A stretch of 64,000 nucleotides of DNA from Williamsia sp. 1138. Its GTDB lineage: Bacteria > Actinomycetota > Actinomycetes > Mycobacteriales > Mycobacteriaceae. Each line of letters begins with the position of its first letter. Position 1 is the first letter of the stretch. Both the position numbers and the translations under genes were made by a program. The stretch spans positions 1 to 64,000 of the forward strand of contig NZ_MJEJ02000048.1 in the NCBI RefSeq assembly GCF_002095435.2, written 5' to 3'. Below, piece after piece: positions 1 to 64,000 of the stretch. Below the pieces are notes generated by a model. The model was given only the letters and a program-made list of their open reading frames with translations, had not been told where the DNA came from and did no database searches.

Positions 1-953
1 CCAGCGAACTCCGCGACTTCATGGAACACGCCAAACAACTCCCCGACTGGGCCGACGAACAAAAACTCGTCAGCGCAGTCAACTTCAACCAAAAACGCGG
101 CACCTACCTCGGCGTCCTCTACGGCTTCGCCAGCGGCATGATGAGCACCGTCATCCCCAAAGAAGCCCGCGCGGTCTACTACTCCAAAGGCGGCGCGGAC
201 ATGAAAGACCGCATCACCAAAACCGCCAAACTCGGCTACGACATCGGCTCACTCAACGCCTACCAACCCGACGGCGAAATGGTCGTCACCTGCGTCAAAA
301 CCCGCCTCGCACACGCCGCCGTTCGCCATTTGCTACCCCAATCGCCGCACTGGGTGAACTCAGCACCCGAAGACATACCCATCAGCCAAGCCGACATCAT
401 GGTCACCTGGCACTCACTGCCCACCACGGTGATGCGCAACCTCACAAAGTGGAAAGTCCCCATCGCCGCCGACGAATCCGAAGGGTTCCTGCACTCCTGG
501 CAACTGGCCGCGCACCTACTCGGCGTCGAAGACCAATACATCCCCTCCTCCTGGAACGAAGCCGACTCCCAAGCCAAACAAGTCCTCGACCCCATCCTCG
601 CCCCCACCCCCGAAGGCATCAAACTCGCCGACATCCTCCTGAGCCTGGGCATGAACCTCGACCTCACCCTGCTCAGCAGACCCATCCTCGGCGCCCTCAC
701 CCGCTTCATGCTCGGCAACGACATCGCCAACTGGCTCCACATCCCCACCGAACCCGTATGGACACCACTACTCGAAACCGCCTGGGGCCCCTACGTCATC
801 GTCCGCGAAGGCGGACTCGACCTCGGCGTACCCGAAGAAGCCTACTGGCTCTTCGACGAATTCCTCCGCCAATTCGTCCTGTTCTACATGTCAGAACTAC
901 GCATGCCCATCAACATCAGCATCCCCGTCATCAACAACCCCAACCACCCCTGA
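1..953 (+). CDS. Rubber-oxygenase (Lcp)-like / MpaB-family oxygenase, 5' partial
   Basis: The reading frame is open from base 3, so the start lies outside the window and about 316 residues are visible. The segment KTRLAHAAVRHLL followed by a short loop and a helical core resembles the DUF2236 (MPAB/Lcp catalytic) fold, where Arg, Lys and His residues of this region contact heme b. Lcp proteins cleave poly(cis-1,4-isoprene) oxidatively; other family members have unknown substrates, so the rubber role is inference. The C terminus is short with no membrane segment. Codon use differs from the neighbours: Lys is almost always AAA, Gln CAA and Glu GAA, while the genes around it often use AAG, CAG and GAG. 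That suggests recent acquisition. The cutinase follows after 16 bases. Confidence 0.7.
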   Translation, partial: SELRDFMEHAKQLPDWADEQKLVSAVNFNQKRGTYLGVLYGFASGMMSTVIPKEARAVYYSKGGADMKDRITKTAKLGYDIGSLNAYQPDGEMVVTCVKTRLAHAAVRHLLPQSPHWVNSAPEDIPISQADIMVTWHSLPTTVMRNLTKWKVPIAADESEGFLHSWQLAAHLLGVEDQYIPSSWNEADSQAKQVLDPILAPTPEGIKLADILLSLGMNLDLTLLSRPILGALTRFMLGNDIANWLHIPTEPVWTPLLETAWGPYVIVREGGLDLGVPEEAYWLFDEFLRQFVLFYMSELRMPINISIPVINNPNHP

Positions 954-969
954 CGCGCGTCGCGTTCTG

Positions 970-1899
970 GTGAGTACCGGGATACCGGCCATGCAGCACG
1001 ATCGCACCCGGCAGAGATGGCACAGGATCGGCTTCCTCACGCTCGTGCTGGCACTGCTCGGGACAGCCGGTGTCACAACGGGTTCGGCAACTGCTTCACC
1101 GACGCAGTGTCCGGCACTGTACGTTCTGGCCGTGCCCGGCACCTGGGCGAACGGAGACCAACCCGGGGTCCTGAATGAGGTCACCTCTGATCTGGGGCCC
1201 GAGACGGCAGTGCAGTACGTGGGTTACGACGCGACCGCATTCCCTTGGGAGAAGGCGATCTACGGCAAATCGAAAGCGCAGGCAGCGGCGAACGCAACCG
1301 GTCTTGCCGCTGCGATGCTGCAGCGTTGCCCCGGTACCAAGATCGCACTGACGGGTTACAGCCAAGGTGCCGACGCGGCCGGCGACGTCGCCTCCGAGAT
1401 CGGCACCGGCCGCGCGGCGATCAGCCCATCGAATGTGGCAGGCGTCGTCCTGCTGGCCGACCCCCGCCGCTCTGACAAAGACAACGTCATCGGTCCGCAA
1501 CTGACCGGGGAGGGGAGCGGTGGCGATCGGCCGGGCGGGATGGGCTGGTTGCGGCCGCGCTCGTTCAGCCTGTGCGCACCAGAAGACCTGTATTGCAATC
1601 TGCCGCAGGACTACTACGTGACAAGGATCGTCGGATATCTCGCGGAGACGAGTGATCCGACACCCAGCCAGATCAGTCAGTACCAGGTCGAGGCGGGAGC
1701 CATTCTGCAGGAGCTGCTCACCCACGGAGGACCGGCCGCGGTGGTTCGCGAGGTCAGTGACGTCCGTGCGCGAGAGCAGATCCGCATCTTCGATGAGTTC
1801 CTGCGATCAGGCGCTCACGCGAACTACACCACATTCCAGGTCGACGGTGGAATCACCGCCGCGCAGTGGGCTCGGACGTATCTCGCCGGCCTTGCATGA
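970..1899 (+). CDS. Secreted cutinase-family esterase
   Basis: A serine esterase of the cutinase / Culp family, exported and acting on esters or lipids outside the cell. The N terminus has basic residues, a hydrophobic stretch (FLTLVLALLGTAGVT) and an Ala-rich cleavage region before SPTQCPALYVLAVPGT. The nucleophile elbow GYSQG lies near residue 130. Family disulfide cysteines are visible (TQCPA, QRCPG, SLCAPEDLYC). The catalytic Asp is likely in the LCAPEDLYC region and the His in GAHANYTT near residue 285. A GTG at 970 is used here; the ATG at 991 is an alternative that shortens the signal peptide's N-region. A globin gene starts 22 bases after the stop. Confidence 0.85.
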   Translation: MSTGIPAMQHDRTRQRWHRIGFLTLVLALLGTAGVTTGSATASPTQCPALYVLAVPGTWANGDQPGVLNEVTSDLGPETAVQYVGYDATAFPWEKAIYGKSKAQAAANATGLAAAMLQRCPGTKIALTGYSQGADAAGDVASEIGTGRAAISPSNVAGVVLLADPRRSDKDNVIGPQLTGEGSGGDRPGGMGWLRPRSFSLCAPEDLYCNLPQDYYVTRIVGYLAETSDPTPSQISQYQVEAGAILQELLTHGGPAAVVREVSDVRAREQIRIFDEFLRSGAHANYTTFQVDGGITAAQWARTYLAGLA

Positions 1900-1921
1900 C
1901 CGTCACGGAAAGGACATGACG

Positions 1922-2383
1922 ATGGACCAACCACTGCTCGAGCGCAGTCTTGCACTCGTAGCCGACACCGACCCCGACTTCACCGTGCACTTCTACGAAC
2001 GCCTCTTCACCGAGCACCCCTCGGTACGGCAGCTTTTCGGCGATGAGATCCGTCCTCAGGCGACCATGCTGCAACGGGCCATCGTCTCCGTTCTGGAGCA
2101 TCTCGACGACCCCGAATGGCTGCGCACCTCTCTGGGTTCGCTGGGTCGAGTGCACGCGTCGCTCGGTGTCACACCACAGATGTACGGCTGGGTGGCAACA
2201 ACTCTGGTCGACACGATGGCCGACGTCGGCGGCGAGAAGTGGACCGACGACATGTCGACCGCATGGAAAGACGCACTCACCGCCGTCGCCGCCATGATGC
2301 TCGACGCCTACCCAGCCGACCCGAGCGACGACGGACCCGACAGCGAACGATCACTCAGCGGCAGCGGCCGCCACAGGAGGTAG
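1922..2383 (+). CDS. Single-domain bacterial globin
   Basis: About 153 residues with the layout of a flavohemoglobin-type globin domain without a reductase domain. Visible features are FYERLFTEHPSVRQLF (B/C helices), a distal Gln in RPQATML, and the proximal His in GRVHASLGV followed by a YGWV segment. The role (O2 or NO binding or detoxification) is known for the family but not proven here. ATG 1922 is preferred because AGGA (1911-1914) sits seven bases upstream. The ATG at 1916 in the same frame is too close to that site. The last 20 residues are polar and probably disordered. TatA follows six bases after the stop, so the two genes are probably co-transcribed. Confidence 0.8.
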   Translation: MDQPLLERSLALVADTDPDFTVHFYERLFTEHPSVRQLFGDEIRPQATMLQRAIVSVLEHLDDPEWLRTSLGSLGRVHASLGVTPQMYGWVATTLVDTMADVGGEKWTDDMSTAWKDALTAVAAMMLDAYPADPSDDGPDSERSLSGSGRHRR

Positions 2384-2389
2384 AACAAC

Positions 2390-2659
2390 ATGGGCGCAAT
2401 GCAACCTTGGCACATCATCGTGGTGGTGGTGGTGTTTCTCGTTCTGTTCGGATCGAAGAAGCTACCTGATGCAGCACGAGGACTCGGCCGATCGATGCGC
2501 ATCTTCAAGAGCGAGGTGAGCGAGATGCAGAACGAGTCAGGGCCGGAGCAAAACGCCACGCGCGGCGAACTCGAGGCCGGATCGACGGGTCACGCCACTC
2601 AGGTTAATACGAATGGCGCCGGAGTAGCGACGAACAGCATCCGACCGCCGACACCCTAG
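2390..2659 (+). CDS. tatA: Sec-independent translocase protein TatA
   Basis: An 89-residue TatA/E-type protein. The start [21 protein letters not shown] gives the short N-out segment and single transmembrane helix of TatA. The hinge [21 protein letters not shown] contains the family FG pair and the amphipathic helix. The rest is a polar tail. TatA forms the pore-like assembly for folded twin-arginine substrates together with TatC, which is not in this window, so this may be a stand-alone copy. ACAGGAGG at 2372-2379 supports ATG 2390. A strong hairpin (2737-2772) follows. Confidence 0.88.
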
Positions 2660-2736
2660 AAAATCCGAAAGTAATTGCGCTGCAGTCGTTGTGTCTTGCG
2701 CAGAATCGACGCAGTCACCCAGCGTACGTGGGGGCT

Positions 2737-2772
2737 GTTGGTGCCCGCCCGTTGAACCGAGCGGGCACCAAC
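2737..2772. terminator. Bidirectional terminator-like hairpin after tatA
   Basis: A perfect 12-bp inverted repeat: GTTGGTGCCCGC at 2737-2748 pairs with GCGGGCACCAAC at 2761-2772, with a 12-base loop. It lies between the convergent ends of tatA (+) and the small secreted-protein gene (-), where a shared terminator is expected. There is no long T-run, as is common in actinobacterial terminators. Confidence 0.7.
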
Positions 2773-2784
2773 ACTTTCCGGGGG

Positions 2785-3135
2785 TCAGCGACGCCAGCCG
2801 GTATGCCAGGTCAGATTGTTGGGAATCTCGGTCAACCCGGCGTAAAAGGTGCCCGACGGAGATGCCGCGGCGCGTCCGGAAAATTGATCGATGGCGGCGC
2901 CGAAAGTCAGCCCACTATCCGGGTCGGGTTGCCAACCGGTCACCGCATCAATCGTGCCGCCCAAATGCGCATCGTGAAGGACCTGTGCCTCATCAGAACT
3001 CAAGTGCACGTATCCCCCACCTGGCGCCGGCGTCACCGCAAACGCCGATGCGATCGGCGCCGCCGCCATTGCTCCCGCGCCAGCAATGATCAGTCCCGCA
3101 GAGACTGCAGCTACACGTCGTTTCACATTCATCAT
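2785..3135 (-). CDS. Small secreted protein of unknown function
   Basis: About 116 residues. MMNVKRR, a hydrophobic Ala/Gly-rich segment (VAAVSAGLIIAGAGAMAAAP) and ASAFA form a clear Sec signal peptide. The mature part, about 85 residues, has no cysteines and no motif I recognise; it contains GGGYVHLSSDEAQVL, DAVTGWQPDPDSG and a C-terminal WHTGWRR. The longer frame running back to 3306 is not favoured, because GGAGG (positions 3139-3143 on this strand) sits directly before ATG 3135 / ATG 3132. It is convergent with tatA across the hairpin. Confidence 0.65.
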   Translation of the reverse strand: MMNVKRRVAAVSAGLIIAGAGAMAAAPIASAFAVTPAPGGGYVHLSSDEAQVLHDAHLGGTIDAVTGWQPDPDSGLTFGAAIDQFSGRAAASPSGTFYAGLTEIPNNLTWHTGWRR

Positions 3136-3572
3136 GGTTCCTCCCCAAAGTTGCAGACCGTCCGCGACATACGGGCGGCCGTTCGGTACAGCGAACCCTA
3201 CAGCTACTTTGCTAACGTGAATATGTAATTTATTGTGATACACGCCATAGGCATGGCATCCAAGAGCGAGCGCGGACACGCGGCTATCTAACGGCACACT
3301 CGACACGCCGGAAAATCGGGCGGTACGACAACGTTTGCGTCGGGTAGGTCAGCGCCCGAGGCCGATAGACAGTGGGCCCAGCGTTCTGGGCTGCCCAGGC
3401 CGAATGAGACTGTGACCTTCGAAGGGGGTTCTGACGTGATGTTTGATAGCGTTGTAGCGCAACATGTTCAGATCTTCAGGTTCCGACTCCTGGGTGACTT
3501 GTTCGATCGCGACGGTAGCGAGGTCGATCACACTCCCATTCTGGGGCGGCCACGGCGTGTGACCATCGGTAG
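3136..3572. other. Intergenic region between divergent genes
   Basis: 437 bases with no supported gene. Bases 3205-3240 are unusually AT-rich (TAATTTATTGTG and neighbours) and probably hold the promoter of the secreted-protein gene on the minus strand. Short frames at 3349-3531 (-) and 3412-3636 (+) lack ribosome-binding sites and protein-like features. I see no strong hairpin or repeat. Confidence 0.5.
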
Positions 3573-4619
3573 GTGCCTACGACTCGTCCGCAGATCCTGT
3601 CGGCGATTGACGATGCGGCGCTCGCCGAGGGCATAGTTCTTGATGACTCTCAGCGGCAGCTCGTCCATCGTCTCGCCGACCTAGATGTGACGACGCAGCG
3701 TCGACGCCGGCCGTGCCCGCGGGGGCTTTATGTGTACGGCTCGGCGGGGCGGGGCAAGTCATGGCTGGCCAATGCGTTCTATGACGCAGCACCCACACCC
3801 CGGAAGATCCGAATCCATTTCCACAGCTTCTTTGACGACCTCCATCGCCACATGCACACCCATCGACACGATCCATCAACGATGCGTCAGGCACTCGACG
3901 ATGTGATCGGACAAAGCCAATTGTTGTACTTCGACGAACTACATGTGCACGACTCCGGAGATGCTCGGCTTCTCACTCGCATGCTCGAACACGTCCTCAC
4001 TCGTCGCGTGACGATTTTGGCGACATCGAACTACGCACCCGAAGACCTGCTGCCGAACCCCATCTGGCACCACATCTTTGAACCGGGAATCGACCTGATC
4101 AAGACCCACTTCGACATACATCACCTTGCCGGCCACACCGACTACCGCGCAGCTACACGCTCCGGCACCTCCGCCGGCTTCTCCAACAGCGACTGGACAA
4201 GTACCGCACCTACACAGGAACTTCCATACCCCAGCGAGCTGCCAATGCTGACTGTCGGCAGCCGCGACTTCTCGGTCCTCGCCGTCCGTGACAACCAGCT
4301 GTTTGTATCGTTCCCTCAGCTCTGCGACTCACCGCTGTCAACGATCGAATATCTCAACTGGGCGCGGACTTACACCCGATGGACGATCCTCGACATCCCC
4401 GAGTTCGCTTGTGTCTCACCCGAAGCCCAGCAACGCTTCATCAACCTCATCGACATTCTGGTCGACACCGACGTACAGGTCACCTTCGTGTCAGCGCATA
4501 CGCTGACCGCCTTCCTCGACGCCGCGTCGCCGCGACCAGACGCCTTTCGCATGGCAAGCCGCTTACAGTTACTACGCAGACACGGACAAGCACATCGTGC
4601 GTCGACAGATGTCCTCTGA
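3573..4619 (+). CDS. ZapE / AFG1-like P-loop ATPase
   Basis: A 348-residue AFG1/ZapE-type AAA+ ATPase. Walker A GSAGRGKS lies near residue 56 and Walker B LLYFDELHVHD near 117. The segment LATSNYAPEDLLPNP is the sensor-1 region typical of ZapE (TSN followed by P-x-L), and the conserved HHIFEPGIDLIKTHFDI follows. ZapE in proteobacteria acts at the division septum, and AFG1/Lace1 in mitochondria in protein quality control; the role in actinobacteria is not established. The start is GTG 3573. The C-terminal third (residues 220-348) is less typical and carries the short motif LNWARTYTRWTILDIPEF. The gene stands alone. Confidence 0.8.
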   Translation: MPTTRPQILSAIDDAALAEGIVLDDSQRQLVHRLADLDVTTQRRRRPCPRGLYVYGSAGRGKSWLANAFYDAAPTPRKIRIHFHSFFDDLHRHMHTHRHDPSTMRQALDDVIGQSQLLYFDELHVHDSGDARLLTRMLEHVLTRRVTILATSNYAPEDLLPNPIWHHIFEPGIDLIKTHFDIHHLAGHTDYRAATRSGTSAGFSNSDWTSTAPTQELPYPSELPMLTVGSRDFSVLAVRDNQLFVSFPQLCDSPLSTIEYLNWARTYTRWTILDIPEFACVSPEAQQRFINLIDILVDTDVQVTFVSAHTLTAFLDAASPRPDAFRMASRLQLLRRHGQAHRASTDVL

Positions 4620-4929
4620 GCAGCCATCGACGTCTCACCCAAGTCGATGGGTGCTCCAGGCTGCAACGAGGGGAATGCCTCCGATGGGTCAACGCAGCCA
4701 AGGTGGACATATCCGCGGATGTCTAGGTGCACCCATGTCACGCGCAGACAATGCCAACAGCGGGGAATCCGCAGCTACTGTGACTCATGCAATCGGCGCG
4801 TCGGGCGAGACTGCGGTGTCGCCGCGGAGGACCTACACCGTCTGGGTCAGCGCCTCCTGCCTCCGACGTAAAACGTTCGCACCCAAGCGACATGCCTACA
4901 GCCACCGCCACGAGGAACAGCCGAATACC
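4620..4929. other. Intergenic region without a recognised gene
   Basis: 310 bases between the ZapE-like gene and the lipoprotein. In-frame extensions of the lipoprotein frame upstream of 4930 exist but lack a ribosome-binding site and would bury the signal peptide. I see no hairpin or repeat strong enough to name. Confidence 0.45.
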
Positions 4930-5391
4930 ATGAACGCCAGAATCCAGATCGTGACGGCCTGCCTCGGCCTCGTTACAGCGCTTATATGCACGGTCACTGC
5001 ATGCACCACCAGCGACGGCGACGCTGGAAGGCTCAACAGCTCCACGGACCGCGCAAGCACGACGCTCGCGACCAGGCCAGGCCCGCCTGTCCCGGTGGAC
5101 GCCGCGGCCCCCGACGATCTCGTCCCCCAGCTCCCGGTCATCCTCACCGTCGACGGCCAGATTTTCACCATCACCGAACGCGACGGCGGACACGACTACA
5201 CCTGGGACACCGGCCCCAACCCCGGCTATGGGTTTTCGGAAAGCGCACCGATGACCGCACAAGTGCCGGAACAGGATGCAACGAGAATCCGACCCACGCC
5301 ACCGCCATCCAATACGCTCAGCCATTACCGAGCCAGCATCCGAGACTTCCTCGACGCGATCGACCCCAACACCGGATACCTCGAGGAATAA
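4930..5391 (+). CDS. Putative lipoprotein of unknown function
   Basis: 153 residues. The N terminus MNARIQIVTACLGLVTALI followed by VTAC gives a lipobox with the lipidated Cys at residue 25. A Ser/Thr-rich linker (residues 26-50) follows, then a roughly 100-residue domain containing LPVILTVDGQIFTI and HDYTWDTGPNPGYGF. I do not recognise the domain. ATG 4930 is chosen because GAGGAA lies at 4912-4917 and a signal peptide starts there. Its neighbours are unrelated. Confidence 0.6.
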   Translation: MNARIQIVTACLGLVTALICTVTACTTSDGDAGRLNSSTDRASTTLATRPGPPVPVDAAAPDDLVPQLPVILTVDGQIFTITERDGGHDYTWDTGPNPGYGFSESAPMTAQVPEQDATRIRPTPPPSNTLSHYRASIRDFLDAIDPNTGYLEE

Positions 5392-5587
5392 GGCGCCGAA
5401 TCACTCAGACAACTTGGAGTAGTCCACACATTCGACGTAATCTAATTGTGCTGCAACGGATCATGTCAGGATTGTGTAGACCATCGCGATCAGAGCGCCC
5501 ACGCCGAGGACGCGACCAGCACCACCCACGACGGTGTTCTCATGCCACCGAGCCAATTGGGCTCGACTTGAACGCAATTGCCACCGA

Positions 5588-6574
5588 TCAACTGCTGCCG
5601 AAAAGGCCTGGACCGATGCAGACCGAGCCCGTGCAGGGTGACCCCGGTGGCCGGTAGGTAATAGTGATCGACGGGCCCTCAAGAGTGGCTCCGTGGTAGC
5701 CGTCGGACAACAACGAAGAGCCGCCGCCGCCGGAGTGACCAAGCGATCCGCCGCCGCCGCCGTACAGTCCTCCGCCACCACCGGCCCCGCTGAGAATCGA
5801 CTGCGCCACCGGGAAATCGGCGACAGATCCACCGGTTCCGCCGACACCTGGCCGCCCGGGTAGCCCATCGCCGGGTATGTTCTCAGACCTGCCCCCGGCA
5901 CCGCCCGCGGTCTGCGTCCCCGCATGACCACCCCATTCCGACGGGCTCGGGGAATCCGCGTTTCCACCATTTCCGTAGTAGCTCCCACCACCGCCGCCTG
6001 CGGCGATCAGTACCCGTGAATCCAGATCAGTGGGATCGGTGCGGATATCCGACGCCCCGCCCCCGCCCGCCCCAGGCGCATAGTCGTTGCGCCCCGGCCA
6101 CTTGGGGTTTCCTGCCGTGCCGCCGCCGTTGAACCCACCCACCCCGGGGCTGTCATCGGGCCCCACGCGAGTGTCGCCGCCATCGCCGGCTACCACCGGG
6201 TGCAGCGTGCGTGATCCTGCTGGGACAGCCACGGTTCCGTTCACCACAGCTCCTATCCCACCGGAGTAATAGCGGTTGTCGCCCTCGATGTAACTACCGC
6301 CTCGCCCACCGATGGCTGTCACAGTCACCGTCGCAACACCTTCGGGCAGTGTCAGTGCGTGCGTCCCCGTGGAGTAGGTGCATGTCACCACACCTGAGGA
6401 ACCCGCCTGGACGCATTCCGCGGGCAACGGAGCGGCTCCTGCACTACCCGGCCACACCAGCAGGGCACCTAGCACCGCCACCGATCCGGCTACCGCGATT
6501 CCGGGCCGATACCAGTTAGTTCCCGAAGCGCCCCGTTCGCGATCGCGTGGGAGTAGCCCGTTTTCAGTCGACAT
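5588..6574 (-). CDS. Secreted glycine-rich protein (ALK/LTK-like Gly-rich domain)
   Basis: About 328 residues. A basic N terminus is followed by one hydrophobic segment (GIAVAGSVAVLGALLVWPG, residues 25-43) and an Ala-rich cleavage region (SAGAAPLPAEC). A beta-rich stretch (VTCTYSTGTHALTLPEGV) leads into a long Gly-rich region with GGGGASDIR and LIAAGGGGGSYYG, which matches the Gly_rich / receptor-tyrosine-kinase glycine-rich pattern (G-rich, SDIR, then I-V-A-GGGGG). The C terminus has GSPCTGSVC. Such domains bind ligands in animals; bacterial roles are unknown. ATG 6574 is preferred over the upstream frame to 6760 because the signal sequence follows it. Confidence refers to a real exported gene; function is unknown. 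Confidence 0.65.
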   Translation of the reverse strand: MSTENGLLPRDRERGASGTNWYRPGIAVAGSVAVLGALLVWPGSAGAAPLPAECVQAGSSGVVTCTYSTGTHALTLPEGVATVTVTAIGGRGGSYIEGDNRYYSGGIGAVVNGTVAVPAGSRTLHPVVAGDGGDTRVGPDDSPGVGGFNGGGTAGNPKWPGRNDYAPGAGGGGASDIRTDPTDLDSRVLIAAGGGGGSYYGNGGNADSPSPSEWGGHAGTQTAGGAGGRSENIPGDGLPGRPGVGGTGGSVADFPVAQSILSGAGGGGGLYGGGGGSLGHSGGGGSSLLSDGYHGATLEGPSITITYRPPGSPCTGSVCIGPGLFGSS

Positions 6575-6919
6575 CCGCCTTGCCCCTCCGTCAGTTCGCA
6601 ACATCGGATAGAGCGTAACTCTATCGAAGTGTTGAAGGTGACCAAACCGGCAAAGCACTGGCCCGTTACAGCGTACGACGACAACGAACTCGATAAAAGG
6701 AGAGTGAGATCTACCGATATCGTCGGCCACGTCTGAGTCGGCCGCGACGACCGCTTTCACCAGCCAGTGGTAGTCGCACGCCTCTCAGGAACACAGCTGG
6801 AGCCGAACGGCTCCAGCTGTAGTGCAGGCAGTTTCGTCTCTCACGCACTGTTGATCGCATCGACAGCGACCCGCAGCGTTTACCCGTAGCGAGCGTCATT
6901 TCCTGCTAGGAAAGAGAAC
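6575..6919. other. Divergent intergenic region with one strong hairpin
   Basis: 345 bases between the glycine-rich protein (-) and a lipoprotein (+). It holds a perfect 12-bp hairpin at 6793-6820 that does not follow any recognised gene. The small minus frame at 6711-6899 is Arg-rich, lacks a ribosome-binding site and is probably chance. Confidence 0.5.
6793..6820. terminator. Orphan terminator-like hairpin
   Basis: ACAGCTGGAGCC (6793-6804) pairs perfectly with GGCTCCAGCTGT (6809-6820) around the tetraloop GAAC. There is no T-run on either strand. It sits about 100 bases upstream of the lipoprotein at 6920 and about 220 bases upstream of the divergent glycine-rich protein, so it could be a leader hairpin rather than a gene-end terminator. 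Confidence 0.5.
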
Positions 6920-7441
6920 ATGAGGCGGATAGGGGTGCTGGTGGCGGCGATCGCAATTGTCATAGTCGGCTGCTCGTCAGAGGACGGAACCGAGAACTCG
7001 CCGGCCCCGAGCTCACCAACGACGTCCGCGGCACCATCGACGACGACACCACAGCCACCACCGCCTCCGCCTGCACCACCCCCCGCCACTGAGCCGACGT
7101 ACGAGGCTCCTGCCACTGTCGAAGAAGCTGAGCCAACAATCCAACCTGTCACCCTCGGCGACTACTGCTCATCCCGGGGCGCCTCGGCGCCGACTGCGGA
7201 CGGGTCGACAGCATACTGCGCGCGGCTGGCCGGCACAGATGCGTACGTCTGGGCGCTGACACCGGGAGTGGCGTCGAATCCGGATTTTCCGCTGCCAGGC
7301 AACGGGACTTCCGCGCCTGGTGACGTCTGCTACGACCTGTCCGCGACAACCATCAACTCTCAGGGCCAGACCTTGTATTGCAATCCGTCAGTGGACGATC
7401 AAGGCGCTGTAAACGTTCTGCGCTGGGAGCTGACGCCCTGA
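6920..7441 (+). CDS. Lipoprotein with Pro-rich linker and duplicated Cys-pair domain
   Basis: 173 residues. MRRIGVLVAAIAIVIVGC gives a lipobox (VIVGC) with Cys18 as lipid anchor. Residues 20-70 are a Ser/Thr/Pro linker including seven prolines in a row. The remainder is two similar units: DYCSSRGASAPTADGSTAYC leading to YVWALTP, and DVCYDLSATTINSQGQTLYC leading to LRWELTP. Each has two cysteines about 16-18 residues apart, an aromatic-Cys step and a W-x-L-TP ending, so an internal duplication is likely. Function is unknown. AGGAAAGAG at 6908-6916 supports ATG 6920. It is convergent with dnaB. Confidence 0.7.
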   Translation: MRRIGVLVAAIAIVIVGCSSEDGTENSPAPSSPTTSAAPSTTTPQPPPPPPAPPPATEPTYEAPATVEEAEPTIQPVTLGDYCSSRGASAPTADGSTAYCARLAGTDAYVWALTPGVASNPDFPLPGNGTSAPGDVCYDLSATTINSQGQTLYCNPSVDDQGAVNVLRWELTP

Positions 7442-7525
7442 CCGTGGGCGCCGGGTTGTTGATCATGTTGAGACTGTTGACCGTCGCACGAGCTTGCGGC
7501 AAGCAATCTACCGCAGGAAAAACGT

Positions 7526-9745
7526 CTACCCTCGCGCCATATCCACGAACCGGCTCAAATGCAGTTGGTGCGCAACAGTAATCGTCGCTGTCGGACCGTT
7601 ACGGTGCTTACCCAGGATGATGTCGGCTTCACCCGCACGTGGGTCGTCACGCTCGAACGCGTCAGGTCGGTGCAACAGGATGACCATGTCGGCATCCTGC
7701 TCCAGCGAGCCCGACTCGCGAAGGTCAGAAATCATGGGACGCTTGTCAGTTCGCTGTTCGGGACCACGGTTCAGCTGACTGATCGCGACCACCGGGACTT
7801 CAAGTTCCTTCGCGAGCAGCTTGATGCTTCGCGAGAACTCCGAGACCTCCTGCTGACGAGATTCGACCTTCTTGCCCGACGACATCAGCTGCATGTAGTC
7901 GATGACCACCAGCTTGAGGTCGTGCTTCTGCTTCAAACGCCGTGCCTTGGCACGGATTTCCATCATCGTCAGGTTGGGCGAGTCGTCGATGAACAGCGGC
8001 GCCTCAGAGATCTCGCCCATCCGGCGTGCGAGCCGTGTCCAGTCGTCGTCGCTCATCTTGCCCGAACGCATGTCGCCGAGCTTGATCTTCGCTTCGGCCG
8101 AGAGCAACCGCATCACGATCTCGGTTTTGCTCATCTCCAGCGAGAACATAGCGCTGGTCATGTGATGCTTGATGGAACATGAACGCAAGAAGTCCATGGC
8201 GAGCGTGGAGTTGTGGGTCGGGATCATCGACTCACCGGCGAGGTACATGTGGTCGACGTTGTCGACCTGGACGCACCGCACGGGGACGCTGGCGATGGGG
8301 CGTACGTCGACGATCGTACGAGTACGCCGAACACTTCTTGAAAGTTCTTTGTGTAGCAACGCTTTCTGCGCGGAAAAGAAGACCTTGTCGACGGTTTCAA
8401 ATGTGACTGACGTCGCCTCAGACCGCATGTCGACGGAATAGCCCAGGCCCGACACGAGGTCGCGAACCTGCATCGCCAAGGCGGCAGGCCCCCGGAACTC
8501 GACTGCGCCCGATTCGGCGACGTCGCCGGCAACATCTAGCAGACCGGCCAACAAATCCAGACGTTGCGCTGCTGACCCCCGCAGGTAGTCGGCCGAAAGA
8601 TGATCGATATCAAGTGCGTTGAGAGAATCCACGGCGGCGACGCCGTCGACACGCATGGCAACATCCGGCGCCGCGAACTCCAAGGTTCCGCGCGAACCGA
8701 CCCAAGCGCCTACCGCGTAGGCGTCGACATTCAAGTCGGCGAAGTGCAGCTCCAGCGGATCGACGTTGGCTACGGTCGGTGCCTGGCCTGCGGCCAACGC
8801 CGCTGCGATCTCGGCGGTGGTCGACACCGTTGAGTCCGCCAACCACTGATGCTGCTCATCGGCGACGATCACTGAACCATCAGAGAACTCGACCTCATAG
8901 CAAGGCCGACCGGCCATCACCTCGGTAGCGGCAACAACGCGCGTGGGCTTGCCGTCGGCGCCTATCAGGTGATCGCCGACCTGCACCTGCCCCATGGTGG
9001 TCCATCCCGACGGCGTGGCCAACGGTGTGTCGAGGGCCAAGGCTTTTCCGACACCCGGCCTCGCAGCCACGATGATCATCTGACCTGCGTGCAGACCGTT
9101 GGTGAGTTCGTCGAGATCGTGGAAACCCGTTGGCACACCGAGGGACAGACCACCACGCGACGCGATGGAGTCGATCTCGTCCATCGTCGGCTGCAGCAGC
9201 TCTTCAAGGGCCACATAGTCTTCTGCGGTCCGGCGTTCGGTGACTTCGTACACCTCGGCCTGCGCGCGGTCGACAACCTCAGCGACGTCTTGACCGTCGG
9301 CTCCGGCGTAGCCGAACTGAACGATGCGTGTGCCGGCTTCGACCAGCCGACGCAGGATGGCCTTCTCCGCGACGATTTCCGCGTAGTAGCCGGCGTTGGC
9401 AGCGGTCGGAACCGTCGAGATCAGGGTGTGCAGGTACGGGGCGCCACCGATGCGGCGCAGCTCTCCCGCACGGTCCAGTTGCCCCGCCACGGTGACGGCG
9501 TCGGCGGGCTCACCTTTGGCGTACAGGTCGAGGATCGCGTCGTACACGGCCTGATGCGCGGGACGGTAGAAGTCGCCGGGGCGAAGCTTCTCGAGAACGT
9601 CGGCGATCGCGTCCTTTGACAGCATCATGCCGCCGAGGACGGATTGCTCTGCGGCCATGTCTTGAGGAGGCTGACGACCGAAATCCTCACTCGGGGGAGC
9701 CTGCTCTCGAGCCTCGGCATGCCCACGGTCGTCGACTACGGCCAA
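7526..9745 (-). CDS. dnaB: Replicative DNA helicase DnaB, interrupted by an intein
   Basis: The 739-residue precursor contains a 461-residue DnaB plus a 278-residue intein. The N-extein (1-234) has the DnaB N-terminal domain (AAEQSVLGGM, DFYRPAHQ) and linker. The RecA-like domain's Walker A, ARPGVGK then ST, is split by the intein after Lys234. The C-extein carries the H1a segment FSLEMSK, Walker B LKLVVIDYMQLM and the arginine region GKHRNGPT. DnaB is the hexameric fork helicase, so splicing is essential for a working enzyme. The start is TTG 9745, giving MAVVDD as in mycobacterial DnaB, with GAAGGGG upstream. The gene is separated from rplI by four unrelated genes, whereas in mycobacteria the two are close. 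Confidence 0.96.
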   Translation of the reverse strand: MAVVDDRGHAEAREQAPPSEDFGRQPPQDMAAEQSVLGGMMLSKDAIADVLEKLRPGDFYRPAHQAVYDAILDLYAKGEPADAVTVAGQLDRAGELRRIGGAPYLHTLISTVPTAANAGYYAEIVAEKAILRRLVEAGTRIVQFGYAGADGQDVAEVVDRAQAEVYEVTERRTAEDYVALEELLQPTMDEIDSIASRGGLSLGVPTGFHDLDELTNGLHAGQMIIVAARPGVGKALALDTPLATPSGWTTMGQVQVGDHLIGADGKPTRVVAATEVMAGRPCYEVEFSDGSVIVADEQHQWLADSTVSTTAEIAAALAAGQAPTVANVDPLELHFADLNVDAYAVGAWVGSRGTLEFAAPDVAMRVDGVAAVDSLNALDIDHLSADYLRGSAAQRLDLLAGLLDVAGDVAESGAVEFRGPAALAMQVRDLVSGLGYSVDMRSEATSVTFETVDKVFFSAQKALLHKELSRSVRRTRTIVDVRPIASVPVRCVQVDNVDHMYLAGESMIPTHNSTLAMDFLRSCSIKHHMTSAMFSLEMSKTEIVMRLLSAEAKIKLGDMRSGKMSDDDWTRLARRMGEISEAPLFIDDSPNLTMMEIRAKARRLKQKHDLKLVVIDYMQLMSSGKKVESRQQEVSEFSRSIKLLAKELEVPVVAISQLNRGPEQRTDKRPMISDLRESGSLEQDADMVILLHRPDAFERDDPRAGEADIILGKHRNGPTATITVAHQLHLSRFVDMARG
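8210..9043 (-). mobile_element. DnaB intein with class 3 features and degenerate LAGLIDADG endonuclease
   Basis: 278 codons inserted between Lys234 and Ser of the DnaB Walker A. The first residue is Ala (ALALDTPLATPSG), not Cys or Ser. The block B segment ADEQHQWL places Trp at intein residue 67, the block F segment VRCVQVD gives Cys257, and the end MIPTHN then Ser gives Thr276, His277 and Asn278. Ala1 with this Trp-Cys-Thr triad is the signature of class 3 inteins, which start splicing from the internal Cys. The 190 residues between Trp67 and Cys257 resemble a LAGLIDADG endonuclease. Its motifs read AVGAWVGSRG (about 110-119) and LLAGLLDVAGDV (164-175), where the expected catalytic Asp before Gly is replaced. 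Splicing is predicted active and homing inactive. Confidence 0.9.
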
Positions 9746-10249
9746 GACGCCACCCCTTCTCGCTTACCTGTTCGAAATCAGTCTCGCAGGACTGTCCGAC
9801 AAGTCCCGACCAGCTCCGGTCACGCCGGTCCGTCAATCCACTCGGCCAGACACTAAGGGCTCGGGGCGGACCTGCCAAACCGAGCTGTGCACCACCCTGT
9901 GCACCAACTGTGGACGCTCCGCGCATACCTGTTAGCGCCCTGTTGGGAACTTGTGGATAAGTCGACGACTTTCTTCAGTTTTGCCACTTCAGGATGGGTT
10001 TCGCATATTTGGACACTGTGGATACCTCTCCGGCGGCGTGTCTCTCCAAGTCCGCTTTCGGCGTGTTCCTTTTCGTCGGCCAGTTCCACGGCAGCCCGAC
10101 TGCGCCTCGGTGTCCCTCGATCGGGTGAACATCTTGACCGGCTCTGAATTGATCGTTACGATCACGCCTCCCGCACCGGCCAACCCGCCACATCTCGAGC
10201 CGCGAAGTGGTGCAATGATCATCACGCAAGCGATGCTGGGGAGGCATTC
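9746..10249. other. Divergent intergenic region upstream of dnaB
   Basis: 504 bases between dnaB (-) and a secreted-protein gene (+). Both promoters must lie here. It contains a cluster of DnaA-box-like sequences (9886-10025). Short frames on both strands (9887-10147, 9975-10247, 9989-10225) have no ribosome-binding sites or protein-like composition. Confidence 0.5.
9886..10025. promoter_or_regulatory. Cluster of DnaA-box-like sequences
   Basis: TGTGGATAA at 9952-9960 is the exact reverse complement of the DnaA box TTATCCACA. TGTGGATAC at 10017-10025 differs at one base and TGTGGACGC at 9909-9917 at a few bases from the actinobacterial form TGTGGACAA. Two direct copies of TGTGCACCA (9886-9894 and 9898-9906) precede them. 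All are in the same orientation. No dnaA or dnaN is present, so this is more likely DnaA control of dnaB than an origin. Confidence 0.45.
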
Positions 10250-10813
10250 ATGAGAAAGCTCATCGGTGTGTTGGCAGCGCTGGTCGCCACGGCCGCGATG
10301 CTCTCGGTCGGCTCGCCGGCTTCGGCCGCGCCAGGGCCCGACTACACACAGGTGCCCGACCTCTCCGGCTACGCGGCGGTCGACCCCGCTTCATACTTCT
10401 CACTCGACTACAAGGACAACGGGCGGACCTTCTTCGTCACCCCGGGCGGTCGGGTGTGTGCGCTCGGGTCCGGGTACGCGTACGTCGGCTGCAACGGCCG
10501 GCCCGGCGGTGCACCCCGCGACGCCGTGGGCGTGGCCATCTCAGGAGGCCAAGAAGGCCCGTACTGGGTTCCCCGGGACACGGCGTACAGCACAGTTCCC
10601 CAAGGATGGTTCCAACCACCGTTGCTCGATGTCGGGCAGTCGATCACGGTCGCCGGTTCGACGTGCGCGGTGAGCCCGGTCACCGTCACGTGCGTCGGCG
10701 GTCCCCGTGCGTTCACGCTCGCGCAGTCGTGGTTCAAGTTCGTCTACCCGGCGGGCGACAAGTACCACGACAACAACATCGACCCGAAGTATCTGCCGGC
10801 AGATCAGCGCTAG
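10250..10813 (+). CDS. Secreted Cys-containing protein of unknown function
   Basis: 187 residues. MRKLIGVLAALVATAAML, then ASAAPGPDY, is a clear Sec signal peptide with cleavage after ASA. The mature domain has four cysteines in two likely disulfides: RVCALGSGYAYVGCNGRPG, and GSTCAVSPVTVTCVGGPRAF. A beta-rich pattern and a C-terminal FKFVYPAGDKYHD complete it. This looks like a conserved actinobacterial secreted family without a known role. GGGGAGG at 10238-10244 supports ATG 10250. Confidence 0.75.
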   Translation: MRKLIGVLAALVATAAMLSVGSPASAAPGPDYTQVPDLSGYAAVDPASYFSLDYKDNGRTFFVTPGGRVCALGSGYAYVGCNGRPGGAPRDAVGVAISGGQEGPYWVPRDTAYSTVPQGWFQPPLLDVGQSITVAGSTCAVSPVTVTCVGGPRAFTLAQSWFKFVYPAGDKYHDNNIDPKYLPADQR

Positions 10814-10843
10814 CGCGAACCCTGATCTCGCGTAACTCCTGAC

Positions 10844-11335
10844 CTAGGCCCCGTTCAGCTCGTCCTGGTACGTCTTCATAGCGCTGATCATCGCGCTGAA
10901 CACCCGGTGTGCAGCCTCGAGATCCTGGTCCGGGAGTTCGGCGAGCGCGTCGTGCGTGTGCTTTCCCAGGGGCGCGAAAAACGCTCTGGCCACCGCCATC
11001 CCATGATCGTCGTAGTGCAACATCACTTTTCGACGGTCCTTCTCGTGCGCCTCACGCCGGATGTGCCCGGACCCGATGAGCCGTTCGACGAGATGCGTCA
11101 CCGCACCGCCGGATACCTGCATGCGCTGCCCGAGCGCGCCGGACGTCAGTGGCTCGCCTGCCGAATCTGCAACCATGACGTGCAACAGAGCGCGAAAATC
11201 ATTGGCACTGAGATCGTTCAGCCCGGCGAAGACTCGCGAGATCTGATCCGATTCCGCCGAGAGCGCCCGCACGTCAGCCGACATCTGAAACTCCAACTCG
11301 GCACGCGGGTCCCCCGAAGGGACTTGCTCGGACAT
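10844..11335 (-). CDS. MarR-family transcriptional regulator
   Basis: 163 residues with a winged-helix MarR fold. The recognition helix region is LTSGALGQRMQVSGGAVTHLVERL and the wing is GHIRREAHEKDRRKVMLHYD (the D-R-R motif is diagnostic). Helices at both ends form the dimer interface. ATG 11335 is chosen because GGAGGAAACG precedes it; the frame runs on to 11359 but without a better start. It is divergent from the MMPL transporter, with an AT-rich palindrome at 11388-11401 between them, so autoregulation and control of the transporter are likely. The ligand is unknown. Confidence 0.88.
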   Translation of the reverse strand: MSEQVPSGDPRAELEFQMSADVRALSAESDQISRVFAGLNDLSANDFRALLHVMVADSAGEPLTSGALGQRMQVSGGAVTHLVERLIGSGHIRREAHEKDRRKVMLHYDDHGMAVARAFFAPLGKHTHDALAELPDQDLEAAHRVFSAMISAMKTYQDELNGA

Positions 11336-11383
11336 CGTTTCCTCCTGCCGGCGGTGCAACCCCGCCGGAAGATAGTTTACTTG

Positions 11384-11404
11384 CTCAATATTTGAAAATA
11401 TGAG
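11384..11404. promoter_or_regulatory. Putative MarR operator
   Basis: ATATTT (11388-11393) and AAATAT (11396-11401) form a perfect inverted repeat around GA, flanked by CTCA and TGAG shifted by one base. This AT-rich palindrome stands out in a GC-rich genome and lies 16 bases before the MMPL start and about 50 bases before the marR start, where it could block both promoters. No Shine-Dalgarno sequence is seen before ATG 11417, so the transporter mRNA may be leaderless. Confidence 0.5.
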
Positions 11405-11416
11405 ATTGTCTGAAAT

Positions 11417-13552
11417 ATGGCGATAAAAGACACGTCAGTTGATTCTCGCACCCTTTGGGATCAGCTTGCCGCCTCAGTGACCGGACGACGATCGTGGTGC
11501 ATCGCACTCGTGATCGTCCTGATCTCGATCGCCGCAATGGGCCTCATCGGTGAGAACGACTCCGCCGGCGAGGCTCCCCAGTCGCTGCCGGCCAACGCCG
11601 ACTCCGCGGAGGTCAACGAACTACTGGAACAGTTCCCCGACTCCGACGTCGCCCCAGCGGTTCTCGTCGTGGTCCGCGGCGACGGCAACGCCTTGTCCCC
11701 GGCCGATCAGGAGGCCGTCGCAGCAGCCCAGCAGCGCATGCTCGCCGTCGAGCGGTCAGTTCCCGCAGACAGCCCCGCCGGCCCGCCGGTGGTGCTCTCA
11801 CCGGACCAGATGGCAGCGATCTCGATCGTGCCGGTGAGTGCCGACCTGAACGGGTTCAAGCTCACCGACCTCGTCGACGAGCTTCGCGCCGCGGCCGACG
11901 ACGGATTGCCCAGCGACCTCACCACCTACGTGACCGGCGGCCCGGCGTTCGGCGCCGACACCGCCAACTCGTTCTCCGGCGCCAACGTCACCTTGCTCGC
12001 GGTCACCGCCCTGGTGGTCGCCCTGCTGCTGATCGTCACGTATCGATCACCGGTGCTGTGGTTGGTTCCGCTCATCGTCGTCGCCTTCGCCGACAGGCTG
12101 GCCAGTTCCGTCGGCACCGGGTTGGCCGAACTCACCGGACTGTCGTTCGACGGCTCCACCTCAGGCATCACCAGCGTCCTCGTGTTCGGCGCCGGCACCA
12201 ACTACGCCCTGCTGCTCATCTCTCGCTACCGCGAGGAACTGCGCGCCGAGCCCGACCATCGAATCGCGTTGCGACGGGCGGTCCGCCACGCCGGACCGGC
12301 CATCCTGGCGTCCAACGCGACGGTGGTCCTGGCACTGCTGACCCTGCTGCTCGCCGTCCTCCCGAGTACCCGGAGCCTCGGCGCACTGGCCGCAGCGGGT
12401 CTCGTGGTGGCGGTGATCTTCGCGCTGCTGGTGCTGCCTCCGCTGCTGGCCTTGTTCGGCACCAAACTCTTCTGGCCGTTCGTACCGAAGGTCGGCGATC
12501 CGGTGCCCACCGAGGGTGGTGCCTGGTTCCGTATCGCGGGTGCCGTCTCCCGACACCCCGCGCGAGTGCTCGCCGTCGCCCTGACCGCACTGATCGCCTG
12601 TTCGCTCGGACTGGTCGGGGCGAACATCGGTCTCTCCCAGACCGAACAGTTCCGGGTCAGTGCCGACTCGGTCGAGGGTTTCGACAAGCTGTCCGAACAC
12701 TTTCCACCCGGACAGTCCGACCCCACCACCGTTGTCGCGAAAACATCAGCGGCCGGGCAGGTTCAGGGAATCATCGAGTCCACCGACGGGGTGGTGTCCG
12801 TGACGGAGAGCGGACAGTCCGATACCGGTTTCACGAAGTGGTCCGTGGTGCTCGACGCAGACCCGGCGTCGCAGCAGGCCTTCGACATCATCGACGAGTT
12901 ACGCACCTCCACCGGAGAACTGCGCGGCGCCAATGCACTGGTCGGCGGATCAGACGCCAAAGCCCTCGACATCCAAAACGCCTCCGAGCGTGATCGATTG
13001 GTCATCATCCCGCTGATCCTTGCGGTGGTGTTCGTCATCCTGATCGTGTTCCTGCGAGCGCTGGTCGCGCCGGCGGTCTTGGTTGCGACGACGGTCCTGA
13101 GCACCCTCGCCGCCATCGGCATCGGTAGCCTCATCAGCGAACACGTCTTCGGATTCCCAGGCCTGGACAACAACGTCCCGCTCTACTCGTTCCTGTTCCT
13201 CGTCGCCCTCGGCATCGACTACACCATGTTCCTGGTGATCCGCGCCCGCGAGGAGACCCCGGAATACGGTACGAGACAAGCGATCATCCGAGCGGTCGCG
13301 TCGACCGGAGCCGTGATCACCAGTGCCGGAATCGTTTTGGCTGCTGTCTTCTGCGTGCTCGGCATCCTGCCGCTGATCACGCTGACCCAGATCGGGATCA
13401 TCGTCGGACTGGGTATCCTTCTCGACACTTTCCTGGTACGAACAGTGGTGATACCAGCTCTCTTCAGCCTGATCGGGCCACGCATGTGGTGGCCCGGCAA
13501 TGTGGATACACAAGCGCGTCCACACCCGCAGTTACAACCGCAACAGAATTAG
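11417..13552 (+). CDS. MMPL-family RND transporter
   Basis: 711 residues with the two-fold RND/MMPL layout. There is a first membrane helix near residue 28-45, a large extracytoplasmic loop (46-180), helices 2-6 (190-350), helix 7 (385-405), a second loop (405-530) and helices 8-12 (535-690). The repeated motifs VFGAGTNYALLLISRYREEL (about 256-275) and VALGIDYTMFLVIRAREE (about 595-612) are the MMPL signature in TM4 and TM10. Such proteins export lipids or hydrophobic compounds. The divergent MarR gene suggests inducible export. A lipocalin follows 12 bases after the stop. The C-terminal tail is short and Gln/Pro-rich. Confidence 0.9.
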   Translation: MAIKDTSVDSRTLWDQLAASVTGRRSWCIALVIVLISIAAMGLIGENDSAGEAPQSLPANADSAEVNELLEQFPDSDVAPAVLVVVRGDGNALSPADQEAVAAAQQRMLAVERSVPADSPAGPPVVLSPDQMAAISIVPVSADLNGFKLTDLVDELRAAADDGLPSDLTTYVTGGPAFGADTANSFSGANVTLLAVTALVVALLLIVTYRSPVLWLVPLIVVAFADRLASSVGTGLAELTGLSFDGSTSGITSVLVFGAGTNYALLLISRYREELRAEPDHRIALRRAVRHAGPAILASNATVVLALLTLLLAVLPSTRSLGALAAAGLVVAVIFALLVLPPLLALFGTKLFWPFVPKVGDPVPTEGGAWFRIAGAVSRHPARVLAVALTALIACSLGLVGANIGLSQTEQFRVSADSVEGFDKLSEHFPPGQSDPTTVVAKTSAAGQVQGIIESTDGVVSVTESGQSDTGFTKWSVVLDADPASQQAFDIIDELRTSTGELRGANALVGGSDAKALDIQNASERDRLVIIPLILAVVFVILIVFLRALVAPAVLVATTVLSTLAAIGIGSLISEHVFGFPGLDNNVPLYSFLFLVALGIDYTMFLVIRAREETPEYGTRQAIIRAVASTGAVITSAGIVLAAVFCVLGILPLITLTQIGIIVGLGILLDTFLVRTVVIPALFSLIGPRMWWPGNVDTQARPHPQLQPQQN

Positions 13553-13564
13553 GAGATGGCAACC

Positions 13565-14182
13565 ATGGCGTTCTCACCTCGAAAACTCACCCGCGCAGTG
13601 ATCGGCGGTATGGCACTCGCGTTCGCGCTCGCCTGTGCGGCCCCGGCCTCGGCCGACACCAGTTCACTCCCCCAGCCGCTGAAGCCGGTGGCCAAACTGG
13701 ACACCACGAAATACCTCGGGACGTGGAACCAGATCGCCGCAATCCCGCAGCCGTTCAACCTGATCTGCGCGCGCGACACCCAGGCGCAGTACGACCTGAT
13801 CGACGCGAGCAACATCCGGGTCGAGAACACCTGCACCACATGGACAAACGGAGAGAACAAGATCGTCGGCAACGCGCGCGTCAACGACGCCGTCACCGGC
13901 GCGCAGCTGCACGTGAGCTTCCCGGGTGTCCCGACGCAGGAGTCCAAGGACGGCCCCACCAACTACGTCGTCACCTACATCGCCGACGACTACTCCTGGG
14001 CCTTCGTCGGAAGCCCCGAACGCACCTCGGCATTCGTGCTGTCCCGGTCGCCGAATGTGACCACCGCCCAGTGGAAGCAGATCCGCAAGATCGCTGAGGA
14101 TCGCGGCTACAACGCCTGCACGATCCTCACCTCACCGACCACCGGTGGCTCCAACGAGATCCGCCCACTCTGCACGGTCTGA
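13565..14182 (+). CDS. Secreted lipocalin-family protein
   Basis: 205 residues. The signal peptide (RAVIGGMALAFALACAAPASA) is followed by a lipocalin/Blc-like domain with the G-x-W motif in KYLGTWNQIAAIPQPFN near residue 50. NYVVTYIADDYSWAFVGSP is the second lipocalin strand pair, and a C-terminal RGYNACTILTSP is also typical. Cysteines in LICARD, ENTCTTW and ACTI probably form disulfides. Blc-type proteins bind lysophospholipids or fatty acids. ATG 13565 has AGGAG nine bases upstream; ATG 13556 overlaps that site and is unlikely. Coupling to the MMPL transporter suggests a carrier for its lipid-like cargo. Confidence 0.85.
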   Translation: MAFSPRKLTRAVIGGMALAFALACAAPASADTSSLPQPLKPVAKLDTTKYLGTWNQIAAIPQPFNLICARDTQAQYDLIDASNIRVENTCTTWTNGENKIVGNARVNDAVTGAQLHVSFPGVPTQESKDGPTNYVVTYIADDYSWAFVGSPERTSAFVLSRSPNVTTAQWKQIRKIAEDRGYNACTILTSPTTGGSNEIRPLCTV

Positions 14183-14211
14183 CCTGAGCTGAGCTTCCTG
14201 GCTCCCACTCC

Positions 14212-14271
14212 CCCACCCGTTTTTGCGCCACCCACCGATTACGACAGGTGGAGCGCCCGAAAACGGGTGGG
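14212..14271. terminator. Long imperfect hairpin after the lipocalin gene
   Basis: CCCACCCGTTTT (14212-14223) pairs perfectly with AAAACGGGTGGG (14260-14271). The inner part GCGCCACC pairs with GGTGGAGCGC with one bulged A, giving about 20 bp and a loop near 14233-14246. It follows the MMPL-lipocalin operon and precedes a second hairpin. The inner GCGCCAC/GTGGAGCG also appears in the hairpin at 44811-44844. Confidence 0.55.
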
Positions 14272-14318
14272 CGGGGGCCTATCAGAGCCACCCGGGAACA
14301 CAACACTTCCAGATACAA

Positions 14319-14348
14319 CAAACCCCCGACCATATGGCCGGGGGTTTG
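14319..14348. terminator. Rho-independent-type terminator of the rpsF-rplI operon
   Basis: CAAACCCCCG (14319-14328) pairs with CGGGGGTTTG (14339-14348) around ACCATATGGC. On the minus strand it lies 20 bases after the rplI stop, and on the plus strand it follows the lipocalin, so it can serve both. Confidence 0.75.
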
Positions 14349-14367
14349 CTGTCTGACTTGTCTGTGA

Positions 14368-14823
14368 CTACTCGCCGGCAGCCACGGTCAGGCTGAACTT
14401 GGCGGCGATGTTGCCGTGCAGGTTCACCACGACCGGGTACTTGCCGGTGGCCTTGATGTGGCCCTCGGGCAGTTCGACGGTGCGCTTGTCGAGAGCCGGT
14501 CCCCCGGCAGACTTGATCGCGCCCACGACGTCAGCCGTGGAGACCGAACCGAACAGCTTGCCGGAGTCGTGGGTCTTGACGCCCAGCTTGACCTCGGACA
14601 GGCCTTCGATGGCCTGCTTGAGCTCGTTGGCGTGCTCGACGCCACGAACCTCGCGGAGATCCCGCGAGCGGCGGATGCCGTCGACCTGCTTCTGTGCTCC
14701 ACGGGTGGCGACGATGGCCAGTCCGCGGGGCAGCAGGAAGTTACGGCCGTAGCCGTCTTTGACCTCGACGGTGTCGCCTGCGACACCCAGGTTCTCAACC
14801 TCTGCGGTGAGGATCAGTTTCAT
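14368..14823 (-). CDS. rplI: 50S ribosomal protein L9
   Basis: 151 residues, full length. The N-terminal L9 domain has [35 protein letters not shown]-type spacing (V-x-N-LG, then GY-x-RN-x-L-x-P). A long connecting helix and the C-terminal RNA-binding domain ([25 protein letters not shown]) follow. L9 binds 23S rRNA at the L1 stalk base. It is the last gene of rpsF-ssb-rpsR-rplI, 18 bases after rpsR. Confidence 0.98.
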
Positions 14824-14841
14824 GTTCTTGGTCCTTTCCGC

Positions 14842-15105
14842 TTATCGAGAGGTCGAGGTGAAGGGCAGCAGGGCAACTTCGCGCGAGTTCTTGACGGCGA
14901 TGGCCACGTCCCGCTGGTGCTGGACGCAGTTACCGGTGACCCGACGCGAACGGATCTTGCCACGATCAGACAGGAAACGACGCAGCAGCGCGGTGTCCTT
15001 GTAGTCGATCAACAGGTTCTTCTCTTTGCAGAAAGTGCAGGCCTTGGCCTTGACGATCTTTTCTGCACCACGGACCTTCCGTCCGCCTTTAGCTTTTCCA
15101 GCCAT
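14842..15105 (-). CDS. rpsR: 30S ribosomal protein S18
   Basis: 87 residues. The conserved core [19 protein letters not shown] and [21 protein letters not shown] identifies S18. CTFC near the N terminus plus the later Cys mark the Cys-containing (zinc-binding, C+) form. The N terminus is short and basic ([10 protein letters not shown]). ATG 15105 is chosen because that sequence is the usual start; the frame extends five codons further upstream. S18 pairs with S6 on the 30S platform. Confidence 0.97.
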
Positions 15106-15168
15106 GTGTACATACTCCAAAAGTGTTCTCTGGCCGCGGCATGTGACTGCCGCGCCCGAGGATGTTCG

Positions 15169-15699
15169 TCAGAACGGTGGTTCGTCGTCCCCGCCGCCGA
15201 AAGATCCGCTCGCCGGGGCGCTGCCCCACGGATCGTCGTTCTGCGCAGCGCCGCCGCCGCCGGAATTGCCTCCGCCGCCGCGGTTTCCACCGCCGACGCC
15301 GGATCCGGCATTGCCGCCACCGCCGCCTCCACCGCGCGAGGCCCGATTGACCTTGGCGGTGGCATAGCGAAGCGAGGGACCGATCTCGTCGACCTCAAGT
15401 TCGACCACTGTGCGCTTCTCACCCTCACGGGTTTCGTACGACCGCTGCTTGAGCCGGCCGGACACGATCACGCGTGAACCCTTGGTGAGAGACTCTGCGA
15501 CATTTTCGGCGGCATCGCGCCAGATGTTGCAGCGCATGAACAGCGCTTCGCCGTCTTTCCATTCGTTGGTCTGCCGGTCGAACGCCCGCGGCGTCGAAGC
15601 CACGGTGAAGTTCGCGACGGCGGCACCCGACGGCGTGAACCGGAGTTCCGGATCTGCCGTGAGGTTCCCAACGACGGTGATGATGGTGTCGCCTGCCAT
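15169..15699 (-). CDS. ssb: Single-stranded DNA-binding protein
   Basis: 176 residues. The OB fold (residues 1-115) shows [21 protein letters not shown], the Trp-containing [16 protein letters not shown] and [18 protein letters not shown] Gly/Asn/Ser-rich linker (120-165) leads to the acidic tip DDEPPF, which recruits partner proteins. It works as a tetramer at forks and in repair. GGGAGA before ATG 15699 is the ribosome-binding site. It is placed between rpsF and rpsR, as in most bacteria. Confidence 0.98.
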
Positions 15700-15848
15700 G
15701 TGTATCTCCCGAGTTCAGTTGCGATTGCGCAGTGGTTGGGGTCGATGTGCACCGAGTGAGCCCCTAGTCAATAAGGAACCCTAGAGCCCGGTACCGACAC
15801 GCATTGGACGTTCAAGAGACCCGATCGGTTCTCTCGAACATCCAGCGG

Positions 15849-16205
15849 CTACTTGGCCGGTTTCGCGGCAGCCTTGGCTGCGTGCTTGGCAGCAACCTTG
15901 GCGCGACGTACCTTGGCACGCTCGTCGACGCGCATCACCTTGGTGCGCAGCACCGACTCGTTCAGCTTGAGCTGACGATCGAGCTCGGTGACGGTTTGGG
16001 GTTCCGCATTGAGATCGACGACTGCGTAAATTCCCTCGGTGTGCTTGAGAATTTCGTAGGCAAGACGGCGCTTGCCCCAGACATCGACGCCTGCAACATT
16101 TCCGCCATCCTGGCGAATCACGTTGAGGAAGGTATCCAACGATGGAGCAACAGTTCGCTCATCCAGGTTGGGGTCAAGAATGACCATCAATTCGTAGTGA
16201 CGCAT
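15849..16205 (-). CDS. rpsF: 30S ribosomal protein S6
   Basis: 118 residues: the S6 alpha/beta domain ([56 protein letters not shown]) plus a Lys/Ala-rich tail (residues 95-118). S6 forms a heterodimer with S18. It is the first gene of the operon. AGGAGG at 16218-16223 is the ribosome-binding site and can pair with an upstream CCTCCT, so translation may be regulated. Confidence 0.98.
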
Positions 16206-16217
16206 AAGACCTCATCA

Positions 16218-16261
16218 CCTCCTATGGACTAGGTCGGCCACGGACGTTCCGTGGCAGGAGG
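16218..16261 (-). promoter_or_regulatory. rpsF leader that can sequester its own Shine-Dalgarno (S6:S18-type candidate)
   Basis: On the mRNA strand the order is CCTCCT (16256-16261), a perfect 8-bp hairpin GCCACGGA / TCCGTGGC (16237-16244 with 16248-16255), a CCGACC-containing spacer, then AGGAGG (16218-16223), the rpsF ribosome-binding site. CCTCCT and AGGAGG are exactly complementary, so the two can close a stem that hides the site. S6:S18 leader motifs in other bacteria have a stem with an apical hairpin and a CCG bulge that mimics 16S rRNA. Confidence 0.5.
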
Positions 16262-16363
16262 GTCGCCGCGTCGGCAACGCTGGCCAGGCTACCTCAACTG
16301 ACCGTGACCAGCGAAATTCGCCAATCTGCGCACTGAAACTGAATCTGCAGTTAGTTTCTGCGA

Positions 16364-18349
16364 ATGAGCACCCCGACTGTGATAGCCGTCACCGAAGACC
16401 TGACCGCCGACTGGCTGACCGGAGTGATCGGCGGTGGTTCTGTCGGCGCCTTCGAGACCACCCGGATCGGGACGGGTCAGATGAGTGAGAGCCACCGGGT
16501 CAGGGTCCGCTACGACGACGGGGGCGGGCCGGAGTCGGTGGTGTTGAAGATCGCGGCCTCCGACGAGACGAGTCGCTCGACCGGGGTCTCGCTCGGACTC
16601 TACGAACGCGAGGTCCGTTTCTACGCCGACATCGCCGGTTCGATCGGCCCCGGCGCCTTGGCCCGCTGCCACCACGCGAGTTACGAAGCCGACTCGGGAA
16701 CATTCGCCCTGGTGCTCGAGGACGCGGGGCCGGCGGAGGTCGGCAACGACATCCTGGGCGCCACCCTCGGCCAGGCCGAACTGGCGGTACGGGCCCTGGC
16801 GCGCATCCAATCCGCGGTCCTGGGCAACGACGAGCTGGCCGCCACCGACTGGCTCAACCGCGAGGCGCCGATCAACCAGGCGCTGCTCGCCTCCCTGTTC
16901 CCGGCTTTTCTCGATCGGTACGGGAGCCGGTTGGACCCACGACATCGAGACCTGGCACAGCAGATGGTCGACAGCTGGGACGCGTATCTCGCCGAGCAGC
17001 AGGCCATGCCGCATCAGAGTCTGATCCACGGGGATTTCCGCCTCGACAACCTGCTCTTCGGGCAACCCGGCGCGGCCCGACCCGTGACGGTCGTCGACTG
17101 GCAGACCGTGGCGTGGGGCCCGGCGACCAACGATCTGGCGTATTTCCTCGGGGCGTCATTGCCGACCGAGCTGCGACGCGCGCACTTCGACGATCTGCTG
17201 CAGATCTACTTCGACGGGCTCGGTGGGCGCGGTCCGGCCTCGGTCGACGAGGTGCGCGACGGCGTTCGCAAACACACCTTCTTCGGCATCTTGATGACCA
17301 TCGTCCCTTCGGTGATCGTCGAGCAGACGGACCGCGGCGACGAGATGTTCATGACGATGTTCGCGCGGCACTGTGAACTCGCCCTCGACCTCGAGTCCGC
17401 GGCGACGCTGCCCGCTGCCCGGGCCCTCGAACCGCTGGCACCCGAGCCGACGGACGAGTTCGCCCATACGCCCGGCGACGAACAGCTGTGGAACGAGAGC
17501 TGGTATTTCGACGTCGCCGACGCCGAGGCCGGAGTCGGCGCCTACGTCCGGATCGGGGTGACCCCCAACCAGAAGAGCTCCTGGTACACCGCGATGATCT
17601 GCGGGCCTGGGCGCCCGACCGTCGCCGTCCTCGACTTCGATCTGCCCACTCCGCAGGATCTGAGCTTGTCCACCGAGAATCTGCAGGCAACTCACCGTTT
17701 CGACGAACCCCTCACCACCGCGTCGGTGACCCTGCGGGGGCGAGGCGAGGCGTTCGACGACCCCGCAGCAATCCTGCGCGGAGAGCATGGCAGGGCCGTC
17801 GAGGTGCGCATGGACCTGCAATTCACCAGCGCGGGCGACGCGTACCGGTACCGCGTGACACCGCGCTACGAGATTCCCTGCCTGGTCACCGGGACCATCG
17901 CCGTCGATGGCGAGGTCATCTCGCTGCAGGAGGTGCCGGGGCAGCGCGACCACTCCTGGGGTGTCCGCGACTGGTGGGGCATGGACTGGGTGTGGAGTGC
18001 GCTGCACTCTCCCGATGGCACCCATCTCCACGGCCTCGACCTCCGGATACCCGACCTTCCACAGATGAGCATCGGCTACGCACAGCTGCCGGGCCTGCCC
18101 CTGGTCGAGCTGAGCCGGCACGTCGCCGACTCCGAGTTCACCGACGACGGCCTGCCCATCTCGGCACTGCTGGAGATCGAACCGGGAAACGCCGCGCTCA
18201 CCTTCGAACCCCTCGGACACGGGCCGCTCCGCCTGCAATCCGAGGACGGCAAGGTCGCCTACTTCGCCCGCGCGTGGGGGCGGGTGACCAGCGCCGACGG
18301 GACGATCGGGGTGGGCTGGATCGAATGGAATCGCAACCAGATTTCGTAG
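16364..18349 (+). CDS. APH-type kinase domain fused to an AttH-like domain
   Basis: 661 residues in two parts. Residues 1-350 are an aminoglycoside-phosphotransferase / ecdysteroid-kinase-like fold. IGTGQMSESHRVRV is the nucleotide loop, VVLKIAA holds the Lys, HGDFRLDNLLF (near residue 221) is the catalytic loop, and VTVVDWQ carries the metal Asp. Residues about 375-661 resemble the DUF7064/7065 or AttH-like double lipocalin barrel (DEQLWNESWYFDV, GQRDHSWGVRDWWGMDW, GWIEWNRN). Related stand-alone proteins sit in steroid and lipid gene sets of actinobacteria. The likely job is phosphorylation or binding of a hydrophobic alcohol, but the substrate is unknown. It is divergent from rpsF. Confidence 0.75.
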   Translation: MSTPTVIAVTEDLTADWLTGVIGGGSVGAFETTRIGTGQMSESHRVRVRYDDGGGPESVVLKIAASDETSRSTGVSLGLYEREVRFYADIAGSIGPGALARCHHASYEADSGTFALVLEDAGPAEVGNDILGATLGQAELAVRALARIQSAVLGNDELAATDWLNREAPINQALLASLFPAFLDRYGSRLDPRHRDLAQQMVDSWDAYLAEQQAMPHQSLIHGDFRLDNLLFGQPGAARPVTVVDWQTVAWGPATNDLAYFLGASLPTELRRAHFDDLLQIYFDGLGGRGPASVDEVRDGVRKHTFFGILMTIVPSVIVEQTDRGDEMFMTMFARHCELALDLESAATLPAARALEPLAPEPTDEFAHTPGDEQLWNESWYFDVADAEAGVGAYVRIGVTPNQKSSWYTAMICGPGRPTVAVLDFDLPTPQDLSLSTENLQATHRFDEPLTTASVTLRGRGEAFDDPAAILRGEHGRAVEVRMDLQFTSAGDAYRYRVTPRYEIPCLVTGTIAVDGEVISLQEVPGQRDHSWGVRDWWGMDWVWSALHSPDGTHLHGLDLRIPDLPQMSIGYAQLPGLPLVELSRHVADSEFTDDGLPISALLEIEPGNAALTFEPLGHGPLRLQSEDGKVAYFARAWGRVTSADGTIGVGWIEWNRNQIS

Positions 18350-18379
18350 GGCCAGATGCGCGCCCTTACTCTGTAGCCC

Positions 18380-19867
18380 ATGCCATCGCCACCCCGCGCT
18401 TCGACGTGGGAAGAGGCGACCCCCAAGGAGCCCTCTGGCCAGGCACCTTCGTGGCGAACCCGCATCAGCGCAGGACGCGGCGAACTCATCCTCATCCTGC
18501 TGATCTCGTTGCTGGTCAGCTCCTTCTTCATGTGGTTGAGCTATCTGGGTAAGGCCACGTGCGGAGGGGCGCCCTTCGACGAGTTCGGCCGCAGCTCCGT
18601 CTGGCCGGTCGGTTCGGGCGAGATCGTGATGCCCTGCTACTCGGATCTACAGTTCCTGTGGGTCGGCCGCGACATCAACAATCACATCTTCCCGTTCATC
18701 CACGGCGGAATCGACGACAACGGCGTGCTCTACGGCGGCGTCGTCGAATACCCGGTGCTGTCCGGACTGCTGATGTACATCGGCGCCAGCGGCGCCCACA
18801 CCGACATCGACTTCCTGACCCAGTCGGCCATCTTGCTCGCACCGTTCGGCGTTCTCATCGTCATCCTGCTCGCCCTGCTCGCGCGCTGGTGGGTGTTGCT
18901 CTGGGCCGCGACCCCGCCACTGATCCTCTACGCCTTCCACAACTGGGAATTGCCCGTCGTCGCGACCACGGTCGGCGCGATCGCGGTGATGGTGCTCGGC
19001 GCACGGATCAACAGACGCACAGGTAGACCGTGGATGTCGTTGCGTACCAGCGCGCTCTGGGCCTCGTTCATTCTGTCGATCGGGTTCTCACTCAAGATCT
19101 ATCCGGGCCTGTTCGTCCTCCCGTTGGCCATCTTCGTGCTCACGCGCGGTATGGCACCGAGGTCACCCGGGGACCAGGATGATTCTCGGATCCGCCTCGA
19201 CTGGGCGGGCGCAGGCGCGGTGGCCGGCGTCGCGGTCGCGACCGTGCTCGCGGTGCAATTGCCGTTCATGATCGCCGGATTCGAAGGCTGGCAGGCGTCC
19301 CTGTCGTTCCAGGGCAAACGCAAGGCAGACGTCGACACCAACTCCATCTGGTACTGGGGCCTGCGGCATTTCACCGGCAGCGGACCCAGCGACGACCCGA
19401 GCCTGTACAACTCGATCGTCGGGGTTGCCTCGCCGCTGCTGATCATCGCCTCGCTCGCGTTGGCGGTGTGGTTCGGCGTACGGCATTGGCAGCGCGGCAA
19501 CGTCTTTCCCTGGATCGGCGTCAGCGCAGCGATGCTGGCCGGCTTCATGCTCTTCCACAAGGTGCACTCGCCGCAGTACACGCTGTGGATCCTGCCGTTC
19601 TTTGTTCTTCTCAAAGTCGACTGGCGCGTGATCCTGTTGTATCTCATCGGTGATCTCGCCTTGGATCTCACCATCTTCCGGATGTTCGGAATCCTCACCC
19701 GCGGCGACGACATGACCTGGTGGGTCATGGGTGGCGTGCAGCTCGGCGTGTGGTCTCATGCGCTCTGCCTCGCGTTCCTGATCTACCACTTCGTGGGCAG
19801 AGGGCTACGCGTGCCGCCTGAAATACCCTCGACGGCCGGGCAGCGGAGCGCTACCGTACCGGCATGA
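18380..19867 (+). CDS. GT87-family membrane mannosyltransferase-like protein
   Basis: 495 residues, about ten or more membrane helices, of the GT87 / DUF2029 (GT-C) family. Mycobacterial members use polyprenyl-phosphate mannose for phosphatidylinositol mannosides or arabinan. The first extracytoplasmic loop (residues 60-125) contains CYSDLQFLW and YGGVVEYPVLSGL, with the acidic residues expected of the active site. SLKIYPGLFVLP and HKVHSPQYTLWILPFF are typical family segments. The start is ATG 18380. It overlaps the GNAT gene by four bases (ATGA) and is a distant paralogue of the protein at 20439-22130. Confidence 0.8.
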   Translation: MPSPPRASTWEEATPKEPSGQAPSWRTRISAGRGELILILLISLLVSSFFMWLSYLGKATCGGAPFDEFGRSSVWPVGSGEIVMPCYSDLQFLWVGRDINNHIFPFIHGGIDDNGVLYGGVVEYPVLSGLLMYIGASGAHTDIDFLTQSAILLAPFGVLIVILLALLARWWVLLWAATPPLILYAFHNWELPVVATTVGAIAVMVLGARINRRTGRPWMSLRTSALWASFILSIGFSLKIYPGLFVLPLAIFVLTRGMAPRSPGDQDDSRIRLDWAGAGAVAGVAVATVLAVQLPFMIAGFEGWQASLSFQGKRKADVDTNSIWYWGLRHFTGSGPSDDPSLYNSIVGVASPLLIIASLALAVWFGVRHWQRGNVFPWIGVSAAMLAGFMLFHKVHSPQYTLWILPFFVLLKVDWRVILLYLIGDLALDLTIFRMFGILTRGDDMTWWVMGGVQLGVWSHALCLAFLIYHFVGRGLRVPPEIPSTAGQRSATVPA

Positions 19868-20436
19868 CCTGGTTGAGCGCCCCCGTCCTGTCCGGCACGC
19901 GAGTCACATTGCGGCCCTTCGAGCTTTCCGACGCGGCCGACCTGGCTGCTGCCGTCGACAACCCTGAGCCGTTCCGCTGGACGACCGTCCCCGCCGGCGA
20001 GCAGGAAGCCCGCGACTACATTCAGACCGCTCTCGACACCCCCGATCGGGTCGCCTTCGCCGTCGTCGACGAGGCGACCGACCGGATCGTGGGCTCGACC
20101 AGCTACTACGACATCAGCCCCGTGAATCAGGCGCTCGCCGTCGGCTACACCTGGTACTCGGCGGCGGTGCAGGGCACGACCGTCAACCCTGATGCGAAAC
20201 TGCTCCTGCTGCGCCGCGCGTTCGAAGATCTGGGCGCGGTGCGAGTGGTGTGGCACACCGACGAGCGAAACGCCCAGTCACGGGCGGGAATCGCGAAACT
20301 GGGCGCCACCTTCGAAGGTTTGCTCCGCAAGCACAAGCCGTTGGCGGGCGGCGAGTGGCGGACCACCGCGCAGTTCGCGATGACCGATGACGACTGGCCC
20401 GCTGCGCGGGCGAAACTCCAGGAACGCCTGCGCTGA
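19864..20436 (+). CDS. GNAT N-acetyltransferase (RimJ/RimL type)
   Basis: 190 residues. VTLRPFELSDAADL is the N-terminal strand-helix, the central part reads AFAVVDEATDRIVGSTSYYDI, and VRVVWHTDERNAQSRAGIAKLGATFEG is the acetyl-CoA and alpha-4 region typical of RimJ-like acetyltransferases. The acceptor could be a protein N terminus or a small molecule. Overlap with the preceding GT87 gene indicates translational coupling. The stop lies two bases from the end of the convergent GT87 gene. Confidence 0.85.
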   Translation: MTWLSAPVLSGTRVTLRPFELSDAADLAAAVDNPEPFRWTTVPAGEQEARDYIQTALDTPDRVAFAVVDEATDRIVGSTSYYDISPVNQALAVGYTWYSAAVQGTTVNPDAKLLLLRRAFEDLGAVRVVWHTDERNAQSRAGIAKLGATFEGLLRKHKPLAGGEWRTTAQFAMTDDDWPAARAKLQERLR

Positions 20437-20438
20437 GT

Positions 20439-22130
20439 TCAGGTCCGGGGCTCGGAGTCCTCGACAAGTAGCGGACCCGTCGCCGGGTCGTCGTCGCGGT
20501 GGCGGACCGTGGGTGTGCGGCGCGGCCACGGCATCCGATCGGGTGCGAGATCCAGAACGCCGCCGCCGGGGTCGTCGGCAGACAGTCGCCGCCACCCGTG
20601 CCCACGGCGAACCAGGTCCTCGGTCGGATGATAGATCTGCCAGATGACCAACGCGCACAGCGCGATCACGGCGATGTCGCGGATCACCACGGCCGTGAGG
20701 AACCACTGCTCGGGCAGCCCGTCACCGGTTTCCTGGAACAGGTACCACATCATCCGCGGCACCCATACGAGTGAATCGATCACCATCCAGGCCAGCAAGA
20801 TCCGGGTGTGAGGTAACGCGAGCACCGCCAACGGCACCAGCCACAGCGAGTACTGCGGGCTCCACACCTTGTTGACGAGCAAGAATCCGGCGACGGTCAA
20901 GAACATGAGCTGCGCCAGTCGCGGACGCATGGGAGCGTGAAACCCTATGAACGCCACCACGAGGCAGATCAGGATGAACAAGGCCATGCTGATCGCGTTG
21001 AGCAACGACGGCGCTTGCCCCGGCTGATTGCCCCACTGATACCCGGAGACCGCCGAGATGACGTTGAAGAGGGTGTCGGGGTCGGTTCCACGTTCTGAGT
21101 TGTAGCGGAAGAACTCTGACCAGCCGCGCGGATACAGCACCATGATCGGCAAGTTGATCACCAGCCAGGTCGCGGCGGTCATCACCGCGGTGATCCCGAA
21201 GTCGCGAACCTTGCCAGCCCGCAGGCACAGGATGAGCAGAGGGATCAGCAACAGCCCGGGATACAGCTTTGCAGCCATCCCGATCCCCAGGAAAAGTCCG
21301 GTGAGCCAGGGGTTTCGACGCGACCACGCCAACATGGCCACGGCCAGCGCGGCGGTGGCGATGGCGTCGAAGTTCGTGAAGATGTGCACGATCACCAACG
21401 GCGATGCGGCGGCCAGGGCTGCGGCCCACACGCGGCGCTGCGCGGTCAGCGCGGTGGCCCAGATGGTGACTAGCCAGCACAGCGCGAGACCCAGCGCGAC
21501 CAGGTTGAAGAACAGCACCACGTCGAGAGCCGCAGGCACGCCCCAGTTCTCGTGCGCCCACTCCCACCCCTGCGCGGTTTGCGCCGCGGCGTACATGAAC
21601 ATGCCCGTCGCCACCGGGTACTCCATGAACCGCTGCTCCTGGCCGCCGTTTCCGTCGTCCTGGAACCAGGACGACTTGTACGGCAGTGCACCCTTGTTGA
21701 GTTTCTCGGCACCGTAGAGAGGGATGGTGTCGGCGTAACACATCGCCGTGTACTGGCGGTGGTTGTCCCAGTCCAGACCCAGGACCTTGGTGGTCTTGTC
21801 CGGAGCCTGTTGCAGACACCCGGCTTTCGCGAACCACCCGAGGGCCAAAAACACCAGGGCGATCAGCAGGATCACCCGGATCGGCGTCCAGCCGGGACTG
21901 CGGCCCACGACTGCGTGCAAGCCGACGGGGCCACCGATCACCATGCTGCCCGGAGCCACGATGGCATCGCTGCGACTCGGCAGGATTCGGGTGCTCGCCT
22001 CGCGCCGATCGGGAGCGAACTCCGTCGGCGACTCGAACAGGTCGAGCGAATCGGTCGTCAGCGACTGCTCGGCGCGCACATCATCATCCCGGGCCCCGAC
22101 TCCGCTCTCCGAGTCCCCCTCAGTCGTCAC
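20439..22130 (-). CDS. GT87-family membrane protein (Rv0051-type)
   Basis: 563 residues. There is a polar cytoplasmic N terminus (1-80), then about 10-12 helices from VILLIALVFLALGWFAKAGC onward. DDGNGGQEQRFMEYPVATGMFMY in the first loop holds the acidic residues expected of GT-C catalysis. AAKLYPGLLLIPLLI and NKVWSPQYSLWLVPLAVL match the same segments as in the paralogue at 18380-19867. Position next to ponA1 matches the mycobacterial Rv0050-Rv0051 pair, so it is placed as that orthologue. The start is GTG 22130, ten bases after the ponA stop. It probably adds mannose or arabinose to an envelope lipid. Confidence 0.82.
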   Translation of the reverse strand: MTTEGDSESGVGARDDDVRAEQSLTTDSLDLFESPTEFAPDRREASTRILPSRSDAIVAPGSMVIGGPVGLHAVVGRSPGWTPIRVILLIALVFLALGWFAKAGCLQQAPDKTTKVLGLDWDNHRQYTAMCYADTIPLYGAEKLNKGALPYKSSWFQDDGNGGQEQRFMEYPVATGMFMYAAAQTAQGWEWAHENWGVPAALDVVLFFNLVALGLALCWLVTIWATALTAQRRVWAAALAAASPLVIVHIFTNFDAIATAALAVAMLAWSRRNPWLTGLFLGIGMAAKLYPGLLLIPLLILCLRAGKVRDFGITAVMTAATWLVINLPIMVLYPRGWSEFFRYNSERGTDPDTLFNVISAVSGYQWGNQPGQAPSLLNAISMALFILICLVVAFIGFHAPMRPRLAQLMFLTVAGFLLVNKVWSPQYSLWLVPLAVLALPHTRILLAWMVIDSLVWVPRMMWYLFQETGDGLPEQWFLTAVVIRDIAVIALCALVIWQIYHPTEDLVRRGHGWRRLSADDPGGGVLDLAPDRMPWPRRTPTVRHRDDDPATGPLLVEDSEPRT

Positions 22131-22140
22131 GAACCGTCGC

Positions 22141-24366
22141 CTACGGGCTACCGCGGCCCGGGCCGCCCTCTTCGGGAGGCAGGGTCGGTGCCGTCTCCGT
22201 CTCTGTGTCGGGATCCGGGTTCGCCTGCCCCGGCAGCGGTATCACCACGCCCGGCGCAAGGGTCACCCCCGGCTGGGTGGTCGTGGTCGGCGGGGCCGTC
22301 GTCGTGGTCGGCGGCCTGCTGCGGGTTGTCGTGTAGGTCTCGGGCGGCGGCTCGTAGGGCACGCCTGCGACCCCACCGATCTCCGTGGGCTCCGGGAAGT
22401 TCTCGATTGGCTGGCCATCGAGCGCACGGTTCATGGCGGTGCGCCAGATCTGGGCGGGCAGTCCCGATCCGTAGATGGTTGCGCCGCTGTAGTTCTTCAG
22501 CGCACCACCCTTGTCGGTACCGACCCACACCGCCGTCGACAGCTGCGGGGTGTAACCGACCATCCAGGCATCCTTGTTGAGGCCGGTGTCCCCGAGCTGG
22601 GTGGTTCCGGTCTTGGATGCCGACGGGCGTTCGCCGCCATCAAGTGCGTTGCCGTTGGAGTACGCCGCGATCGGTTCCAGTGCCGCGGTGGTGTTGTCGG
22701 CGACCTCGGCGGGGAGCCGGCGCTCACCCTGGTTTTCGGTGCGCTCGTACAGCACCTCACCCTTGGAGTTCTCCACCTTCTGCACGAAGTGGGGGGAATG
22801 GAACATGCCCGACGCGGCGAGGGTGCCGTACGCCGAGGCCATGTCGATGACCCGCGAATCGTACTGTCCGAGAACCACGCCACCCTCGACGCCGCCGTCC
22901 GGGTTCTGCAGGGTCTTGACCCCATTGCTGGAGACCTCGGGGATGCCCGCGCGGTGGGCCGCTTCCGCGACAGCGTTGGGTCCGCCGTTGAGGTCCATCA
23001 TCAACCGGTAGTAGACGGTGTTCAGCGACATCTTCATCGCGGTGGCCAGGTTGCAGCTGCCGCACGATTCGCCGTCGGAGTTGTTGACGGTGAATCCGCC
23101 CGCGCCCTCGAAGGGCGCCGAGCTGTAGTTCTTGGACAGCGGGATACCTTGCTCGAGGGCGGCCACGAGCGCGAAGACCTTGAACGAGGACCCGGTCTGC
23201 AGGTCGGCCTGGGCGTAGTCGTAACCGTTGCCGTCGTTTCCGCCGAAGTAGCCCTTGACCCCACCGGTGCGTGGATCGATCGACACCACTGCCGTTCGGA
23301 TGTCGTTGGGTTCGCCTTCGCGTAAGTCGTTGGCGCTGCTGACGTTGGCGTTCTGCACCTGCGGATCGATCGTCGTGGTGACCCGAAGCCCGCCGGTACG
23401 GATCTCCTCCTCGGAGATGTTGAGCGTACCCAGCTCGGCCAGTACCTGCCGCTTGATCAGGCCGTTGGGGCCGTTGCTCGCCGGGTCACCCGTCTCGGCC
23501 TGCTGCTCGACGACCTTCGGGTACTGCTGCGCGAGACGGTCTTCCTCGGTGATGGCCCCGGTGGTCACCATTCCGTCGAGGACATAATTCCAACGGCCCT
23601 CGGCTGCCTGCAGATTCGTCGCGGGATCGTAGTACGACGGGGACCGGATCGAACTCGCCAGGACCGCGGCTTCGGGCAGGGTGATGTCGCGGATGTCCTT
23701 GTTGAAGTACGCCTTCGACGCCGCCGAGACGCCGTAGGCGCCGCGACCGAAGTAGATGGTGTTGAGGTAGGCGGCGAGGATGTCCTGCTTCGACCATTCG
23801 TTGGCCATCTTCGTGGAGATCGCGAGCTCGCGGAACTTGCGCTGGTAACTGGCCTCGTCACCGGTCAGCACGTTCTTGACGTACTGCTGGGTGATCGTCG
23901 AGCCGCCGCCGGCGTCTTCGCGGCCGGTGATCTTGCCGAGCGCTGCGCGACCGTAACCGCTGATCGAGAACCCGGCGTTCTCCTCGAACTCGCGGTCTTC
24001 TGCGGCGATGACCGCCTGTTGCAGGACGAGCGGGATCTCTTCGATCGGGACGTCGGTGCGGTTGCCCTCGGGCGGCACGATCTTGGCGATCTCGCCACCG
24101 CGGGAATCGACGACCGTCGCGATCTGGCTCTGCTTGATGTCGCCGGGTGCGGGCACGGACAGATCGGCGTAGGTGAACAGGAACACTGCCGCCATCACCA
24201 GGACGAACCCCGGCAGCAACGCGCCACCGAGTCCGACGATCCAGGCGATGACCTTGTGCAGACGTCGCTTCTTCTGCGCCGGGGTCCGGCCAGTCGACGC
24301 GGGACGCCCGCCGTCGTGCTCCGAGGTCCAAGTGGACCTGTTCGGTCCGTCAGGGCCGCTGTTCAC
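22141..24366 (-). CDS. ponA1: Class A penicillin-binding protein (PonA1-like)
   Basis: 741 residues. There is a cytoplasmic tail rich in charged residues, one membrane anchor (VGLGGALLPGFVLVMAAVFLF, about 45-65), and a GT51 glycosyltransferase domain with EDREF (about 122), GGSTITQQYVKN (about 155) and YLNTIYFGRG. The transpeptidase domain has SxxK in TGSSFKVF (about 392), SxN in SLNTVYY (about 447) and KTGTT (about 587). The C terminus is a Thr/Pro-rich tail without PASTA domains, as in PonA1 rather than PonA2. It builds and cross-links peptidoglycan. The GTG start overlaps the DUF5318 stop (GTGA). Confidence 0.95.
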   Translation of the reverse strand: MNSGPDGPNRSTWTSEHDGGRPASTGRTPAQKKRRLHKVIAWIVGLGGALLPGFVLVMAAVFLFTYADLSVPAPGDIKQSQIATVVDSRGGEIAKIVPPEGNRTDVPIEEIPLVLQQAVIAAEDREFEENAGFSISGYGRAALGKITGREDAGGGSTITQQYVKNVLTGDEASYQRKFRELAISTKMANEWSKQDILAAYLNTIYFGRGAYGVSAASKAYFNKDIRDITLPEAAVLASSIRSPSYYDPATNLQAAEGRWNYVLDGMVTTGAITEEDRLAQQYPKVVEQQAETGDPASNGPNGLIKRQVLAELGTLNISEEEIRTGGLRVTTTIDPQVQNANVSSANDLREGEPNDIRTAVVSIDPRTGGVKGYFGGNDGNGYDYAQADLQTGSSFKVFALVAALEQGIPLSKNYSSAPFEGAGGFTVNNSDGESCGSCNLATAMKMSLNTVYYRLMMDLNGGPNAVAEAAHRAGIPEVSSNGVKTLQNPDGGVEGGVVLGQYDSRVIDMASAYGTLAASGMFHSPHFVQKVENSKGEVLYERTENQGERRLPAEVADNTTAALEPIAAYSNGNALDGGERPSASKTGTTQLGDTGLNKDAWMVGYTPQLSTAVWVGTDKGGALKNYSGATIYGSGLPAQIWRTAMNRALDGQPIENFPEPTEIGGVAGVPYEPPPETYTTTRSRPPTTTTAPPTTTTQPGVTLAPGVVIPLPGQANPDPDTETETAPTLPPEEGGPGRGSP

Positions 24367-24863
24367 AGATACTTCTCCATACCTTCGTTGCCCAGTACTT
24401 CTGGGCCACCGGCAGTGTCCACTTGCGATGAACCACCACCGGCTGAATTGTTTGCCACGCGTCCACCGGCCACCTTGCGACTGCGTCGCACTCGTGGCCG
24501 TGGCGGCAATCCAGATACGTACGACTGGACCAAATGGTTCCAGCTACATGTCCGGCACACCTCCACCACATGTACCGAGAACTCCTCCTGGCTCACTGCC
24601 AGGCGCAGGATCTCCTCGGTCGTCCGGGCTGATCCCGAAACCTGTCCGAGCTTCTCGCCGAACACCCACGACACGATGGTGACCTGCTCTTTTCTGCAGA
24701 TCGGGCACCGAGTCGCGGAGGGTCGGCCGTGAAACTTGGCCGCTCGCAGCAGATAGGGGCTGGCATCGCAGACCTCGGCGACCCCGGTACGTCCGGAGTA
24801 CACCTCGGCCAGCCGAGACTTGCGCTGTAACGCGTAGTCCACCACCTGTCGCTGCAATCGCAC
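24363..24863 (-). CDS. DUF5318 protein (Rv0049-type) with zinc-ribbon cysteines
   Basis: 166 residues. The start MRLQRQVVDYALQRKSRLAEVYSG-type sequence and the two Cys pairs CPICRKEQ (about 53) and VCRTCSWNHL (about 102) match DUF5318, conserved next to ponA1 in mycobacteria. The pairs probably bind one zinc. The C-terminal 45 residues are basic then polar. GTG 24863 is used because it reproduces the family N terminus. The stop overlaps the ponA1 start, so the two are translationally coupled. Function is unknown; the pairing suggests a role in cell-wall synthesis or its control. Confidence 0.82.
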   Translation of the reverse strand: MRLQRQVVDYALQRKSRLAEVYSGRTGVAEVCDASPYLLRAAKFHGRPSATRCPICRKEQVTIVSWVFGEKLGQVSGSARTTEEILRLAVSQEEFSVHVVEVCRTCSWNHLVQSYVSGLPPRPRVRRSRKVAGGRVANNSAGGGSSQVDTAGGPEVLGNEGMEKYL

Positions 24864-25078
24864 TCGTCAAGAGTACGTGCCACCACTCGGCGGTCGTCTG
24901 CGGTTGTCGCAGGGGCCCGGTCCGAACACCGACCCCGCCACCGGCATCAACACCGCACGCCTCAGGCCGTTCCGCACGGTCAGCGGAGGACATCTGGACG
25001 CTTTCTGGCCGATACCGCTCGGATCGCCCCAGTTCAGACGCAGTTTCCCACCCGGTTATATCGGCGCGATACATTCGG

Positions 25079-25096
25079 GTGTACTGTTTAGCACAC
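25079..25096. promoter_or_regulatory. Putative PadR-operator-like inverted repeat
   Basis: GTGTAC (25079-25084) and GCACAC (25091-25096) form an inverted repeat with one mismatch and a six-base AT-rich centre, about 38 bases before the padR start in the divergent region between DUF5318 and padR. PadR regulators bind repeats of this kind in their own promoters. Support is by position only. Confidence 0.3.
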
Positions 25097-25133
25097 AGGT
25101 TTCTGCAACACGTTGAATGGAGGTGTCATCCCG

Positions 25134-25775
25134 ATGCTCGAACTCGCAGTACTCGGTTTGCTCCTCGAGTCCCCGATGCACGGCTACGAGTTGCGCAAGC
25201 GGCTCACCGGTCTTCTCGGGGCATTCCGAGCGTTTTCGTATGGATCGCTGTACCCGTCGCTGCGCCGTATGCAGGCCGACGGATTGATCGCTGAGGATGC
25301 CGGCCCACAGGGAACGCTCAAACGACGCGCACGTCGCGTCTATGCGCTCACTCCCAAGGGACGCGAGCGGTTCGCTGAACTGGTCGCCGACACGGGTCCT
25401 CAGAACTACACCGACGACGGCTTCGGAGTGCACCTCGCATTCTTCAGCCGGACCCCCGCGGAGGCGCGGATGCGCATTCTCGAGGGTCGCCGCCGGCAGG
25501 TGGAGGAACGTCGCGAAGGTCTTCGTGAGGCCGTCGGACGCTCCAACCGCACAGTGGATCGCTACACGAAGCAGCTCCATCAACTGAGTCTCGAATCCAG
25601 CGAACGTGAAGTCCGCTGGCTCAACGAGCTCATCGCCGCCGAGGGATCGGAGCGAGTCGAGGACCCGACAGCAGCGTCGCGTAACCCCGGCCCGCTTCCC
25701 ACCGAGACGGTCCACGCAGAACCAGAAACAACCTCAGTTACACCACACAAAGAAGGGGAACCCGACCATGGGTGA
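25134..25775 (+). CDS. PadR-family regulator (Rv0047c-type)
   Basis: 213 residues. The start [20 protein letters not shown] is the PadR winged-helix N terminus; [22 protein letters not shown] is the recognition helix and [14 protein letters not shown] the wing. The C-terminal part (residues 100-180) is a helical dimerisation domain rich in Arg and Glu. ATG 25134 is preferred over TTG 25113 because GGAGG (25119-25123) lies ten bases upstream and family members start at this Met. The stop overlaps ino1 by eight bases, so regulator and enzyme are co-translated, as in mycobacteria. Confidence 0.9.
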
Positions 25776-26868
25776 CAACACCAATTCAGTTCGCGTGGCG
25801 ATTGTTGGCGTGGGAAACTGCGCCTCATCCCTGGTCCAGGGCGTGCAGTACTACCAGGATGCCGATGAGAACGCAGTCGTTCCCGGCCTCATGCACGTGA
25901 AGTTCGGCCAGTACCACGTTCGCGACGTGCAGTTCGTCGCCGCGTTCGACGTGGATGCCAAGAAGGTCGGATTCGATCTCTCGGACGCCATCTTCTCCAG
26001 CGAGAACAACACCATCAAGATCGCCGACGTGCCGCCGACCGGTGTCACCGTCCAGCGCGGACACACCCTCGACGGACTCGGCAAGTACTACCGCGAGACC
26101 ATCACCGAGGCCGACGGCGAGGGCGCCGACGTCGTCCAGACCCTGAAGGACGCCAAGGTCGACGTCCTCGTGTCGTACCTGCCCGTCGGATCCGAGCAGG
26201 CCGACAAGTTCTACGCACAGTGCGCCATCGACGCGAACGTCGCGTTCGTCAACGCTCTCCCGGTCTTCATCGCGAGCGACCCCGTGTGGGCCAAGAAGTT
26301 CGCCGACGCCGGCGTGCCGATCGTCGGAGACGACATCAAGAGCCAGGTCGGTGCCACCATCACCCACCGCGTCATGGCGAAGCTGTTCGAGGACCGCGGC
26401 GTCACCCTGGACCGCACCTACCAGCTGAACGTCGGCGGCAACATGGACTTCAAGAACATGCTCGAGCGCGAGCGTCTGGAGTCCAAGAAGGTCTCGAAGA
26501 CCCAGGCCGTGACCTCCAACCTGACCGGTTCGCTGTCGGGCAAGATCGACGACAAGAACGTCCACATCGGCCCCTCGGACCACGTCGCGTGGCTCGACGA
26601 CCGCAAGTGGGCCTACGTCCGCCTCGAAGGCCGTGCCTTCGGTGACGTGCCGCTGAGCCTCGAGTACAAGCTCGAGGTCTGGGACTCCCCCAACTCGGCC
26701 GGCATCATCATCGACGCCGTGCGTGCAGCCAAGATCGCCAAGGACCGCGGCATCGGCGGACCCATCCTCCCCGCTTCGGCCTACCTGATGAAGAGCCCGC
26801 CCGAGCAGCTCGCCGACGATGTCGCGCGCACCCAGCTCGAGGCCTTCATTGTGGGAGCAGACGCCTGA
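25768..26868 (+). CDS. ino1: Inositol-3-phosphate synthase
   Basis: 366 residues of the actinobacterial/archaeal-size enzyme that converts glucose 6-phosphate to inositol 3-phosphate, the precursor of phosphatidylinositol, mannosides and mycothiol. [18 protein letters not shown] is the NAD-binding start. [34 protein letters not shown] and [12 protein letters not shown] are active-site segments, with Lys residues later in [16 protein letters not shown] upstream of ATG 25768 sets the start inside the end of padR. A terminator hairpin follows. Confidence 0.96.
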
Positions 26869-26889
26869 TCTGATCCGATCGAGCTTTAC

Positions 26890-26928
26890 CCGAGAGCCGC
26901 GCACCTGTAAAGGGTGTGCGGCTCTTGG
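26890..26928. terminator. Terminator hairpin after ino1
   Basis: A 16-bp stem (26890-26905 with 26913-26928) with two G-U pairs and a seven-base loop containing TGTAAAG. It lies 21 bases after the ino1 stop and is followed by CATTTCCC. Confidence 0.75.
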
Positions 26929-26963
26929 CATTTCCCGTGCGAATTGCGCAGCGATGACCAAGA

Positions 26964-28568
26964 ATGTCGCCTATGACCAGTTCGATCAACTCTCGCCGCC
27001 TCAAGGTCGCCATCACGGCGCTGGCGGCTGTTCTCGTCGTGTCGGCATGCGGAGACGACAACGAATCAGCAGCCCCCCAGGGCGACTTCTCCGGGCCGCC
27101 GCCTGCCGATTCGGCGGTGGCGGTGAGCGACGCGCAGATCAAGGACGCGATCGACCGGGTACCCGAGCTCGCCGACGGCATCCTCTCGAAGACCAAGATC
27201 CCCGGCCTCGCGGTCGCGGTCGTGCACAACGGTGAGGTGGCTTTCGCCGAAGGTTTCGGGGTCAAAGAGGTCGGCAAGGACGACAGGGTCGACGCCGACA
27301 CCGTGTTCCAGATCGCGTCGCTCTCGAAGTCGGTGGGTGCAACGGTCATCGCCGAGCAGGTCGGCAAGGGTGTCGTCGAGTGGGAGACCCCTGTCCGCCA
27401 GAACCTTCCGTCGTTCACCATGAGCGATCCGTGGATCAGCGATCACGTGACCATTGCCGACATGTACACGCACCGGTCGGGGTTGCCGCTGCACGCAGGA
27501 GACATCCTCGAAGACCTCGGCTATGGGCGACAAGAGATCCTGAACAAGCTGGCGCAGGAACCCATCGAGGTCGCCAACTTCCGGGTTCACGACAACTACA
27601 CCAACTTCGGCATCACCGCGGCCGCCGAATCCGTCTCGGCCGCAGCCGGAACCGACTGGGCGACCCTGAGCCAGAACTCGCTGTACGGCCCGCTCGGCAT
27701 GACCAACACCAGTTCTCGCTTCGCCGATTATCTGGGGCACACCGACCGTGCGATCCCGCACACCCTGGTCGGCGAGAAGTATGAGCCCAGGTTCCAGCGG
27801 GATCCCGACGCCCAGGCCCCCGCCGGCGGCGTCTCGTCGACGGTCAACGACCTGGCGAAGTGGATGAACCTGGTCCTCGCCGGTGGCGAACACAATGGTC
27901 AGCCCCTGGTCGAGAAGGAGCCGCTCGTCGCTGCATTCACCAGCGAGTTCGTCAACGGACCGGGACAGAACACCGAGTTCCGCTCGGGTACGTCGGGCTT
28001 CGGCGTGAACGTGAGCACGACGTCGTCCGGACGCGTGATCAACAGCCACTCCGGCGCATTCAACCTGGGTGCGGCGACCAACTACGTGATGATCCCGTCC
28101 CTGAACGTCGGCATCGTCGCCCTGAGCAACGCCGGACCGATCGGTGCCGTCGAGGCGCTGACCGCCGAGTTCGTCGACCTCGTCCAGTACGGAGAAATCA
28201 CCCGCGACTGGGTCGCGGCCTACGCACAGCTCACCGCCGAACCCGCAGAGGGTGAACTCGCAGGCAAGCAACGTCCCGCCGACGCCGCGCCTGCCGGACC
28301 GCTACCGCAGTACGTCGGCACCTACGCCAACCCGTACTGGGGCGAGGCGACCGTGGCAGCGATGCCCGACGGCAACCTGCAACTGACCATCGGCCCGGAT
28401 CGGGTGCAGTACCCGCTCTCGCCGTGGAGCGGCGACACCTGGACCTTCATACCGACCGGTGAGATGCCGAACCCGGGCACGGTGTCGCAGGCGACCTTCG
28501 ACGGAAACACCGTGGTGCTGGAGTACTTCGACGACAACGGGCTGGGGACGTTCACCAAGATGGGGTGA
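26964..28568 (+). CDS. Lipoprotein serine hydrolase (beta-lactamase / class C PBP-like)
   Basis: 534 residues. The signal peptide ends in LVVSAC (lipobox, Cys about 29). The beta-lactamase-like domain has the SxxK nucleophile in ASLSKSVG (about 119), the Tyr motif in HDNYTNFG (about 212) and NSHSGAFNLG in the third (H-x-G) motif. A C-terminal domain (about 440-534) with YVGTYANPYWGEATV and VLEYFDDNGLG looks like DUF3471. Family members are esterases, D-amino-acid peptidases or carboxypeptidases; the substrate cannot be told. ATG 26964 is used, with ATG 26973 possible. It stands alone after the ino1 terminator. Confidence 0.85.
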   Translation: MSPMTSSINSRRLKVAITALAAVLVVSACGDDNESAAPQGDFSGPPPADSAVAVSDAQIKDAIDRVPELADGILSKTKIPGLAVAVVHNGEVAFAEGFGVKEVGKDDRVDADTVFQIASLSKSVGATVIAEQVGKGVVEWETPVRQNLPSFTMSDPWISDHVTIADMYTHRSGLPLHAGDILEDLGYGRQEILNKLAQEPIEVANFRVHDNYTNFGITAAAESVSAAAGTDWATLSQNSLYGPLGMTNTSSRFADYLGHTDRAIPHTLVGEKYEPRFQRDPDAQAPAGGVSSTVNDLAKWMNLVLAGGEHNGQPLVEKEPLVAAFTSEFVNGPGQNTEFRSGTSGFGVNVSTTSSGRVINSHSGAFNLGAATNYVMIPSLNVGIVALSNAGPIGAVEALTAEFVDLVQYGEITRDWVAAYAQLTAEPAEGELAGKQRPADAAPAGPLPQYVGTYANPYWGEATVAAMPDGNLQLTIGPDRVQYPLSPWSGDTWTFIPTGEMPNPGTVSQATFDGNTVVLEYFDDNGLGTFTKMG

Positions 28569-28579
28569 GCGCGCTCCAC

Positions 28580-29374
28580 CTAGCGGCCGGTGGTCTTCTC
28601 GATGAGCTCGTAGGCGATATCGGTCCGTATTCCGTCCGGATTCTCGAGATCGGCTTCGTCGTACCACGACTGGTCGGCTTCGGGGTGTGGGCCGCTGACC
28701 CCGACCTTGCCTTTCCCGTAGGGCGCGACCATGATTGCGGCGATCCCGTTGGGGTAGGTCGCCAGGACTTCGGCATTCGAGTTCGGCTTCACTGTGAATG
28801 CGGGACCGTCCTGGAAGTACATGTGCCGCTTCTGTCCGCGGTAGGTGACGTCGACGACGGTGTCCCGGTCGTTGTGCACGGTGGCGCCGACGGTGTCGGT
28901 GTACCCGCCCACCGCGGCGGGCAGCAGGTCGAAACCGGGATCAGCTCCCGCCAGATAGCCTCCGAAGCACACGCCGAGATAGCTACCTCCGCCGCTGATC
29001 CACGCGCGCAGGTCGTCGGCCACTCCCTTGAGGTCGTCCCAACTGGACTCCAGATCCTGGCCTCCCCCGGGTTGCACATACAGCGACGCGGTGGCCAGAG
29101 TGGCCGCGGTGAGAGGGGTGCCGGTGCCGGGACCCACATACTTGGTCCGGAACGCGTGCGGCGCATTGCGCAGCAGCGTCGCGATGGAGGGCGCGCAGTC
29201 GTCGCACCCTTGAGGACCGTTGTAGATCAGCGCAAGGGGGAGTTTGGGGTCCGGCGCACTGGTCGCAGGAGCGCAACCCATCACCATCACCAGCGCGGCC
29301 AGAGCCGTCGCCACCAGCGCACGCACACTCGTCGAACGGAAAGGACGCGATCTCCCCTGGCGGCGAACGGGCAC
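28580..29374 (-). CDS. BPL_N-domain (class I amidotransferase-like) lipoprotein
   Basis: 264 residues. An N-terminal hydrophobic segment ending in VMVMGC gives a possible lipobox (Cys about 34). The domain resembles the N-terminal part of eukaryotic biotin-protein ligase, a glutamine-amidotransferase-like fold: SLYVQPGGGQDL, then GGGSYLGVCFGGYLAG with the nucleophile-type Cys, and ATYPNGIAAIMVAPYGKGKVGVSGPHPE. Enzyme activity of bacterial BPL_N proteins is not established. The start is GTG 29374 with GAGGAGAG before it. Gene ends are convergent with the serine hydrolase. Confidence 0.75.
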   Translation of the reverse strand: MPVRRQGRSRPFRSTSVRALVATALAALVMVMGCAPATSAPDPKLPLALIYNGPQGCDDCAPSIATLLRNAPHAFRTKYVGPGTGTPLTAATLATASLYVQPGGGQDLESSWDDLKGVADDLRAWISGGGSYLGVCFGGYLAGADPGFDLLPAAVGGYTDTVGATVHNDRDTVVDVTYRGQKRHMYFQDGPAFTVKPNSNAEVLATYPNGIAAIMVAPYGKGKVGVSGPHPEADQSWYDEADLENPDGIRTDIAYELIEKTTGR

Positions 29375-29495
29375 GTCGTCTCTCCTCGCGCACGGCTCGC
29401 GGCGGCGACCACGAGCGGGTGACCCCGGTGTTTGTTCGATCAGACAGCAGTTTAGATGGTTTCGGCTGTTCGGGCCGGAGATCGACGAGCACGAT

Positions 29496-29538
29496 CACGG
29501 GCGAAGACCCACCGGATGTCGGTGGGTCTTCGCCCGTG
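29496..29538. terminator. 18-bp terminator-like hairpin
   Basis: An 18-bp perfect stem (29496-29513 with 29521-29538) with the loop GGATGTC. It follows the stop of the calcium-loop protein (transcribed leftwards) by 24 bases. The arm sequence CGAAGACCCACC and its partner GGTGGGTCTTCG are related to the hairpins at 35614 and 44811. Confidence 0.75.
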
Positions 29539-29562
29539 TGAGTCGGGAAGTTCCGCGGCGGA

Positions 29563-29781
29563 TCAGCCGACGACGGTGGTGTCGTAGTAGCCGTCGCCGT
29601 CGGTGTCGACGTGCACCGTGTCGATGTAGCCGTCGTTGTTGGCGTCCTCGTGCATCTCGTCGGCCATGCCGTCGCCGTCGGTGTCGTACTCCTCGTAGTT
29701 CGCGATGCCGTCACCATCGGTGTCGGTGAGTGCCGTGTCGACGATTCCGTCGGCGTTGGTGTCGTAGTACTCGGTGGCCAT
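29563..29781 (-). CDS. Small protein of tandem calcium-binding-loop repeats
   Basis: 72 residues made almost wholly of five D-x-(N/D)-x-D-G units: DTNADG, DTDGDG, DTDGDG, DANNDG and DTDGDG, spaced 11-15 residues apart, with acidic/aromatic connectors such as ANYEEY and ADEMHE. This matches dockerin-, EF-hand-loop- or thrombospondin-type-3-like Ca2+ loops. There is no signal peptide, no membrane segment and no cysteine. GAGGAGAAC directly upstream of ATG 29781 supports the start; a longer frame to 29832 adds 17 residues without repeats. It has its own strong terminator. Function is unknown: a cytosolic calcium buffer or sensor, or a protein leaving by a non-Sec route. Confidence 0.72.
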   Translation of the reverse strand: MATEYYDTNADGIVDTALTDTDGDGIANYEEYDTDGDGMADEMHEDANNDGYIDTVHVDTDGDGYYDTTVVG

Positions 29782-29875
29782 GATGTTCTCCTCGCTGGTG
29801 TGTGGGCTTTCAGGGATAGGAGAGCCACGCACCGGCGAATGTTCCCGATGGCTGAGTTTTTTCCGGGCCCAGGCC

Positions 29876-30622
29876 CTACATCTGCCAGTGCACCGGCTGC
29901 GAGATGATGTCGGCCAACCGCCTGCGGTAGTACTTCGCCGACTCCTCGTTGAACGCGCTCATCGTCTTCGCGGTCGACTCGGTGTCCCGCGCACGCATCG
30001 CGTCGAGGACGTCCTGCTGCATCTCGACCGCGGCAAGTCTGGTGGCCATCGGATGCTCGTTCGGTTCGGCATCACGCACCAGCAACCACAGCGTCTCCAT
30101 GACGATCTTCAGTGCCGGATTACCGGCTGCCTCGTACACACAGCGCTGGAAGACCGCATTGTTCTCCTGGAAGTTCGCGTAGTCGCCTGGATCTTCGCGC
30201 ATCCTGTCGAGTGCGGTCTGCATGACCTCGATCTGCTCGTCGGTCACGTTCGCCGCGGCGGCGCGGGCCACGATGGGCTCGAGCATCAGCCGGACATCGA
30301 TCACGTCACTGATGTTGGCGCTGTCGATCTGCAGGAACAGCTTCATGGTGTTCCCGAGAGATTCGAGCTCGGGCCGCTTGGCGACCGGGCCGCCACCGAT
30401 ACCGGACTTGATCGTGACCAGGTCCCGGCTCTCGAGCAGACGCAGAGCCTCTCGGACCGTCGTGCGGGCTACCCCGTGCTCGGCCACCATCTCTTTTTCG
30501 GTCGGCAGCCGCTGACCGACCACGATGCCGCCGGTGAGGATCTGATCCGCGATGATGTTCGCGATCTTTGCGGACATTTTCTGCCCGCGGACCTTCGGCC
30601 CTACGGTGTCTTCAGCGGTCAT
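29876..30622 (-). CDS. GntR-family regulator, FadR (FCD) type
   Basis: 248 residues. The N-terminal winged helix has LPTEKEMVAEHGVARTTVREALRLLESRDLV, the GntR recognition pattern, preceded by ANIIADQILTGGIVVGQRLP. The C-terminal FCD domain is all-helical, with ISDVIDVRLMLEPIVARAAA and later Asp/His residues that normally bind a metal and acyl or carboxylate effector. ATG 30622 follows GGGGGAG; a longer frame to 30757 begins inside the promoter region. It is divergent from the CoA-ligase operon and is the only regulator in the island, so it is the likely factor for the TGTACA sites. Confidence 0.88.
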   Translation of the reverse strand: MTAEDTVGPKVRGQKMSAKIANIIADQILTGGIVVGQRLPTEKEMVAEHGVARTTVREALRLLESRDLVTIKSGIGGGPVAKRPELESLGNTMKLFLQIDSANISDVIDVRLMLEPIVARAAAANVTDEQIEVMQTALDRMREDPGDYANFQENNAVFQRCVYEAAGNPALKIVMETLWLLVRDAEPNEHPMATRLAAVEMQQDVLDAMRARDTESTAKTMSAFNEESAKYYRRRLADIISQPVHWQM

Positions 30623-30748
30623 CTCTCCCCCATGGCGATCAGCTGGCGCTGCGTGGCTGTCAGCGCATCCGGCTCGTACGCTGACAACACTTTCAGCGTT
30701 CCGGCATTGCGCCCAACAGTACCCATCCGAACTGTGATGTGGGTCAAG

Positions 30749-30762
30749 TCTGTACATAGTTA
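30749..30762. promoter_or_regulatory. Candidate GntR operator, site A
   Basis: TCTGTACATAGTTA. The core TGTACA is palindromic and carries the GT...AC pair of FadR-type operators. It lies 60 bases before the CoA-ligase start and 127 bases before the gntR start, between the two. The same sequence occurs at 55712-55725 and, inverted, at 52874-52887. Confidence 0.55.
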
Positions 30763-30822
30763 GCGAGATTAGATACTGTAGCCGGTGTCAGAAAAGTACG
30801 TAACGCAGCGCAGGAGGTAGCC

Positions 30823-32502
30823 ATGTTGCCAACACGGCTACCGAATGCCGAACTTGCACAGTCGTTTCGCGCTGGTGGGCACTGGAGAGACCAACCGATC
30901 GGCCATTTTCTCGCCCGCGCGGCCCAGCGCTATCCCATGGCAACAGCGGTGATCGACGGCGACCGCAGGCTGACCTTCGCCGAGGTCGACCTCCAGGCAA
31001 CCCGGTTGGCGGCCGCACTGCAGGCCCGCGGGGTCACCGCGGACGACGTGGTCTCCTTTCAGCTTCCCAACTGCGCAGAAGCGGTCATCGTCTTCCAGGC
31101 CGTGATGAAGATCGGTGCCGTCGCCAACCCCATCGTGCCCATCTACCGGTCCCGCGAACTACGCTTCATCCTCGGTCAGGCGCGGGCCAAGGTCGTGTTC
31201 ATCCCGGCCGAGCTGCGGGGCGTCGATGTGGGCGAGATGTACCGAGGCCTCGCCGCTGACCTCCCGGACCTCGAATGGATCATCTCGCTCGGGGACGCCT
31301 CCGGTGCCGGCAGTCTTGCGGTCACCTGGACAGATCTCATGAGCTCCGTCACGACCCCGATGATCAGCAAGGCCCGGGCCATCGCCCCTCCGGTCGCCGA
31401 TGACGTCTGCCTACTGCTCTACACCTCGGGCACCACCGCCGACCCCAAAGGGGCGCTGCACAGCCACAACACACTGGTCTACGAAAACCACTCGATGATC
31501 GACTGGTTCGGCCTCAACGAGACCGACGTGATCTTCAACCCTTCGCCGGTCACCCACGTCACCGGTATCAACTGCGCGTTGATCCTCCCCTTTCTGCTCG
31601 GCGCACCCGTTGTCCTGCAGGATGTGTGGGATCCCGCGGTCGCCCTGCAACGCATCGTCGACGAACGCGGCAGCTTCATGATCTTCTCCACGCCGTTTCT
31701 TCGTGGGCTGCTCGACGTCGCCGAATCGACCGGCACACCTACGCCCTCGATCCGGTACATCGTCTGCGGCGGTGCCGACATCCCGGACGCGCTCACCGCT
31801 GCAGCCACCGAGCGACTCGGAACGGTGGTACGGATGTACGGCGCCACCGAGGGCCCGTCGGTCAGTACCGCCGATCGTTGGGATCCGCTCTATCTCCGGA
31901 TCAACACCGACGGGCGGCCGATCGGCCCGACCGAACTCCTGGTGTCCGACGGCAAAGGCGGCCTCGCGCAGACCGGCGACGTCGGTGAGATCATGTGGCG
32001 CGGTCCCGACACCTTCCTCGGCTACCTCGAATCCTCACTCAACACCGAAGCTTTCACACCAGATGGGTTCTTTCGTACCGGCGATCTGGGGCGGTTCGAC
32101 AGCAGCGGCGGCATCAACGTCGTCGGTCGTATCAAAGACATCATCAACCGGTCGGGCGAGAAGATCAGTGCCCACGACGTCGAGAATCAGCTCAGCGAAC
32201 ACCCGGCTGTCGTTGAGGTCGCCGTCGTCGCCGGACCTGACCCCCGGACAGGCGAGCGCGGCTGTGCGTTCGTGGTGACCCGCGATCACCGCGACCTCAC
32301 CCTCGGAGAAGTCCACTCGTTCCTGCTCGACCGAGAGATCGCAGTCCAGAAGATCCCGGAGAGCGTCTTCGTGGTCGATTCACTGCCCAAGACCGCGAGC
32401 GGCAAGGTGCAGAAGTTTGCGCTGCGCGACTGGACCCGCGACCGGGATGCGCTTCCACCGCAGATGTCGGCGATGAAGTTCGCCGCAACACATGAGAAAT
32501 AG
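30823..32502 (+). CDS. AMP-forming acyl-CoA synthetase (cyclohexanecarboxylate-CoA-ligase-like)
   Basis: 559 residues of the ANL superfamily. Core motifs are all present: A3 YTSGTTADPKG (about 199), A5 YGATEG (about 342), A7 FFRTGDLG (about 420), the hinge GRIKDIINRSGEKIS (about 435) and A10 PKTASGKVQKF with the catalytic Lys (about 525). It activates a carboxylic acid to its CoA thioester with ATP. The overall sequence is nearest to cyclohexanecarboxylate / medium-chain ligases, which is an impression, not a measured match. AGGAGG before ATG 30823 supports the start. It is the first gene of a four-gene operon ending at 35591. Confidence 0.9.
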   Translation: MLPTRLPNAELAQSFRAGGHWRDQPIGHFLARAAQRYPMATAVIDGDRRLTFAEVDLQATRLAAALQARGVTADDVVSFQLPNCAEAVIVFQAVMKIGAVANPIVPIYRSRELRFILGQARAKVVFIPAELRGVDVGEMYRGLAADLPDLEWIISLGDASGAGSLAVTWTDLMSSVTTPMISKARAIAPPVADDVCLLLYTSGTTADPKGALHSHNTLVYENHSMIDWFGLNETDVIFNPSPVTHVTGINCALILPFLLGAPVVLQDVWDPAVALQRIVDERGSFMIFSTPFLRGLLDVAESTGTPTPSIRYIVCGGADIPDALTAAATERLGTVVRMYGATEGPSVSTADRWDPLYLRINTDGRPIGPTELLVSDGKGGLAQTGDVGEIMWRGPDTFLGYLESSLNTEAFTPDGFFRTGDLGRFDSSGGINVVGRIKDIINRSGEKISAHDVENQLSEHPAVVEVAVVAGPDPRTGERGCAFVVTRDHRDLTLGEVHSFLLDREIAVQKIPESVFVVDSLPKTASGKVQKFALRDWTRDRDALPPQMSAMKFAATHEK

Positions 32503-32509
32503 GGGCCGA

Positions 32510-33292
32510 ATGACTGTTCAGACGCCTGGGATCGAACACCTCGTCGTCACCCAGCCGGAACCGGGTATCGCACTCGTCGAGCTGGCCCGCGGCAAGGTGA
32601 ACGCGATCGACACCCAGATGTACGACGAGATCGCAGAGGTCTTCGACGTCTTGTCCGACAACCAGGACATCCGTGCCATCGTGCTCACCGGCCGCGGCAG
32701 GATCTTCTGCGCTGGTAACGATCTCGGCAATTTCCGGGTGATGGATGCGGTCAGCGGCGATGTCGAGATGCGCAGCGTGCGACGCGCGCTGTTCGGGCTG
32801 TACGACTGCGCGTTGCCCGTCATCGCTGCGATCAACGGTCCCGCTCTCGGCAGTGGTCTCGCGTTGGCCTCGCTCAGCGACATCGTGGTCGCCTCCGATC
32901 GGGCGACGTTCGGCCTGCCGGAGATGGGAGTCGGCGTACTGGGTGGGGGCCGGTTCACCGCCAGGATGCTTCCGCAACAGGCGATGCGCCGCATGTTCTT
33001 CACCGCCGAACCCGTCGACGCCGACACCCTACGCAGCTGGGGTGCCCCGATCGACGTGGTGCCCCACGACGAGGTCCTGGAGGTCGCGATGTCGAGGGCG
33101 CGCGTCATCGCTGCGAAGAGCCGCTATGCGCTGACCCTCGCGAAACAATCGCTGAACGGGTGCGAAGACGTCGACCTCAAGCGTGGCTACGAACTCGAAC
33201 AGACCTTCACCGTGAGACTGTCCGAACACCCCGACTCCAAGAAGGCCGTCGAGGCCAGGATCGCCGAGATGGCGAAGGGAAAGAAGTCATGA
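32510..33292 (+). CDS. Enoyl-CoA hydratase / isomerase family protein
   Basis: 260 residues of the crotonase fold. IRAIVLTGRGRIFCAGNDLG is the first oxyanion-hole segment and AAINGPALGSGLALASLSDIVVASDRATFGLPEMGVG the second, with Glu in LPEMGVG as a catalytic candidate. It probably hydrates the 2-enoyl-CoA made by the acyl-CoA dehydrogenases of the same operon. ATG 32510 follows AGGGG, eight bases after the ligase stop. It overlaps the next gene by four bases (ATGA). Confidence 0.9.
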   Translation: MTVQTPGIEHLVVTQPEPGIALVELARGKVNAIDTQMYDEIAEVFDVLSDNQDIRAIVLTGRGRIFCAGNDLGNFRVMDAVSGDVEMRSVRRALFGLYDCALPVIAAINGPALGSGLALASLSDIVVASDRATFGLPEMGVGVLGGGRFTARMLPQQAMRRMFFTAEPVDADTLRSWGAPIDVVPHDEVLEVAMSRARVIAAKSRYALTLAKQSLNGCEDVDLKRGYELEQTFTVRLSEHPDSKKAVEARIAEMAKGKKS

Positions 33293-34524
33293 CGCCGGCA
33301 CCCGGATCGAACAGTTCCGGCGCAGCACAGGTCATCGACCTGGACGCGTTCTCAGAGAAGTGCGTTGCCTGGCTCGATGAGCACCTGGACCGGCGCGAGA
33401 GCACGGCGACGGTAGCCGCGGACCCCAATTACGCGATCTTCCACAACCACACCCACGACGAGGAACGCGCGCTGATCGACGCTGCGCGGGATTGGCAGCG
33501 GCGCCGGGTCGACGCCGGATTCGGCGCCATCACCTGGGGTCCGGAGTGGGGTGGCGCAGGCCTGACGGCCAGCCATGAGCGCGTGTACGTGGGTCTCGAG
33601 CGTCAGTACAACACCCCCGATCGTCACGAGACCGTGCTCGTCACAGTCGAATTGGTTGCACCCACCCTGCACGTATTGGGTACCGAGGAGCAGAAGAAGC
33701 AGTTCGTCGAACCGTTCCTTCGGACCGATCTCCTGTGCTGCCAGCTGTTCTCGGAACCGGGTGCAGGATCCGATCTCGCCGGCCTCTCGACCAAGGCCGT
33801 GAGGTCCGGCGACACCTGGCGCATCAACGGGCAGAAGGTCTGGAGTTCGGGGGCTCAGTTCTCCGAGTGGGGTCTACTCATCGCCCGGACCGATACCACC
33901 GTGGCCAAACACCGCGGGATGACGGCCTTCATGGTGCCGATGGACGCGCCAGGGGTCGATGTGCGACCCATTCGGCAGAGTTCTGGCGGTTCGACCTTCA
34001 ACGAGGTGTTCCTCACCGACGTCGAACTCCCGGATTCGCTGCGCATCGGTGCCGAAGGCGACGGCTGGAAAGTCGCCCTCACCACGCTCGGATTCGAACG
34101 CAATTCCAGTGCCGGAATCGTCAGCGCCGGCGGCAACAGCGCCGATCTGGTGCGCCTGGCCAAGAGCCTGGGCATCACCGACGACCCGCTGGTACGACAG
34201 CAATTGGCGGACGCGGTGATCTACGAGCGCGCATCGGCGTTGATGGTGGCTCGCTACGCCGAGCGTGAGCAATCGGGAGCCGTTCCGGGAGTGGAAGGTT
34301 CGATCGGCAAGCTGGTCTGGACCCAGAACCTCAAGCGGATCGGCGACGCCGCAGCCTCGTTCCTCGGGCCCAAGATCCTCGCCGACACCGGCGAACCGAA
34401 CACCTTCGCCTGGACCGAACATCTACTGGGCGCACCCGGCTATCGCATAGCGGGCGGCTCCGACGAGATCCAGCGGAACATCATCGGCGAACGCGGGCTC
34501 GGACTGCCCCGCGAACCACGTTAA
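33289..34524 (+). CDS. Acyl-CoA dehydrogenase, large subunit (ChsE/FadE28-29-like)
   Basis: 411 residues. The FAD-binding segments are CQLFSEPGAGSDLAGL and WRINGQKVWSSGAQFSEWGLLIAR. The C-terminal signature is GYRIAGGSDEIQRNIIGERGLGLPR. With the following 351-residue gene it resembles the alpha2-beta2 acyl-CoA dehydrogenases of steroid side-chain degradation, in which one subunit keeps the FAD-site residues and the other the catalytic Glu. It introduces the alpha-beta double bond. Translational coupling upstream and an 11-base gap downstream place it in the operon. Confidence 0.88.
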   Translation: MTPAPGSNSSGAAQVIDLDAFSEKCVAWLDEHLDRRESTATVAADPNYAIFHNHTHDEERALIDAARDWQRRRVDAGFGAITWGPEWGGAGLTASHERVYVGLERQYNTPDRHETVLVTVELVAPTLHVLGTEEQKKQFVEPFLRTDLLCCQLFSEPGAGSDLAGLSTKAVRSGDTWRINGQKVWSSGAQFSEWGLLIARTDTTVAKHRGMTAFMVPMDAPGVDVRPIRQSSGGSTFNEVFLTDVELPDSLRIGAEGDGWKVALTTLGFERNSSAGIVSAGGNSADLVRLAKSLGITDDPLVRQQLADAVIYERASALMVARYAEREQSGAVPGVEGSIGKLVWTQNLKRIGDAAASFLGPKILADTGEPNTFAWTEHLLGAPGYRIAGGSDEIQRNIIGERGLGLPREPR

Positions 34525-34535
34525 GGAGCTCGGCA

Positions 34536-35591
34536 ATGCCCCTCGAATTGACGGTCGAACAACGCGACCTCGAATCCAGCCTCCGCTCGTCACTCGCACG
34601 CACCGCAGCCGGCGACGACGTGTGGAGTTCTCTGCTGGAGATGGGTTTGACCGAGGTCCCGTTTCCGGAGAACTACGGGGGAGCCGGATTCACCCTTAAA
34701 GACACCGCGGTGGTGATGGCCGAACTGGGTCGATCGCTGGGCGCAGCCCCGTACTTCTCATCCGTCATCCTGGCAGGCTTCACCCTGCTGCACGCAGGGT
34801 CGGAGGCTGCCAAAGCGCAGCATCTGCCGACGAGTGCCGATGGCAGCGTGACTGCGGCACTGGTATCCGGCTACCCGTTCGCGACGACCTCGGTCACTGC
34901 GTCCGATGGTGACGGCGACACACTCGTTCTCGATGGCGCGCAGGAGACCGTGGTCGCCGGAGCAGACGCTGACCTGCTCGTCGTCGTCGCCGAAGGGCCC
35001 ACCGGCCCGGAATTGGCGGTGATCGCCGGTGACGCCGCCGGCGTGGTGCGCACCTCGCGCGAGTCCCTCGACTTCACCAGACCACTTGCCCGGATCGAGT
35101 TCACGGGGGCGACAGCCCACCGCGCGGGCGGAGACGACCTCGCGGCAGGTCTCGCCAGAGCGCAGGCGATCGCCATCACGGCGCTCGCCGCCGAACAGGT
35201 GGGGGCTGCGCGCGCTTGCCTCGACATGTCCGTCGACTACGCCAAGACCCGGCAGCAGTTCGGCCGGGCCATCGGATCGTTCCAGTCGATCAAGCATCGG
35301 CTCACCGACATGCTCGTAGCGATCGAACTGGCCGAGGCCGCGGTGCTCGATGCCGCCGAAGCGGACACCCGCAGCGACGGCGAGTTGTTCGTCGCTGCCG
35401 CGACCGCCCGGGTACTCGCGTCGCGGGCCGCAACCTTTGCGGCCGAGGAGTCGGTCCAGATCCACGGCGGCATCGGCTTCACCTGGGAACACCCGCTGCA
35501 CAGGTACTTTCGCCGGGCCAAGACGAGCGAACTACTGTTCGGGAACACCGCCGTCCACGCCGACACGGTTGCTGCCGCGCTGGTGCCCTGA
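34536..35591 (+). CDS. Acyl-CoA dehydrogenase, small subunit
   Basis: 351 residues, shorter than a normal acyl-CoA dehydrogenase (about 380). The N-terminal domain has MGLTEVPFPENYGGAGFTL. The middle domain is reduced and lacks the FAD-contact pattern of the partner. The C-terminal domain has YAKTRQQFGRAIGSFQSIKHRL and ESVQIHGGIGFTWEHPLHRYFRR. This fits the partner subunit of a heterotetramer with the preceding 411-residue protein. AAGGAG precedes ATG 34536. A terminator hairpin follows after 22 bases. Confidence 0.87.
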   Translation: MPLELTVEQRDLESSLRSSLARTAAGDDVWSSLLEMGLTEVPFPENYGGAGFTLKDTAVVMAELGRSLGAAPYFSSVILAGFTLLHAGSEAAKAQHLPTSADGSVTAALVSGYPFATTSVTASDGDGDTLVLDGAQETVVAGADADLLVVVAEGPTGPELAVIAGDAAGVVRTSRESLDFTRPLARIEFTGATAHRAGGDDLAAGLARAQAIAITALAAEQVGAARACLDMSVDYAKTRQQFGRAIGSFQSIKHRLTDMLVAIELAEAAVLDAAEADTRSDGELFVAAATARVLASRAATFAAEESVQIHGGIGFTWEHPLHRYFRRAKTSELLFGNTAVHADTVAAALVP

Positions 35592-35613
35592 ATCACACGA
35601 TCCGTATATACGA

Positions 35614-35643
35614 AAGACGAGCCACCTGTAGGTGGCTCGTCTT
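35614..35643. terminator. Terminator hairpin at the end of the CoA-ligase operon
   Basis: AAGACGAGCCACC (35614-35626) pairs perfectly with GGTGGCTCGTCTT (35631-35643) around TGTA. It lies between convergent genes (acyl-CoA dehydrogenase and the SDR), so it may act in both directions. The CGAAGAC-like outer arm is shared with two other hairpins in the window. Confidence 0.8.
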
Positions 35644-35691
35644 CGTACTCACGGCTCGTGTGTGCTGTGCAGCAATAACGTCAGAGCGCGA

Positions 35692-36531
35692 TCACGGCTT
35701 GTTCACCGCGCCCGCATCGACGGAATACTGCGAGGCCGTCACGTAGCGCGCCTCGTCGGAGGCCAGCCAGGCCACGAGGTTGCTCACGTCGCGAGGGTCG
35801 ATCCACGGAACCGGAAGCAGGTTGGTCACCTTCATCGCCTCGGCGGCGGCGTCGCGGGTGGGATTCGGGTCATCCGGAGAGAACAATCCCCAGGTCCGCT
35901 TGTTCTGGATCATCGGGGTGTCCACACCGGTCGGGTGCACCGTGTTGACCCGGATGCCGAAGGGCCCGAGCTCCTGCGCGAGACTCTTCATCAACCCGAC
36001 CACCCCGTGCTTGCTCGCCGTGTAGTGCGGCGCATTCGCGTAACCCTGCATGCCCGCGGTGGAACTGGTCAGCAGGATGACGCCGCCGCCCTGCTTCTTG
36101 AGGTGCGGGATGGCCGCGTGCGCAGTGAAGAAGACGCCCGTCAGGTTGATGTCCAGGACGTCACGCCATGCCTCTTCGGGCATGCCGTCGGCGTCGTGAC
36201 TGATGAAGATGCCGGCGTTGGCCAGAACGATGTCCAATCCACCCAGTGCAGCAACGCCTTCGTCGAGGGCGGCGGTGAGCGCCGAGAGGTCGCGAACATC
36301 GACCTCCCGCGCAACGATTCGCCTGTCCAGCCCCTCGACCAGGCGCACGGTCTCCGCCAGGTCGGCGGGCTCCGCCAACTCATAGAACGGCGTCACGCTC
36401 TCGATCGGCCGACAGATGTCGACCGCGATGATGTCCGCCCCTTCTTCGGCGAGACGGATCGCGTGCGAACGTCCTTGTCCTCGTGCGGCTCCCGTGATGA
36501 AGGCGACTTTGCCCTCGAAACGACCACCCAT
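35692..36531 (-). CDS. Mycofactocin-type SDR oxidoreductase (carveol-dehydrogenase-like)
   Basis: 279 residues. FEGKVAFITGAARGQGRSHA is the dinucleotide motif. The long insert after IIAVDIC (PIESVTPFYELAEPADLAETV) is typical of the mycofactocin-coupled SDR subfamily, where NAD stays bound and mycofactocin re-oxidises it. Catalytic residues lie in LLTSSTAGMQGYANAPHYTASKHG. (-)-trans-carveol dehydrogenase of Rhodococcus belongs to this group. Probable role: oxidation of a secondary cyclic alcohol. No mycofactocin biosynthesis genes are in the window. It is followed by pyruvate carboxylase upstream on the same strand, 58 bases apart. Confidence 0.88.
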   Translation of the reverse strand: MGGRFEGKVAFITGAARGQGRSHAIRLAEEGADIIAVDICRPIESVTPFYELAEPADLAETVRLVEGLDRRIVAREVDVRDLSALTAALDEGVAALGGLDIVLANAGIFISHDADGMPEEAWRDVLDINLTGVFFTAHAAIPHLKKQGGGVILLTSSTAGMQGYANAPHYTASKHGVVGLMKSLAQELGPFGIRVNTVHPTGVDTPMIQNKRTWGLFSPDDPNPTRDAAAEAMKVTNLLPVPWIDPRDVSNLVAWLASDEARYVTASQYSVDAGAVNKP

Positions 36532-36589
36532 GTTCTCTCACTCCTTCACATTGTTTGGCCACGGGCGACATCGCGCCCGCAGCCCTGAT

Positions 36590-39500
36590 CTAGCCGACGA
36601 CGAGCAACAGGTCTCCACCGTCGACCTGTGCGCCCCGGCTGATCGGGACCCTGGTCACCACACCGGCTTTGGTGGCGGTGATGGTCGCTTCCATCTTCAT
36701 CGCCTCGATCGAACCGACCGACTCCCCCTGAGCAACGTTGTCCCCCTCTTTCACCGACAGCGTCACCACACCGGTGAACGGCGCCGGTAGATGTCCGGGG
36801 TCGTTACGGTCGGCCTTCTCAGCCGAACGTGTGGTCGTCTCGATGCTTCGGTCGCGAATCTGTACCGGGCGCAGCTGTCCGTTGAGGATGCACAAGACGT
36901 TGCGCATCCCGTTCGCGTCCGGGTCGGAGATCGCCTCGAGACCGATGAGCAGTTCCACGCCCTTTTCGAGCTGCACCCGATGCTCCTCGTCCTGCCGAAG
37001 ACCGTAGAAGTACTGGTTGGTAGACAACTGCGAGGTGTCACCGTAGCTGTCGCGGTGCGACTCGAACTCGGCGGTCGGCCCCGGGAACAACAACCGGTTC
37101 AACGCCTCTCGCCGCTCGCGCGAGCCGGCGCCGAGTGCGGTGGTGTCCGCCTCGGTCAGCGGGACGATCGCCCGCGGCTCGGCGCGGCCCGCCAGCGCAC
37201 GCGAGCGCAGCGGTTCGGGCCAGCCACCGGCGGGCTCGCCCAGATCTCCACGTAGGAAGTCGATCACCGACGCCGGGATGTCATAGCCCGCGGGGTCGGC
37301 CTCGAAGTCTGCCGCCGTGGCATCCGCACCGACCAGCGACAGCGCGAGATCTCCGACGACCTTCGACGACGGGGTCACCTTGATCAACCGGCCCAGGATC
37401 CGGTCGGCGCCTGCGTACGCGGCCTCGATGTCTTCGAAGCGGTGCGCCAATCCGAGCGCGTCGGCCTGCTGCCGCAGATTGGACAACTGGCCACCCGGGA
37501 TCTCGTGGGTGTAGACCCGACCGGTGGGCGCCGGAAGTCCTGACTCGAACGGCGCGTACGCCGATCGCACTGCTTCCCAGTACGGTTCGAGGTCGCAGAC
37601 GGCGGCCAGGTCCAGCCCGGTGGCCCGGTCGGTGTGGTCGGTCGCTGCGACGATCGCCGACAGCGCGGGCTGGCTGGTGGTGCCGGCCAGTGCGGCACTG
37701 GCGCCATCGACCGCGTCGACGCCCGCCTGCCAGGCCGCGTAGTAGGTCGCGAGCTGACCACCCGGCGTGTCGTGGGTGTGTAGGTGGACCGGCAGATCGA
37801 AGTTCGAGCGTAGTGCGGTGACCAGCGTTGCCGCCGCTGCGGGACGCAGCAGGCCTGCCATGTCCTTGATGGCCAGGACATGCGCACCGGCCTCGACCAT
37901 CTGTTCCGCCAGGCGTAGGTAGTAGTCCAGGGTGTACAGCGTCTCGCGCGGGTCGGCGAGGTCGCCGGTGTACGAGATGGCGACCTCTGCGATGGCCGTC
38001 CCGGTCTCCCGGACCGCGTCGATGGCCGTACGCATCTGATCGATGTTGTTGAGCGCGTCGAAGATTCGGAAGATGTCGACGCCGGTGTCGGTGGCCTCGC
38101 GGACGAACGCGTGGGTGACCTCGTCCGGGTATGCCGTGTAACCGACTGTATTGCGGCCGCGCAGCAACATCTGCAGGCAGATGTTCGGCATCGCGGCGCG
38201 CAACGCGGCCAGACGTTCCCACGGGTCCTCGTGCAGGAAGCGCAAGGCCACGTCGTACGTTGCTCCGCCCCAGGCCTCGACGGACAACAGTTGCGGGGTC
38301 ATGCGTGCGACGTGCGGCGCCACGGTGACCAGGTCGCGGGTGCGCACCCGGGTCGCCAGCAACGACTGATGAGCGTCCCGGAAGGTGGTGTCGGTGACGG
38401 CCAATGCTGATGCGGCACGGAGGTCGGCCGCGAACCCGGCGGGACCGAGTCGGAGCAGTCGATCCCGCGACCCGGGTTCGGGCCGGGACGTCAGGTCGAC
38501 GTCGGGCAGCTTGTCGGTGGCGTAGACCGACGTGGGCCGTTCCCCGTGGGGCCGGTTCACCGTGATGTCGGCCAGGTAGCGCAGGATCTTGGTGCCCCGG
38601 TCTGCAGAGACGTTCTGGGTCAACAGTTCCGGATGCTCTTCGATGAACGTCGTCGTGACGTTCCAGGCGAGGAAGTCGGGATTGTCCAACACCGCTTGCA
38701 GGAACGGGATGTTCGTCGCCACCCCGCGAACACGGAACTCCGCGATCGCACGCCGGGACCGCGCGCAGGCGGTGGCGAAGTCGCGGCCACGGCAGGTGAG
38801 TTTGACCAGCATCGAGTCGAAGTGCGAGCCGATCTCCGAGCCGACGCCGACACTGCCGTCGAGGCGCACGCCGGACCCACCGGGGGTGCGGTAGGCGGTC
38901 ACCCGGCCGGTGTCGGGGCGGAAGCCGTTGGTCGGGTCTTCCGTGGTGATGCGACATTGCATCGCAGCGCCGTGGATTTCGATCGAATCCTGGGTCAGGC
39001 CCAGGTCGGCGAGCGTCTCGCCGGAGGCGATCCGCAGTTGCGAACCCACCAGATCGACGTCGGTGATCTCCTCGGTCACGGTGTGCTCGACCTGGATCCG
39101 CGGGTTCATCTCGATGAACACGTAGTTGCCGTACGGATCGAGGAGAAATTCGACGGTGCCGGCGCAGGTGTAGCCGATGTGCCGGGCGAACTTCACCGCA
39201 TCGGCACAGATTCGTTGCCTCAGTTCGGGATCCAGCCCCGGGGCGGGCGCGACCTCGACCACCTTCTGATGGCGGCGCTGCAGCGAACAATCCCGCTCGT
39301 ACAGATGGATCACGTCGCCCGTGGCGTCCGCAAGGATCTGTACCTCGATGTGGCGAGGATCGACGACCGCCTGCTCGAGGAACACCGTGCCGTCGCCGAA
39401 CGCGGTCTTCGCCTCCCGCGACGCCGCCTCGATCGACTCGCGCAGTTGCTCTGGCTCGGCGACGCGGCGCATCCCGCGGCCACCACCACCGGCAACTGCT

Positions 39501-39973
39501 TTCACGAACAGCGGGAACCGCATCTGAGCCGCCGCCTCGATCAGGGTGTCCACGTCGTCGGACGGTGCGGAAGAAGCGAGCACCGGGAGTCCCGCGGCGC
39601 GAGCGGCGGCGATGGCCTGGGACTTGTCGCCGGTCAGTTCCAAGATCTGCGCGGAGGGACCGACGAACACGATGCCCTCGGCCTCGCATGCAGCGGCCAA
39701 GCCGGCATTCTCCGACAGGAACCCGTACCCCGGGTAGACGGCGTCGGCGCCGGAACGTTTCGCCGCCGCGATGATCTCGCCGACCGAGAGATACGCGCGG
39801 ACCGGATGCCCCACCTCGCCGATCTGGTAAGCCTCGAAGGCTTTCGCCCGGTGCGCCGAGTTGCGATCCTCATAGGGGAAGACGGCAACGGTCGATGCTC
39901 CCAGCTCGACGGCTGCGCGAAAGGCGCGAACCGCGATCTCTCCGCGGTTGGCGACGAGGACTTTCGAGAACAT
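36590..39973 (-). CDS. pyc: Pyruvate carboxylase
   Basis: 1127 residues, the usual length of the single-chain enzyme. The biotin-carboxylase part (1-450) starts MFSKVLVANRGEIAVRAF and contains KAVAGGGGRGMR and FIEMNPRIQVEHTVTE. The carboxyltransferase part (510-800) has DTTFRDAHQSLLATRVRT, RIFDALNN, KDMAGLLRP and HLHTHDTPGG. The C-terminal biotinyl domain has EAMKMEA with the biotin Lys near residue 1092. It makes oxaloacetate from pyruvate. GGAGGAACGCC before ATG 39973 sets the start; the longer frame to 40078 runs into the promoter. Sitting inside a catabolic island, it may refill the citrate cycle when propionyl- or acetyl-CoA is formed. Confidence 0.95.
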   Translation of the reverse strand: MFSKVLVANRGEIAVRAFRAAVELGASTVAVFPYEDRNSAHRAKAFEAYQIGEVGHPVRAYLSVGEIIAAAKRSGADAVYPGYGFLSENAGLAAACEAEGIVFVGPSAQILELTGDKSQAIAAARAAGLPVLASSAPSDDVDTLIEAAAQMRFPLFVKAVAGGGGRGMRRVAEPEQLRESIEAASREAKTAFGDGTVFLEQAVVDPRHIEVQILADATGDVIHLYERDCSLQRRHQKVVEVAPAPGLDPELRQRICADAVKFARHIGYTCAGTVEFLLDPYGNYVFIEMNPRIQVEHTVTEEITDVDLVGSQLRIASGETLADLGLTQDSIEIHGAAMQCRITTEDPTNGFRPDTGRVTAYRTPGGSGVRLDGSVGVGSEIGSHFDSMLVKLTCRGRDFATACARSRRAIAEFRVRGVATNIPFLQAVLDNPDFLAWNVTTTFIEEHPELLTQNVSADRGTKILRYLADITVNRPHGERPTSVYATDKLPDVDLTSRPEPGSRDRLLRLGPAGFAADLRAASALAVTDTTFRDAHQSLLATRVRTRDLVTVAPHVARMTPQLLSVEAWGGATYDVALRFLHEDPWERLAALRAAMPNICLQMLLRGRNTVGYTAYPDEVTHAFVREATDTGVDIFRIFDALNNIDQMRTAIDAVRETGTAIAEVAISYTGDLADPRETLYTLDYYLRLAEQMVEAGAHVLAIKDMAGLLRPAAAATLVTALRSNFDLPVHLHTHDTPGGQLATYYAAWQAGVDAVDGASAALAGTTSQPALSAIVAATDHTDRATGLDLAAVCDLEPYWEAVRSAYAPFESGLPAPTGRVYTHEIPGGQLSNLRQQADALGLAHRFEDIEAAYAGADRILGRLIKVTPSSKVVGDLALSLVGADATAADFEADPAGYDIPASVIDFLRGDLGEPAGGWPEPLRSRALAGRAEPRAIVPLTEADTTALGAGSRERREALNRLLFPGPTAEFESHRDSYGDTSQLSTNQYFYGLRQDEEHRVQLEKGVELLIGLEAISDPDANGMRNVLCILNGQLRPVQIRDRSIETTTRSAEKADRNDPGHLPAPFTGVVTLSVKEGDNVAQGESVGSIEAMKMEATITATKAGVVTRVPISRGAQVDGGDLLLVVG

Positions 39974-40155
39974 GGCGTTCCTCCGGGGTAGCGAGTCAGG
40001 GCGGAATGGCAAAGACGCCTCGCGGGCCGACGAGGCGTAGAACAGGGGATGTGAGCTGAGTCTCCCATATTGGAGCACAACTTACTAGATGAATAATCAA
40101 GTTACTCGCCAAGCGGTGAACGCGAGAAAAGATCGCCAACTTGCTGCGCAATATC

Positions 40156-40192
40156 TCTGTACATGTTTCTATTGTGCCGATGTTTCTATAGT
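40156..40192 (+). promoter_or_regulatory. Candidate GntR operator (site D) with -10 element
   Basis: TCTGTACATGTTTC at 40156-40169 is a variant of the shared island motif (one base missing after TGTACAT). TATAGT at 40187-40192 is a good -10 hexamer. A -35 spaced 17 bases away would fall on TGTTTC (40164-40169), inside the motif, so a bound repressor would block it. CAAGTTACT at 40098-40106, also found near sites B and C, lies further upstream. The divergent pyruvate carboxylase starts at 39973. Confidence 0.5.
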
Positions 40193-40233
40193 GTGACTTG
40201 AAATACAGTCCGACAGCACCTCGAGGAGGACTC

Positions 40234-41973
40234 GTGACGAACGAGCAGAACGCCGACACCTGGATCACCGACTGGGAGTACAGCGAGCGGTACCCCGTGT
40301 ACACGCGGGCCAACGCAGGAGAGGTGCTGCCGGACCCGTCGAGCCCTCTCAATGTCAGCCTCGTGTGGAACAAGGGCCTCAACATCGGGTGGCGTGAGGG
40401 CTACGTCGAGCATCTCGGTACGCATCTGGCCTCCGAGCTCGACGAGGTGATGCCCGAAACGCTCGGCAACTTCGGTGGATACCACTTCACGAATTTCTCG
40501 GCGACCGAACTCAACGGCGCCCGCCTGCCCGGCATGACCGTTCCGGAGTGGAACCGGCTGTGGGTCGGCGACCATCCGGACCTCCCCGACTATGTGGAGA
40601 AGCCCGGCCACGCCAATGCCGAACTCACCGCACGACTGGCGGAGAAGAGTGCCTGGGCGCTGACCACCGACGAGTTCCCGGAAGCCGAGGAGACGAAGCG
40701 ACGGGCTGACCAGGCGCGGGCGAACCGACCCGATCTGAGCACCCTGAGTGATCAGCAATTGGTCGATCACGCCCGCTCATTCGTCCCCGACCTGATCTTC
40801 TGCTACGCCTATCATCCGGTCACCACCACACTCTCGACAGTCGGCCCTGCGGTCGCAGGCGCCCTGCTGGCCTCGATCGGCGAAGAGGACAAACTCGGTG
40901 ACCTGCTGAGCGGACTCGGTGGCGTCGACTCGGCCGCCCCGTCTTTCGCGCTGTGGGACATGGGCCGGCTGGTGGCGGGCTCCGAGGAGTTGACCTCGCT
41001 CTTCGACAACGGACTGGCCACCCTGCTCGACTCCGTGGATGCGAGCGGCTCTCCCGATGCCAAACAGTTCCGGACGGACTTCGACGACTTCCTCTTCAAG
41101 TACGGCTCGCGCGCGCCCAACGAATGGGACATCCGTTCGGACAGCTGGGAATCCAAGCCCGTCCTGGCCCTGCTCGCGATCAACGGGATGCGGCTGAGCC
41201 CCGACTCGTCGAACCCCGAACTGATCCGCCAGCGCAACGAGGCCAAGCGGGTCGCCCTGACCGAAGAACTCGCCGCCAAGATGCCCGACGAGGCGACCCG
41301 GCAGAGCTTCCTCGACGCCGCCAAGTCGATCACGCGGTTCATGCCGTGGCGCGAGCGCACCAAGACCGCCTGCGTCAAGGTGATGGGCGAGATGCGCACT
41401 GCGCTCTATGAATTGGGGCATCGAATGGTCGCTCGCGGCGTGATGGAAGATCACCACGACGTCACGATGCTGCTCGCCGATGAGCTCGATGCCTTCGCGG
41501 CCGACCCCGAGTCCTTCAAAGACACCATCGCGCAGCGGCGCGAGCAGTACCTCGCCCTCTTCGATCTCGAGCCGCCGTTCTTCCTCTTCGAGCCACTCCC
41601 GCTGTCGCAGTGGCCGAAGCGCACCGAGCACAAAGCGGAGATCGCTGTTCCCGGCGATTCGCTGGCCGGTGTCTCCGGCGCACCCGGGGTGAGCCGCGGC
41701 CGCGCTCGGATCCTGCACGATCCCTACGAGGCCGGACATCTGGAAGAGGGCGACATCATCATTGCGCCCCAGACAGATCCGGCCTGGACGCCCCTGTTCG
41801 TCTTTGCCGGCGGTGTCGTGGTCAATGTGGGCTCGACCATCACACACTCGTCGATCGTCTGCCGCGAGCTGGGAATCCCGTGCGCGGTCTCGGTGCAGGA
41901 CGCCACCGCCCGCATCCCCGACGGTGCGATGATCGAGGTCGACGGCAACACCGGAACTGTGACGGTGCTCTAG
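40234..41973 (+). CDS. PEP-synthase / rifampicin-phosphotransferase-like protein without ATP-grasp domain
   Basis: 579 residues. The segment ERYPVYTRANAGEVLPDPSSPL (17-39) begins the acceptor-binding domain that in rifampicin phosphotransferase follows the ATP-grasp domain, and FLFKYGSRAPNEWDIRSDSW (about 286-305) is its conserved core. The C-terminal mobile domain reads GAPGVSRGRARIL, APQTDPAWTPLF and GSTITHSSIVCRELGIP, with the phospho-accepting His538. No ATP-binding domain is present, so phosphate must come from a partner, as in phenylphosphate synthase (PpsA with PpsB). The substrate is probably an alcohol or phenol (inference). GTG 40234 has AGGAGG just upstream; TTG 40198 is less likely. 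It is the first gene of a four-gene coupled operon. Confidence 0.78.
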   Translation: MTNEQNADTWITDWEYSERYPVYTRANAGEVLPDPSSPLNVSLVWNKGLNIGWREGYVEHLGTHLASELDEVMPETLGNFGGYHFTNFSATELNGARLPGMTVPEWNRLWVGDHPDLPDYVEKPGHANAELTARLAEKSAWALTTDEFPEAEETKRRADQARANRPDLSTLSDQQLVDHARSFVPDLIFCYAYHPVTTTLSTVGPAVAGALLASIGEEDKLGDLLSGLGGVDSAAPSFALWDMGRLVAGSEELTSLFDNGLATLLDSVDASGSPDAKQFRTDFDDFLFKYGSRAPNEWDIRSDSWESKPVLALLAINGMRLSPDSSNPELIRQRNEAKRVALTEELAAKMPDEATRQSFLDAAKSITRFMPWRERTKTACVKVMGEMRTALYELGHRMVARGVMEDHHDVTMLLADELDAFAADPESFKDTIAQRREQYLALFDLEPPFFLFEPLPLSQWPKRTEHKAEIAVPGDSLAGVSGAPGVSRGRARILHDPYEAGHLEEGDIIIAPQTDPAWTPLFVFAGGVVVNVGSTITHSSIVCRELGIPCAVSVQDATARIPDGAMIEVDGNTGTVTVL

Positions 41974-42920
41974 TGGTCGAGATCGGTCTGACCCTGCCCC
42001 AACTCGGTGAACACGTCGACGCCGCGGCGATCCGCGCGTTCGCCACCTCTGCCGAAGAGCTCGGGTTCGCAAGCCTGTGGGTGCAGGAGCACCTGTTCTA
42101 CCCCGAGGCGAATGAATCGATCTACGGCGGACGGCACACCACCAGCGTGCACCCGGCATACCGTTCGGTACTCGGTGCCACCGAGCTGATGGCTTTCGTT
42201 GCCGCATGCACCGACAAGGCGATGATCGGCAGCAGCATCCTGGTCGCCGGCTACCACCGCCCGGTCGAACTGGCCCAACGTCTTTCGACGCTCGACGTAC
42301 TGTCCGGCGGTCGCCTGGTCGCGGGCCTCGGGGCCGGCTGGTCCGACGAGGAACACGGTCAGATGGACGTCGATCCCCGCACGCGTGGTCGACGGATGAG
42401 TGAACTGGTCACGGCCGTACAGGCATGCTGGGGGCCTGACCCGGTCGAGTTCTCGGGCGAGTTCTTCACCATCCCGCGGTCGGTCATCCGTCCCAAGCCC
42501 CTCCAGCAACCGCACCCACCACTACTGTCCGGATTACGGTCGACGGCCGGATTGGCCCGCACCGCAGCATTGTTCGACATCTGGAACCCCAGTAGCGGGA
42601 CCGCCGAGGCCTTGCAACAGCAACTCGACACGATGGCAGGTCTACGTGCCACCGACGCGGCGCCGGTCCGACTCTTCCTGCGCTCGTACCTGCAACGTCC
42701 CACCGATGCCGTCGGATCCGGCGGACACGGCATCGAGGGCGTTCGCGGCGACCTCCGTACCGCGGTCGAAGCCGGGGCCGAGCAATTCATCGTGGAGATA
42801 AACTTCTGGGACGAGATGCGATCCACCCAGGACTGGGCGGATGCGCCGGCCCGGCTGGCCTCGCTGCTCGAGACCGCCGAAGAACTCTCGACCGACATTT
42901 CGAAAGCGAGTGTGTTGTGA
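41973..42920 (+). CDS. LLM-class F420-type oxidoreductase
   Basis: 315 residues with the luciferase-like TIM barrel. VEIGLTLPQLGEHVD is the first strand. FASLWVQEHLFYP, IGSSILVAGYHRPVELAQRLSTLDVLSGGRLVAGLGAGW and a C-terminal barrel half follow the usual order. Members use reduced F420 or FMN; the family pattern favours F420 (inference). GTG 41973 overlaps the previous stop by one base (TAGTG). It may reduce or oxidise an intermediate of the alcohol pathway. It overlaps the next gene by four bases. Confidence 0.82.
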   Translation: MVEIGLTLPQLGEHVDAAAIRAFATSAEELGFASLWVQEHLFYPEANESIYGGRHTTSVHPAYRSVLGATELMAFVAACTDKAMIGSSILVAGYHRPVELAQRLSTLDVLSGGRLVAGLGAGWSDEEHGQMDVDPRTRGRRMSELVTAVQACWGPDPVEFSGEFFTIPRSVIRPKPLQQPHPPLLSGLRSTAGLARTAALFDIWNPSSGTAEALQQQLDTMAGLRATDAAPVRLFLRSYLQRPTDAVGSGGHGIEGVRGDLRTAVEAGAEQFIVEINFWDEMRSTQDWADAPARLASLLETAEELSTDISKASVL

Positions 42921-44023
42921 AGGCTGCAGTATTCGACGGGACCAGCCCGTCGTTGACGATCGAGAACATCCCACGGCCCGAGCCGCGGCGCGGCGAGATC
43001 CTGCTGAAGGTCACCGCCTGCGGCGTCTGCCACACCGACCTGCACGTGCTCAAGTCCGAGGTGAAGTTCCCGGTCCCGGCAGTACTCGGTCACGAGGTGT
43101 CCGGTGTCGTCGAGCAGACCGGAGAAGGCGTGGACAACGTCGCCGTCGGCGACCGCGTCGTCTGTAGCTTCATCATGCCGTGCGGCGATTGCAGGCACTG
43201 CGTCAGCGGCAAAGAGGATCTCTGCGAGAAGTTTTTCGCGCACAACAGACTGAACGGCACCCTGTACGACGGCGAAACGCGACTGGGCCGTGACGACGGC
43301 ACTCCGTTGGCGATGTACTCCATGGGTGGGCTGGCCGAATACTGTGTGGTGCCGGCATCCGATGCCTTCAAGGTTCCCGAGGGAGTCGGGCTCGGTGAGG
43401 TCTCGATCCTCGGTTGCAGCTCGTTCACTGCCCTCGGCGCGATCAACAACGCCGAACTCGTCCTGGGTGACCGGATCGCGGTCATCGCCGCCGGTGGGGT
43501 CGGATCGTCGATCGTGCAGTTCGCGGTCGCGTCGGGTGTCTCGCAGATCATCGCGATCGACATCGACGACGAGAAACTGAAAGCCGTTGCGGCACTGGGT
43601 GCCACCCACACCATCAACTCCCGCGCCACCGACGTGGTCGCCGAGGTGAAGGCCCTCACCGACGGCCACGGGGTCGACGTCGCTTTCGAGGCCCTCGGTA
43701 ACAAGCACACCTTCGCCACCGCGCTGGACATCCTCGACGACGGCGGTCGCGCTGTGGTGGTCGGTATCGCACCGGCAGGCAGCGTCGGCGAGATCGACCT
43801 GGCCCGCCTGGTCAGGCGCAAACTGGAGATCCACGGTTCCTACGGCGCCAAGGCCCGCACCGACATGCCCGCCTTGCTCCGTTTGGTCTCGGGCGGGATC
43901 GTCGAACCCGAACGGGTCATCACCCGCCGGTACACGCTGGATCAGGCCGATGAGGCCTACCAGGCGCTGGCCCGCGGTGAGATCATCGGGCGCGCGATCA
44001 TCGAGATGGCCCCATTAGAATGA
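42917..44023 (+). CDS. Zinc-dependent alcohol dehydrogenase
   Basis: 368 residues of the MDR family. The catalytic zinc ligands are Cys in TACGVCHTDLHVL (about 37), His in LGHEVSG (about 58) and Cys in ILGCSS. Structural-zinc cysteines lie in CGDCRHCVSGKEDLC (about 88-102). The NAD site is IAAGGVGSS (about 191) with an acidic residue after AIDID, so NAD+ is favoured over NADP+. The 25-residue insert after the structural zinc (FAHNRLNGTLYDGETRLGR) resembles aryl- or medium-chain alcohol dehydrogenases. Start and stop overlap the neighbours by four bases each. Confidence 0.9.
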   Translation: MKAAVFDGTSPSLTIENIPRPEPRRGEILLKVTACGVCHTDLHVLKSEVKFPVPAVLGHEVSGVVEQTGEGVDNVAVGDRVVCSFIMPCGDCRHCVSGKEDLCEKFFAHNRLNGTLYDGETRLGRDDGTPLAMYSMGGLAEYCVVPASDAFKVPEGVGLGEVSILGCSSFTALGAINNAELVLGDRIAVIAAGGVGSSIVQFAVASGVSQIIAIDIDDEKLKAVAALGATHTINSRATDVVAEVKALTDGHGVDVAFEALGNKHTFATALDILDDGGRAVVVGIAPAGSVGEIDLARLVRRKLEIHGSYGAKARTDMPALLRLVSGGIVEPERVITRRYTLDQADEAYQALARGEIIGRAIIEMAPLE

Positions 44024-44790
44024 CGGAGAGGGGCATTGTTGCTGTTGTCACCGGCGCAGCATCCGGTATCGGCCGGGCCGCCGTCGAGATCATTCTCGAG
44101 CGCGGCGGATCGGTCGTCGCCTTCGATACGACCCCGGAGTCGCTGGATTGGTTGGCGGGCAACGAAAACGCTGTGCCTTTTGTCGGCGATGTCACCTTTG
44201 ACGTCGACAACCGCGCTGCCATCGAACTCGCCGAAGAGTCGTTCGGCAGGCTCGATGCCCTGATCCTCAATGCGGGGGTACCGGCCTCCGGCTCGATCGA
44301 GACCCTCGACATGGACGTCTTCGACCGCTCGATCAACGTCAACCTGCGCGCCGTGGCGCTCGGTGTGCGCGAATCGATTCCGGCGTTCCGGCGCAACGGC
44401 GGCGGTTCGGTGGTCATCACCGCATCGGCGACTGCGATGGGCGGTGAACCCAATCGCTGGCCCTATGCCGCCGCCAAGGCAGGTGTGGTCAATCTGGCGC
44501 GATCGTTCGCCATCGATCTCGCGAACGACAAGATCCGGGTCAACACCGTCTGTCCCGGTCCGATCAGCACCGGCATGACCAAGCGCATCGAGGAGAACAC
44601 GCCGGAGCGGTATCAGTCGCTCGCGTCGATGGTCCCTTTACAACGGTGGGGCACCGCCCGTGAGGTCGGTGAGGTCATCGCCTTCCTGGCTTCACCGTTG
44701 GCATCGTTTGTCACCGGCGCATCGATACCCGTCGACGGCGGGGCGACCTGCGGCAGTGGGCAGACCATCCCGATCCCCGCACCCGCCTGA
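44020..44790 (+). CDS. Short-chain dehydrogenase/reductase
   Basis: 256 residues. VAVVTGAASGIGRAA is the Rossmann motif and LILNAG the N-A-G motif. Catalytic Ser lies in VITASATAMGG and Tyr-Lys in YAAAKAGVV. The C terminus PVDGGATCGSGQTIP is typical. AFDTTP at the end of strand 2 has an Asp, suggesting NAD(H). It ends the operon that starts with the PEP-synthase-like gene; the ATGA overlap shows coupling to the alcohol dehydrogenase. It probably acts on a hydroxy or keto intermediate. Confidence 0.88.
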   Translation: MTERGIVAVVTGAASGIGRAAVEIILERGGSVVAFDTTPESLDWLAGNENAVPFVGDVTFDVDNRAAIELAEESFGRLDALILNAGVPASGSIETLDMDVFDRSINVNLRAVALGVRESIPAFRRNGGGSVVITASATAMGGEPNRWPYAAAKAGVVNLARSFAIDLANDKIRVNTVCPGPISTGMTKRIEENTPERYQSLASMVPLQRWGTAREVGEVIAFLASPLASFVTGASIPVDGGATCGSGQTIPIPAPA

Positions 44791-44797
44791 CCGCAAA

Positions 44798-44868
44798 CGC
44801 TCCACCTTTACGAAGACGCGCCACATATTTGTGGAGCGTCTTCGCATTAGTGGAGCGCCTTCGTATTT
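44798..44868. repeat. Nested inverted and direct repeats forming alternative hairpins
   Basis: A main hairpin (CGAAGACGC at 44811-44819 plus CCACA at 44821-44825, pairing with TGTGG at 44830-44834 and GCGTCTTCG at 44836-44844) lies between the convergent SDR and alcohol dehydrogenase genes. Its right arm is part of two adjoining 19-base direct repeats (44831-44849 and 44850-44868). CGCTCCAC at 44798-44805 can pair with either GTGGAGCG. It is probably a bidirectional terminator with switching folds. Confidence 0.65.
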
Positions 44869-44884
44869 CTGGACAGTTTGTGGG

Positions 44885-45940
44885 CTAGCGGCGGGGGTCG
44901 ACGAGGACCTTGGCGTGTTCGCTGGTTCCCGAATCGAGCTCGCGGAACATCGCCACCAGATCGCCGAGCCCGATCGTGCCGGTGTGCAGCGACTTCACGT
45001 CGATGCGTCCGTCCGCGATCAGCCTCATGGTGGCGGCGAAGTCTTCGTGGGAGTACGCGAGCGATCCGATGACGGTCAGTTCCCGGCTCTGCCAATCCCC
45101 GTAGCTGACGGACGAATTGGTGCCCGGGTAACCGAGTAGCGCGAGGGTTCCACCGCGCCTGACCAGCTCGGCCGAGGGCTGCAGCAGAGCCGCGACCCCG
45201 GTGCATTCGAACAGCACATCCGCGCCGAGCCCGTTCGTGGCCTCGGCCAGCAGCCCGGGCAGGTCGGCAGGCTCGACCACATCGGTGAAGCCGAGCGCTG
45301 TCGCCGCCGCCCGGCGCGGAGCCGACGGTTCACTGATGATGAGTCTGCCCGCACCGCCGGTGCGAGCGTGTTGCGCGGTGAGCAGGCCGATCGGTCCCGC
45401 GCCTTGGACCACGACGGTCGACCCGAACCGGAGCTGAGCCCGCCGGACCGCGTGAAACGTCACCGTCGCCGGTTCCATCAACGCCGCTTCCTCATCGGAC
45501 AGCTCGTCGAGCACCGGAATCGCCCGGCGAGCAGACACTTTCAGCTTGGTCGCGAAGCCACCATGGGCCGGGGCGTCGTCGGTGATGCCGTTGGCCTCCG
45601 CAAACGCCAGGTCACAGTTCGACGCGTGACCCGCCCGGCACTGTGCGCAGACGCCGCACGCGGGTCCCACACCGGCGACCACGCGCTGGCCGACGCGCAC
45701 CGTCGTGACGTCGGTGCCGACCGCGGTCACGGTGCCCATCCATTCGTGGCCGAAGACCGCAGGAGGTAGGGCTGCCGACGCGTACCCGTGGGTGTCCGTG
45801 GCGCAGATGCCACAGAAGCCGATGTCGACCACCACACCGTCGGGCGCCGGCTCCGGCTCGGCCTCGACCACGGTTTCCGCGACTTCCGGCGCAACCATGT
45901 GAACGAACTTGTTCTCCACTGCAGATGTCATGCGAGTCAT
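44885..45940 (-). CDS. Zinc-dependent alcohol dehydrogenase, second copy
   Basis: About 351 residues of the MDR family, distinct from the copy at 42917. Catalytic zinc: GFCGICATDTHGY (about 42) and FGHEWMG (about 65). Structural zinc: CGVCAQCRAGHASNC (about 95-109). NAD region: VQGAGPIGLLTAQHAR with ISEPS after strand 2. It resembles threonine / sorbitol-type dehydrogenases with a polyol-like pocket, but the substrate is not clear. ATG 45940 shares a base with the stop of the preceding gene (TGATG); GTG 45943 and ATG 45931 are alternatives. Confidence 0.88.
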   Translation of the reverse strand: MTRMTSAVENKFVHMVAPEVAETVVEAEPEPAPDGVVVDIGFCGICATDTHGYASAALPPAVFGHEWMGTVTAVGTDVTTVRVGQRVVAGVGPACGVCAQCRAGHASNCDLAFAEANGITDDAPAHGGFATKLKVSARRAIPVLDELSDEEAALMEPATVTFHAVRRAQLRFGSTVVVQGAGPIGLLTAQHARTGGAGRLIISEPSAPRRAAATALGFTDVVEPADLPGLLAEATNGLGADVLFECTGVAALLQPSAELVRRGGTLALLGYPGTNSSVSYGDWQSRELTVIGSLAYSHEDFAATMRLIADGRIDVKSLHTGTIGLGDLVAMFRELDSGTSEHAKVLVDPRR

Positions 45941-46908
45941 CACTTTCCGGTCATGCGCCCGACGATGGGCGCGAATTGTTCGTACGCTCGGTCACCGATG
46001 GTGAAGTAGGAGAAGCCGAACTCTTCGCGACGTTGTTCGAGCTGCTCGCAGATGTCATCGACCGATCCTACGAGCGCGTGGGGAAAGGCCCGCAGCTCGT
46101 CGCGCGTGAATCCCGTGCGCTCGATCAGGGCTTCTTCGGTGACATCGGTCTGACCCTCGATGGCGACGAAGTAGGCACCCGTCTCGAGTTCGATGTCGGA
46201 CATCCGGTCTCCCGCGCCGGCGCGCACCCAGCCCAACTTCTTGTGTGTCTCTTCGACGGTCGAGGTGAGCACGCTGTCCGAGCCGAGCACGCCCGAACGG
46301 TTGTTGAAGTTGATGCTGACGATGTCGGCAGTTCTGCCTGCCAACGTCAGCACCCGCCGCGCTCCGCCGCCGATCATGATCGGGGGCGCGATCTCGGGGA
46401 CCGGCAATGGCGAGAAGCCGTGCGCCTTCACGAACGTGCCGTCGACCTTGATCTCGCTTCCGGACAGGTACTGGGTGATCAGCTCGACGGTTTCCTCGAG
46501 CCGGTCCACTCGCAGACCTGCCGACGGGAAGTCGATGCCCATCGCGTCGTATTCAGAGCCGAGCCAGCCTGCGCCAAGCCCGATCTCGATCCGGTCTGGT
46601 GCGAACATCGCCAGCGTCGCAGCCTCTTTCGCCAGCACCACCGGTTCGTGGTAGCTGGTGCAGAACATGCGGCAACCGACCTTCAACGTGTCGGTGACCT
46701 CGGCGGCGACGGCCATGCTCGTGATCGGCGCCATGGTCACCGGTCGGTGCCCGGTCGGGTCGAGTGCGGGGCCCGGCCCGATGTAGTGATCGGACACGTG
46801 CAGGGCTGAATAGCCCATGTCTTCGACCTTGTGCGCGACGTCGCGCCATTCCTGTCCGGTGTTTGCCCGATAGACCTGGGCAGCGAACCTGAAGGGTTTC
46901 TTAGTCAT
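45940..46908 (-). CDS. LLM-class F420-type oxidoreductase, second copy
   Basis: 322 residues. FRFAAQVYRANTGQEWRD begins the barrel. SALHVSDHYIGPGPALDPTG, TLKVGCRMFCTSYHEPVVLAKEAATLAMFAPDRIEIGLGAGW and APPIMIGGGARRVLTLAGRTADIV are the usual LLM segments, here of the F420 subgroup found in mycobacteria. The partner alcohol dehydrogenase is translationally coupled, so one may oxidise the alcohol and the other act on the product. It is not closely similar to the LLM protein at 41973. Confidence 0.82.
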   Translation of the reverse strand: MTKKPFRFAAQVYRANTGQEWRDVAHKVEDMGYSALHVSDHYIGPGPALDPTGHRPVTMAPITSMAVAAEVTDTLKVGCRMFCTSYHEPVVLAKEAATLAMFAPDRIEIGLGAGWLGSEYDAMGIDFPSAGLRVDRLEETVELITQYLSGSEIKVDGTFVKAHGFSPLPVPEIAPPIMIGGGARRVLTLAGRTADIVSINFNNRSGVLGSDSVLTSTVEETHKKLGWVRAGAGDRMSDIELETGAYFVAIEGQTDVTEEALIERTGFTRDELRAFPHALVGSVDDICEQLEQRREEFGFSYFTIGDRAYEQFAPIVGRMTGK

Positions 46909-46937
46909 GACTACAGTTTCTCATTTTTCGTCGATTT

Positions 46938-47780
46938 TCACGAGGCCGGGCTCGGTGCCGGGGTCGCTGCTCTCAAGACCTCGCGCGCTGCCCGGCCGAG
47001 GTCGGCGGTCCACCCACGTGGGTCGGTGACGGACCGGGCCGAGGGCGCCTCCACACTGACCGCGGCCGTCTGCGGCAGCCGCCGCAGCAGCTCCACCAGG
47101 GGCAATGCCCCCGTTCCCGGCGCGAGGCGATCGGTCCGGGCCTCCGTGATGGCCGTGTTGTGGTCTGCGGCCGGTGCGTCCGTGGGTGCATCGCAGAGCT
47201 GGCAGTACGGCAGCAATTCGGGGGCGATGGCGTCGAGCTCGGACCACTGTGAGCCTGCGCGAGACCAGTGCAGTGCGTCCACCAGAAGGCCCGCATCCGA
47301 ACCACGCGCATCCACCACGAACCTCGCCGCGGCGCTCATGTCGCGGACGGACGAGAAGATCATGGGCTCCAGACAGGCTCGAAGTCCGTGGGCCCCGGCC
47401 AGCTCTGCCAGCTCGGCGAAGTTCTCGGTGGCCCGCGCGTAGTCGTCATCGAGCACCGTCACCAGTAGGAAACTCGCGTTCAGTTCCGCCCCCGCCTCGA
47501 GCACCGCCGACCAATCCGTCCGCGAACTCCCCGGATGCAACTTGACCACCTCGACATCGAGTACGCGCATCCCGTTGGCGGACAGGGCACTCTTGGTCTC
47601 ACGCAGCAGCGACGACCCCGCGGAGATCCGAAACCCGCGGTCCTGCGCTGTCTGCGCCACCCGCAGCCCGACCGCGTCGAAACCACCGAAGGCGGCGTTC
47701 TCGATGAACTGCGGTGGCGGCACGCCGATCGCCGACAGGTGCGATAGGGACAATATGCGTTGCGCTGGAGTGACTTCCAC
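46938..47780 (-). CDS. Xylose-isomerase-like TIM-barrel protein
   Basis: About 280 residues related to sugar-phosphate isomerase/epimerase (AP endonuclease 2) barrels: RVLDVEVVKLHPG, SFLLVTVLDDDY, LRACLEPMIFSSV, AGLLVDALHWSRAGSQWSEL and YCQLCDAP hold the Glu, Asp and His positions of the metal site. The activity could be isomerase, epimerase or dehydratase. The frame is open to 47852, but that would translate through a perfect 14-bp terminator hairpin; GTG 47780 with GGAG just upstream avoids it and is preferred. The substrate is unknown. Confidence 0.7.
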   Translation of the reverse strand: MEVTPAQRILSLSHLSAIGVPPPQFIENAAFGGFDAVGLRVAQTAQDRGFRISAGSSLLRETKSALSANGMRVLDVEVVKLHPGSSRTDWSAVLEAGAELNASFLLVTVLDDDYARATENFAELAELAGAHGLRACLEPMIFSSVRDMSAAARFVVDARGSDAGLLVDALHWSRAGSQWSELDAIAPELLPYCQLCDAPTDAPAADHNTAITEARTDRLAPGTGALPLVELLRRLPQTAAVSVEAPSARSVTDPRGWTADLGRAAREVLRAATPAPSPAS

Positions 47781-47810
47781 CCTTACTCCGATCTGGTTGC
47801 CGCCTGAGAC

Positions 47811-47850
47811 GACACTGCCCGGGCGGTCGTGCTCGGGCCCGGGCAGTGTC
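47811..47850. terminator. 14-bp terminator hairpin of the ABC importer operon
   Basis: GACACTGCCCGGGC (47811-47824) pairs perfectly with GCCCGGGCAGTGTC (47837-47850), loop 12 bases. On the minus strand it starts 21 bases after the stop of the last binding-protein gene. Confidence 0.8.
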
Positions 47851-47870
47851 ATTTCAGGGGGTGCTGATTC

Positions 47871-48995
47871 CTACTTGAGCCACAGGGCCTTGAACTGGTC
47901 CTGGTAGTCCGCGACACCTACCCAGTAGCCCGTGTCGGCGTCGATGACGGCGGAGTCGATGTTCTCCGCGTTGAGCAGCTGAGTCGGGAGGAACGCCGCG
48001 TCTGCCGGAGCGAGGTCGTCGCCGTTGAACTGGCGGGCCAGCATGTCGATGACACGCCATCCGAGAATCTGGACCGGGAATCCAACCCACACGCTGTTGT
48101 CGCCGTCTTTGAGCGACTTCAGGTTGTCGGGAGTGGGGGTCTGACCCGCGAAGGTCACCTGATCCTGCAGTCCCGCGCCGCGCAGGGCCGCGTCGACGCC
48201 GAGCACGAGGTCTCCGAAGGAGAACACCGCGTAGTTGATGTTCGGATCACGCTGCAGCGTACTGACGACACTCTGCGGGGTCTTGGTACCGAGATCGGCG
48301 ACCTGCTGGTTGACGAGTTCGACCTTGCAATCGGGGCACTGAGCCTTCATCTGCGCGGTGAACGCATCGGTGAAGATGTTCAGGATCGGGTAGTCGGTGA
48401 TGGTGAAGATGGCGACGTTGGCCTTGCCCTCGGACTCGGCGACCACCTGGCTGGCGACCATCTTGCCCCACTCCTGCACCTGCCCGTCTCCGTCCAGCGA
48501 CGTCGAGATGACGCCGGGGATCGGCTCACCGGACACGCTGTCGGCGATCACCGGGATGCCGGCCGCCTTGGCGGATTCGATCTGCTTGGCGACCATCGAC
48601 AGCGGGGTGCCGGACATGTGGATGGCATCTGGTTTGAGCGCGATCGCCTGGTCGATGGCCTTGCCTGCAGCCTCGGCGTCGGTGCCCATGATGATGCGCT
48701 GGTAGCGCCAGCCCAGCAGATCGGCCGCCTGCTGGATGGCGTCGTTCTTGGCACTCGAGATCGGCTGAGGCGTCTCGATGCTGATGACGTACTTGCCGGC
48801 GACGGGAGCCTTGCTCAGTGGGGTGTCGAGGACGAGACCGGCAGGCGCCGCCTCGTACTGGTCTGCCACTGCCTGCGCGCCGGAGACGTCGGCCGCTTGG
48901 CCGCTTCCCCCGCCGTCGGAGCTGCTACACGCTGTCGCGAACATACTCGCGGCGACAACGGCGACGAACGCCTTTGTCCATCTGGTGGTCTTCAC
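47871..48995 (-). CDS. Ribose-type ABC importer substrate-binding lipoprotein (copy 2)
   Basis: 374 residues. The signal peptide ends in FATAC (lipobox, Cys23), followed by a Ser/Gly linker. A periplasmic-binding-protein type 1 (Peripla_BP_4) fold follows: YVISIETPQPISSAKNDAIQQAADLLGW, AIDQAIALKPDAIHMSGTPL, AAGIPVIADS and NIFTDAFTAQM. Such proteins bring sugars, polyols or small cyclic compounds to RbsA/RbsC-type complexes. It is closely similar along its length to the protein at 49059-50183, so the pair arose by tandem duplication. It is the last gene of the importer set. Confidence 0.9.
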   Translation of the reverse strand: MKTTRWTKAFVAVVAASMFATACSSSDGGGSGQAADVSGAQAVADQYEAAPAGLVLDTPLSKAPVAGKYVISIETPQPISSAKNDAIQQAADLLGWRYQRIIMGTDAEAAGKAIDQAIALKPDAIHMSGTPLSMVAKQIESAKAAGIPVIADSVSGEPIPGVISTSLDGDGQVQEWGKMVASQVVAESEGKANVAIFTITDYPILNIFTDAFTAQMKAQCPDCKVELVNQQVADLGTKTPQSVVSTLQRDPNINYAVFSFGDLVLGVDAALRGAGLQDQVTFAGQTPTPDNLKSLKDGDNSVWVGFPVQILGWRVIDMLARQFNGDDLAPADAAFLPTQLLNAENIDSAVIDADTGYWVGVADYQDQFKALWLK

Positions 48996-49058
48996 TGGGA
49001 TTCCTCTCGGGGGGTGGCTTGAGCGCCGTGGACTGAACGAAAATTGTTGTCGGGAAAA

Positions 49059-50183
49059 CTATTTGAGCCAGAGCTTCTCGAACTGCTCCTGGTAGTCGGC
49101 CACACCGATGTAGAAACCGGTGTCGGGATCGAGTACTGCGGAGTCGATGTTGTTCTTGTTCAACAACTGCGTCGGCAGGAAGGCGTCATCGGCGGGTTGC
49201 AGGGAGTCGCCGTTGAACTGACGCGCGAGCATGTCGAGAACACGCCAGCCGATGATCTGGATCGGGAACCCGACCCACACGCTGTCGTCACCGTCTTTGA
49301 GCGACTTCAGGTTCTCGGGCGACGGGCTCTGTCCGGCGAACCGGACCTGGTCCTGTAGGCCTGCTCCCCGCAACGCGGCGTCGACACCGAGGACGAGGTC
49401 GCCGAACGAGAAGACCGCCCAGTTGATGGAGGGGTCGCGCTGCAGCGTGCTGACCACACTCTGCGGGGTCTTGGTACCGAGGTCGGTGACCTGCTGATTG
49501 ACCATCTGGGTCTTGCACCCAGGGCACAGGGTCTCGAGCTGCGCCTTGAACGCATCGGTGAAGATGTTCAGGATCGAGTAATCGGTGATCGTGAAGATGG
49601 CGATGTTCGCGTTGCCGTCACTGTCCGCGACCACCTGACTCGCCACCATCTTGCCCCACTCCTGCACCTGGGCGATGCCATCGATGGAGGTGGAGATGAC
49701 ACCCGGGACCGGCTCGTCGCCCACACTGTCGGCGATGACAGGAATGCCTGCCGCCTTGGCGGATTCGATCTGCTTGCTCAGCATCGCGAGCGGGGTACCT
49801 GCGATGTGGATGGCGTCCGGCTTCAGGGCGATGGCCTGGTCCATGGCCTTCGGTGCGGCCTCGGCATCGGTGCCCATCAGGATGCGCTGGTAGCGCCAGC
49901 CCAGCACGTCCGCCGCCTGCGCGATGGCGTCGTCTTTCGCGACCGCGATCGGCTGGGGCGTCTCGATACTGATGACGAACTTGCCGGTGTCCGGGGCACG
50001 GCTCAGCGGAGTGTCGAGGATCAGGTTGGTCGGCGCGGCCTGGAACTGATCCGCGACAGCAACGGCCGCCGACACATCCGCGGGCTCGCTCGATCCGCCG
50101 CTGTCCGAACTGCTGCATGCAGTCGCCAAGAGACTCGCGGAGACAACGGCGACGATCGCCTTTGTCCAGCTGGTTTTTCTCAC
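49059..50183 (-). CDS. Ribose-type ABC importer substrate-binding lipoprotein (copy 1)
   Basis: 374 residues, the same length as copy 2 and alignable without obvious gaps: lipobox LLATAC, FVISIETPQPIAVAKDDAIAQ, AMDQAIALKPDAIHIAGTPL, CPGCKTQMVNQQ and GFYIGVADYQEQFEKLWLK. Differences cluster in the N-terminal linker and in parts that may line the ligand cleft (SIDGIAQ versus SLDGDGQ). Two Cys in CPGC may form a disulfide. It lies 47 bases after the permease gene, so it is probably the original binding protein. Confidence 0.9.
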   Translation of the reverse strand: MRKTSWTKAIVAVVSASLLATACSSSDSGGSSEPADVSAAVAVADQFQAAPTNLILDTPLSRAPDTGKFVISIETPQPIAVAKDDAIAQAADVLGWRYQRILMGTDAEAAPKAMDQAIALKPDAIHIAGTPLAMLSKQIESAKAAGIPVIADSVGDEPVPGVISTSIDGIAQVQEWGKMVASQVVADSDGNANIAIFTITDYSILNIFTDAFKAQLETLCPGCKTQMVNQQVTDLGTKTPQSVVSTLQRDPSINWAVFSFGDLVLGVDAALRGAGLQDQVRFAGQSPSPENLKSLKDGDDSVWVGFPIQIIGWRVLDMLARQFNGDSLQPADDAFLPTQLLNKNNIDSAVLDPDTGFYIGVADYQEQFEKLWLK

Positions 50184-50230
50184 AGGTGTCCTTTCCAGGG
50201 TGGCCGAGCGGCCGAGAAGTGAACGAAGAG

Positions 50231-51259
50231 TCAGACCCGGCGAGCGGTCCGCGCAGCGAGCGCGACGGCGATGATCAGCGCCAGACCGTTGAAGAGGTCA
50301 TTGACGTAGCTCGGTGCGCCGGCGAGCTGCAGGCCCTTGACACCGGTGGCGAGGAGGTAGATCGCGATGAGGGTACCGAGAACGTTCACCCGGCCTGCGC
50401 GGATCTGGGTGGAACCGAGGAATACGGCCGAGAACGCCGGGAGCAGATAGGACGGCCCGATGTCGGGTGCCGCGGTACCGAGCTTGGCGGCCAGGATCAC
50501 GCCGGTCAATGCCGCAACCGTCGCTGATGTGACCAAGGCGCCGAACATGATTCGCTCGACGCGGAGTCCGGCGAGGCGAGCTGCCTGCCGATTGCCTCCG
50601 GTGGCATAGAGGTAACGGCCGAGCGGAGTCTTCTCCAGGACCACGTACATGACCGCTGCGACCGCGATCATGTAGAAGAACGGAAGCGGCAGACCCAGAA
50701 ACGGCTTGCTGCCCATGTCCAGGAATCCGTCGGTGAAGCCCTCGGTGATCTGCTTTCCGTCTGTCACGAAGTAGGTACCTGCCAGCAGGATGCTGGACAT
50801 ACCCAACGTCGCGATGAACGAGTCGACGTTGAGCTTGACCACCACGAATCCGTTGACCGCACCGATGAGGGCACCGCACAACAGGGTGGTGATGACGGCG
50901 ATCGGAGCGGCGATCCCCTGCGACAGCTGATACGAGACCATCGCCACCGAGAAGCCCATCACCCCCGCGATCGAAAGGTCGAAGACTCCTGCCGCGAGGG
51001 GCACGATGAGGCCGATGGCGAGCATCGCCGTGATGGCCTGATCGCCCGCGATGATACGGAAGTTGCCCTCGGTCAGGAACAGGTCGGGGATCCAGATCGC
51101 GAACAGTACGATGATGGCGACCCACACGTACAGTCCGCTGAATCGGTCGAGTCCCAGATTGATCTTGCGGCCCTGTGGCTTGTCGGGCAGAAAGTCGCCG
51201 CCACCCTGGGGCTGACCCTTCGGTGACGTCGCCTTGCCTTCGGCCGATTGTGTTGTCAT
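50231..51259 (-). CDS. Ribose-type ABC importer permease
   Basis: 342 residues, about 8-10 helices of the BPD_transp_2 (RbsC/AraH) family. AITAMLAIGLIVPLAAGVFDLSIAG (first half), NGFVVVKLNVDSFIATLGMSSILLAGTYFVTDG, GRYLYATGGNRQAARLAGLRVERI (the coupling segment that contacts the ATPase) and GRVNVLGTLIAIYLLATGVKGLQLAGAP are conserved. AAAGGA before ATG 51259 favours this start over ATG 51277. It sits 30 bases downstream of the ATPase. Confidence 0.92.
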   Translation of the reverse strand: MTTQSAEGKATSPKGQPQGGGDFLPDKPQGRKINLGLDRFSGLYVWVAIIVLFAIWIPDLFLTEGNFRIIAGDQAITAMLAIGLIVPLAAGVFDLSIAGVMGFSVAMVSYQLSQGIAAPIAVITTLLCGALIGAVNGFVVVKLNVDSFIATLGMSSILLAGTYFVTDGKQITEGFTDGFLDMGSKPFLGLPLPFFYMIAVAAVMYVVLEKTPLGRYLYATGGNRQAARLAGLRVERIMFGALVTSATVAALTGVILAAKLGTAAPDIGPSYLLPAFSAVFLGSTQIRAGRVNVLGTLIAIYLLATGVKGLQLAGAPSYVNDLFNGLALIIAVALAARTARRV

Positions 51260-51289
51260 GGTGTTCCTTTCGGACATCGCGGGGGAGGC

Positions 51290-52813
51290 TCAGGCCTCGA
51301 CGCGAGCAGGTTTCTTGAGTGTCGAGGCGGTCAACCGGTCAGGGTCGATCCGGGGGCGGGAGAAGTCGTCGACCACGCAGCCGGCCGACAGCACGATCAC
51401 GCGATCGCACAGGCGGGTGAGTTCGCCGTGATCGGTGGAGACCACCAGCACCGCGGCGCCGGACTGCGCGGCGTCGTCGACAAGTGTGTGGATGTCAGCT
51501 TTTGCGCCGATGTCGACGCCTTGGGTGGGTTCGTCGAGCAGTAGTACGCGCGGCTTGCGGCGCAGCCAACGGGCCAACACCACCTTCTGCTGGTTGCCGC
51601 CGCTGAGAGTGCCGAGATGACGTTCGGTGTTGCCGGAGGGGCGTACTCCGAGCCTCTCGAGCCACGTCGCGACGTCCGACTTCTCACGCTTCATCCGCAG
51701 CATGCCGCCCTTCGTGTACGCCCAGGGATCGGCGACCGAGACGTTCTCCCGGAGGGATGCGGTGGCGAAGGCTGCATTGCTCAATCGTTCGGCGGGAACA
51801 CATCCCACGCCCGCAGCCATCGCGAGATCGGGACGGCCGTTTTCCACGGTCTTGCCGTCGACGACGACCGTGCCACCCCTGGTCTCGGCGCCGAACAGTG
51901 CGGGGACGATCTGTTCGCGACCCGATCCGGTGATACCCGCGATTCCGAGCACCTCACCCGATCGAATCGAGAAGTCGAGGTCTGTCACGGAACCGCAGGA
52001 CAACCCACGGACCTCGAGGACGGGATCTCCTGCGGTGTCGGTGGTCTCGTCGGGTTCTGCGAGGAACTCCTCGACGCGGCGACCGATCATCAGTTCCACC
52101 AGTCCCGGCTCATCGAGACCCTCGAGGCTCCGGGTGGTCACGATGTTGCCGTCGCGCATGACCGTCACGCTGTCGCACAGCGAGAAGACCTCATTGAGGT
52201 GGTGCGAGACGAACAGCACCGCGACCCCACGATCCCGAATCCTGCGCACGAGGTCGAAGAGTCGGACCGCCTCGGCCGCAGGCAGGTTCGCGGTCGGCTC
52301 GTCGAGCACCAGGATGTTCGTCGCGCCCGAGCGGTCCTGCACGGCGCGGGCGATCGCCAACATCGTGCGTTCGCTCATGCTCAGTGCGGAAGCGAGCTTC
52401 TTGAGATCGATGTCGAAGCCGAGTTCGGCGAGGGCGGCTCTGGCCTGCGCTCTTTCGGCCTTGAAGTCGATCGTGCCGACGGCCCGGGTCTTGTAACCAT
52501 GCCCCAGCGCCAGGTTGTCGACGACGTCGAGACTCTCGACCAGCCCCAGCTCTTGGTGGACAAACCGCAACCCGGCTGCTTCACCGCTCCCGGGGACACC
52601 GAGGTTCAGTTCGCTGCCCGCGACGACGATCTTCGCGCCGTCGTCCGGATCATGATATCCGGCAAGAACTTTGATGAGTGTAGATTTTCCGCATCCGTTC
52701 TGTCCGACCAGACCGCGAATTTCACCGGGCGCGAGAACGAGAGTCACATCATTGAGTGCTCGCTGACCGCCGAAAGTCTTGGAAAGACCGCTGATACTGA
52801 GCGCGTCTGTCAT
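51290..52813 (-). CDS. Ribose-type ABC importer ATPase (two nucleotide-binding domains)
   Basis: 507 residues, RbsA/MglA-like. NBD1 has Walker A GQNGCGKST (about 38), signature LSMSERTMLAIARA (about 144) and Walker B NILVLDEPT (about 168). NBD2 has the usual degenerate Walker A GITGSGREQ, signature LSGGNQQKV (about 403) and Walker B LLLDEPTQGVD (about 423). It drives uptake with the permease and binding proteins. The start is ATG 52813. Upstream lies an inverted copy of the shared operator motif (52874-52887), so uptake is probably regulated with the catabolic operons. Confidence 0.93.
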   Translation of the reverse strand: MTDALSISGLSKTFGGQRALNDVTLVLAPGEIRGLVGQNGCGKSTLIKVLAGYHDPDDGAKIVVAGSELNLGVPGSGEAAGLRFVHQELGLVESLDVVDNLALGHGYKTRAVGTIDFKAERAQARAALAELGFDIDLKKLASALSMSERTMLAIARAVQDRSGATNILVLDEPTANLPAAEAVRLFDLVRRIRDRGVAVLFVSHHLNEVFSLCDSVTVMRDGNIVTTRSLEGLDEPGLVELMIGRRVEEFLAEPDETTDTAGDPVLEVRGLSCGSVTDLDFSIRSGEVLGIAGITGSGREQIVPALFGAETRGGTVVVDGKTVENGRPDLAMAAGVGCVPAERLSNAAFATASLRENVSVADPWAYTKGGMLRMKREKSDVATWLERLGVRPSGNTERHLGTLSGGNQQKVVLARWLRRKPRVLLLDEPTQGVDIGAKADIHTLVDDAAQSGAAVLVVSTDHGELTRLCDRVIVLSAGCVVDDFSRPRIDPDRLTASTLKKPARVEA

Positions 52814-52833
52814 TTGGGCCTACCTACGTGAGG

Positions 52834-52887
52834 TGAGTTACTTGAACCGTTGTTTTGTTACCTACGTCATACTGAACTATGTACATG
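52834..52887 (-). promoter_or_regulatory. Candidate GntR operator (site B) and CAAGT repeat upstream of the importer
   Basis: GAACTATGTACATG at 52874-52887 is the inverted form of CATGTACATAGTTC, matching sites A and C at 12 of 14 positions. TGAGTTACTTG at 52834-52844 (inverted CAAGTAACTCA) is related to the element at 55688-55702. Both lie 20-75 bases before the ATPase start on the minus strand, and about 190 bases before the divergent VOC gene. Confidence 0.5.
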
Positions 52888-53072
52888 GATAAGTCCAGCG
52901 TTCGGGCAAAGTCGTTACATTTGCCCCTCACGTGCACAATTGCCGCCATGAGATCGTCCAGCTCGCACGTTCTTGTTCAATCAACATCGGCCAGAGGCTG
53001 CCTGTATCTATAGTCACCAGAAAGTTAGCGAGTGCCGCTATGGCTGCTCGCCCGAACGTTGAGGGCTGAGTG

Positions 53073-53594
53073 ATGACCGAGTACACGCCAGGCGCGATCG
53101 TCCAGATCGCCTATATCGTCGACGACGTGCGAGCCGCAGCGCAAGACTTCGCATCGCGAACCGGCGCCGGTCCGTTTTTCGTGCGGCGCAACCCGGTGAC
53201 ATCAGCGCTGGGTCCGGACGGGACCGCGGGTTCTTTCGACCACTCGTCCGCCTACGGACAGTGGGGGCACACACAGATCGAACTCGTCGAGGTCCACAGC
53301 GCAGAGCCCGCCGCGTTCGCCCAGACGGCGTTGGTGAGCAACCACATTCATCATGTCGCGATCATGGTGTCGTCTTTCGGGGATCAACAGCGCCAGTTCG
53401 CCGACAGCGGGTGGCCGGCGGTACTGACCGCCACCACACCCAACGGCAACAATTTCGCCTTCCACGACGCCCGTGCGCAACTCGGGCACCTGGTGGAGAT
53501 CTACGAACCGCGCCCCACGATCCTCGCGCTCTACCGCAGGGTCGCCGACGCAGCCGTCGACTGGGATGGCCGCGACCCGGTCCGGGACATGTGA
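53073..53594 (+). CDS. VOC (glyoxalase-like) superfamily protein
   Basis: 173 residues. It starts VQIAYIVDDVRAAAQDFASRTGAGPFF, the first VOC module, then QWGHTQIELVEVH; the second module starts NHIHHVAIMVSSFGDQQRQF. His and Glu residues in HTQIELVE, HHVA and GHLVEIYEP are metal-ligand candidates. This group (Glyoxalase_4-like) includes epimerases and extradiol-like or lyase enzymes in steroid and terpene clusters. ATG 53073 follows GAGGG; GTG 53070 is possible. It is a single gene, divergent from the importer and convergent with the SnoaL-like gene. Confidence 0.78.
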   Translation: MTEYTPGAIVQIAYIVDDVRAAAQDFASRTGAGPFFVRRNPVTSALGPDGTAGSFDHSSAYGQWGHTQIELVEVHSAEPAAFAQTALVSNHIHHVAIMVSSFGDQQRQFADSGWPAVLTATTPNGNNFAFHDARAQLGHLVEIYEPRPTILALYRRVADAAVDWDGRDPVRDM

Positions 53595-53620
53595 GTCGTG
53601 CCAGACGAGGCCCCCCGCCC

Positions 53621-54109
53621 TCAGGCGTCTGCGAGGAGTGCGGCTGCGCGTTCGCGCGCCATGGTCAGGACCGCAGGGTTGCCGGAGTTCCACAGCACCG
53701 TCAGCTGCTTCTTGCAGATCCTCCACTCACCACCAACGCGCACAACGGAATCGGTGTAATACCCGCCGATGGTGAACATCGCATCACCCGCAGTGTTCGG
53801 CAGTACGTGCTCGGCGCGGACGTACGAGATCACCGTGCCGCGATCACCCTCGACTGTGATGTGCAGATTGGACAGGAAGTGCTGCGACGCCGTCAGCCCC
53901 GGGAACAGCATCCGCCCGCGTTGCACCCAGTCCTCGGCGCGGAACATTCCGCCGTTGCCTGCCCGATAGCTGGTGTAGTCGATCTCGATCTCGTCGGTGA
54001 ACACCGATCGGTACATGTCCCAGTCCCGCAGGTCGATACCCCGCGAGAAGCGCGACATCAGGTTGGTGATCTCCCGGTGCGCGGTGTTCAGTTCTGCTTC
54101 CGTGGCCAT
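53621..54109 (-). CDS. SnoaL-like NTF2-fold protein
   Basis: 162 residues with the NTF2 cone fold: an N-terminal helix TAHREITNLMSRFSRGIDLRDWDMYRSVFTDEIEIDYTSY, then TASQHFLSNLHITVEGDRGTVISYVRAEHVL and GGYYTDSVVRVGGEWRICKKQLTVLW. Tyr, Asp and His in these segments match the SnoaL_4 pattern of ring-hydroxylating-dioxygenase-associated or dehydratase/isomerase proteins (limonene-epoxide hydrolase and ketosteroid isomerase share this fold). The activity is not predictable. It lies 32 bases downstream of the aldehyde dehydrogenase, probably in the same operon. Confidence 0.78.
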   Translation of the reverse strand: MATEAELNTAHREITNLMSRFSRGIDLRDWDMYRSVFTDEIEIDYTSYRAGNGGMFRAEDWVQRGRMLFPGLTASQHFLSNLHITVEGDRGTVISYVRAEHVLPNTAGDAMFTIGGYYTDSVVRVGGEWRICKKQLTVLWNSGNPAVLTMARERAAALLADA

Positions 54110-54141
54110 GTCGGATCGCTTTCGTCGTGGGTGGGGGCGGA

Positions 54142-55575
54142 TCAGGCGGGTAGCTGAAGGGAGATCTTCTCGAAGTACTCATCCAGGCCGTCGGGACCGA
54201 GCTCTCGGCCGATCCCCGACTTCTTCATGCCCCCGAAGGGCGCCATCGCATTGAAACGACCGCCGTTGATGGAGACCTGCCCGGTACGAAGTCGGCGCGC
54301 TATCGCGATCGCCGCGGCGTCATCGGCGGCGAAGACACCACCGGACAGTCCATAGTCGGAATCGTTGGCGATGTCGATCGCCTCGTCGATGTCGCTGTAG
54401 GTGAGGACAGTGAGCACCGGTCCGAACACTTCGTCACGGGCGATCGCCGAGGTGTTGTCGACGCGGCTCACGACCGTCGGGCGAACGAAGAATCCGGCCT
54501 GCAACCGTTCATCGAGACCGGTGACCTCTCCCGGACCGCCGACCAGGAAGACTGCGTCTGCGGGGACGTCCGAAAGCATGTCGAGAACGGTCTGCTGCTG
54601 TTCACGCGACGCCATCGGACCGATGTCGATCGCCTCATCGAGCGGATCACCGACACTCTGGCCGCCGACCAGTTCGACGAGTTTGGCCTCGACCTGCTCG
54701 AGGTCCCCGATGGGCACGAGCAGCCGCGTCGTGGCGGCGCAGGTCTGTCCGTTGTTGACGTAGCAACCCCGGACAGCGGCGGTGACCGCTGCGTCGACAT
54801 CAGCGTCGGGCGCCACGATGAACGCGGACTTGCCCCCGAGCTCGAGGGTTACTTTCTTGATGTCGGCTGCAGCTACCTGTCCGACCCGAGCCCCTGCCGA
54901 GGTGGATCCGGTGAGGCTGACGAGATCGACGTCGGGGTGGCCCGCAAGGCGCTCGCCCACACGGCCGCCTGCGCCGGTCACGATGTTGAGGACGCCCGGG
55001 GGCAACCCGGCTTCTTCGGCGATCTCCGCGACCACGAACGCTGCGAGCGGCGCGACACTGCTCGGCTTCACGACGGACGTGCAGCCGGCGGCAATCGCAG
55101 GCGCGACCTTCGCGGCGAGTTGGTAGAGCGGGTAGTTCCAGGGCGTGATCGCCCCGACCACACCCACCCCGACCTTGAGGATCAGGGAGTTGCCCCGCCT
55201 CTCCTCGAGACTGGTGGTCTCCAGGATGTCGGCCATCGACCGGAAGATGGTCACCCCCAGCCCGACCTGGACGGAGCGGGAGCGGGCGATCGGCGTACCC
55301 ACCTCGCGGGCCATCATCTCGGCCAGTTCGGTTTCCCGTGCGACAAGACCGTCGGCGATCCGGCGCAACACAGTGATCCGATCAGCGACCGGCGACTGCG
55401 ACCATTCACCGAAGGCGGCCCTCGCCGCGGCGACCGCGTCGTCGACGTCGCTTTCCGTGCCCGCCGGAACACGTGCCATGAGCTGCCCGGTGGCCGCCTC
55501 GAGGACATCGATCGTGCCCTCACCTGCGGAAGGAACCCACTTGCCGCCGATGTAGAGCTCGTTCCGGTCTGCCAT
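54142..55575 (-). CDS. NAD(P)-dependent aldehyde dehydrogenase
   Basis: 477 residues. The ALDH motifs are complete: TPWNYPLYQLAAKVAPAIAAGC for the cofactor pocket, Glu in VTLELGGKSAF (about 246), the nucleophilic Cys in NNGQTCAATTR (about 277), and DEVFGPVLTVL with NDSDYGLSGGVF. It is closest to benzaldehyde/betaine-type dehydrogenases by impression. Its expected role is oxidation of the aldehyde made by the alcohol dehydrogenases into the acid activated by the CoA ligase. The start is ATG 55575. It is divergent from the PPDK-like operon, with site C between them. Confidence 0.93.
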   Translation of the reverse strand: MADRNELYIGGKWVPSAGEGTIDVLEAATGQLMARVPAGTESDVDDAVAAARAAFGEWSQSPVADRITVLRRIADGLVARETELAEMMAREVGTPIARSRSVQVGLGVTIFRSMADILETTSLEERRGNSLILKVGVGVVGAITPWNYPLYQLAAKVAPAIAAGCTSVVKPSSVAPLAAFVVAEIAEEAGLPPGVLNIVTGAGGRVGERLAGHPDVDLVSLTGSTSAGARVGQVAAADIKKVTLELGGKSAFIVAPDADVDAAVTAAVRGCYVNNGQTCAATTRLLVPIGDLEQVEAKLVELVGGQSVGDPLDEAIDIGPMASREQQQTVLDMLSDVPADAVFLVGGPGEVTGLDERLQAGFFVRPTVVSRVDNTSAIARDEVFGPVLTVLTYSDIDEAIDIANDSDYGLSGGVFAADDAAAIAIARRLRTGQVSINGGRFNAMAPFGGMKKSGIGRELGPDGLDEYFEKISLQLPA

Positions 55576-55687
55576 TGCCGCGCCTCACTGTTGTCCGATA
55601 TCTGGTCGAGCTACGCCGTCCCATGTCGCCTCCGCGGAGCCGAGTGGTGGCCGTCACAGAGAGCGTATCCGACTTTGAGGATGCACT

Positions 55688-55764
55688 GTCAAGTAACTTG
55701 ACCGCATCAATTCTGTACATAGTTTCGGGCTCTTTCTTGACATCCACTACTATTTGGGTAGGTT
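55688..55764 (+). promoter_or_regulatory. Promoter and candidate GntR operator (site C) of the PPDK-like operon
   Basis: GTCAAGTAACTTGAC (55688-55702) is a 15-base near-perfect palindrome. TCTGTACATAGTTT (55712-55725) matches site A at 13 of 14 bases. TTGACA (55737-55742) with TAGGTT (55759-55764), spacer 16, is the best sigma-A-type promoter in the region, giving a leader of about 90 bases before ATG 55861. The region also serves the divergent aldehyde dehydrogenase. Confidence 0.55.
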
Positions 55765-55860
55765 ATGAGCACCGTCACAGTCCCGGCCGAGGTGGTGTAT
55801 CAGTCACCGCCGACGCAGGTCCCCCGACCCCGGGGCACCGAGAACCAATCGAGGAGCACC

Positions 55861-56487
55861 ATGAACGACCTCGCGACCAATACGTCCACGCAGGCCACCG
55901 CATCGAGCGAGTTGGTCGGCCTCGTGGTCAAGGGGATGTTCCGCGGCCCGGTCTCACCCGAGCTGCAGCTGGTGATCGACGCCGGGGACGCCGTCGCCAA
56001 GGGCCCGATGGTGATGCCGACCCCCGCCGGGATCAGCGCGGCCGGCGCACTCGTCCGGTTGCCGGAGGGCAGCGACGAAGAGAAGGCGGTCAACGACTTC
56101 CTGCACGCCTTCCTCCCGGTCAACCGACGCCTGCGCGAGTTGTGCACCGCATGGCAGTGCCGGCCGGACGGCTCGGTGAACGATCACTCGGACGCCCAGT
56201 ACGACGCCCGGATCCGCGACCAACTCGACGACATCCATACCGACGTGTCGAAGATGCTCCGGCGCGCGGGCAAGCAGTCCGCAGACCTCCTCGCATATCG
56301 GGATCAGCTCAATGTCGCGCTCGAGCGCTTCGACGGTGGCGACACCGCGTCCCTCACCTCTCCGCTGACCGACGGCTACCACACCGTCTGGATGTGGCTG
56401 CACCAGCACGTGCTGATGATGCTCGGCGTCACCCGCGCCGAAGACGAGGCCCTCGAAGAGAAGCTCGTCGCTGGCAGCGCGGAATGA
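55861..56487 (+). CDS. Conserved-looking protein of unknown function coupled to the PPDK-like gene
   Basis: 208 residues, no signal peptide or membrane segment. The first half is mixed alpha/beta (LVGLVVKGMFRGPVSPELQLVI, ISAAGALVRLPEGSDEEKAV). The second half is helical, with NDFLHAFLPVNRRLRELCTAWQCR, NDHSDAQYDARIRDQLDDIH and DGYHTVWMWLHQHVLMMLG. Several His, Asp and Trp positions look constrained, but I recognise no domain. AGGAG precedes ATG 55861. It overlaps the PPDK-like gene by four bases (ATGA), so the two products are expected in fixed ratio, perhaps as a complex. It could be an adaptor, a phospho-acceptor or a substrate-binding subunit. Confidence 0.65.
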   Translation: MNDLATNTSTQATASSELVGLVVKGMFRGPVSPELQLVIDAGDAVAKGPMVMPTPAGISAAGALVRLPEGSDEEKAVNDFLHAFLPVNRRLRELCTAWQCRPDGSVNDHSDAQYDARIRDQLDDIHTDVSKMLRRAGKQSADLLAYRDQLNVALERFDGGDTASLTSPLTDGYHTVWMWLHQHVLMMLGVTRAEDEALEEKLVAGSAE

Positions 56488-59030
56488 CTCTGTCCGACAA
56501 CTCTGTTCATTCCTATACCCGAGCTGCGGTCCCCTATGGACAGGGCCGCGGCCGGGGACTCGGAGCCGACGTACTCGGTGTTCACGGTGTCGAGATGGAC
56601 AATCTCGTCGCTCTCGGTCTACCGGTGGTGCCGGGCCTGACCGTTCCGATCGGATCCGGCAGTGGCCTGGAGAACCGGGAAACCGCGAACACCGCGATCG
56701 ATCTGCTCGAAAAGCTGGCAGTCCGCGGCATCTGGCCTGCCACCCGCACCGAACGTCGCCCGATGTTGATGCACCTGCGCTGCAGCGCGCCGGTGCCGGT
56801 ATCGGCGCTGCCGCCCGCGATCTCGGTCATCGGTTTGTCGAACCGCAACATCGACGCCCTGGTCGAGGTCATCGGCCGCGACCGCGACATCTACGACTCC
56901 TGGGCCGCGAATCTGCGCTTCGTCGCCGAAGGCGCCCTGGGTGTCGACGTCGACGATCTCGATGACCTCGACGACGATCATCCCGACAGCCGCGCTCGGG
57001 TCCCCGCGTTGCTCGATCTCATCGAGGAAACCACCGGCGCGCCCTATCCCGCCGATCCTGCCGAACAACTCGGACTCGCGGCCAAGGCGATGCTGGCCCG
57101 GTGGGCCTCCCCCCGCGGCCAGCGTGCCCGCAAGGCGCTTTCTCTGCCCGACGATCTCGGCATCGCCCTCCACGTCCGGGCCCTGCGACTCGGGTCGTGG
57201 AACGAGTCGGGGTACGGCTCCGCGATCAGCCGCGACCTGGAGACGGGAAAGTATGCCCCGCACGGCGTCTTCCACCTCGGTGTCCGCCGCACCGACCCCA
57301 ACCCCGGCCCCGGCGAACCCCTCGGCCAGGTCCCCGGTGGCGTCACCATCCTCGATCAGATCTTCGCAACCCTCGAACCACATCTACGTGGCGTCGCGGA
57401 GGTCGAGTTCGAAGTCCGCGACCGGCAGCTCGCCCTGCTCAGCGCGGGCGCGCTCGAACATCCGGGCCCGCGTGCGGTCACCCACCTCGCGGTCGACCTG
57501 GCCAACGACCACTCGATCGAACGCAGCGAAGCAGTCCGGATGCTCGAGCCCGACCTGATGCAGGATCTACTGCACGCGCAGCTCAAGCTCAGTGGCAACG
57601 AGGAACTACTCGCCCAGGGCCTGCCCGCATCTCCGGGGGCTGCGATCGGCGAGATCGCCCTGTCGAGTGAACGCGCGCTCCAGTTGGCCGGTCAGGGCAA
57701 GGACGTCGTCCTCGTCGCCTCCGAGACCAGTCCCGCCGACGTACCCGCGCTGCTCGCCGCCACCGCGGTCGTCACGTCCAACGGCGGCCTGGCATCCCAT
57801 GCCGCTGTTGTCGCGCGTGGTGCAGGACGGCCGGCGGTCTGCGGTGCCACCTCCCTACGCATCGACCTGACCGCACGCACCGTGACCGCCAACGGTGTCA
57901 CCATGTCCGAGGGCGATGTCGTCTCGGTCAACGGCCGGACCGGCGACATCTACGCCGGAGCCGTCATGATCCGTCCAGCAGAACCATCACCCGAACTCGA
58001 GGTCCTCCTCGGCTGGGCCGATGAGATCCGTGAACTGGGCATCCGCACCAACGCCGACAACGCCGAGGACGCCGCCACCGCTTTCCGGCTCGGAGCCGAG
58101 GGAATCGGCTTGTGCCGCACAGAACATCAGTTCATGGGCGACCAACTGCCGCTCGTGCAGCGTCTCGTTCTCGCCGAGAGCGAGGCCGAGGAGATCGAGG
58201 CCATCGCAGCTCTGACCACCGCACAGCAATCGGACTTCACCGATCTGCTGCGAGTGGTCGGCAACCGACCGATCACGGTGCGATTGCTCGACGCACCCCT
58301 GCACGAGTTCCTGCCTACCGACGGCCACTATCGCGATGCCGCCCAGGCCGAACGTGCCGCGGCGACACACGAATCCAATCCGATGCTGGGCCTGCGCGGC
58401 GTCCGCTTCGCGATGGTGCAGCAACGGTTGTACCCCGCGCAGGCCGAAGCGCTGTTCCGTGCCTGGGTGACGGTCAACGCAGAGGGGCTCTCGCCGGTAC
58501 TCGAGGTCATGATCCCCCTGGTCTCGCTGCCCGGCGAGCTCAGCAAAGCCATCACCCAGGTGGACAGCGCAGCCGCCGCCGTCGCAACCGACACCGGCGT
58601 CAAAGTCCCCTACCTCGTGGGCAGCATGGTCGAGACCCCGCGCGCAGCGCTGCTCGCCGCCTCGCTGACCGCCGACGCCGAGTTCCTGTCGTTCGGCACC
58701 AACGACCTGACCCAGTTGACCTACGGATTCTCGCGCGATGACGTCGAGAAGACCATGCTCGCCCACTATCTGGACCACGGCCTGCTGACCGACAGCCCGT
58801 TCGCCGTACTCGACCGCGATGGCGTGGGCGCACTGGTCGCGATGGCGGCGGAGCGGGCTCGTGGGTCACGGCCGACGGTGAAACTCGGCGTCTGTGGAGA
58901 ACATGGCGGCGATCCGGAGTCGATCTCGTTCCTGAACTCCATCGGCCTCGACTACGTCTCGTGCTCACCCCGCCGCGTACCTGTCGCACGGCTTGCTGCA
59001 GCACACGCGACCCTGGAAAGTGGCCGATGA
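56484..59030 (+). CDS. PPDK-like phosphohistidine protein with eroded ATP-grasp site
   Basis: 848 residues aligned end to end with pyruvate phosphate dikinase (about 874). The N-terminal third keeps the outline (GVHGVEMDNLVALGLPVVPG) but the ATP-site Lys of GGKG is His34, and the Q-x-R of the MLQTR motif is lost (LLSAG, about 318-322). The Arg in LRCSAP and Glu in EVEF remain. The mobile domain is intact: GGLASHAAVVARG with His439. So is the PEP/pyruvate barrel: GLCRTEH (Arg545), PITVRLLDAPLHEF, NPMLGLRG (Arg638), GSMVETPRAAL (Glu717), FGTNDLTQ (Asn740) and GVCGEHGG (Cys804). It can probably take phosphate from PEP but not use ATP normally. Start and stop overlap the neighbours (ATGA). Confidence 0.8.
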   Translation: MTLSDNSVHSYTRAAVPYGQGRGRGLGADVLGVHGVEMDNLVALGLPVVPGLTVPIGSGSGLENRETANTAIDLLEKLAVRGIWPATRTERRPMLMHLRCSAPVPVSALPPAISVIGLSNRNIDALVEVIGRDRDIYDSWAANLRFVAEGALGVDVDDLDDLDDDHPDSRARVPALLDLIEETTGAPYPADPAEQLGLAAKAMLARWASPRGQRARKALSLPDDLGIALHVRALRLGSWNESGYGSAISRDLETGKYAPHGVFHLGVRRTDPNPGPGEPLGQVPGGVTILDQIFATLEPHLRGVAEVEFEVRDRQLALLSAGALEHPGPRAVTHLAVDLANDHSIERSEAVRMLEPDLMQDLLHAQLKLSGNEELLAQGLPASPGAAIGEIALSSERALQLAGQGKDVVLVASETSPADVPALLAATAVVTSNGGLASHAAVVARGAGRPAVCGATSLRIDLTARTVTANGVTMSEGDVVSVNGRTGDIYAGAVMIRPAEPSPELEVLLGWADEIRELGIRTNADNAEDAATAFRLGAEGIGLCRTEHQFMGDQLPLVQRLVLAESEAEEIEAIAALTTAQQSDFTDLLRVVGNRPITVRLLDAPLHEFLPTDGHYRDAAQAERAAATHESNPMLGLRGVRFAMVQQRLYPAQAEALFRAWVTVNAEGLSPVLEVMIPLVSLPGELSKAITQVDSAAAAVATDTGVKVPYLVGSMVETPRAALLAASLTADAEFLSFGTNDLTQLTYGFSRDDVEKTMLAHYLDHGLLTDSPFAVLDRDGVGALVAMAAERARGSRPTVKLGVCGEHGGDPESISFLNSIGLDYVSCSPRRVPVARLAAAHATLESGR

Positions 59031-60097
59031 GCACCGAACTGGACGATCTGCGCGCAGCAGTACGCGATGCAGCAGCCGACCTCGGCGGACCGGACCTGTG
59101 TCGTTCACTCGACGCCTCGGGCCCCGGCTGGGATGCCACGGCCTGGTCCGTGATCGCCGAGCAGATCGGCGTCGGAGCACTGGGCCTGCCCGAATCCTGC
59201 GGTGGACTCGGCGGATTGGCCGAACTCGTCGTGGTGGCCGAGGAGCTCGGCGCCGCGCTGCTGCCCGTGCCCTTCCTCTCGACCGTGTTCGCCGGACAGG
59301 TACTCGTCAACACCGGCGGTGCAGACGACGTTCTCTCCGAGATCGCCGAGGGAACTCCCGCTGCCGTCGCCGGGCTGAACCGCCAGGGCTGGTGGTCCCC
59401 AAATGATCTGATGTTCACCGCGGCCGATCAGGCCGGCTCGTGGTCGCTCACCGGACGCGCTCCCGCCGTTCTCGGTGCTGCCGGTGCTCGCTGGTTGGTC
59501 ATCCCCGCTGACACTCCTGACGGTCCCGACGTGTTCCTGGTCGATTCGGCCACACCCGGCGCAGCCGTCGTTCCGCTCGAGACCCTCGACCTCTCCCGCG
59601 GGCAGGGGTCCGTCACTCTCACCGACGTCTCTGCGACGCGGTTGACCACTGGTGGAACGGCCGCTGCTGCAATACTTCCCGCACTGGACATCGCCTGCAT
59701 CGTCTTGGCCGCCGAACAGCTCGGCGGAGCGCAGACCAGTCTCGACCAGACCGTCGAGTACGTGAAAGAGCGTCGGCAGTTCGGACGCGAGATCGGCAGT
59801 TTTCAGGCCGTCAAACACACCCTCGCCGACCTGTTGGTGCTCGTCGAGTCGAGTAGGTCAGCAGTCACCCGAGCGGTGGAGGCCGACGATCTCGTCGAGG
59901 CAAGCGCAGTCGCCCAGGCGTGGTGCAGCGATGTCTACCGGACCGTCAGCGCCGAGGCGGTCCAACTCCATGGTGGTATCGGCTTCACCTGGGAACACCA
60001 CTGCCATCTGTACTTTCGACGCGCCCGCGCCGACGCCCAGCTCTTCGGCGGCACTGCGCTCCACCGTGAGCGACTGGCCGCCGCACTCGCCTGGTAA
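59027..60097 (+). CDS. Acyl-CoA dehydrogenase, small-subunit type
   Basis: 356 residues, short for the family. N-terminal part: IGVGALGLPESCGGLGGLAELVVVAEELG. The reduced middle domain lacks the usual FAD-contact motif. The C-terminal part has YVKERRQFGREIGSFQAVKHTLADLLV and AEAVQLHGGIGFTWEHHCHLYFRRAR. This mirrors the 351-residue subunit at 34536, and its partner is probably the 416-residue dehydrogenase that ends seven bases away on the other strand. It overlaps the PPDK-like gene by four bases. Confidence 0.86.
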   Translation: MSTELDDLRAAVRDAAADLGGPDLCRSLDASGPGWDATAWSVIAEQIGVGALGLPESCGGLGGLAELVVVAEELGAALLPVPFLSTVFAGQVLVNTGGADDVLSEIAEGTPAAVAGLNRQGWWSPNDLMFTAADQAGSWSLTGRAPAVLGAAGARWLVIPADTPDGPDVFLVDSATPGAAVVPLETLDLSRGQGSVTLTDVSATRLTTGGTAAAAILPALDIACIVLAAEQLGGAQTSLDQTVEYVKERRQFGREIGSFQAVKHTLADLLVLVESSRSAVTRAVEADDLVEASAVAQAWCSDVYRTVSAEAVQLHGGIGFTWEHHCHLYFRRARADAQLFGGTALHRERLAAALAW

Positions 60098-60104
60098 CCC
60101 CGGG

Positions 60105-61355
60105 TCAGCGCTTGTCGCGCTGCGACCAGGGCTGATCGCGGTTCTCGCGGGGCTCCGGCGGTAGACCGAGCACTCGCTCACCGATGATGTTGCGCTGGAT
60201 CTGATCGGTTCCGCCGGCCAGTCGATATCCCGGGCTACCCAGCAGGTGTTCGGTCCAGGCGAACTGATCGTCGTCGATATTGGCGGTGACGTTGTTGCCC
60301 AGCAGGTCCGCCGCGATCTCGCCGATCTTGCCGAGTACGTCCGACGCCATCAGTTTGCCGACCGACGCTGCCGGTCCCGGCGAGATTCCCGCCGCGGCAG
60401 CGCGGGCGACGCGATCGGCGGTGGCGGCACGGAGTTCAGAGCGGATGTAGACGTCGGCGATGTCCTGACGGACGAGCGGATCGTCCGAAACCCCCAGGGA
60501 CTGTGCCAACGAGACCAGTTCGGCGACCGAGCCACCCTTCTTGCGGGTGACCGACCCCGAGGCGGTGCGCTCGAAGGCGAGGGTGGCACCGGCGACCTTC
60601 CAGCCGTGGCCCACCTCGCCGAGCCGCATGCTGTCCGGGACGCGCACGTCGTGGAGAAACACCTCGTTGAAAGAGGCGCCGCCACTCATCTGGCGGATCG
60701 GCCGGATCTCGACGCCCTCGGCGTCGAGCGGGATGAGAAACGCCGTGATGCCCTTGTGTTTCGGCACATCAGGGTCGGTGCGGGCGAGCAACATCCCGAG
60801 ATCGGCGAATCGAGCTCCGGACGACCAGACCTTCTGCCCGTTGAACACCCACTCATCGCCCTGCCGGACACCGCGGCAGCTGAGCGCCGCCAGGTCGGAA
60901 CCCGCCCCGGGCTCACTGAAGAGCTGGCAGGCCAGCAGATCGGTACGGAGCAACGGGTTGGCGTAGGCAGCCCGCTGCTCGTCGGAACCGAACATCGCCA
61001 CGGCCGGACCGACCAGACCTGTGGTGACACTGATCAGTTCTGTGGACGGCGGAACATCGAAGTCGCGCTCTGCCTGGGCAATAGCCGAAGCGAACGACGC
61101 AGGCAGTCCCCGCCCGCCGTGTTCGATCGACAGGGTCACAGCGCCGTAGCCGGCGTCGAAGCGCTGCCTGCGATAGTCGCGGACCGCGTTCAGCAGCGCG
61201 AGTTCGTCCTCGTCGGACAGATTGCGGAACACCGCCAGATCAGGCCGGGCGTCCGGGGAGGGTGCCGGCCGCGGCGGCAGGATCGATGCGAGCCAGTCGC
61301 GGACCTCCGCCTGGAAATCTGCCAGTTCGGGGACGACGTCGAGAGCCTTGGTCAC
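60105..61355 (-). CDS. Acyl-CoA dehydrogenase, large-subunit type
   Basis: 416 residues. CQLFSEPGAGSDLAALSCRG and WVFNGQKVWSSGARFADLGMLLARTD bind FAD and substrate. The C-terminal signature GYRLAGGTDQIQRNIIGERVLGLPPEPR is close to that of the 411-residue protein at 33289. It forms a convergent pair with the 356-residue small subunit, which would give a second alpha2-beta2 enzyme for another dehydrogenation step. It lies 16 bases downstream of the thiolase-like gene and is probably co-transcribed with it. Confidence 0.88.
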   Translation of the reverse strand: MTKALDVVPELADFQAEVRDWLASILPPRPAPSPDARPDLAVFRNLSDEDELALLNAVRDYRRQRFDAGYGAVTLSIEHGGRGLPASFASAIAQAERDFDVPPSTELISVTTGLVGPAVAMFGSDEQRAAYANPLLRTDLLACQLFSEPGAGSDLAALSCRGVRQGDEWVFNGQKVWSSGARFADLGMLLARTDPDVPKHKGITAFLIPLDAEGVEIRPIRQMSGGASFNEVFLHDVRVPDSMRLGEVGHGWKVAGATLAFERTASGSVTRKKGGSVAELVSLAQSLGVSDDPLVRQDIADVYIRSELRAATADRVARAAAAGISPGPAASVGKLMASDVLGKIGEIAADLLGNNVTANIDDDQFAWTEHLLGSPGYRLAGGTDQIQRNIIGERVLGLPPEPRENRDQPWSQRDKR

Positions 61356-61371
61356 AGCGAGCCTTTCGAGA

Positions 61372-62523
61372 TCACGTGGTCAGAACAGTGCACGCCGACA
61401 GTCCCGGGGCGCCATACACGTGGGTGAAGCCGACGGACGGGCGGTTCGGCACCTGATGGCCTTCGGCCCGCCCCTGCAGTTGCCGGACCACCTCGTGGAC
61501 CTGACGCAAACCGGATGCGCCGATCGGCTCGCCGCCGGCGAGACAACCGCCATCGGTGTTGATGGGTAGCTCACCGTCGAACCGTGTTGCGCCACTGTCG
61601 AGGAGCTTGCCCTGGTCTCCGTGTGCGCAGAGACCGGTCTCGGCCATGTGGATGATCTCCGAGCCCGAGTCGGTGTCCTGCAACTGCGCGACCTGCACGT
61701 CGGACGGACTCACCCCGGCACTGGCGAAAGCAGCGGCAGCCGCATCGATGCTGGGGCTGTGGACGGGTTCGGTGTGGAGCCAGGGCGAGAACACCTCGAA
61801 GGATCCGAATCTGCGGGTGCGCACCTCGACTGCGGCCAGCCGGATCGGGTTGTCGCACAGATCGAATGCCCGGTCGTCACGCGCCAGGATCAGACCCACG
61901 CCGCCTTCGCCCGGCGAGCAGAACATGTATTGGGTCAGCGGATCGTTGACCGGTGCGGAATCGAGCACCTGCTGCGCGGTCAACGGCTTGCGGCGCCACG
62001 CCATCGGGTGCGCGGCACCATTGGCGAAAGCGCGTTCGGACACCGCGGCGAGTGCGTGTTCATCGAGGCCGTGCTCGTGAAAGTACCGTCGTGTCTTCAT
62101 CGCGAAGTACTGGGTGGTGACCATCATGCCGGTGCGGGCGTACCACTGGCCGAGGCCGTAGGCCGCCGGGTCGGAACCGAACGCACCGCGCGGATGCTTG
62201 TCGAAACCCACGACCGCCACCACGTCGGCGCGGCGCGCGGTCAGCATGTCGGCAGCGGTCGACAGGGCGACTCCACCTGTGGCGCAACCGTTCTTGACCG
62301 TGGTGAACGGAACTCCGGTCAGGCCCAGGCGCGACACCAGCGAGTCCGGTTTGCCGGACACGTTGCTGCCACCGACCGCGGCATCCACATCGGACCAGCT
62401 GATACCTGCATCCGCGAGGGCCGCACGCAGCGCGTGCTCGCCCATGTCCATACCGGTGACACCGTCGTGCCGCCCGAAGGCGTGCATACCCGCGCCAACG
62501 ATGTAGATGTCCTCTTTGCTCAC
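61372..62523 (-). CDS. Thiolase-fold lipid-transfer protein (Ltp-type, retro-aldolase candidate)
   Basis: 383 residues. IYIVGAGMHAFGRH is the N-terminal strand. VKNGCATGGVALSTA (Cys about 80) is the nucleophile loop. The C-terminal NTDGGCLAGGEPIGASGLRQVHEV replaces the GHP-x-GA-x-G His of normal thiolases with GEPIGASG, as in Ltp2/Ltp-type proteins. With a DUF35 partner, Ltp2 performs retro-aldol cleavage of beta-hydroxyacyl-CoA in steroid side-chain loss. The DUF35 gene overlaps it by four bases here, which supports the same type of complex. The cleaved substrate is unknown. Confidence 0.85.
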   Translation of the reverse strand: MSKEDIYIVGAGMHAFGRHDGVTGMDMGEHALRAALADAGISWSDVDAAVGGSNVSGKPDSLVSRLGLTGVPFTTVKNGCATGGVALSTAADMLTARRADVVAVVGFDKHPRGAFGSDPAAYGLGQWYARTGMMVTTQYFAMKTRRYFHEHGLDEHALAAVSERAFANGAAHPMAWRRKPLTAQQVLDSAPVNDPLTQYMFCSPGEGGVGLILARDDRAFDLCDNPIRLAAVEVRTRRFGSFEVFSPWLHTEPVHSPSIDAAAAAFASAGVSPSDVQVAQLQDTDSGSEIIHMAETGLCAHGDQGKLLDSGATRFDGELPINTDGGCLAGGEPIGASGLRQVHEVVRQLQGRAEGHQVPNRPSVGFTHVYGAPGLSACTVLTT

Positions 62524-62921
62524 GACGACACCCTCTCGGACGGGACCTTCGCGAAAGCAAAGGTGAACTCGGCATCACTGACGTCGAGCAGACACAGCTC
62601 GACCTGATCGCCGATGGCGACCTCACCGACGATCCTGGATTCGACCAGCACCGAACCGAGGTCGACGTAGCCGACGACGAACGGTTCGAAACCGGATGCA
62701 GGCGCCTCGAACGGCGGCTTCGGCGCGAACGATTGCCGTGTCCAGGTCCAGACCGTGCCACGCCCTGGCAACGCCTGTCGTACGACGTCGACCCCGGCGC
62801 AGCCCGGACACCGATTCGCGGCCGGGAACACCACGACATCGCATTCTGCACAGCCACTTCCGGCCAGCAGCGGCGGATCGAGCTGGGCGAACAGGGTTGC
62901 GTCGATGGCGACCGAATCCAT
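62520..62921 (-). CDS. DUF35 OB-fold protein with zinc ribbon (Ltp partner)
   Basis: 133 residues. A rubredoxin-like zinc ribbon with GCAECDVVVFPAANRCPGC (about 23-41) is followed by an OB fold (GRGTVWTWTRQSF, FVVGYVDLGSVLVESRIVG, VELCLLDVSDAEFTFAF). DUF35 proteins pair with thiolase-fold enzymes and help bind acyl-CoA. The stop overlaps the thiolase start (ATGA), so equal synthesis is expected. It lies seven bases after the E2 gene. Confidence 0.88.
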   Translation of the reverse strand: MDSVAIDATLFAQLDPPLLAGSGCAECDVVVFPAANRCPGCAGVDVVRQALPGRGTVWTWTRQSFAPKPPFEAPASGFEPFVVGYVDLGSVLVESRIVGEVAIGDQVELCLLDVSDAEFTFAFAKVPSERVSS

Positions 62922-62928
62922 GGCGTAC

Positions 62929-64000
62929 CTACCCGGCCAGCAGGCTCAGCGGTCGCGACAGCACGGCGCTGAGGGTGCGCAGGAACTCCGCGGCGGGAGC
63001 CCCGTCGACGGCCCGGTGATCGAAGGTCAGGCTCAACGTCAAGACCTGGGTCTTGACGGGAGTCTCGCCCTCCCAGCGGAATCCGTCCTTGACACGGCCG
63101 ACACCGAGGATCGCCACGTTGCCCGGATTGATAACAGGCGTGAAGAAGTCGACACCATAGGCACCGAGGGTGCTGACGGAGAACGTCGCACCTTCCATGT
63201 CTGCCATCGCGAGCTTGCCCGTTCGTGCGGCCGCTGCGAGTGCGCCGGTACGACCGGCGATCTCGCCCACCGACAGTGCATCTGCGCCCTTGACGACCGG
63301 GACGATGAGTCCACCTTCCACCGCCACCGCGACACCGAGGTTGATCTCGGAGAACAAGGTGATCTTGTCGTCGGCGATACCCGCGTTCAGCAACGGATGC
63401 TGCTGCAACGCAACGGCAACCGCTTTCATGATGAAGTCGTTCAGACTCGGCGCCTTCGCACCGGTCTCACCGGCTTCCGCCTTGAGCTGTGCACGCGCTG
63501 CGACCAGGGCGGTCACGTCCGCCTCGTAGCCGTGGGTCAACTGCGCCATCGTCTGCAGACTGTCGACCATGTTGCGGGCGATCGCTCCCCGCATGCCGGA
63601 CAACGGGATGACCTCGCCCGGTTGCGGTCCGGACACAGGTGCCGGTTGTGCAGTGGCTGCGGACGGTGCGGAAGCCGCCGACGATCCGGCGGCCTTCTCG
63701 ACGTCGGCCTTGGTGACCCGGCCACCGATACCGGTGCCCACGAGCGCAGTGAGATCGACTCCCAATTCGGCGGCACGCCGCCGGACCAGGGGTCCGACGA
63801 ACTGGCCTGCTGACTCGCCTGCAGGTTCGGACGCAGCAGCAGCGATCGATGCGGCGGCAGCGGGCTGTGGTGCAGCGGCCAAGAACTCTTCGACATCCTC
63901 GGACACGATGCGCCCACCGGGTCCGGTACCGCGCACAGCGGTGAGATCGACGTTGGCTTCGGCTGCGACGCGTCGGGCGTTCGGCGACGATTTGAGCCGG
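62929..64000 (-). CDS. Dihydrolipoamide acyltransferase (E2) of a 2-oxoacid dehydrogenase, 5' partial
   Basis: The frame stays open to the right edge, so the lipoyl domain and start are outside; about 356 residues are visible. Two peripheral-subunit-binding domains occur in a row: SPNARRVAAEANVDLTAVRG with GTGPGGRI, and VRRRAAELGVDLTALVG with GTGIGGRV. The catalytic domain follows (PLSGMRGAIARNMVDSLQTM, LNDFIMKAVAVAL), with active-site His in TFDHRAVDGAPAAEFL near the C terminus. Substrate class (pyruvate, branched-chain or acetoin-like) cannot be told without E1. The DUF35 gene follows seven bases downstream, so it may belong to the catabolic set. Confidence 0.9.
   Translation of the reverse strand, partial: RLKSSPNARRVAAEANVDLTAVRGTGPGGRIVSEDVEEFLAAAPQPAAAASIAAAASEPAGESAGQFVGPLVRRRAAELGVDLTALVGTGIGGRVTKADVEKAAGSSAASAPSAATAQPAPVSGPQPGEVIPLSGMRGAIARNMVDSLQTMAQLTHGYEADVTALVAARAQLKAEAGETGAKAPSLNDFIMKAVAVALQQHPLLNAGIADDKITLFSEINLGVAVAVEGGLIVPVVKGADALSVGEIAGRTGALAAAARTGKLAMADMEGATFSVSTLGAYGVDFFTPVINPGNVAILGVGRVKDGFRWEGETPVKTQVLTLSLTFDHRAVDGAPAAEFLRTLSAVLSRPLSLLAG

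Follow-up and report, generated by a model that had tools for sequence, protein, structure and literature searches.

The window analyzed here is a stretch of 64,000 nucleotides from the soil actinobacterium Williamsia sp. 1138 (contig NZ_MJEJ02000048.1), and the two operons described below, with their palindromes, lie on its plus strand. The acceptor protein P0001 (579 aa; 40234..41973) consists of a small-molecule-binding acceptor domain followed by a C-terminal phospho-His swivel domain. A Pfam scan of P0001 returned the PEP-utilizers phospho-His domain (residues 503-574; 41740..41955) as its sole match, with no PPDK_N ATP-grasp; residues 280-579 matched rifampin phosphotransferase (5fbs; E 8e-34), and His538 (codon 41845-41847) is invariant in an alignment of 20 acceptor proteins. 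All three results agree with a preliminary description, made from the DNA letters, that read P0001 as an acceptor domain plus a His538 domain without ATP-grasp, and its ORF coordinates were confirmed. Acceptor and swivel His without ATP-grasp is the plan of one subunit of the two-component small-molecule dikinases. The P0001 stop codon is overlapped by the ORF of an LLM-class (F420/flavin) oxidoreductase (PF00296; 41973..42920), which is followed in the operon by a zinc alcohol dehydrogenase (42917..44023) and a short-chain dehydrogenase (44020..44790). A paralog of P0001 (574 aa) is encoded at C34:75406-77130.

The homolog of pyruvate phosphate dikinase (PPDK) designated P0002 (848 aa; 56484..59030) lies in an operon whose first gene, U208 (208 aa; 55861..56487), overlaps the P0002 start by 4 bases and whose third gene, encoding an acyl-CoA dehydrogenase (59027..60097), begins with another 4-base overlap, an order that is the same in genome G003. 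The preliminary description had placed alcohol-oxidizing enzymes in both operons, which holds for the P0001 operon but not for this one. P0002, whose ORF coordinates were likewise confirmed, matches PPDK over its whole length (E about 1e-154 with plant PPDK) and comprises a degenerate, dead-looking ATP-grasp region (residues 1-340; 56484..57503), a phospho-His domain (57699..57944), and a PEP-binding barrel (58002..59009). Its score with the PPDK equivalog model TIGR01828 was 677 bits, under the cut-off of 843, and Pfam PPDK_N gave no match in P0002. With the VadK family NF004531 it scored 169 bits against a threshold of 456, and having a barrel and no ATP residues it does not belong to that family; like VadK, it has an adjoining gene of the U208/Rv1126c type (55861-56487). 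Nor is P0002 a member of the enzyme I family PTS_I_fam (111 bits versus 341.7), and Pfam did not report the PTS N-terminal (HPr-binding) domain for it.

Residues of P0002 were compared by alignment to canonical PPDKs, using C. symbiosum numbering. In the ATP-grasp region, Lys22 is replaced by His34, Gln335 by Ser320, Arg337 by Gly322, and Asp321 by Glu306, bearing out the preliminary description of a protein that has lost the GGKG lysine and the Q-x-R motif. Arg92 (Arg99 in P0002) and Glu323 (Glu308) survive, which we count against the interpretation developed below. His439 (codon 57798-57800) corresponds to PPDK His455, and the PEP-barrel residues are all kept: R561 (R545 in P0002), R617 (R600), R665 (R638), E745 (E717), N768 (N740), and C831 (C804), so that the barrel and His439 were rightly called intact at the outset, Arg638 being the R665 equivalent. 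The lost residues together with the sub-cut-off TIGR01828 score rule out an ordinary PPDK. Identity of P0002 to canonical PPDK is 24-26% in the N-domain and about 50% in the barrel, whereas two canonical PPDKs share about 70% in both, indicating that the ATP-grasp diverged asymmetrically. Between P0002 and its homolog in G099, a member of the same clade, identity is about 53% in the ATP-grasp and about 67% in the barrel; the ATP-grasp is therefore still conserved inside the clade and has been retained as a fold.

The two operons were also said to share a candidate operator, and the palindrome is indeed present before both: CAAGTTACTCG (40098..40108) upstream of P0001, with one mismatch to CAAGTnACTTG, and CAAGTAACTTG (55690..55700), a perfect match within GTCAAGTAACTTGAC, upstream of U208. 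A perfect CAAGTnACTTG precedes the P0001 paralog at L018:13248, and among the other genomes checked the perfect palindrome was found in the paralog promoters of G002, G003, G004, and G043; in G043 and G099, neither P0001 nor U208 is preceded by it. Two matches per 64 kb are unexceptional, being reached in 11 of 100 shuffles, and we take the apparently shared operator as supportive but statistically weak.

U208, which the preliminary description had overlooked, is conserved and necessarily part of any mechanism. Its closest named relative is in W. soli (95% identical), followed by those of other Williamsia, and no Pfam family covers it, its helical part included. An AlphaFold model (pLDDT 93.6, pTM 0.87) shows a reduced winged-helix N-terminal part and an up-down four-helix bundle (helices 72-99, 112-137, 141-158, and 173-188). 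Fifteen residues are invariant: F84, N88, W98, Q99, N107, H109, Y114, D115, G160, P168, Y173, H174, W177, H181, and R192. Those of late helix 1, the following loop and early helix 2, and early helix 4 (N88, W98, Q99, N107, H109, Y114, D115, Y173, H174, W177, and H181) would, judging from the order of secondary structure, sit at one pole of the bundle, and this clustering looks more like an active or phosphoacceptor site than plain scaffolding. Searching the PDB with the U208 fold returned only generic helical bundles (talin, FAT, and designed bundles), the best Z of 10.3 falling inside the range stated for chance helical-bundle matches. A relation to FCD/GntR proteins was rejected, weak matches with a donor-U208 fusion model being absent from fold searches with U208 itself, as was an HPr-like carrier, since the modeled combination of reduced winged helix and four-helix bundle is not the HPr fold.

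To place U208 in genomic context, genome contigs were scanned with its alignment; this gave 567 relatives, of which 80 loci were kept. In 57 of 66 loci, U208 is either fused to a phosphodonor or no more than 300 bases from one on the same strand, and the donors come in two main forms. In the PEP-type form, U208 adjoins a full-length PPDK-like protein with a degenerate ATP-grasp and an intact barrel; such loci occur in Williamsia, Rhodococcoides, Gordonia, Dietzia, Frankia, Actinomadura, Aeromicrobium, and Nanopelagicales. In the ATP-type form, U208 stands beside or near a PPDK half consisting of ATP-grasp and His domains with no barrel; the two genes are in tandem in Mycobacterium and fused into a single protein in Nocardia, and in the survey of the order the short donors adjoining U208 exceed 800 bits with the VadK-type family NF004531. 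Residues were tallied in 35 donors of each form, a sample that has close relatives in it and whose members do not represent independent events. The PEP-type donors have K22 in none of the 21 that are alignable there, Q335 in none, and R337 in one, with His455 and the tabulated PEP-contact barrel residues kept in all 35; the ATP-type donors keep K22, R92, E323, Q335, R337, and the His without exception and lack the barrel. Each donor form keeps one of two energy inputs, and the phospho-His domain and U208 stay in both. The PEP-type donors group in a single clade of strong support (SH-aLRT 100), set on a long branch (2.05), so the ATP residues were probably lost in a single event.

The acceptor is also found with these genes. 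Clusters of all three genes occur in Nanopelagicales, Gordonia, and Nocardioides: Nanopelagicales metagenome-assembled genomes (MAGs) L098, L100, L104, L106, L109, and L112 carry PEP-type acceptor-acceptor-U208-P0002 clusters of about 10-12 kb, and Nocardioides marmoriginsengisoli (L145) encodes a short-chain dehydrogenase-acceptor-His protein, the plan of Rv2047c, with U208 and an ATP-type donor. Several records in this set have titles that look wrong: L085, "Kitasatospora arboriphila," matches Williamsia muralis loci; the "Bifidobacterium breve" MAGs L091, L100, L108, and L109 resemble Nanopelagicales loci; and L113, "Streptomyces violaceus," contains a frame-broken PEP-type donor.

Further variants were seen. 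Acidimicrobiia MAGs place U208 in divergent orientation to a phospho-His domain that stands by itself and has about 83-118 residues (L151:768-1118, L124:2054-2410, L117:9551-10387, and L116:9271-9522, minus strand), with a protein of ~370 residues beside the U208 pair in L117 and L116 and an alpha/beta hydrolase after U208 in L117, L124, and L151; this arrangement is possibly the system reduced to its carrier. Three loci (L203:4624-7176, L204:5594-8122, and L205:3326-5809) pair U208 with a protein of ~830-850 aa in which ATP-grasp and His domains are intact and a different C-terminal part replaces the barrel, and a small, separate His-domain-like protein is nearby. Another donor type is represented by the PEP-synthase-like swivel-domain proteins of ~140-480 aa that adjoin U208 at L195:5686-6834 and L198:6096-7298 and also in L193, L194, L196, and L199. 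The U208-like genes of L185-L192, L197, and L200 have no recognizable donor within 5 kb, and we count those of L185-L192 against the relay proposed below; a neighboring gene of ~96-131 aa is common to L188, L190, L192, L195, and L198. Mycobacterial open frames of ~710 residues match the P0001 acceptor domain only (model positions 4-458) and not the His domain, giving acceptor domains without a carrier at G154:C122:20364-21605, G163:C21:62717-63964, and G149:C137:43166-44416.

U208 is present in 53 of 249 Mycobacteriales genomes that are at least 90% complete, and every one of the 17 that encode a full-span acceptor belongs to these 53 (Fisher p 4e-13, without correction for phylogeny). An acceptor-like match was present in 43 of 44 U208-bearing genomes, including every Mycobacterium tested and the reduced M. 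uberis. Comparison of distance matrices for the three proteins, U208, donor, and acceptor, gave correlations with r of 0.82-0.94, partly through shared descent, which inflates both these correlations and the co-occurrence. A set of 121 relatives was searched for close orthologs of P0002 and of P0001 or its paralog: each of the nine Williamsia genomes has both, and so do G043 (Rhodococcoides), unlike its sister species G013, and G099, from another family. Co-occurrence of the two genes, on which the preliminary description had staked its proposal, is thus present and includes a contrast between sister species.

A stand-alone ATP-grasp partner of the PpsB or HpeI kind, the other half of a two-component small-molecule dikinase and the finding that would have undercut the preliminary description, was searched for with PF01326 and found neither in the Williamsia sp. 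1138 genome nor in the nine Williamsia genomes nor in ten further ones. The acceptor-bearing genomes G043, G122 (Rhodococcus sp. Leaf247), G125 (R. fascians NBRC 12155), and G198 contain no PF01326 protein at all, meaning no PPDK-, PpsA-, RPH-, or HpeI-type ATP-grasp visible to that model, so in these four the phosphate of the acceptor must come from elsewhere, and PEP via the P0002 ortholog is the best candidate source. The only PEP-barrel proteins in G043, G122, and G125 are enzyme I and that ortholog. Three other genomes, G128 (Frankia), G129, and G130, carry acceptors, a P0002 ortholog, and a canonical PPDK, and gave no match to an EI-sized PEP-barrel protein (completeness of these three is unstated). 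The P0002 ortholog with U208 is the sole candidate phosphodonor common to all seven genomes.

Each component has known relatives. P0002 resembles PPDK in domain order, phospho-His, and PEP-barrel residues; it differs in that ATP-grasp residues are lost throughout its clade and U208 is a constant partner. VadK (Rv1127c) of Mycobacterium tuberculosis autophosphorylates on His422 with ATP and Mg, its solubility is improved by co-expression of its operon partner Rv1126c, which 2 M NaCl washes off, and the same paper mentions, in the portions searched, full-length PPDKs lacking kinase motifs without interpreting them (PMC13400623). By position, Rv1126c is the U208 counterpart. VadK and P0002 are alike as PPDK-derived phospho-His donors with an operonic U208-like partner, and mycobacterial genomes hold a separate Rv2047c-like acceptor-plus-His protein; VadK is driven by ATP and has no PEP barrel, whereas P0002 is its mirror image. 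In a transposon screen, rv1127c and rv2047c were both essential or growth-defective with mycobactin and not with heme (PMC7058343). HpeHI contains an acceptor-swivel protein without ATP-grasp that phosphorylates phenols through its His, and HpeH alone moves phosphate between phenols, the His being required (PMC12167813). P0001 shares the acceptor and C-terminal swivel His plan of HpeH and PpsA, without ATP-grasp; unlike in HpeHI, CreHI, and PpsAB (phenylphosphate synthase), a second, putatively PEP-fed phospho-His protein and U208 take the place of the ATP-grasp subunit. The acceptor and swivel domains of P0001 are likewise homologous to the C-terminal part of rifampin phosphotransferase (RPH) and of PigC/RedH, which are single-chain and ATP-driven. 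With the sugar PTS the system has in common a PEP barrel that charges a His domain, RHG-type phosphatases nearby, and a wiring of one donor to two or more acceptors; it differs in its PPDK-derived donor, the lack of an HPr-like carrier, and acceptors that are soluble RPH/HpeH-type proteins rather than EII transporters. We found no relevant description of a PEP-driven alcohol kinase in the literature, and the three-part assembly, the reciprocity of PEP and ATP, and U208 as constant partner were absent from the literature found. The parts are of known kinds; the novelty is in their combination, a relay like that of the PTS for an acceptor like those of two-component dikinases.

Taken together, the domain anatomy, the residues lost and retained, the conserved linkage, the fusion, the co-occurrence, and the four genomes without PPDK/RPH-type ATP-grasp, all directly observed, lead us to favor, with moderate confidence, a PEP-driven phosphohistidine relay from donor to acceptor that includes P0002, U208, and P0001. 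PEP would phosphorylate His439 of P0002 at the PPDK-type barrel, as in PTS enzyme I, the ATP site being presumably dead and kept for its fold alone. The phosphoryl group would then move, through or helped by U208, to His538 in P0001 or to the same His in the paralog; from there the acceptor swivel domain would deliver it to a hydroxyl of the small molecule that the acceptor domain binds. We infer the direction and route of transfer, the part of U208 as carrier or docking factor, and the class of substrate from these genomic observations; that U208 itself carries the phosphate covalently is put forward with less assurance than the relay as a whole. The preliminary description had proposed a two-protein chain from PEP through His439 and His538 to an alcohol or phenol; it withstood the tests of the absent partner, the residue loss, and the co-occurrence and is partly supported: its omission of U208 and its operon argument have to be corrected, its substrate is a guess, and enzyme I may be an alternative donor in several genomes. 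Related bacteria would run the same kit on ATP through a VadK-type donor, which predicts a phosphate route from Rv1127c to Rv1126c to Rv2047c.

Phosphorylation would start the breakdown of the small molecule by the surrounding catabolic genes. Neighboring genes encode a ribose-type ABC importer, an E1/E2 2-oxoacid dehydrogenase, thiolase-DUF35, acyl-CoA dehydrogenases, and a Rieske oxygenase; they suggest uptake by the ABC transporter, then degradation by way of CoA thioesters and a 2-oxoacid dehydrogenase step, but point to no single compound, and an alcohol or phenol is a guess. Two tandem, closely similar ABC substrate-binding proteins (47871-48995 and 49059-50183) lie beside the ribose-type permease and ATPase. 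Three RHG-type histidine phosphatases are encoded in the same island (L018:4222-4821, 4818-5444, and 17068-17775), and relatives of the third are found beside the Nanopelagicales systems. SixA is a member of the RHG histidine-phosphatase superfamily. As a phosphohistidine phosphatase, it dephosphorylates the carrier NPr (PMC7948535), and the island enzymes may, like SixA, act on phosphohistidine, or else on the phosphorylated substrate.

An alternative that we consider unlikely gives P0002 and U208 a regulatory role: they would be a PEP-fed relative of VadK, a histidine kinase that senses PEP and modifies metabolic enzymes, and the acceptors would be charged otherwise. VadK is presented as a regulatory kinase of the methylcitrate cycle: its authors pulled down PrpC and PrpD, not Rv2047c, and propose regulation of that cycle's enzymes, and the text searched names no phosphoacceptor (PMC13400623). 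The pull-down and the regulatory proposal count against the relay, as do the position of P0001 and P0002 14.5 kb apart in separate operons and the lack of an informative relative in the U208 fold search. The separate operons, the winged-helix-like N-terminal part of U208, and U208-donor genomes without a full-span acceptor, such as G245, favor the regulatory alternative. A purely regulatory role leaves G043, G122, G125, and G198 without a PPDK/RPH-type ATP-grasp to charge their acceptors, and it sits poorly with U208 in every full-span acceptor genome and with the three-gene clusters of Nanopelagicales, Gordonia, and Nocardioides. Charging of the acceptors by the general PTS, through enzyme I and possibly HPr, with P0002 unrelated, we regard as improbable. 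EI-sized PEP-barrel proteins are present in the Williamsia sp. 1138 genome and in most of the examined genomes with PEP-type donors, including G043, G122, and G125, and B. subtilis EI phosphorylates rifampicin in vitro (PMC13099321); however, G013 has EI yet neither acceptor nor donor, acceptors occur in G128, G129, and G130, which gave no EI-sized match (completeness unstated), and linkage to U208 and the donor is left unexplained.

Still less credible is an HpeH-like P0001 that borrows its ATP-grasp in trans from PpsA or from the fused 792-aa ATP-grasp/acceptor/His dikinase of contig C40. Split dikinases exist as HpeH/HpeI and PpsA/PpsB (PMC12167813), and the C40-type fusion is present in all nine Williamsia genomes, but this protein has acceptor-like and His domains of its own, PpsA occurs in only two of the nine, and general sharing of either dikinase is ruled out by the four acceptor-bearing genomes without any PF01326 protein. 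The C40 locus (L019:7100-13347), which also encodes an LLM oxidoreductase, a 371-aa protein, and a CoA ligase, is a one-chain counterpart of the split system of the island. Reverse flux, with the acceptor taking phosphate off a phosphorylated substrate and P0002 making PEP from pyruvate, is conceivable given that the PPDK barrel reaction is reversible, but it is the remotest reading, for ordinary alcohol and phenol phosphate esters lie far below PEP in transfer potential and nothing points to the special substrate that would be needed.

Returning to the PEP-driven relay, a bolder and more tentative reading, to which we give somewhat less than an even chance, is that it adds a third member to the PEP-driven phosphotransfer systems, next to the sugar PTS and PTS-Ntr, with a PPDK-derived enzyme I analogue, a new four-helix phosphocarrier family (U208, with its invariant His109, His174, and His181), several RPH/HpeH-type acceptor kinases for non-sugar small molecules, and VadK-Rv1126c-Rv2047c as its ATP-driven version. 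If the relay is real, bacteria of several actinobacterial orders would possess a PTS-like relay built from different modules, whose clients are soluble small-molecule kinases rather than sugar transporters, and reciprocal losses of an input domain would have let the same machine run on either PEP or ATP. The uncharacterized U208/Rv1126c family would gain a biochemical context, and the question of the phosphoacceptor of the virulence-associated VadK would gain two named candidates, Rv1126c and Rv2047c.
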